Of a stretch of DNA of 26,928 nt, positions 1 to 26,928 are shown piece by piece (the stretch's first letter is position 1; every line of letters begins with the position of its first letter). This DNA is from a virus. The stretch spans positions 1 through 26,928 of IMG/VR virus record IMGVR_UViG_3300025872_000255, one strand, 5' to 3'. The position numbers were made by a program, and so were the translations under genes. Under the pieces are notes generated by a model. It did no database searches. It was not told the DNA's origin and was given only the letters and a program-made list of their open reading frames with translations.

Positions 1-30
1 TGCATGATCGCATACATACAGACAGGATAA
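1..30 (+). CDS. C-terminal end of upstream gene (partial)
   Basis: Frame 1 reads CMIAYIQTG and then stops at TAA (28-30), so the window opens inside the last codons of a gene whose body lies upstream. Nothing about function can be read from nine residues. The stop lies 7 nt before the TTG start of the gp25-like gene, the same tight spacing as the other genes here, so it is probably the previous structural gene of the same operon. It could also be a chance open stretch, since so little is visible. Confidence 0.45.
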   Translation, partial: CMIAYIQTG

Positions 31-37
31 ATCGACC

Positions 38-517
38 TTGTCATCTAAGAAGTACAGTTTCAAAGCTGTGGGTGAGACACCAGACGAACTTGCACAAAGG
101 GCGAGACAGTCTATCTCATCACCTCCGATTGGAATCGTTACGCCAATGTCACTTGGTGAAGGTGATGATGGTATCTTCAAGATGCACCATGACCTCGGAA
201 ACACTATTGCCGACAACCTTCGAAACCTGATATCAACGAACTGGGGGGAGAGACTGCTGGACTACAGGTTTGGTGCCAACCTCAGGGAGCTGACTTTTGA
301 ACTGGGGTCGGAAGACACGGATGCAGTTGCTATTGCAAGAATAAAAGCTGCGACTGACAGATACTTACCGTATGTCTCGCTTGATACATTCGAACCTTTC
401 AATGAACTCGTAGAAGAGTCTGGAATCGCTAGAATCGGAGTGAGAATAACATACACTGTCCCACTTGTTGACACTAAGACACGGTCACTAGAGGTGACTC
501 TACACACGGCAGGATGA
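38..517 (+). CDS. gp25: gp25-like baseplate wedge protein
   Basis: This 159-aa protein resembles the GPW/gp25 family (T4 gp25, P2 gpW), a small wedge component that contacts the sheath-initiating end of the baseplate. The diagnostic part is residues 54-100. A helix (DNLRNLISTNWGERLLD) leads into a turn and YRFGANLRELTFE, matching the T4 gp25 pattern of a helix, then FGCDL and LFE. The C-terminal half (about 110-159) is the alternating beta region typical of the fold. It is slightly longer than T4 gp25 (132 aa) because of a 40-residue N-terminal extension. The start must be TTG at 38: an in-frame stop lies at 5-7 and no ATG or GTG lies between. A weak AGGA at 24-27 precedes it. The next gene is baseplate gp6-like and overlaps by 4 nt, as expected for a wedge operon. 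Confidence 0.88.
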   Translation: MSSKKYSFKAVGETPDELAQRARQSISSPPIGIVTPMSLGEGDDGIFKMHHDLGNTIADNLRNLISTNWGERLLDYRFGANLRELTFELGSEDTDAVAIARIKAATDRYLPYVSLDTFEPFNELVEESGIARIGVRITYTVPLVDTKTRSLEVTLHTAG

Positions 518-2346
518 TGGCTGCAAATAGAAAGACACCCAACCGAAACTACCTCTCGAAGGACTTTGCGGACTTTCGTCGTGACCTCCTCGGGTATGCA
601 AGAACATTCTTCCCGGACAAGATCCAGGACTTCAGCGAAGCTTCTGTTGGTGGGCTTTTGCTAGACATGGCCGCAACAGTCGGCGACAACATGTCATTCT
701 ACCTTGACCACCAGTTCAGGGAGCTGTCTTGGAGTGAAGCTGTTGAAGTGCAGAACATTGAAAGGCTGCTTCGTAATAACGGCGTCAAGATTACTGGTGC
801 ATCTCCAAGCACAGTGACCCTAACGTTCTACATTGAGGTACCTGCTGTGGATAACCTTGGTGTAGCAGTCCCAGATGAATCATCGCTCCCGGTAATACTT
901 CCTGACACCGTTGTTGCTTCGTCAAACGGCGTGTTCTTCTCAACTGTTGCACCTGTGGATTTCACAGAGAAAGACAGGGCGGGCAACCTAATGTCTAACA
1001 TAGTGGTTGGTGACACTTCAAATGATGGCACACCACTCACATTCATCCTCAGTAAGAACACGACTGCCGTATCAGGCAAAATCTATACTGAGAGCTTCAC
1101 ATTTGGATCCGGCTACAGGCCATTCCAGACTATAAACCTCTCTAACGAGAATGTCACAGAGGTGATGTCCGTCGTAGATTCTGATGGAAACCTCTGGTAT
1201 GAAGTTGAAAGCCTGACACAGGACACGGTGTTCTTGGGTAACAGAAATAGAACACCTGATCGGGATGAAGTTGAGGAATCGCTTTACGTCGTTCCTGCAC
1301 CACTGCGTTTCATCACAACTGTTGACCTGCAGAGTAGGTCAATGCAGCTCAGGTTTGGAGGTGGAGATCCAAACGCTGTCGATGATGATGTCTTTCCTGA
1401 CCCTTCAAAGTTCTCACTGCCCACTTATGGAAGGAATACGATTCCACGGTTCACAGTCGACCCTAATGCCCTATTGCGTTCAAAGACTCTTGGGGTCGCT
1501 CCTACCTCTACGACACTAACTGTCAACTATCGTGCTGGTGGCGGAATCTCACACAATGTTGGAGCAGGAACCATTCGATCAATCAAGACCCTTAATATGG
1601 AGTTTCGTGACGGGCCTGCGTCTTCTATTGCGACAGCTGTTAGGGCATCTGTGGACGTTGTCAATAACACACCTGCAACAGGAGGAGCCCAAGCACCGAC
1701 GATCGACCAGCTTCGCACCCTTGTGCCAGCAGCAAAGAATGCGCAGGCAAGGATAGTGACTAAATCAGACCTCATATCTAGGGTGTACTCATTGCCATCA
1801 AAGTTTGGCAAGGTCTTCCGTGCAGGTGTGAGGCCAAACCCAAACAATCCCTTGGCATCCCAACTGTTTGTGCTTAGCACCGATTCTAATGGGAGGCTCA
1901 TACAGACTCCCGACACGCTGAAGCAGAACTTGAGAACCTATCTCAACGAGTATAGGCTAATATCGGATGCAATTGACATTGTTGATGCCAGGGTGATAAA
2001 CGTTACCTTACAAGTAACGATTGTTCCGACTGCAAACGCAGTACCACTTAATGTTTCAAGAGACGTGATCCAGGCTCTAAGGACGTTGATGTCAACAAGC
2101 AACACGCAGATTGACCAAGCAATCGTAATATCTGACGTTCTCAACTCAATCATAAACGTTCAAGGTGTGCTCGCGGTTACCAACATCTCAGTGCAGAGCA
2201 TATCTGGCTTGCTTGATGGCAGACAATACTCTGAGAATTACTTTGATGTTGAGGCCAACACATACAGGGGTCTCATTGTGCCTCCACCTGGTGCAATATT
2301 TGAAGTAAGATTCCCACAATACGACATAGTCGTTACGACGGAGTAA
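514..2346 (+). CDS. gp6: gp6-like (baseplate J family) baseplate wedge protein
   Basis: This 610-aa protein is a wedge subunit of the T4 gp6/P2 gpJ type, which forms the ring-connecting part of the baseplate. The N-terminus is characteristic: NYLSKDFADFRRDLLGYA, then FFPDKIQDFSEASVGGLLLDMAA and SFYLDHQFREL (residues about 11-70), the usual opening of gp6-like proteins in large myoviruses. Residues about 390-600 fit the baseplate-J C-terminal domain, with repeated beta strands and KSDLISRVYSLPSKFGKV. T4 gp6 is 660 aa, so length fits. The start is ATG 514 (ATGA overlap with gp25) or ATG 517. Neither has a good Shine-Dalgarno sequence, so translation is probably coupled to gp25. Confidence 0.88.
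   Translation: MMAANRKTPNRNYLSKDFADFRRDLLGYARTFFPDKIQDFSEASVGGLLLDMAATVGDNMSFYLDHQFRELSWSEAVEVQNIERLLRNNGVKITGASPSTVTLTFYIEVPAVDNLGVAVPDESSLPVILPDTVVASSNGVFFSTVAPVDFTEKDRAGNLMSNIVVGDTSNDGTPLTFILSKNTTAVSGKIYTESFTFGSGYRPFQTINLSNENVTEVMSVVDSDGNLWYEVESLTQDTVFLGNRNRTPDRDEVEESLYVVPAPLRFITTVDLQSRSMQLRFGGGDPNAVDDDVFPDPSKFSLPTYGRNTIPRFTVDPNALLRSKTLGVAPTSTTLTVNYRAGGGISHNVGAGTIRSIKTLNMEFRDGPASSIATAVRASVDVVNNTPATGGAQAPTIDQLRTLVPAAKNAQARIVTKSDLISRVYSLPSKFGKVFRAGVRPNPNNPLASQLFVLSTDSNGRLIQTPDTLKQNLRTYLNEYRLISDAIDIVDARVINVTLQVTIVPTANAVPLNVSRDVIQALRTLMSTSNTQIDQAIVISDVLNSIINVQGVLAVTNISVQSISGLLDGRQYSENYFDVEANTYRGLIVPPPGAIFEVRFPQYDIVVTTE
2340..2343 (+). promoter_or_regulatory. Ribosome binding site deciding the GTG start at 2350
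   Basis: GGAG lies 6 nt upstream of GTG 2350 and overlaps the end of the gp6-like gene. It supports use of the non-ATG start for the DNRLRE-like protein. Confidence 0.6.
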
Positions 2347-2349
2347 AAA

Positions 2350-3849
2350 GTGATCGTCATTTTGACGGCCTCAGCCGACACTTACATAACAAACAAAATT
2401 GTCGACTCACTTGCTGCTGTTTCTGGAAATGTCGGACATGCAGGGACGATTGACATATTCAAGCTGTATGATGAAAGCTTTGAGGTAACTGGTGCAAACG
2501 AGTTGTCTCGTGCACTTCTACGTTTCGACTATGGCAGGCTGAGGTCACTTACTTCATCAATACTTGACCTAAACGACATGAGGGCAGTCCTCAAGTTGCG
2601 GCATATAAGCGCAGGACAACCTGTTCCAAGTGACTTTACGATATCGGTCTTTCCCATCACGGCAAACTTCAGTGAAGGTTTGGGCAGGAATATCTCTTCA
2701 TATTCTGACATCTCAGCAGCAAACTTTCTGTCAAGCTCTGCAAACGTATTGTGGAATACGCCAGGCGCTGATGCAAGTGGAACTCTTGGAGACACAGGCA
2801 TCGACTACATTGCAAGAGGTGACCTACTAGATGGCGCAGGAGTAAGGTCTCTAGAGTTCAAGCAGAACTTTCCGATCGGAAATGAAGACCTTGCAATCGA
2901 CGTGACTTCGTTCCTATCAGCGTCAATGGTCGGAATATTGCCACAACCTGCCATAAGATTGTCTCTTACAGGAAGTGAAGAGCAGGATGACATCACTAGG
3001 TTCGTAAAGAGATTCGCTTCAAGGCATGTCAAGGACCCAACACTCAGGCCAAGCATTGAAGTCTACTTTGATGATGCAGTACAGGATACTCGTCAGTCAA
3101 TGCTGTTCGATGTGACAGGAACTCTGTTCCTAACGAACAATGTTCGTGGTGTGAGAAAGAACATAGTCTCAGGAAGCTCGCTTACGCAGATAAGCGGTGA
3201 CAACTGCCTCATTGTAGATCTCATGACGGGCTCTTTCACAGCATCGTTTACGGGATCACAGTACTCAGCCGTAGAACCTTCTGTTGGAATGTACTATGTC
3301 AACTGTGTCATTCGATCAAATGATACGAGAATCGTCACAGGAACCACTGGTCTTTCAAGCTTTATAAGCGCATCAGGATCTGTCACATTCAACGAAAAAT
3401 GGAGATCGATTGACGGAAGCGTCGTTTACAAGGAATCAGAGCTTACCTTCAACAAGAACGATCCTGGTGGAAATGTCTATGCAACTGATGCCTTGATTGC
3501 ACACTGCAGTGGCCCACAAAACCTTCCAGGTGATCGAACGGCTGTGATTAGGGCAAAATTCTTTGACCTTGCTTCCGAAGATACAGTATCAAAGTTTGCA
3601 ATCGAGAAAAAGCCACTACAACTAACTTCTGTGCTGTACAGAGCGTTTGATGTGAACGACAAGAGCCTGATATTCGACTTCGATGCAATTGGGACTAAAG
3701 CTTCTTTAGATGAGAACGGAAACTTCTTCACAGTGTACAGCGACACCTTTCCTTACGGCAGGCCAGTAACATTTGAGTTTCTTGTCGAATACAATGGCAA
3801 ACAGACAATAGTAAGTTCGAACGGTTACACGTTCATGCACGGAGAGTGA
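2350..3849 (+). CDS. Virion protein with N-terminal DNRLRE (CBM96-like) domain
   Basis: This 499-aa protein has residues about 5-240 with the landmarks of the DNRLRE/CBM96 beta-sandwich family, named for bacterial carbohydrate-binding modules. It opens with TASADTYITNK, has the RALLRFDYGRL strand (about 53-63), AVLKLRH, then FSEGLG (107) and VLWNTPGA, which matches the family's WSE...TWNNxP region. A DLAIDVTSFL strand follows, and it ends with FASRHVKDPTLRPSIEVYF (about 222-240), the family's S-R-E...P-x-L closing strands. The C-terminal 260 residues are predicted beta-rich and unassigned; residues about 435-480 (DVNDKSLIFDFD, DENGNFFTVYSD) look like another beta module. It sits between the gp6-like and gp7-like wedge genes, so a baseplate-attached position is inferred. 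Glycan binding is suggested only by family, and the enzyme or ligand is unknown. GTG start with GGAG 6 nt upstream. Confidence 0.68.
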   Translation: MIVILTASADTYITNKIVDSLAAVSGNVGHAGTIDIFKLYDESFEVTGANELSRALLRFDYGRLRSLTSSILDLNDMRAVLKLRHISAGQPVPSDFTISVFPITANFSEGLGRNISSYSDISAANFLSSSANVLWNTPGADASGTLGDTGIDYIARGDLLDGAGVRSLEFKQNFPIGNEDLAIDVTSFLSASMVGILPQPAIRLSLTGSEEQDDITRFVKRFASRHVKDPTLRPSIEVYFDDAVQDTRQSMLFDVTGTLFLTNNVRGVRKNIVSGSSLTQISGDNCLIVDLMTGSFTASFTGSQYSAVEPSVGMYYVNCVIRSNDTRIVTGTTGLSSFISASGSVTFNEKWRSIDGSVVYKESELTFNKNDPGGNVYATDALIAHCSGPQNLPGDRTAVIRAKFFDLASEDTVSKFAIEKKPLQLTSVLYRAFDVNDKSLIFDFDAIGTKASLDENGNFFTVYSDTFPYGRPVTFEFLVEYNGKQTIVSSNGYTFMHGE

Positions 3850-6800
3850 TGTCAATAGCTAAGAATCGCTCGCTTGGAAACGCAATTGAGGCGGCGTCTC
3901 CATCTTTGCCCGTGTCATATCGCGGAATTGACTTCACAGACTCAAATGTCACGACAGGATCATTTAGGCACGACACACCAGGGGCACCGCTAAGATCGAC
4001 ACAACAGCTTCCCATAGATTGGTCGGATTTTTCACGACACACATTCTTTGGCTCTGCAGAAGTCGCAGTTAACGTTGCATTTGACAAGATCATCAACGGT
4101 TTTCCCTTTGACGGTAACAGTCAAGAGATTGGAAACTTCCTTGATGGGCTCTCTGGGTTTGAGAGGTATGTGTATGATTCGTTCCAGAAGAGCCTAAACT
4201 GCATCTTCATCACAGCAAGTCACATTGCTGTAAATGACGTGGCAGGCGGTACCGATACGGCACTCTCAAAGAGAAAGGATGGATCGAACGTTCTAGATCC
4301 TGGTCTGCAGTCTTTCTCACTACAGCTGAAGCTATTTGTTCCCTCCGATTCCAACACAGACTCTGTCATCGTCCAGCGTGCCTCAGGAACATCCGGTTAC
4401 ACACTAGCGTTAGAAGCAAATGCAACATCGGACACGGGTGTTGTCATGTTTATGGTGACATCCGGCAGCGCTGAAATCAGGACGAGCGCAAGTTTTGAGA
4501 AAGGCAAGTGGTTCGATCTGTGTGCGCAGACTGTGAGAAGGCCAAGTATAAACAAGCTTGCTGTAAGCATTGACGGGGTTCTTCGGTCGACTTCCTCCAC
4601 TGCGTATGAGCTTGAAGAATTCAGCACCAGAGGAACTTTACTCTTGATTGGAAGTGGCACATCACATGTTGGAACTGCCACAATATTCACACCAACATCA
4701 AACTTGTCAGCGTCAATTGACGACCTAAAGTTCTTCATTGGTAACAGGAGTCAGGAAGATATCCTACAGGTATCAAAGCGAGGAGTCTGGCCCCGAGATG
4801 ATCTGAAGCTCCTGTTCAGGTTCAACGAGCCCGCTGGTGATTATGCTCAGAAAGATCTGCTACTAGACTCAAGTGGAAATGGACTTCACTCAAGAGTGAC
4901 AAACTATTCCGATGCTGTGAGATCTTCACCTGACGGTCTTCCATTCTTCTACGAAAGACCTGAGTATAATCCCACACTCTTCCCCGATGCAGAAGAAATT
5001 GTTAATCTGAACTCCTCACTTCTGCTTTCAGCTTCACAGTACGATGAGAAAAATCCCAACCTCATCACGAGACTGATACCACCTCACTATTTGCAAGAAG
5101 GCCAGGTCTCCCAGGGCTTAGAAACGGAAGAAGGAAAGATAGTTGAAGCTTACCCTGAATCGGGTGATACACCAAGACAGGCAAAACTGGGCTCTGCGCA
5201 GATAATCTCAAGCATGCTTTACATTTGGGCCAAGCAGTTTGATGAGTACAAGCTTTTCCTTGATCAGTTCTCACTGCTAGACGACATCAATCCGGTGTCC
5301 ACCGGCTCAGTCGCAAACACATTCATACTGCGGCAGTCAAAGGAGTTTGGGTTTGAATTACCGAAGCTATTTGAGCAGAACGACCTGAAATCGTCAGAGT
5401 TCGGTGATGACATTGGAATTGATCCGTCTGCTGGAAACGTTCCTCTCTCCGAACTACAGTACCAGGCGTGGCGCAGAATAGTTTCGAACTTTCCTGATGT
5501 CATAAGCAGCAAGGGGACACTGTACTCAGTCAAAAGCCTGATTCGCTCATTCGGAGTTAATCCTGACACTGCCGTTCGAGTAAGAGAGTACGGTGGTTCA
5601 AGGAGTGGGTATATCGGCGGAAGGGTCCCAAGACGAGACTCGATAGGTGAGCTTGTTGTCACCGGGTCATGGAGAGCGACATCCCCATTTCTATCGGGAA
5701 CTCGAGTTGAACCTGGACTGCCAAGTCCCAAGGGAACTTTCATCAATGGCGTCTCAGATAGTCCAGATGACGGCTTGCTGACATCGGGATCGTGGTCTTG
5801 GGAAGGTTCTTTCACATACCCACTGACAAGGCAAAAGAACGGTTATGAATCTCTTGTGAGGATGTATTGCACAGGTTCATCAGGCCTGGGAATGCTTGCA
5901 AACTTGACCTTTGACACAAATGGTATCGTAGCGAGCAAAGTTGCCAACGTTAGGCTTCATGCTGCATACTCGACAGTCATACCAAACGGATTCGAGCTTC
6001 TGATTCCAACTGCATCTGTGCTCGATGGTGATAGGTGGAGTGTCTCCTTTGGAAGGGAGAAGCTGTCACCACAAATGTCAAGATGGTTCCTCAGGGCAGG
6101 AAAAGAGATCGCGGGTGAGGTTGCAGAGTCATACTCAACCGAGACCTATGTCACCTGCTCAGAACAGGATGACGCTTTCTCAAACAAGGGAAGCGTTTTC
6201 AATGCATCTGGAAGCTTCTTTGTCCTCGGAAATGAGCCCAACATTGTGACTGCGGGTCAGTTTGTGGAGTATGCATACCCATCATTTGTGACCGGTGCGT
6301 TCCTGGGCAATGTCTCAAGGGTAAGGTTCTATTCAAAGTTCAATGATGACGCTGAATGGCTGGAGCACATTAGAGACGTGACATCGACTGGTGTCAAAGA
6401 TCCACTGACTAACTTCAACTTTGTCACAACAGCGTCTGGCTCATACGAGAGGTTAAGACTCGACGTCCCATTTGACCAGGACATTACGGGATCGGATACG
6501 TCTGGTGAGATACAGTTCTTTGATTACTCACAGAACTCTTTGCACCTCACAGGTGTCAATTTCCCAGTATCAACAACAGTTCTTGGAAACACAGATGTTC
6601 TGTATTCTGGGCTTGACCCAAAGTTCGATGAGAGGTCAACCAACAACAAGGTAAGAGTCAGGTCTTGGCAGAGTTATGAGAACGCCGTTAAGTACGGTGG
6701 TGAAGTTGGTCACGCATATGAGGTGCCAAGGAATGAAGAAGGAGCAGATGATACTCGTTTCGGCATAGAGATAAGCGTAGTGCAGGGATTGAATGAGGAC

Positions 6801-7175
6801 ATCATGAGGATGTTTGCCGACCACAGTGCAATAGATGATGCCGTAGGAGAACCAAACGCCATCTTTGATGATTCTTACGCTCATCTCGACGACATTAGAG
6901 AGGTCTACTTCAATAGGTTGACGGGACCCACTGATTTTCATAATGTCTTCTTGTTCTCTAAGTGGTTCGAGGGAACGATTGGAAAATTAGTCGAACAGAT
7001 CATTCCGGCTAACACAAGATATTTTGGGACAAACTTCGTGATTGAAAGTCACGTTCTCGAGAGAAATAGGATGAGATACACGTGGGGAGACTTATACCTC
7101 GGTGAGAATGATAGGCTTGGACTTCGTGGGACAATTGGTCTAAGCCAACTTCTTGCGACAATGAGGAGGAGCTGA
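3849..7175 (+). CDS. Large baseplate wedge-type protein with LamG-like domains (gp7/tail protein I-like core)
   Basis: A protein of about 1108 aa. From the N-terminus: (i) residues 150-310, a concanavalin/LamG-like sandwich (FSLQLKLFVP, GKWFDLCAQ, LAVSIDGVLRS, ASIDDLKFFIG), followed by the LamG-style LLFRFNEPAGDY...DSSGNGLHS at 321-352; (ii) residues 450-585, a helical core (SSMLYIWAKQFDEYKLFLDQ, QYQAWRRIVSNFPDVISSKGT, KSLIRSFGVNP) resembling the KGT-containing region of P2 tail protein I; (iii) residues 645-880, a second LamG-like sandwich (DGDRWSVSFGRE, GNVSRVRFYSKFNDDAEWLEHIRD); (iv) a C-terminal block ending NFVIESHVLERNRMRY. Its size is close to T4 gp7 (1032 aa), and it follows gp25 and gp6 as gp7 does in T4. 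The gp7 assignment is inference. ATG 3849 (TGATG overlap, GGAG 3841-3844) is preferred to GTG 3846. Confidence 0.72.
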   Translation: MSIAKNRSLGNAIEAASPSLPVSYRGIDFTDSNVTTGSFRHDTPGAPLRSTQQLPIDWSDFSRHTFFGSAEVAVNVAFDKIINGFPFDGNSQEIGNFLDGLSGFERYVYDSFQKSLNCIFITASHIAVNDVAGGTDTALSKRKDGSNVLDPGLQSFSLQLKLFVPSDSNTDSVIVQRASGTSGYTLALEANATSDTGVVMFMVTSGSAEIRTSASFEKGKWFDLCAQTVRRPSINKLAVSIDGVLRSTSSTAYELEEFSTRGTLLLIGSGTSHVGTATIFTPTSNLSASIDDLKFFIGNRSQEDILQVSKRGVWPRDDLKLLFRFNEPAGDYAQKDLLLDSSGNGLHSRVTNYSDAVRSSPDGLPFFYERPEYNPTLFPDAEEIVNLNSSLLLSASQYDEKNPNLITRLIPPHYLQEGQVSQGLETEEGKIVEAYPESGDTPRQAKLGSAQIISSMLYIWAKQFDEYKLFLDQFSLLDDINPVSTGSVANTFILRQSKEFGFELPKLFEQNDLKSSEFGDDIGIDPSAGNVPLSELQYQAWRRIVSNFPDVISSKGTLYSVKSLIRSFGVNPDTAVRVREYGGSRSGYIGGRVPRRDSIGELVVTGSWRATSPFLSGTRVEPGLPSPKGTFINGVSDSPDDGLLTSGSWSWEGSFTYPLTRQKNGYESLVRMYCTGSSGLGMLANLTFDTNGIVASKVANVRLHAAYSTVIPNGFELLIPTASVLDGDRWSVSFGREKLSPQMSRWFLRAGKEIAGEVAESYSTETYVTCSEQDDAFSNKGSVFNASGSFFVLGNEPNIVTAGQFVEYAYPSFVTGAFLGNVSRVRFYSKFNDDAEWLEHIRDVTSTGVKDPLTNFNFVTTASGSYERLRLDVPFDQDITGSDTSGEIQFFDYSQNSLHLTGVNFPVSTTVLGNTDVLYSGLDPKFDERSTNNKVRVRSWQSYENAVKYGGEVGHAYEVPRNEEGADDTRFGIEISVVQGLNEDIMRMFADHSAIDDAVGEPNAIFDDSYAHLDDIREVYFNRLTGPTDFHNVFLFSKWFEGTIGKLVEQIIPANTRYFGTNFVIESHVLERNRMRYTWGDLYLGENDRLGLRGTIGLSQLLATMRRS
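7164..7169 (+). promoter_or_regulatory. Strong Shine-Dalgarno AGGAGG for the GTG start at 7176
   Basis: A perfect AGGAGG lies 6 nt upstream of GTG 7176 and inside the last codons of the preceding gene. It is the best ribosome binding site among the abutting genes and fixes the start of the 280-aa protein despite its GTG codon. Confidence 0.8.
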
Positions 7176-8018
7176 GTGGGAACGACCATAAGCGGAAGTA
7201 TTGAAGCGGCAAGCTCGCGACAGGGAGTTGAGATTAATGACTTCAGCCAAGTTTATGCTTCGATGCTTCCAAGGTTTCTATCGAATGCCGCACCCAGCAT
7301 CGTCGTCAATGGTAGGAAGTTACAAAGCGGAGATGCATTTGACGACAGCATATCAAGCGTACTTGCAGGCAACAAGGTATCGGTAGTTCCCAATCATCAT
7401 GCAGAGGACCGGGACATTGGCATGCCAAAGTCCCACTACAGTGACACGCCCTTTCATGAGATGGGACGCCTTGAGCCCGTTGCATACATACAGTCAGAAG
7501 ACCTGCATGCCCTCTATCCGGTTATTCTGGATGAGGTCTCACCAATAGACCCAGGCCTTCTCAACGGAATCATTGAGCCACTACCGATCAGGCAGGCGGC
7601 CTCCAGGACAGCCCTTGAGAATGTAAGACTGTCAAAAGGGGTTACCAGTGACATCACGAGTCATCACATCGATGTGTTTGGTTACTCCATTCCAATAGAG
7701 CAGAAAGTGTACGACGTTGCAACGCAGAACAGCACGAGACCATACCAGGAATACGGTGTTGAATCCCTTATTCAGGAAAAAGCAATGTCTTACTTTGCCG
7801 ACGACCCAATCACATCATCACCATACTACGAAGACAAGTCAAAAGAATCAAGAAGTCTCTACAAGGTTGATGACGAGATGCTTTCAGTGATTGAGGCTAT
7901 GGGTACGCAGTTGAGAACATTCGGTATTGATTACCGTTCTGCAGCCGCAGGATATACTTTCATAGATGGCATTAATGGGACAGATTCCATAGTGTTCATG
8001 GACAGAAAAGGACGTTGA
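7176..8018 (+). CDS. Virion-region protein of unknown function (280 aa)
   Basis: I do not recognise this 280-aa protein. It is soluble-looking, with no signal peptide or membrane segment. Residues 10-45 look helical (IEAASSRQGVEINDFSQVYA), followed by mixed sequence with many Asp, Tyr and His residues (NHHAEDRDIGMPKSHYSDTP near 73-92; TSHHIDVFGYSIP near 160-172). The C-terminus (about 225-280) has DDEMLSVIEAMGTQLRTFGI and ends in a basic tail. It directly abuts the gp7-like gene (stop 7173-7175, start 7176) and lies 3 nt before the 1194-aa LamG protein. A baseplate or tail accessory role is therefore inferred from position only. The GTG start is fixed by the AGGAGG at 7164-7169. Confidence 0.6.
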   Translation: MGTTISGSIEAASSRQGVEINDFSQVYASMLPRFLSNAAPSIVVNGRKLQSGDAFDDSISSVLAGNKVSVVPNHHAEDRDIGMPKSHYSDTPFHEMGRLEPVAYIQSEDLHALYPVILDEVSPIDPGLLNGIIEPLPIRQAASRTALENVRLSKGVTSDITSHHIDVFGYSIPIEQKVYDVATQNSTRPYQEYGVESLIQEKAMSYFADDPITSSPYYEDKSKESRSLYKVDDEMLSVIEAMGTQLRTFGIDYRSAAAGYTFIDGINGTDSIVFMDRKGR

Positions 8019-8021
8019 TAA

Positions 8022-11000
8022 ATGTCGAAGTTTGGTGATGCCAAGAGTCCTCTTGACCCAAGATTCCCATTCTCGGTTGAACCAGGCGGTAGCGTCATCA
8101 ACCTCGCAAATAAGCTTAGCTCCCTGCTTGTTTATGACCCAGCCTCAGGAATCATCAAAAACCTAGTCGGCGGCCAGCTCATGCAAGGCGTCGGAACCCT
8201 AGACATCAGTAGGTTCCCGATCGCAGAACTCTTTGGTGCCCCATACGCATGGAGGACATCAAAGGTCACAACCGGACCGAACACTATCTACGGGCACTTT
8301 GTCGGATCAGGTGCAAGTTCTATAAACCACTTCTCGACAGGCATGACCCTGTCTTTCTGGTTTAGGAATAACAACGCACCAATCGGTGCCCCACCGACGG
8401 GCAATCTCCAAAGGACCAATAAGGTCATAGTCGTATCAGGCAACTCACTGTTGAACTTCAATGTTGAGCCTCAGAGAACTAAGTTCGCAGTGTATAACGT
8501 GACATCTCCTGATGGGCTTGGTGAGGAACTTGCATTTGGGTTCAACAACAATACGAGCGGCGGCACTCCACTCGTTCACACTCTAACAACGAGAGATTCA
8601 AGGGACTATCTCAACAATCCTCACACATTTGAAAGCTTTGGGTGGGGATCTGTCGCATTAAACCCAATGCAGAAGCCGATCACCCTTGGGTTTCAAAAGT
8701 GGCACCACGTTGTGATTGCAATGTCGGCTGGCGATTCATTTACGACAAACGGAAGGCAGATAAGAGAGAGGACGAACCAAGGGTACTCAGCCGTCTATGT
8801 CAACGGAGTTCTTGTGAATCGTTACATCGGCGGAATGGAACCCGGTGTCTTCATCAAGGGCTATGGCACGTACCCCTTTGAAAGTCTATCTCCTGATGGT
8901 TTCGTTACCGGCAGAAAGTCAGACCCACTAGACAAACTATGGTTTGCTTACGACTCTGCAACAAACAACAGGCACTACACGCAGTTTTGCACATGGGACA
9001 GGGTGCTAAGCACCGAAGAAGTTGAGGCCCTGTACTTTGGAACCAGGCAGGGCGTTCATACACAGGGCATTACCAACGTAAGCCAACCGCCAAGAAAACA
9101 GCGTAACCTGCCATCAAGGGTCACCAAGACCGTCAACATCGGATTTGATGACTCACCTGGGCCGAGAGGAAACACTGCGTATGATGACTCAAGGTCACTC
9201 ATCGGAGACGTCAGCGTTACCCTTGGTTCAAACAATCTCACACCAGGCAACTATGGCATAAGCTATAATGCAAATCTCGACACCGACCTCAAGGGTGTCA
9301 TTCCTGCAAAGCTTGCAATGGAGAGCGTTGGAAGCCTTCCAAGTGAGTTCACACTGTCACCCTTCAGTGAGAATCTTAGCCGTGAAAATCTTGTCACGCA
9401 CGATGGGACCGAGGGCACAGCTCTCATAAGAATCCCGATAAACTCAGTCACTTCCTCGAGAAACCTACAGATCGCAGGCAGGACTGATTCTGCAATGGCC
9501 AAGAGAATCAGCATCACAACATACGGGTCCTTGTTCCTCAGTTCAGCCTTCAGGGACAACCCAGGCGCTTACATTGATGTCACGACTCCAGGCAAGCCTT
9601 ATGCTGGTATAGCAGGCACGGGATTCCTCTACTACTCACCACAATATTCAACTTGGTTGGAGAAGAGGTCGACAGGCAACTGGGCTTTTAAGCTCTTTAG
9701 TGAGAAGACAGCCTCAGAGAGAAACGATGCAGTTAATTCGATAGAAGTTAACGCAAGGACCTTGCCGAATCCGGGTCTGGCAGACGTACTGAGGTCTGGT
9801 TATGGTTTTGCATCTGGTGCACTTGCGATTAGTTATGCAGGTGACGTTCTTGTCTCTTCATCGATAGCCTCAGACTACTTTGTGACAGGTGTCAATGAGA
9901 CACTAGCTCAGTTCAGCGCCTCTCCTCAAATGGGCTATTTCTTACCGTTCAAGGAAAGCCTTGAGCATTTAGGGTATCACTCAATCGGAACACCTACCGT
10001 CACTTTTGGTGCTCCATTTGCTCCAAAGTATCATGCATACGACCATGAGACTATCAAACTGAACAAGTACATAGACAAGCCCTTTAGGTTGAAGAAGGTC
10101 ATACTACGTGTGCCTGTCAAAGTTGTCAGGAAAAATGAGATCACAGGATCGACAACATCGGAATCGTTCACAGGCGAGTGGGCGAATAATGTTCCTGCAA
10201 GGAAAGACATGGACAATTACGTCTTCTTCCTATACAGACAGCGACGTTCTTCCTATGAGACTGACAGTGTTAACGACGTCTCCGCATCTGTAAGGTTCTT
10301 GATCGCATCTTCAAGTGTTTGTGTCTATAACTCTCCGTCATTTGGAAGGGCATTTGAGGATGGATTTTCAGACATCTTCGGCCAGAATACTCCCATATCT
10401 GCTTCAACAGGGTATAGCACGGTTGATGAGCAGCTGAACTCTCTGTACTCGAAGATGAACAATCTTCTCATTGACCCGTTGCTATCACAAAGTCTTACAA
10501 GATGGGATTCACCACTTCATGGACCAAGTGTTGCGATAGATGCCCAACTTGACAATTTCGGGTTAGGCACACATACTTTCGAAAAAAGTTTCTATCTAGA
10601 AGCGGAGATGACGCCTGCTGTAGTTCTGGGTGGCAATCCTCCTGCAACATTGACGTACTTGACTAGCTCCACTACGGCTTATTCTACTTCATTCTTCTCT
10701 GTTGACAAGTACACAGGTCCCCTTGGTGGAGGATCTCCTACTGCTGATGAGCTGGTTGATCCTGCTAATTGGGCACAGCAGGGATACAACAGGCTGTTCA
10801 ATAGATACCCGTACACAGGAAGCTACTTGAACCTTAACGCCAGTAACACGGCGCCGCCCATAACTTCAATCATCCAGAATCAGTGGGTTGGTGGTACAAG
10901 GCAACCAAAGCTCAACAACTCTGCAAGAGGAAGTGTCACGGCATCGAATCAGTACGATGCTAAACTGATAGCGCAGCCTTACTTCTCTTTCATTCAAGGT

Positions 11001-11606
11001 GAACCTTATACATTGACACAGCGAGAAACCTACTTTAATGAGGAAGTTTCTCTAAACTTAGGCCCTTGGGGAACTTTTAGAATATACAAGGCGCCTGAGT
11101 TTGATGATCCCTGCTTTGACATTGAACTTGGAAGAACAGGCATGTCTGTGGGTGACTATGCAGACAATATCTTTAAGAAACCCTTCCCATTAACTGTAGA
11201 TGGAAGGTCAGTGCCAGGTGCAACGGCCAATAGGGCAAGAGGTCCACTACCAGGAGTTTTCCAAAGAACCAATCTCATAAGGTTCATGAGCTCATCTGCT
11301 GAGAACCTTGATACCACGGTAGCTGGATCACCTGTCTTTCTTACTGCAAGCCAGTCAAGCATTGGAACCATGTCTGGTTCTAACATGGCCGACCTTGTTT
11401 CATCGATGACAGTTGGGTTCTTTACTGCAAGTCCCAACACCAACAAGCAGATAGTCCGGGACTACATACTTTTGCCAAGTGATGAGCTCATCCTTGGGCT
11501 TGATGCAGGAATTACACCTCCACCTGATGTGACACCCACGTATGATGACCCACACCCAGATGCATTGGGTGGGATAGATCCGATACTGGAGATTACTGTA
11601 CCATGA
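8022..11606 (+). CDS. Large virion structural protein with LamG/concanavalin-like domain
   Basis: This 1194-aa protein carries a LamG-type (concanavalin A-like) sandwich at residues about 100-345. The opening strand is FSTGMTLSFWFRNN, the central strand is FQKWHHVVIAM, then YSAVYVNGVLVNRYIGG, and the end is TQFCTWDRVLSTEEVEALYFG, the usual W-D-R-x-L-S-x-E-E-V closing motif of LamG-3-like domains. Downstream is a long beta-rich region. It includes a module near 675-770 (LNKYIDKPFRLKKVILRVPV, then DNYVFFLYRQRRSS) and a C-terminal segment with DYILLPSDELILGLDAG followed by a Pro/Asp-rich tail. No catalytic motif is evident. It may be a baseplate, tail-surface or fibre-like protein; sugar binding is a family-level inference. 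AAGGA at 8008-8012 lies 9 nt before the ATG. The 3' end overlaps the next gene by 4 nt. Confidence 0.78.
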   Translation: MSKFGDAKSPLDPRFPFSVEPGGSVINLANKLSSLLVYDPASGIIKNLVGGQLMQGVGTLDISRFPIAELFGAPYAWRTSKVTTGPNTIYGHFVGSGASSINHFSTGMTLSFWFRNNNAPIGAPPTGNLQRTNKVIVVSGNSLLNFNVEPQRTKFAVYNVTSPDGLGEELAFGFNNNTSGGTPLVHTLTTRDSRDYLNNPHTFESFGWGSVALNPMQKPITLGFQKWHHVVIAMSAGDSFTTNGRQIRERTNQGYSAVYVNGVLVNRYIGGMEPGVFIKGYGTYPFESLSPDGFVTGRKSDPLDKLWFAYDSATNNRHYTQFCTWDRVLSTEEVEALYFGTRQGVHTQGITNVSQPPRKQRNLPSRVTKTVNIGFDDSPGPRGNTAYDDSRSLIGDVSVTLGSNNLTPGNYGISYNANLDTDLKGVIPAKLAMESVGSLPSEFTLSPFSENLSRENLVTHDGTEGTALIRIPINSVTSSRNLQIAGRTDSAMAKRISITTYGSLFLSSAFRDNPGAYIDVTTPGKPYAGIAGTGFLYYSPQYSTWLEKRSTGNWAFKLFSEKTASERNDAVNSIEVNARTLPNPGLADVLRSGYGFASGALAISYAGDVLVSSSIASDYFVTGVNETLAQFSASPQMGYFLPFKESLEHLGYHSIGTPTVTFGAPFAPKYHAYDHETIKLNKYIDKPFRLKKVILRVPVKVVRKNEITGSTTSESFTGEWANNVPARKDMDNYVFFLYRQRRSSYETDSVNDVSASVRFLIASSSVCVYNSPSFGRAFEDGFSDIFGQNTPISASTGYSTVDEQLNSLYSKMNNLLIDPLLSQSLTRWDSPLHGPSVAIDAQLDNFGLGTHTFEKSFYLEAEMTPAVVLGGNPPATLTYLTSSTTAYSTSFFSVDKYTGPLGGGSPTADELVDPANWAQQGYNRLFNRYPYTGSYLNLNASNTAPPITSIIQNQWVGGTRQPKLNNSARGSVTASNQYDAKLIAQPYFSFIQGEPYTLTQRETYFNEEVSLNLGPWGTFRIYKAPEFDDPCFDIELGRTGMSVGDYADNIFKKPFPLTVDGRSVPGATANRARGPLPGVFQRTNLIRFMSSSAENLDTTVAGSPVFLTASQSSIGTMSGSNMADLVSSMTVGFFTASPNTNKQIVRDYILLPSDELILGLDAGITPPPDVTPTYDDPHPDALGGIDPILEITVP

Positions 11607-12802
11607 GCGCCTCTATTGACCACTCTTATGTTGATATGGATGTTGAGTCAGGTGAGAAGACTTTCACGATTAGGAACAAAGGATTTAAACCTCTTCGAAT
11701 AGTCTCCGTAAGTCAGGAGAATCAGAGCTTTCATTACACTCCTTCACTTACAGATATCATAGGAACCGTTATTGAGCCTGATGGTGCCTATACAGTGACC
11801 AGTAAGGTTCAGCTTGACAAACAGGGCCAGCAATCCGATACTGTCACAATAACAGCTTCAGGATTGACTGAGGAGATAGATCCGGATCGTGCATCTTCAT
11901 GGACGGGCTCAAGTAGAATGACGGCTGTTGCAATTGTTACCGATGCAACTCTAAGCATCAAGCAAAACACATCTTTAGGATTTAAAGATATGTCAGCTTT
12001 CACCTTTCCGAGTATAAAGCTCAACGAGACAAAAACTCTCAAAGTGTACCTCTCAAAGAAGTCTGGAAAATTCCCACTCAAGATAAGCAGCGTTACTCCT
12101 GTGTCGGTATCTTCAATTGGATGGGATGTGTCTATAAGTTCAGGAAAACTCTACACATCAACAACATCCATTGGCGGCGCGTTCACAGGTTCCACGCTTA
12201 GGTTACCAAGACTCTTTGACAAGACAACCGAGGTGGCAGAGTACACCATTACCGTGAAAGGCAAAGCACCATCCGAGGCTCTTCGTGGAAGAATTGACAT
12301 AGTGTCGAATGCCGGAGGGAAGACAGGGACAACATCGATAAGTCTCAGTGGTTCAATGAGTAATGGTGAGACTTCTCTATACAGGACAGGCCAGGGTGTC
12401 GAGTCAGAGTATAACTTTGGAACGATTGCTAGGGGTTCATCAAAGACAGTGTCTTTCACCATTGAGAACATAGGAGGCTATTACAATACGGTAGACATAA
12501 TCAAAATGTCTACAAGCTCTACCGGTGCGTCAACATACTCAAAGGACAAAAATGACGACATAACTAACGTGGGCACAGTTGACTTTGGGTTTGAACTTCA
12601 AGGCCTCCCATCAACTCCTTTCACTCTAGCACCTGGTGAAAAGAAGACATTCAACGTAAAAGTTGTGAACAACATTGACACAATAGCTGCTTATTCACTT
12701 TCTCTTTTCTTGGACTCCTTGAACGACGACGCCTGGTTATTCGTTTACTCTACTGTCGGTGGTCCAAACAAAATGAAGATAAAAGGGAAGTTTACTCTCT
12801 AA
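11603..12802 (+). CDS. Triple ASH/HYDIN-like immunoglobulin-fold virion protein
   Basis: A 399-aa protein that seems to consist of three beta-sandwich repeats of the ASPM-SPD-2-Hydin (ASH, 'choice-of-anchor D') type. Repeat 1 (about 10-95) has KTFTIRNKGFKPLRIVSVS and ends VTITASG. Repeat 2 (about 125-255) has KTLKVYLSKKSGKFPLKISSV and ends GTTSISLSGS. Repeat 3 (about 270-399) is the clearest: YNFGTIARGSSKTVSFTIEN, then G and, after a helix-free stretch, TLAPGEKKTFNVKVVNN. The pattern of F-G plus K-T-V-x-F-x-I-x-N-x-G and L-x-P-G-E is characteristic of the family, which usually serves as a rod-like spacer or protein-binding module. No signal peptide. ATGA overlap with the LamG gene and a TAATG overlap with the next gene suggest coupled translation. 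A stalk or connector role is inferred. Confidence 0.7.
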   Translation: MSASIDHSYVDMDVESGEKTFTIRNKGFKPLRIVSVSQENQSFHYTPSLTDIIGTVIEPDGAYTVTSKVQLDKQGQQSDTVTITASGLTEEIDPDRASSWTGSSRMTAVAIVTDATLSIKQNTSLGFKDMSAFTFPSIKLNETKTLKVYLSKKSGKFPLKISSVTPVSVSSIGWDVSISSGKLYTSTTSIGGAFTGSTLRLPRLFDKTTEVAEYTITVKGKAPSEALRGRIDIVSNAGGKTGTTSISLSGSMSNGETSLYRTGQGVESEYNFGTIARGSSKTVSFTIENIGGYYNTVDIIKMSTSSTGASTYSKDKNDDITNVGTVDFGFELQGLPSTPFTLAPGEKKTFNVKVVNNIDTIAAYSLSLFLDSLNDDAWLFVYSTVGGPNKMKIKGKFTL

Positions 12803-13671
12803 TGCCAACATTTACACCGCGTTCGAAGTACAACGCTTTCAATACATCAATCCTTCGTGAAAGGCTTTTACACTTTGCTGGCAACTCATACCTACAGATC
12901 CTGCCGGGAGATGCAGAAATCATACTTGTAGGTGAGTATGTGAGTGATGATGAAGCCGTACAACTTCAAAGAGACCCTGTCTCTGCGGATGTTACCATTC
13001 CTGTGGGCAACGACTATGTCCTTGATGATTTTAGGGTTGCTGAAGTTGACTCATACGTGGGCTCATATCTGTCTTTGACGTTTACAGGTTCGATGGATGA
13101 TGGAACTAGAAGGGCGATATTTGATGCTACAGTTCGAACAGGAAGTCAAGATCCCGGAAATGTGAAGTCAACTGTCAAGGCTGTTAGTCCAAGCATCGTT
13201 TCATTTGATGAGTACATGACTGGCGTTAACGATTCACCAGGTCCATCCTCTAGAAATGCTCCTGGTAATTCAACAGTTCCTGCAAATCCATTCGGTTGGG
13301 GAGGTCCTGATCTACCAAAGATCATCGGTGGTGTGCAGATAGCATCACAATCCTTCTTCAGAAGCGCCACAGGTAACTTTAGAAGAAAGCCGAAGATTGG
13401 AATTGCCGCAAACCTCAGTCCTGTATCGCATGGACAACTGAAGGACCTAATCAAGGGGCCCGTCAATACGAAGACTTACGATGTGTCTAGACCGCATGGT
13501 GGTCAGTTTGATAATGCTCCGCTTCTTGTGAAGTTTGTTGTATCTGGCAATGTTGTTCCTCCAACGCAAACAACAAGCCAGAACATCTCGCCAACAGGAA
13601 TTGTTGAAAATCCTTTCTTTGATGGTCAGGCAGTTTCTAGAGAAACTGACGAGCTCATAGTTACAACATAA
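12802..13671 (+). CDS. Virion-region protein of unknown function (289 aa)
   Basis: I do not recognise this 289-aa protein. The first 110 residues are mixed alpha/beta and acidic (ILPGDAEIILVGEYVSDDEA). The middle (about 140-180) is rich in Pro, Gly, Ser and Asn (DSPGPSSRNAPGNSTVPANP, FGWGGPDLPKIIGG) and looks like a flexible linker. The C-terminal third contains a basic stretch (GNFRRKPKIGIAANLSP) and ends in a polar tail. No membrane segment or known catalytic motif. The start is ATG 12802, sharing its A with the TAA stop of the ASH protein (TAATG). GGGAAG at 12785-12790 is about 11 nt upstream. It precedes the 298-aa protein with the same TAATG arrangement, so the trio is probably co-translated and may act in one substructure. 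Confidence 0.62.
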   Translation: MPTFTPRSKYNAFNTSILRERLLHFAGNSYLQILPGDAEIILVGEYVSDDEAVQLQRDPVSADVTIPVGNDYVLDDFRVAEVDSYVGSYLSLTFTGSMDDGTRRAIFDATVRTGSQDPGNVKSTVKAVSPSIVSFDEYMTGVNDSPGPSSRNAPGNSTVPANPFGWGGPDLPKIIGGVQIASQSFFRSATGNFRRKPKIGIAANLSPVSHGQLKDLIKGPVNTKTYDVSRPHGGQFDNAPLLVKFVVSGNVVPPTQTTSQNISPTGIVENPFFDGQAVSRETDELIVTT

Positions 13672-14567
13672 TGGCTGGTCTACTAGATCCAAAATCGCGT
13701 GTTATAGACGCAATCATCACCGAGGTCGGAAGACAGCAGGCAGCTGCAGGTGGATTACGCATAAGGTACGTCACATTCAGCGATCAGACTTCTGCTTACG
13801 ATGGCAGCGATGGAGTTGCTATAAAATCTTCCGTAGGCCTCGGATTTGAGTCTAACCCGTCAGTTTGGGACACTATCACCGTTGAGACCGATGAGAGTGG
13901 GCTACTGCTCCCATTCAGTGGAGATGATTTTACGCTTACTGGTGATGGTGCTGCGATAGTCAGCGGCTCAATTGATGAAAATGCCCAAGTCACGTCGATG
14001 ATAGTCTCATCATCTATGGCGTCATTTGATAACATTCGAGCCCTAACATCTCTCGAACAGACTGTGAAGGATGAAGGCCTACAGGTGACACCTGCGCAGC
14101 ATCAATTCACGATCAATGAGAACCTTCCTTTCACAGGTGAGCCTCCGATTTCATCAATCGATGACGTTGAGTCATTCTTCGCAGATATGCGACTTGCAAA
14201 TGTTCCAAACTTCAAATTTCTACCACCTGTCCAAAAACAACCCTCAGCTGCGGGTGGAACCCTTCCACTTGGAAGATACATCGACCTATCAGAACGTGAT
14301 AAGCTTGCAGCAAGACCGATTGCAGCACTTGAGTCCTTAGAGTGCTGCAACTTCGAATTCAGCAGGCAGACAGAAAGGCACACGCTTGCAATACAGGTGT
14401 TTGAAGAAAATAGTACAGGTGTTAGAAAGCTTGATGTCATTCCTTATGGAAACGTCGGATTCTCCCCCGAGGGTTCTAGAAGCATGCTTTACTACGTTGG
14501 AAAGGTGTTTGAGGACGGTTTCGGAGTTCCCACCTTCGTCAATATCTTCACTGTGGTGATAGAGTGA
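13671..14567 (+). CDS. Virion protein with N-terminal LD-x-DAI-T-x-GRQ motif (paralogue of the 236-aa protein)
   Basis: This 298-aa protein opens with GLLDPKSRVIDAIITEVGRQ and then a short RIRYVTFSDQTSAYD segment. The same layout opens the protein at 22988: FLDHSTSNIIVDAVLTDIGR, then SIVKFALADDEIDYT. The two diverge after about 50 residues, so they share an N-terminal module with different bodies. I know similar openings from structural proteins of large phages, but not an assigned function. The middle of this protein has a Thr/Ser/Asp-rich beta region. The C-terminus (about 225-298) includes CCNFEFSRQTERHTLAIQVF and ends MLYYVGKVFEDGFGVPTFV. Start ATG 13671 overlaps the previous stop by one base and has no clear Shine-Dalgarno sequence. 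The next gene overlaps by 4 nt (GTGA). Confidence 0.66.
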   Translation: MAGLLDPKSRVIDAIITEVGRQQAAAGGLRIRYVTFSDQTSAYDGSDGVAIKSSVGLGFESNPSVWDTITVETDESGLLLPFSGDDFTLTGDGAAIVSGSIDENAQVTSMIVSSSMASFDNIRALTSLEQTVKDEGLQVTPAQHQFTINENLPFTGEPPISSIDDVESFFADMRLANVPNFKFLPPVQKQPSAAGGTLPLGRYIDLSERDKLAARPIAALESLECCNFEFSRQTERHTLAIQVFEENSTGVRKLDVIPYGNVGFSPEGSRSMLYYVGKVFEDGFGVPTFVNIFTVVIE

Positions 14568-16888
14568 GAGTTAACATCAGGACATCGGGAGTCATTAAGA
14601 TCGGCTCCAGCATCATCGAAAGCATTACTTGCAGAAGTGATGACATCATGTATGCCGATATGCTTCTCGCACTTGGAGTGAACATTCCTGCTATCCTTGA
14701 GAAGGGCGGCAACAGCCTGCGGCTGAGCATATTCAACAGGGAAGTTTCCTTTGAGACGAAGCCATTTGCAATAGACGTTGTGGGTGACTCACTCGTGTCC
14801 GCTACAACCTCAGAATCGATGGAAAAAGACAGGATTACAAAGATCAGGGAAGAGCTTTGTCTTTACTCTGATGTGATTGACATCACTCGTTTCATCGCAA
14901 ATGATCAGGCAAAATCCTCGAACTTCTCATCAAAGAAGAACACCCTTGATGTTGTAGCTGTGGGTTCAAGCAAAGAGTTCCAGACGGGAAACAATCTAGT
15001 CCCAGTGTTGCCTGATATCTCTAGCGATATTGAAGAACTTGATGAACAGCAGATGAGAATGCTTGTATATCGAGGCTCTGATCCTGCAATGGCTTCTACA
15101 AAGTTCCCCGTGCAAGATCCAGGCAGCATACGCATAACAAAAAACGAAAATGCACTGAGGCTTGACAGTAAGACTAAAACCAATCCGATGTCAGTCTATA
15201 GAAGACTAGGCCAGCCCGGCGTGTATAGAACCCTGAAGTACACGACCGACTATTTTCAAGTGAAGCACACGGTATCCCTACCCTTTGCGACCCTGACAAC
15301 TACACCACAGCTTTTCTTTCACATCGAAGCTATTGATAGGCTGGGAGTTACCCTTGATTACGCTGTTAGCAAGATTGAAACAGTCAGCATTATTGAAGAT
15401 GCTAACAGGCAGATCGCAAACTCCACAGGTTCGACAGGGGTCACAACGACTATCTACACACGTGAAGTACAGCCTCCAAGGACCACAAGGCTTGGATACT
15501 TTGTGCCATCACAGCTTCCACCACTCACACAGTCCGGCATTATCCGTGGAAACCCAGTAATCGTCCGTAGAATAAACAAGCGTGAAAATGACTTTTCCAC
15601 AAGTCACGTAGGAAAAGTCTTCCTACGAAAGAGAGCAATTGGGACTGACAAATCAAAGGGCAGTGATGAGGTACCATTCTTCCTGAATAGAAAGGAAGAT
15701 AACCTTCAGGCTGTCATTCCAAAGTTACCGCAGGGCATAGTCGCCGTAGGACTACAAAGAAGGGACGTAAGTAGGTTGTCTGGTTTTGTAAACGTTGGTG
15801 CTATGGAGCTTGTTCAAGCCGGAAGCTCAGTGACCTTTACTGACACAGGCATGCGTGATGTGACAACTTATGAGTACAGGATAAAGTTCATAGACAACAA
15901 GTCCAACCAGCGATATAGCACTAACACATGTTTGTATCGATTTGTCTCGTCTGTACTATCACCATCAGCCTTCCTATCAGTTGCCAATGTTTCTACAACG
16001 CCTGCCGCAACATCAATCGGAAATGTTCCGTTAGTGACGATACAGCTGAACTCGTCTATTGCCGACCGTGGGATAGCCGACTCTGATACAATCCTTGCTG
16101 GTACCGGAGGAAATCGAGGAACGCTGCTTGCAGAGCAATCTTTGAATCCTGGCAACTACTCACCTGCAATGGCATACTATGTGAAGAGATTCAACATCAG
16201 AACAGGTGAAATTGAGAACATTGGAATCTTCACTGATGCAAACATCGTAGATGACAGTGCTTTGCCCAATGGCTCTGCAAAAAGCGCAACTCCCCTAAGC
16301 TTCTTCGAGGAGTACAGGTACATCATAAGCCTCTGTCTTATCCCACCGTCTTCCTTGTCAACTAACTTGGTGACGAAAGCAGTAGACCCAAGTACGGGCA
16401 GACAGTACACCTTTAACTCATACAAGTTCAGGTCAAGGAATCGATTCACCGACCTACCGTCATCTAATGAAATGTCTAACCTTTCCTCAAGATCAGTTCT
16501 AAGAAGAAACACCGACAGCACTCAGGTTGGTATCGAGTGTTCTGTAAAGGTAAGCTTTGAAAGCCTTATGCCAAAAGTGACCGACATTGATGTGAGGAAG
16601 ACTTACAATAGAAGTAATCTTGTGACGTGGAGGGTGTCTGGTGACCCAAGGCTTGTAGACCACTTTCAAGTATATGCAGAGGCTGATGGCATCAAGGCCT
16701 TGATAGGTTGCACTCATGCATTTACCAATGACGGCACATATCGATATGATGATACGCAACTTTATGAGAGGCTTGGAAGCGTGACATACAGTGTCAAGCC
16801 TGTCACACTGGACCTCACAAGAATTGACAGCGGTGCTTATGTATCTATTGTGAAGGACAACACACTTCCCGACTATCTCAAGGTGTAG
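14564..16888 (+). CDS. Large virion protein with fibronectin-III-like domains (774 aa)
   Basis: This 774-aa protein has two or three likely immunoglobulin/fibronectin-III-type sandwiches. One spans about 390-465 (GIVAVGLQRRDVSRLSGFV, then VTTYEYRIKFID, the typical Y-x-Y-R-V-x-A-x-D/N pattern). One spans about 668-760 (LVTWRVSGDPRLVDHFQVYA, ending GSVTYSVKPVT). A weaker candidate is at about 229-275. The C-terminal module resembles one in the 573-aa protein at 21239 (PVVTWSFPPNPQRDIKYFQVF), so the two are probably related. The N-terminal 220 residues are mixed and unassigned. Function is unknown; a tail-surface or baseplate-fibre connector fits the fold and location. The start is GTG 14564, overlapping the previous stop (GTGA), with a weak GGTGAT 3 nt upstream, so the N-terminus is the least certain part. 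Confidence 0.66.
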   Translation: MRVNIRTSGVIKIGSSIIESITCRSDDIMYADMLLALGVNIPAILEKGGNSLRLSIFNREVSFETKPFAIDVVGDSLVSATTSESMEKDRITKIREELCLYSDVIDITRFIANDQAKSSNFSSKKNTLDVVAVGSSKEFQTGNNLVPVLPDISSDIEELDEQQMRMLVYRGSDPAMASTKFPVQDPGSIRITKNENALRLDSKTKTNPMSVYRRLGQPGVYRTLKYTTDYFQVKHTVSLPFATLTTTPQLFFHIEAIDRLGVTLDYAVSKIETVSIIEDANRQIANSTGSTGVTTTIYTREVQPPRTTRLGYFVPSQLPPLTQSGIIRGNPVIVRRINKRENDFSTSHVGKVFLRKRAIGTDKSKGSDEVPFFLNRKEDNLQAVIPKLPQGIVAVGLQRRDVSRLSGFVNVGAMELVQAGSSVTFTDTGMRDVTTYEYRIKFIDNKSNQRYSTNTCLYRFVSSVLSPSAFLSVANVSTTPAATSIGNVPLVTIQLNSSIADRGIADSDTILAGTGGNRGTLLAEQSLNPGNYSPAMAYYVKRFNIRTGEIENIGIFTDANIVDDSALPNGSAKSATPLSFFEEYRYIISLCLIPPSSLSTNLVTKAVDPSTGRQYTFNSYKFRSRNRFTDLPSSNEMSNLSSRSVLRRNTDSTQVGIECSVKVSFESLMPKVTDIDVRKTYNRSNLVTWRVSGDPRLVDHFQVYAEADGIKALIGCTHAFTNDGTYRYDDTQLYERLGSVTYSVKPVTLDLTRIDSGAYVSIVKDNTLPDYLKV

Positions 16889-16889
16889 G

Positions 16890-19800
16890 ATGCCGATAAA
16901 AAGTGCGTTCAGAAGATCGATACTGAACTCGCAACCAATTCCGCCAGCCCCATTGCGGCAAACCCCAACATCCATGACCGATTCTGTCGCCTTGAGTGAT
17001 TCACTTATTGCGACATTCGACGGTGGTTTCGCAACAGCAATAACAAGACAGGACTCAGTCACTTCTGACAGCGCTGATGCAATACCGCTGGTTAGAGGAA
17101 TCAAGGACTCTAATCTTGCCACAAGCGTCTCATCTGACCCTGAAAGACCTGAGCTTTTGTCGCTTACGGGGCATTTTAAAGAGCCTGTAGAATCTATTGA
17201 TGAGATTCTGGCTCTTCGTGACTTTGAGGCATCTATCGACGAAGCAGATCTTTCTCTCTTCTATGAGAAGATGCTAGTTGGACAACAGGCGCAAAAGATC
17301 TCAAAAAGGGCTGATGCGGCAAATGCCGCTAGAAGTGAAACAGAGGGTAACGTTTTATCCCTATCAAGAATGACTAATGCAATCGATACCTTTAGAGATA
17401 GCTGCGGTTTCATTAGTAATCAAGATAGAATACACAAGGGAAGCAAGAAATTTCTTGAGGCTTTGCCACTTGTCTACGGAGAGAACCCCACAGACCAGAA
17501 CCTGACGATACAGCGGACACTCACAGGACTCAGCGACATCACAACAAGTTGCAACACCTCCCTTGTGACCCTGTTAGCCTACAGCCTTCTCTACCCAGGA
17601 TCAGTTAAGTTCGAGAAGCCAGAAGTAGGTGATAAGAAACTGCAGGCTTTCGCTGTTCCTGTGGTAACGTCAGACCCAGTCAACCAGCTCTTGGCAGCAA
17701 TATCGGTGATTGACCCCAGCACACCAGAAGGCTTCCTTGAAGCCGAATCTCTACTGCCTCAAGACCCTACGGCAAGGATTGCATTGATAGCCGAGGCTCT
17801 TGCATATGAGCTGTCAATATCCGCGGGAATGTCCAGGCTTGAGATTGCTAGCCTGGCAACTTACATCAAGGAAACTGTCGGTTCAACGACATCGGCAATA
17901 AACGGTCAACCGCCTGCCGGAACGCTTTTGAGCGCGTTCAGAGATGGACAGAACTTACCGCTTGAAATTAATGACACATCGATCAACGGCAGTGATTATA
18001 AGGGAATACTCACCGCTTATGTCGATGGTCCTGTAGGAAGCGGCTCACTTGATTTTACTGCACTTGAAAATGCAGTCAAAGCTGTGACACAATCACTTGG
18101 AAAACTGCTTGAGGATACCGGTAAAATTCGATGCCTTGATGAAGCCTCAGAGTCTTTAACTGCTGCAAACATCATAGCAGAAATGGCAGCGGCTGTTTGT
18201 GAAGGCACTTCAACACTTGGGCTAAGTGTTGATACGGCGAGGTCATCACTGCAGATTGCACAATTGCTTCTCTTCAAGGAAATTGCGACAACTGCGTCAA
18301 CAGGAGCAATCCTGGAAGCGAGATTCCGGACATTCAGCTCCCTGATAACGACATCAAGCGAGACAGTACAAACAGAAACATCAGCAAGTGCATCATCGGA
18401 CACTAAGACTGCCTCAACTTCAAAGAGTGAGTCATCAAAAACTTCAAACCAGCAATCATCAAAGTCTTTGAAAGTCACCGTTGATGGTGCTGTCACCAAC
18501 GTTAAGGTTGAAGATACGACAGAAAGTAAAGTACAGGCAATGTCGCCTGGGAGGGTTGCTCCAAGCACGCTTTCATCTTTGACGACAAGCGGCTCAAAGC
18601 TCTCATCCAGCAGGTCCGCGGGAATCGGAAATGCAAGGGGAACGAGCTCTGGAAAATCAGCGGGAACTGCAGAGCAGACTGCTTCAAAGAATCAAACTTC
18701 GTCAAAGACTTCAAGTGGAAGTAGCAGCGGAACATCAACTGTCGAAAGTGTACAAGAAAATAGCGACCTTGAAAGCTTGATATACAAGACATTCACAGGC
18801 AAAGGCGGATCTGGTCACATAACAGCAAACTACAACTCCAGCTTTGAGATAACCGGAGAAGAGCTTATTGTGAGCCAGCAGTCATCTGTGAAAAATGACG
18901 AGTTCACAAGAGCAGGCCTAACGTTCTCATCGATGGGAATCTTAGGGTCAAAGGATCTTCTTCGTCGTTTCTTGATGGGTGATAACATTGATGTCATTAG
19001 CGTTGTAAGTCAAGCAGCCAACACTGTGACATCACCTACGCCCCCACCGACAGCTAAAGAGGCACCAGCATCTTCAAATCGCACTAAGAAGTCACCTCAT
19101 GGAATTCTGTCGATGCTTGAAAAGTACACTTCAAGTGGAAAAACTACAGCAACAGGTTTGCCAGGTGTAAGTTCTCCCATTTCGAAGAGAAGTTCACCAA
19201 CGTCAGGTATAAAGTCAAGAACGTCAAAATGGCAGTCAAATGCCAACAGTGTCACTTATGCAGCCAGTACGGCATCACCAAGACTTGAAAATATCCTCGG
19301 AATCAGGTCAAACTCTACAAACCTAACCCCGGCAAAAGAATCATCAAACGTTCCAAAGAAGTACGCTGTAGGCAAGATTACGATCAAGGAAGATGATAAC
19401 GATGTTATCGAAATTGTCGGTAATGTTAGTAAACAAGCAGCTCAAACCTTTAGGGGCAGAGACCTAGTCGCAAGGCAGGCCGTTCCAAGCGAACAGGCTG
19501 CAAACGTAAGCCCAGAGTACACTGCTTTCCTCGAACTATTCCCGGCACTCAGCCAATCAGAATCACAGACATCATTCAAGTTTGCAATGCAAAGCCTTCG
19601 TGACAGTCTTAAAAATGAAAGCGATGCAGGGCAAAGCCTCCTCTCAGGCGAGTTTAGAAAGGTCGTTGACACAATTTTTTCTAACACTTCAAACATTGCA
19701 GGTAAACCAGGTCTTGTTGATAGTTCCACGCTAAACTACTCGCTCAGCAGGCAAACTATAGAGTTCCTCTGTTTCAGTATGTTTAGCAGCATGTGTTCAT

Positions 19801-21242
19801 TCATGCCATCTGTCACAGGAACAAGCATTACATCTGCTGGAAGGTCTGACTTTGATGTTTCAATTGACTATGACAGGAGTGCAATGCTTCGACTCTGGAA
19901 CTCTATGAACGGAGTTGCAGAGCACAAAGGGAAGATATCTGAACTTCCACAGAAGGTAACTGACAGTCCTGAATTTTCGCTTCTAATCAACTGTATGCGA
20001 TATGCGAACAAGGTCACTGAGACCCTAAAGATTCGTTATGCTGTAATGCAGAACTTTGTGAGCACTTACTCAACGTCAACATCGACCCTAGTTTCAACTA
20101 TGAAAGATCCTTCGCTTCTTGAGCTTGTCACTAAGCTTAGAAAGTCAGGACAAGAATCTATACTGCAAGAAATCACTCAAGAAACCGTTAGCTACGCACA
20201 GCTGAGCCTTGCCATGATTAGGGGTCCACTGTCACTTGACAGAACTTCAAGGATGACAAGAATTGCAAAGAACATCACATCACTTCTGCATCGCAACTTT
20301 AGTGTGCAGGAAAGTTCTGACTCCCTTGTTGCGTGCGTTGGATTGCCAGCAAAAACCATTGAGTTTCTAAGAAGAAGCCAACCGTCAGCGGGTATCAAGA
20401 CGGGACTCAGCGAGTACATTGAGATTACTTTCTCGAAACAGGATATCCAGTTTCCCGATCTTGTGTTGAGAAACACGGTGTTCAGGTTTTGTCCTCGCCT
20501 TGAAGTCGTTCCAAACTTTACGAGTTATACGAATATCAGGGACGCAATGAGAGACTTCTTGTACCTTTGTCACGATGGAAGCGGTTGGGTAACAAAGGAT
20601 GTTAACGAAGCAATCACATTCGTGAGTGAAGTAACGGGCCTTGAGAGGATCTCAGCATATGTCATTGTCGTTAACCACGCAATAGATGCAATATGCAGGA
20701 TTGCAAGTTACGCAAGTGGAACTGCGGGCCTCTATGAGATGTCAAACCCACAGGGTTCCAGTGTCATGTCAACGGCAGGTGCAGAGCTTGCTCTAGAAGA
20801 AATGAGAAACAATTCTGTCATGAAAGTTGCAATGGGTAATCTTCTGCCAGGCAACTTCATGCAGCAAGTCCCGGGCGGCTATAGGTTCATGAGATTTTCT
20901 GAGCTTGATGGTCGAGCGGCAGTTGCAACGGATCAGTCGAGGCATCGATTGTTAGGCAGTATCCTTTCTGATCCGATCTTCACATACGAGAATGGGTATA
21001 CTGTTTCTAGATGTTTCACACCCTTTGAAAGGGTCTACAATTGTGTAATTGATCCTGACGAATTCATGATAGACAAGTCCCGAACACAGTCCACGGTTAG
21101 TGGAAGAACTGCATATGACAAAGTCGTAGCCGACGGCTTAGTTGACGTTTATAGCGATGTTGCAGTATTCAGGGACACTTCATCAAACTCTTTGTTTGAC
21201 GGCTCGGCATATGCAGTAAAAGTGGAGCTCATAACAGAATGA
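16890..21242 (+). CDS. Giant virion structural protein with two Ser/Thr-rich linkers (1450 aa)
   Basis: The largest gene in the window and not recognisable by family. Residues 1-485 are mostly helical and Ala/Leu/Ser-rich (for example QLLAAISVIDPSTPEGFLEA and IAEALAYELSISAG). Residues about 490-630 are a low-complexity Ser/Thr/Lys run. A short ordered island follows (about 630-700; SSFEITGEELIVSQQSSVKN, SKDLLRRFLMGDNIDVIS). A second Ser/Thr/Pro-rich linker runs from about 713 to 820. The C-terminal 620 residues look alpha-helical with a conserved-looking FTPFERVYNCVIDPDEF near 1375. No signal peptide, hydrophobic segment or metal motif. The size and modular design suggest a long virion component. 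A tape measure is possible but is not supported by long heptad coiled coils. ATG 16890 has AAGGTG 4 nt upstream; the 3' end overlaps the next gene by 4 nt. Confidence 0.72.
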   Translation: MPIKSAFRRSILNSQPIPPAPLRQTPTSMTDSVALSDSLIATFDGGFATAITRQDSVTSDSADAIPLVRGIKDSNLATSVSSDPERPELLSLTGHFKEPVESIDEILALRDFEASIDEADLSLFYEKMLVGQQAQKISKRADAANAARSETEGNVLSLSRMTNAIDTFRDSCGFISNQDRIHKGSKKFLEALPLVYGENPTDQNLTIQRTLTGLSDITTSCNTSLVTLLAYSLLYPGSVKFEKPEVGDKKLQAFAVPVVTSDPVNQLLAAISVIDPSTPEGFLEAESLLPQDPTARIALIAEALAYELSISAGMSRLEIASLATYIKETVGSTTSAINGQPPAGTLLSAFRDGQNLPLEINDTSINGSDYKGILTAYVDGPVGSGSLDFTALENAVKAVTQSLGKLLEDTGKIRCLDEASESLTAANIIAEMAAAVCEGTSTLGLSVDTARSSLQIAQLLLFKEIATTASTGAILEARFRTFSSLITTSSETVQTETSASASSDTKTASTSKSESSKTSNQQSSKSLKVTVDGAVTNVKVEDTTESKVQAMSPGRVAPSTLSSLTTSGSKLSSSRSAGIGNARGTSSGKSAGTAEQTASKNQTSSKTSSGSSSGTSTVESVQENSDLESLIYKTFTGKGGSGHITANYNSSFEITGEELIVSQQSSVKNDEFTRAGLTFSSMGILGSKDLLRRFLMGDNIDVISVVSQAANTVTSPTPPPTAKEAPASSNRTKKSPHGILSMLEKYTSSGKTTATGLPGVSSPISKRSSPTSGIKSRTSKWQSNANSVTYAASTASPRLENILGIRSNSTNLTPAKESSNVPKKYAVGKITIKEDDNDVIEIVGNVSKQAAQTFRGRDLVARQAVPSEQAANVSPEYTAFLELFPALSQSESQTSFKFAMQSLRDSLKNESDAGQSLLSGEFRKVVDTIFSNTSNIAGKPGLVDSSTLNYSLSRQTIEFLCFSMFSSMCSFMPSVTGTSITSAGRSDFDVSIDYDRSAMLRLWNSMNGVAEHKGKISELPQKVTDSPEFSLLINCMRYANKVTETLKIRYAVMQNFVSTYSTSTSTLVSTMKDPSLLELVTKLRKSGQESILQEITQETVSYAQLSLAMIRGPLSLDRTSRMTRIAKNITSLLHRNFSVQESSDSLVACVGLPAKTIEFLRRSQPSAGIKTGLSEYIEITFSKQDIQFPDLVLRNTVFRFCPRLEVVPNFTSYTNIRDAMRDFLYLCHDGSGWVTKDVNEAITFVSEVTGLERISAYVIVVNHAIDAICRIASYASGTAGLYEMSNPQGSSVMSTAGAELALEEMRNNSVMKVAMGNLLPGNFMQQVPGGYRFMRFSELDGRAAVATDQSRHRLLGSILSDPIFTYENGYTVSRCFTPFERVYNCVIDPDEFMIDKSRTQSTVSGRTAYDKVVADGLVDVYSDVAVFRDTSSNSLFDGSAYAVKVELITE

Positions 21243-22960
21243 AGGCGTCAACATTCACATCAAACGTTCTCTCAAGGATATCGCTTGAAAAACCAGTGAT
21301 AACTGAGGGTAAGTTCACGTATGGCTACTTCACTCCGGACGAAGCTGTGACGGAGGGACCTGTGCCGGGTACACAGCTGACGAGAGAAAACTCAAGAACT
21401 CAACTACTGCTGTCACCCAGGCGGAACACAATTGCGATCATGCCTACGAGTTCAAAACGAACATCGTTAAGCAGTGAAAAAGCTGTTTCTCTAGTAAAAG
21501 AGAACATCAACAAGCTGTACTCTTCTGAGGACATTGGGAATACTGGCGCTACTACAATTGCGTCCCAAGACACGAATGTCCTTGACAGGGCATATCAGCT
21601 GATACTCAGAGCCGCTGAGTCGCGTGAGATAGAGGGAAACTTTACCGACATAGCGGCAGACCTCGGCTTATCACTACCAGACAGTGTTGACAAATCGCTC
21701 CTACAGGAACTTGGAGTCAGATATGCAAGCGCTGGCGCCCAATTCGCAGTAGATAGAAACAGGATAGAGTCAGGAAAGTTCGGTCAAGCAAGAAGCTTTA
21801 CAAGCACGACTGTTGTCGCAGACAAGTTTGCCCTTGACATCGTTTTGAATACTCCACAAGCTTCACCAGGTGCAAGTGAGGCACTGCAGGAGGTCAGAAA
21901 TGATGTAGCGGCAGTGCAGTCTATTGCAAGGCAAGAGAACCAGCAGATAAGCTCAAATGATTACATCACGGTTGTAGATCCCGTAAGTGTCAAAGCAGGA
22001 AGTGCAAAAACTTTCGACTATGACATAAGTGCCCTGGCAAACGTAGTCTATCGTAAGGAGCACAGGGCGAATGGGATTACAAGCACAAAGTTGCTGTCTG
22101 TCATACCTGTTGACTCTCAAAACTTCACTGACTTTCAGGTAATGTATGGAACTCAGTATCACTACTGGATCCACACAGTGTACGTGATGAGAACCTCTGC
22201 CATCACTGCAAATACAGGTCAAGTCGTGACAGTCGACATTCTACTGCAGTCAGAGCCAAGTAACACAATCTCAATTCATTCTTCTGAGACAGTCCCGCCA
22301 CCTCCACCGGCGGATATTGCAATAAGATGGGACTATTATGAGAGAAAACCTGTCGTCACATGGTCATTTCCACCAAACCCACAGCGCGACATAAAGTACT
22401 TTCAAGTATTCAAAAGGGCTAGTGTTAATGAGCCATTTGAGCTACAGGTCGAGTACGACTTTAATGACAGCCTTGTGAAACCCAAGCGCTACGAATCGAT
22501 TGAGCCGACAAATACGAAACCAGTTGACACACCTGTGCTATCTTTTGTTGATGCTAACTTCAAGAAGGAAAGCACTGCAATATACGCTGTTGCATGTGTA
22601 GATGCGAGAGGACTTGTATCGAACTACTCGGCCCAAATTGAGGCTTCCTTTGACAAGATCAGGAATAGACTGTCAACAAAGTATGTGTCACCTGGCAATG
22701 CACCAAGGCCTTACCCAAACGTCTTCTTGCGTGGTGATCTCTTTCTTGATTCAATCGTGACTAAGAACAAAAGAAGAATCAAGGCTTACTTTGATCCTGA
22801 GTACCTGAAGCTTGTTGACAGGTTTGGCAATGACATGAAACTATTCGGAACTGTCGATGATGGAACCAGTTACAAGATCTCTGTCATTGATACTGATCGT
22901 GCTGAGGACCTTGTGGTCGATATGAGCATCACGGATTTACTTCGCACGAAAGCTGATTGA
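21239..22960 (+). CDS. Virion protein with C-terminal fibronectin-III-like domain (573 aa)
   Basis: This 573-aa protein has an N-terminal 330 residues of mixed, partly helical sequence (SSEKAVSLVKENINKLYSSE; ASEALQEVRNDVAAVQSIAR). A polyproline hinge follows (VPPPPPADI, about 352-360) and then a fibronectin-III-like domain (about 355-475) with PVVTWSFPPNPQRDIKYFQV and, further on, STAIYAVACVDARGLVSNYS, the Y-x-V-x-A-x-D-x-x-G-x-x-S signature of an FN3 F-G region. The last 100 residues form an additional beta-rich cap (PYPNVFLRGDLFLDS). Its FN3 module resembles the C-terminal one in the 774-aa protein two genes upstream. ATG 21239 lies in an ATGA overlap with the 1450-aa gene. It ends at 22960, where the tightly overlapped gene run breaks. 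Role inferred as a tail-surface or baseplate structural protein. Confidence 0.68.
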   Translation: MKASTFTSNVLSRISLEKPVITEGKFTYGYFTPDEAVTEGPVPGTQLTRENSRTQLLLSPRRNTIAIMPTSSKRTSLSSEKAVSLVKENINKLYSSEDIGNTGATTIASQDTNVLDRAYQLILRAAESREIEGNFTDIAADLGLSLPDSVDKSLLQELGVRYASAGAQFAVDRNRIESGKFGQARSFTSTTVVADKFALDIVLNTPQASPGASEALQEVRNDVAAVQSIARQENQQISSNDYITVVDPVSVKAGSAKTFDYDISALANVVYRKEHRANGITSTKLLSVIPVDSQNFTDFQVMYGTQYHYWIHTVYVMRTSAITANTGQVVTVDILLQSEPSNTISIHSSETVPPPPPADIAIRWDYYERKPVVTWSFPPNPQRDIKYFQVFKRASVNEPFELQVEYDFNDSLVKPKRYESIEPTNTKPVDTPVLSFVDANFKKESTAIYAVACVDARGLVSNYSAQIEASFDKIRNRLSTKYVSPGNAPRPYPNVFLRGDLFLDSIVTKNKRRIKAYFDPEYLKLVDRFGNDMKLFGTVDDGTSYKISVIDTDRAEDLVVDMSITDLLRTKAD

Positions 22961-22987
22961 TACTTACGAAGGTAGTAGGATTCCAAC
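22961..22987 (+). promoter_or_regulatory. 27-nt intergenic gap with Shine-Dalgarno AGGA at 22977-22980
   Basis: This is the largest gap in the window and ends the run of overlapping genes. AGGA, within the purine-rich GGTAGTAGGA, lies 7 nt before ATG 22988 and is a good ribosome binding site. I see no convincing -10/-35 or T4-late-type promoter and no intrinsic terminator in it. Confidence 0.5.
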
Positions 22988-23698
22988 ATGGGTTTTCTTG
23001 ACCATTCAACTTCTAACATTATCGTCGACGCAGTTCTAACTGACATCGGCAGACAGTTCCTCGCAAGGAATGACGGCAGTTTCTCAATCGTCAAGTTTGC
23101 TCTTGCAGACGATGAGATAGACTACACGATGATTCAAAAGTACGGTAGAATCGTCGGTAAGGAAAAGATCGAGAAGAACACACCGATCTTTGAAGCACAG
23201 ACGATCGCAGGTCTTGCACTAAAGTATCGCTGCGTGTCAATCTCCAATCCGAACCTTACCAAGATGTCAAGCATGACAATTACAGGTGAGGGACTTGATT
23301 CAAGTGGCACGACCCTGTCTATGACTGCGAGCTCCACGACTTCTTCAAGACTTCTGACATTCACGCAATCCGTGGTTGGCGAGAACCTTGTAGATGTTGA
23401 GCTTCGTGACCAGCAGTTCCTTGTCAAGGTTCCAAACAACTTTGTACAGATTGCAGGTGCAGCTCCGGACTATGTCGATGTCGACAACGTCGCATACTAC
23501 ACACTTCTTAGAAGTCCAACGACAACAGCCGCAGGTGGATCGGTGCTATCCTTCACGCTTGTTCTCAAGTCGATTACGGACACACAGTTCAGCGTCTTTG
23601 GCACGTCATCTGACAAGACTATCATCAAGGCGGTAGCTTCGGTCACAGGCATGCAATCAGGCGCAGTGAAGGACTTCAACATCACAATCTCCAAGTGA
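22988..23698 (+). CDS. Virion structural protein with LD-x-DA-T-x-GRQ N-terminus, strongly biased codons (236 aa)
   Basis: This 236-aa protein begins GFLDHSTSNIIVDAVLTDIG, then RQFLARNDGSFSIVKFALAD and DEIDYT. It shares this N-terminal module with the 298-aa protein at 13671. The remainder (about 75-236) is beta-rich with many Thr and Ser, including GKEKIEKNTPIFEAQTIAGL and a C-terminal AVKDFNITISK. I know such openings from large-phage structural proteins; no function is established that I can name. All 13 lysines are encoded by AAG and none by AAA, unlike the genes upstream (15:15 in the ASH protein). This suggests high expression and therefore many copies per virion. It has its own ribosome binding site and is not overlapped by its neighbour. 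A tube-like, sheath-associated or decoration role is possible but unproven. Confidence 0.7.
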   Translation: MGFLDHSTSNIIVDAVLTDIGRQFLARNDGSFSIVKFALADDEIDYTMIQKYGRIVGKEKIEKNTPIFEAQTIAGLALKYRCVSISNPNLTKMSSMTITGEGLDSSGTTLSMTASSTTSSRLLTFTQSVVGENLVDVELRDQQFLVKVPNNFVQIAGAAPDYVDVDNVAYYTLLRSPTTTAAGGSVLSFTLVLKSITDTQFSVFGTSSDKTIIKAVASVTGMQSGAVKDFNITISK

Positions 23699-23705
23699 GA
23701 GGAAA

Positions 23706-24977
23706 ATGGCTACTTTCAAGGAAATAACTGCGGCCGACATACAGACAACACGTACGGCCCTTAACCAGCTTATTGATGTCGTCCAGAACGACATATCTGG
23801 CTCCGCCTCTCGCAGGGGATATGCAGTATTTGTGACGTCCTCAACCGGAATCACGACTCTTTACTCTGTAACATCTTCGCTATTCCAGACTGTCTACGAT
23901 CAAGATTACACACTGCAGACCGCAAACGCAATATTCGACATGACTGTTGGATTGTATGCGTCAGGTGGAACGGTGACGTCAGCCTCTGCAGGTGTGGATA
24001 CTTCTGGGAAGTTGTTGTTCAGCTCCAACTCTCTCATGATGAGGGAGAAGGTTGACATGTATCGTTTGCATGCAGGAAAACTTCTTGGCGACTCAGACTC
24101 ATCCTTCTTTGCGCCTTTCGACTCAACAAGCGTAAGTGACAGAATTGATGAGGCGATCTTCCTTGACTTCAAACGTCTCTTTACACGTGACAGAATCAAG
24201 CGTGAGACGTTTGCAATGCGTTTCTACACAAGCGGTGTTCTCGACGGATCGCAGAAGGTCACGCCGTTTGAAGCTTCAATAACCAACGGTTTCACAGGAT
24301 CAAACCTAACTAAGACGTCTGTCTCAGGGTCTGCTATCTTTACTGACGTCGGTGCAGCCGTGAACAGGCGCGCAACTTTCGGTGGAGACGTAGGTGACAT
24401 CGTCAACTCCGCAGATTCTACTAACAAGGTTGGCCTCCTCTTCTATGAGGCAGGGATAGCTGTTCTCGATGCGAAGAAGGTGATGTGGGGGCAGCAACAT
24501 GTGTCTGGTGTAATCTCGGCGGTGACAAGCAGCATCTTTGGTGATGCGCAGGTGAACTCTACAGTCATCGGTTCAAACTTCAACCAGTGCAATGTTAGTG
24601 CATCATTCATTCCTGACTTCTTCGTTTCTGCTTCGATCGATGACATTGTTGACCACATAGCCTCAGCAAGATTCCAATCAGGCTCATTCACAGCAGTCAC
24701 ATTCCAGAACCAGACGAACATAAACTCTACACTTCTCTTCTGTAGGGCGTCGGCAGATGAGTTCAACTACTCAACAAACCCAACTTTCACGGATGAGGGT
24801 GGCAACATCACGGTCATTGAAAGCGGTCAGGAAGACTCACAGAGGACATTCACATTCCCAACGACGGTCGGACTGTACGATGCAAACAACAACCTTCTTG
24901 CGGTTGCAAAGTTCTCAAGACCCATCGAAAAGAGTGACGAGAGGGACCTCACGGTACGGGTCAGGCTGGACTTCTAA
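23706..24977 (+). CDS. Conserved-looking phage structural protein (423 aa), biased codons
   Basis: This 423-aa protein starts with a helical region (FKEITAADIQTTRTALNQLI) and then LYSVTSSLFQTVYDQDYTLQ with TANAIFDMTVGLY. The C-terminus is distinctive: RASADEFNYSTNPTFTDEGG, then QRTFTFPTTVGLYDANNNLL and AVAKFSRPIEKSDERDLTVR ending VRLDF. I recall this C-terminal pattern from structural proteins of large marine phages, without an assigned role. The middle is Ser/Thr/Val-rich. Lysine is AAG 11 times and AAA twice, continuing the codon skew of the preceding gene, so it is probably abundant. A purine-rich GAGAGGA (23697-23703) precedes the ATG by 2 nt, and the previous stop is 7 nt away. Capsid, neck or tail-surface assignment cannot be made from sequence alone. 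Confidence 0.72.
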   Translation: MATFKEITAADIQTTRTALNQLIDVVQNDISGSASRRGYAVFVTSSTGITTLYSVTSSLFQTVYDQDYTLQTANAIFDMTVGLYASGGTVTSASAGVDTSGKLLFSSNSLMMREKVDMYRLHAGKLLGDSDSSFFAPFDSTSVSDRIDEAIFLDFKRLFTRDRIKRETFAMRFYTSGVLDGSQKVTPFEASITNGFTGSNLTKTSVSGSAIFTDVGAAVNRRATFGGDVGDIVNSADSTNKVGLLFYEAGIAVLDAKKVMWGQQHVSGVISAVTSSIFGDAQVNSTVIGSNFNQCNVSASFIPDFFVSASIDDIVDHIASARFQSGSFTAVTFQNQTNINSTLLFCRASADEFNYSTNPTFTDEGGNITVIESGQEDSQRTFTFPTTVGLYDANNNLLAVAKFSRPIEKSDERDLTVRVRLDF

Positions 24978-24990
24978 TGCCACGGCCTTT

Positions 24991-24995
24991 GGAGG
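24991..24995 (+). promoter_or_regulatory. Shine-Dalgarno GGAGG for the final LamG gene
   Basis: GGAGG lies 7 nt upstream of ATG 25003 within the 25-nt gap after the 423-aa gene. It is an ideal ribosome binding site and fixes the start of a gene that otherwise has no stop in the window. Confidence 0.75.
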
Positions 24996-25002
24996 CTGAC
25001 CC

Positions 25003-26928
25003 ATGTCGTTTGTAAGACTTCCCGAGGGCGCCCTTGACACGTTTGGTGTTATTGCAAGGCCACATCGAACATACACGTCTTCTTCTTCTGGAATCACGGG
25101 TAGCGTAAAAGTTTACCAACGATCATCAGAAAACGAGAAGGAGAGGACTGTATTCGAAGACAAGTTCGGAGATGACAGTCCTGATGGTAAGCTAAAGGAC
25201 TTTAGGAATAGTCCAAGCCTCACAACTGCTGAAGAGTACCTCAACTCTGTGAACCTGAGCCGTGTGTCAGGTAGGCATACAAAATCAGTTGGGGTCATTA
25301 GGTTTGAACCATCATTCGAGTTCACCAGTGACACTCTGAGGAAAGGTGTAATCAGGAATGTATTATACCCCTTCTACGCATCCTCATATCCCCAGTTGAA
25401 CTGGGGATTCACGAATTACCTGAGTCTTCACTTCCCAAATAGTGTGGGCCCAAGCTCAGCATCGCTTGTTTACCCATCGTCAGGAGCTTTTGGGTACGTT
25501 CCATCGAGTTCATTCACGATCGAGACTTACTACAAACCTTCTTACACTGCAGCCACCCACAGGCCAGGCACGATCCTTCACGCTTCCTCATCTTTTGCGC
25601 TGTCAATAGTCTCAGGATCGAAGAAGGATCCGTTTGGCAATGTAGCTTCATACAGGGCAATGCTACAGCTCAGTCACAGTGCTGACATTCCGCCCAGTGA
25701 AGTCGACATTACCTTGCCGAACAATGGCAGGTCATTCCCTGGAGATCTCATCTTTCTTTCCGATGAGAACATACGATTCAATGAGTGGTCTCATATCGCA
25801 GTCAGGTGGGGTCCAAACAACAATGGTTCGACTGGCTCCTTCTACATTGATGGTGTCAAGTCCGGTGAGTTCTACATCCCATCAGGCTCAGTTACCTCTG
25901 GAAGTATTGCAAATGAAGCAGTGTTCATTGGCAACTTCTTTGAGGGACCTCTCACGCTTCTCAATAGGCCTTCGGGTTTCTTTAACCAGGATGCCGTAGT
26001 CAATGAAGGCGTGACTGACCTATTCAACGCGACACCGACGTATCCAGAACAGCCTACAACTTTTGATTTGCGGCATCCTCTTGTAGGTGAGATACATGAA
26101 ACAAAGATCTGGGACAGGTTCCTTGGTATTGCTGAGATTCTGACAAGCTCACTTCAAGGAACGACTGTCGATGAGAACCTTCTCTTTTACTTGCCTCCCT
26201 TCTTCGTCAAAGAGTCCCCTTCAAGGAAGGTCTTGCAAACTCCGTTCCAAGACACGCACACAACCACAGACGATCCAATAAACGTTGCAATGAGCTTTGG
26301 AGTAGGTGGGCACCTCATAAACCTTGAGAATCATGTCAGGGAGATGGTAAAGGGTGTCTATCCAAGACTGCTTTTCCTAACGTCAAGCACATATGACCTT
26401 GCTTCAACCTCAAACGCCGAAGCTAACGTCTACATTTACGGCAATGGCCAGATGCAAAGAAGGAACCTCACCATCTTGCCGTGTGACAATGGCAAGATGG
26501 AGCCCAACTTTGGGTTCCTCATATCAGGAAGTGACTACGGTTCAAGCGGATCCGTGACTGACAAGTTTGTCACTGACCTGGGAAGTTTTGACGCTTCGTT
26601 TGTTAACGTGAGCAACCTCGTCCCATCATCTTCCCTATTCCCGGGCCTCGTTCAAGAAAGTGATATCATTGATGAGATTGTAGGTGCAAGCCCTGAAAAT
26701 CCCGGCGTTGCGCCAGGATCGGTGTTAACCATCTTTCAGAGGACAAGGGACGGAAGCTCTAATGCCGTCTCGGTCTTTGACAGTTCAAATCTCATGTACG
26801 GCGGAAGAATACACCCAGGTTCTTTTGTGCTGACTGACAATGACTTCTCAGGAAGCGATGGGACAATGACGATTCGTCTTCGTGATAATGGCTTTGGTGG
26901 CCTGTATCGTGCTGATGCTTCGTCATCC
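25003..26928 (+). CDS. Virion structural protein with LamG/concanavalin-like domain (5' 642 codons, runs off window)
   Basis: The reading frame is open from ATG 25003 to the last base, 642 codons without a stop. The protein begins MSFVRLPEGALDTFGVIARP. Residues about 168-375 form a LamG-type sandwich: SSSFTIETYYKP, GTILHASSSFALSI, NEWSHIAVRWGPNNNGSTGS then FYIDGVKSGEF, EAVFIGNFFEG, and GEIHETKIWDRFLGIAEI. This has the usual W-x-H-I-A-V-x-W, Y-I-D-G and closing I-W-D-R-x-L landmarks. The C-terminal part seen (about 430-642) is beta-rich and ends with NLMYGGRIHPGSFVLTDNDF and TIRLRDNGFGGLYRA, a motif I recall from structural proteins of large phages. Lysine codons are AAG 12, AAA 5, less skewed than in the two genes before it. 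Probably a tail, baseplate or fibre component; glycan binding is family-level inference. Confidence 0.78.
   Translation, partial: MSFVRLPEGALDTFGVIARPHRTYTSSSSGITGSVKVYQRSSENEKERTVFEDKFGDDSPDGKLKDFRNSPSLTTAEEYLNSVNLSRVSGRHTKSVGVIRFEPSFEFTSDTLRKGVIRNVLYPFYASSYPQLNWGFTNYLSLHFPNSVGPSSASLVYPSSGAFGYVPSSSFTIETYYKPSYTAATHRPGTILHASSSFALSIVSGSKKDPFGNVASYRAMLQLSHSADIPPSEVDITLPNNGRSFPGDLIFLSDENIRFNEWSHIAVRWGPNNNGSTGSFYIDGVKSGEFYIPSGSVTSGSIANEAVFIGNFFEGPLTLLNRPSGFFNQDAVVNEGVTDLFNATPTYPEQPTTFDLRHPLVGEIHETKIWDRFLGIAEILTSSLQGTTVDENLLFYLPPFFVKESPSRKVLQTPFQDTHTTTDDPINVAMSFGVGGHLINLENHVREMVKGVYPRLLFLTSSTYDLASTSNAEANVYIYGNGQMQRRNLTILPCDNGKMEPNFGFLISGSDYGSSGSVTDKFVTDLGSFDASFVNVSNLVPSSSLFPGLVQESDIIDEIVGASPENPGVAPGSVLTIFQRTRDGSSNAVSVFDSSNLMYGGRIHPGSFVLTDNDFSGSDGTMTIRLRDNGFGGLYRADASSS
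25388..25408. repeat. Perfect inverted repeat, 10-bp arms, inside the LamG gene
   Basis: The arm ATCCCCAGTT (25388-25397) and its exact reverse complement AACTGGGGAT (25399-25408) are separated by a single G. As RNA, a 9-bp stem with a TGA triloop is possible. It lies fully within codons for YPQLNWGF. Whether it has a role is unknown. Confidence 0.8.
26471..26500. repeat. Perfect inverted repeat, 10-bp arms with 10-nt spacer, inside the LamG gene
   Basis: CCATCTTGCC (26471-26480) is followed by a 10-nt spacer and GGCAAGATGG (26491-26500), its exact reverse complement. A G-U and a U-A pair could extend the RNA stem to 12 bp with a 6-nt loop. It lies within codons for TILPCDNGKM. No poly-T tract follows, so it does not look like an intrinsic terminator. 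Confidence 0.8.

Follow-up and report, generated by a model that had tools for sequence, protein, structure and literature searches.

The virus record IMGVR_UViG_3300025872_000255 is a fragment of 26,928 bases, which was analysed over its whole length (hereafter the window). It holds 15 genes (g01–g15), all on the + strand and overlapping or a few bases apart; the contig ends within g15. The first two, g01 (38..517) and g02 (514..2346), gave weak Pfam and PHROG matches to the gp25/gpW-like (GPW_gp25, 2.3e-5; phrog_43, 9.7e-6) and gp6/gpJ-like (Baseplate_J, 2.8e-4; phrog_219, 4.5e-10) baseplate wedge proteins, respectively, in agreement with the initial annotation; 99 relatives of g02 were found in IMG/VR. 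Judged by these similarities, the adjacent gp25-like and gp6-like wedge genes identify the block as the baseplate operon of a contractile-tail phage. The known relatives are contractile-tailed phages, and sheath genes were present in all six relatives searched, with none in the window fragment.

Since Pfam and PHROGs mostly returned no match for the window proteins alone, searches with orthologs were used, and profiles of all 15 window proteins were searched against the genes of all fetched loci. The nearest relative, IMG/VR contig 3300032092_000076 (41 kb; G001), is collinear across the entire window. The genes downstream of g15 in this contig encode RuvC, primase and SbcC, and those upstream of gp25 in a relative encode glycosyltransferases, an exonuclease and a UDP-glucose dehydrogenase, which implies that the block is a self-contained module. 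The sole match in GTDB genomes was a contig of a Planctomycetaceae MAG, on which a g14 fragment runs straight into a bacterial protein; because this contig is probably a chimera, no host is claimed.

The wedge proteins g03 and g04

The conserved wedge-neighbour protein g03 (2350..3849) begins with a predicted DNRLRE/CBM96-fold domain (about residues 1–243; 2350–3078), after which comes a C-terminal beta domain. The window protein itself gave no DNRLRE match above threshold with NCBIfam NF033679 or Pfam, but NF033679 matched 24 of 32 orthologs (best 2.1e-8). DNRLRE occurs directly after gp6 in 11 of the 15 relatives searched, including Microcystis phage Mel-JY01 (PP395634; 6.4e-9) and Flavobacterium phage vB_FspM_immuto (NC_055915; 7.2e-5). 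The AlphaFold model of g03 (pLDDT 82.7) had as its top PDB match in Foldseek 7vbo, a CBM96 alginate-binding DNRLRE structure (E 1.9e-5; TM 0.60 by target), whose authors equate the alginate-binding CBM96 domain with the DNRLRE domain (PMC9971899). According to this model, g03 would be a phage protein with the CBM96 fold and no enzyme attached. Its whole-length matches were found among predicted viral proteins (A0A516M7I3, TM 0.75). Assignment of g03, g13 or g14 to T4 gp8/9/10/11 or gp53 was unsupported.

The large protein g04 (3846..7175) gave no Pfam LamG match itself, but 21 of its 25 orthologs did (best 7e-19). The first LamG domain (residues 155–325; 4308..4820) was modelled with a pLDDT of about 90 within a model of moderate overall quality (mean pLDDT 67.8), which matched laminin G and pentraxin folds in the PDB. 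A second LamG-like beta-sandwich (residues 645–845; 5778..6380) is indicated by the AlphaFold strands, by laminin LG4-5 pairs whose alignments span both sandwiches over about 740 columns and by comparison with domain 1 (hhalign E 1.8e-4). Accordingly, g04 carries at least one LamG domain and probably two, the second as predicted by the fold model. Botulinum neurotoxin binding domains, also returned by the fold search, reflect the shared jelly-roll fold only.

Within the helical core of g04 (residues 430–620; 5133..5705) there is an invariant GT pair, and the core aligns with P2 gpI at the gpI KGT motif. The match to a seven-sequence gpI profile was modest (hhalign E 2.7e-4, probability 42%); as controls, g03, g12, g13 and g14 gave E values of 0.27 or worse. 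Pfam Tail_P2_I appeared in only 3 of 25 orthologs, at 0.08 or weaker. Because of the core alignment and of the order gp25-gp6-g03-g04, which recalls W, J and I of P2, we read g04 as a gpI-type wedge protein to which LamG domains have been added, an assignment that is probable but not proven. The P2 series W-J-I-H resembles the window in that gp25-like, gp6-like and gpI-like genes follow in order, with adhesion genes next; the window differs in that J and I are separated by an additional DNRLRE protein and in that the gpI-like protein is about six times longer. No sequence similarity to T4 gp7 was found, the single T4 gp7 sequence giving hhalign E values of 0.12 or above.

The g09–g15 block and conservation of the operon

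The distal part of the operon begins with g09 (13671..14567), a paralog of g13 according to profile cross-matches, with an N-terminal motif in common. It is followed by g10 (14564..16888), which has a possible FN3 domain at its C-terminus, by g11 (16890..21242), a large protein of conserved position with a low-complexity linker, and by g12 (21239..22960), with FN3-like domains, one of them at about 22256–22678. The small baseplate-module protein g13 (22988..23698) is conserved, with profile matches in 95 loci and in immuto, Mel-JY01 and the 484 kb LR756508. Next is the highly conserved g14 (23706..24977), a relative of which is encoded by 386 IMG/VR stretches; its C-terminal domain of ~95 residues is common to g15 and to 2–5 proteins of the cultured relatives. 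The g14 C-terminus also showed a weak match to P2 gpH (E 5e-4, probability 32%, 22 columns). Profiles of g13 and g14 found no useful match in the PDB, and no tail-collar family was detected by Pfam in 42 g09/g13/g14/g15 proteins. The last gene, g15 (25003..26928; 764 residues in G001), encodes a LamG protein whose domain, at about 25501–25896, exceeded the Pfam cut-off (PF13385, 5.2e-7) and was also seen by alignment.

The initial annotation had listed at least four LamG domains in three proteins and at least three FN3-like domains. The LamG count is plausible: g15 is certain directly, g04 and the cassette protein g06 (see below) are attested through orthologs, and the second g04 domain comes from the fold model. 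FN3 fared less well. No Pfam FN3 match was obtained in 44 g12 or 31 g10 orthologs; the 44-sequence g12 profile gave a weak match to titin FN3 (whole sequence 7.5e-4, best domain 0.069), and the g10 C-terminus matched the first g12 domain (hhalign E 2e-4), so that FN3 domains in g10 and g12 are weakly supported. Profile searches in the window protein, in orthologs or through predicted folds thus recovered the DNRLRE, LamG and ASH domains, with FN3 remaining weak.

Relatives keep both gp25-gp6-g03-g04 and g09-g12-g13-g14-g15 in this order, and the domains are found again at orthologous positions, with 33–55% identity, which argues that the domain pattern is not due to chance. In Mel-JY01, immuto and LR756508, only the gp25, gp6, g03, g04, g13 and g14 families were found, besides cross-matches of g09 on the g13-like gene. 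Mel-JY01 shares with the window gp25, gp6, the DNRLRE protein, a gpI-like large protein and a g13-like protein; after the latter come five proteins that end in the g14-type domain, the last of which (WWT39517) has LamG. It differs in having no equivalents of g05–g12 by profile, and its gp6 is 33% identical. Most genes of its baseplate region were deposited as hypothetical, and most of these genes are unnamed in both cultured relatives. In immuto, the core order is that of the window, with a DNRLRE protein following gp6 and a pair of g14-type proteins, and LamG occurs elsewhere in the genome; unlike in the window, annotated tail fibre and spike genes come directly after the g14-like genes, and no g05–g08-like cassette was found. 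Relatives of g03 (a DNRLRE protein after gp6) were present in only 6 of the 50,697 phage records searched, as against the 386 IMG/VR stretches with a g14 relative; this type of baseplate is therefore much more frequent in metagenomes than among cultured phages.

The g05–g08 cassette and the g07 allele

Between g04 and g09 lie four genes of variable arrangement. The cassette protein g05 (7176..8018), most of g06 and g08 form one polypeptide in two relatives (L006 and L008). The N-terminal half of a tail protein is encoded by g06 (8022..11606) and the C-terminal half, recognized by profile matches and from relatives, by g08 (12802..13671); the two form a single polypeptide in most relatives that have both and are two adjacent genes in L058. 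In the window and in G001, by contrast, the g06/g08 protein is split around g07 (11603..12802), a gene for an ASH-repeat protein. The LamG of g06, at about 8199–9056, was recognized as a motif by eye, and Pfam LamG was found at the same N-terminal place in orthologs (4.3e-16 in G007; about 2e-5 in G004 and G005); phmmer with residues 50–350 of g06 found no match in the PDB. In g07, two stretches exceeded the Pfam cut-off for ASH (PF22544, 1.9e-9) and a DUF1573 match was obtained; a third repeat, as had been read by eye, is plausible.

The span from g04 to g09 ranges from about 3.1 kb in L043 and L061, through 4.1 kb in L006 and 6.5 kb in the window, to 16.8 kb in G006 and 20.6 kb in G004 and G005, all values being taken from coordinates. 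These three jumbo relatives carry three large extra proteins (2349, 699 and 690 residues in G004 and G005) and a smaller one between the g06/g08 protein and g09. Those read in G005 contain repeats of the kind GTGLTGGGTSGDVTL, with Pfam nearly silent, and appear tail-fibre-like by eye. A further fibre-like protein of 1463 residues is encoded in G005 at 77.4–81.8 kb, outside the operon. The presence of fibre-like proteins in the cassette of jumbo relatives indicates that such proteins coexist with the lectin domains.

The window and G001 share 94–98% nucleotide identity per gene, except for g07, at 72%. Here the synonymous difference (pS) reaches 0.60 and the replacement difference (pN) 0.18, as compared with 0.05–0.21 and about 0.02 or less for the other genes. 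The divergent tract starts about 60 bases into g07 (about 11663) and ends with the gene. In this one genome pair, g07 is the sole gene replaced by a divergent allele. Since both pS and pN are high, the divergent allele was brought in rather than produced by fast point mutation, and the pN/pS of 0.30 gives no sign of positive selection. In another close pair, L178 and L185, the most divergent gene is g15 (pS 0.35, pN 0.11). No g07 relative was found in the 50,697 phage records, the profile search of fetched loci found no homolog in other relatives, and IMG/VR scans with g07 alone, at the sensitivity used, or with g12 alone returned nothing beyond G001.

Possible roles of the beta-sandwich domains

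We favour a model in which the window is a baseplate operon from a large, uncultivated myophage of aquatic habitats and combines constant, low-specificity glycan-contact domains with a swappable specificity cassette, and give this reading as a whole a probability of roughly 0.6. As to virion location, glycan binding, the role in specificity and the trigger step, we infer the following. The constant wedge would consist of gp25, gp6, g03 with its DNRLRE/CBM96 fold and the gpI-like, LamG-decorated g04, and g09–g15 would make up a mostly constant peripheral block ending in another LamG protein. The contact that the LamG and DNRLRE domains of wedge and rim may make with anionic polysaccharide or exopolysaccharide would be weak and broad. 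The variable cassette between the two blocks, g05–g08, would exchange host-contact parts and set specificity, here through g07, with its ASH repeats, and through the g06/g08 protein. Firm binding might then open the wedge ring and lead to sheath contraction. The idea, put forward in the initial annotation, that the baseplate has an elaborate surface in which carbohydrate-binding folds abound is supported by the collinearity with gp25 and gp6, the sheath genes of relatives and the conservation of LamG and DNRLRE. That annotation treated all the domains alike; the data instead separate the constant structural proteins g03 and g04 from the variable cassette.

LamG, Ig-like and CBM domains are known in general from phage tail proteins. 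Ig-like domains on virions likewise act as accessory beta-sandwich adhesion modules, and a recent study reports Ig-like phage adhesins that bind epithelium (PMC13370021); the window differs in that LamG and DNRLRE folds lie within baseplate-operon proteins of environmental phages. Moraphages resemble the window phage in being large and aquatic, and their core set includes genes for gp25, gp6, the sheath and glycosyltransferases (PMC12619734). In the open-access subset of papers searched, we found no description of a DNRLRE protein fixed between gp6 and gpI in this clade, nor of a tail protein interrupted by an ASH gene that is exchanged as an allele, and we claim no priority for either.

The main rival holds that the beta-sandwich domains are mainly architectural, building a large rim and holding fibres encoded elsewhere without binding glycans, with host recognition left to fibre genes outside the contig. 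The clade-wide conservation of the g03 and g04 domains, which for DNRLRE extends even between Microcystis and Flavobacterium phages, is as expected of structure rather than specificity, and both the fibre-like extras in the jumbo cassettes and the 1463-residue protein elsewhere in G005 would fit such a division of labour. However, DNRLRE and LamG are typical carbohydrate-binding folds, and g07 and g15 are strongly divergent between close relatives, so that we consider this rival rather unlikely, if the strongest. Less probable still is that g07 does not determine host specificity and is either a decoration, swapped for some other reason, or a tract of neutral recombination. Since ASH domains frequently serve as spacers, g07 could be a scaffold instead of an adhesin; the raised pS, the pN/pS value, the single genome pair and the lack of a homolog in other relatives point the same way. 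Yet the tract begins shortly after the start of the gene and ends with it, at a position already variable in gene content. Under the favoured model, g07 is the foremost candidate for the gene that determines host choice.

That these domains form a general adhesion system replacing tail fibres, as had also been suggested, is very improbable: an S74 chaperone was absent from six relatives and no fibre-like gene was seen in the window or directly after g15, where RuvC and primase come next, but the window is a fragment from which the absence of fibres cannot be judged, the operon of G004–G006 holds large extras that are fibre-like where read, the fibre and spike genes of immuto lie just downstream, and g03 and g04, as constant wedge parts found in distant relatives, are no fibre replacement. 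The companion suggestion, that the domains add to classical fibres, fits better with their coexistence.

It is tempting to speculate, if only tentatively, that in a widespread clade of large phages, almost none of them cultured, carbohydrate-binding folds make up an obligatory layer of the baseplate wedge, in which a CBM96/DNRLRE protein lies between gp6 and gpI and gpI itself bears LamG domains, and that host specificity changes as cassette genes are inserted and swapped, one example being the ASH gene that divides a single tail protein into two coupled genes. Should the favoured model hold, it would single out both a constant layer for glycan contact and a short gene open to swapping, and offer a concrete route to predicting and testing the host choice of phages that only metagenomes have revealed.

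A C-terminal domain common to g14 and g15

The products of g14, a highly conserved baseplate-module gene, and of the adjacent LamG-bearing g15 (window 23706-26928) have in common a C-terminal domain of ~95 aa that ends in LLAVAK.SRP..K. The same domain is found in five consecutive proteins of the Microcystis phage Mel-JY01, in two proteins of the Flavobacterium phage immuto and in one protein of Rhodothermus phage RM378 (116279-116515). It may serve all these proteins alike, for docking or for assembly.

Paired and extra ORFs in relatives, and a g14 fragment in a MAG contig

In the jumbo relative G005, two ORFs of ~630 aa with identical starts lie side by side, as do two sheath-family ORFs of >1000 aa (176269-180147 and 184003-190232; L106, L107). 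Besides this G005 pair, two sheath matches were found in the 484 kb relative LR756508. In G010 (L185/L096), g14 and g15 are separated by an additional 300-aa ORF, which is missing in L178, a relative with 96% identity. In a Planctomycetaceae MAG contig (L208, 1-1117), a g14 fragment continues in frame as a bacterial protein, a junction that is probably an assembly chimera.

ASH-domain and chaperone-like ORFs of the jumbo relatives

ORFs with an ASH domain, the domain of window gene g07, also occur outside the baseplate module, on the minus strand, in G005 (552 aa, 248.5-249.1 kb) and in a second jumbo relative, G006 (541 aa, 211.2-211.9 kb). Since the G005 ORF starts with an apparent lipoprotein signal, LSISC, its product may sit as a lipoprotein on the surface of the infected cell. 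G005 also contains ORFs that, judged on their N-termini, resemble GroEL and DnaK (254.8 kb and 281.0 kb). DnaK/DnaJ have been reported in moraphages, which are large aquatic phages (PMC12619734), and the likeness may hint at kinship.
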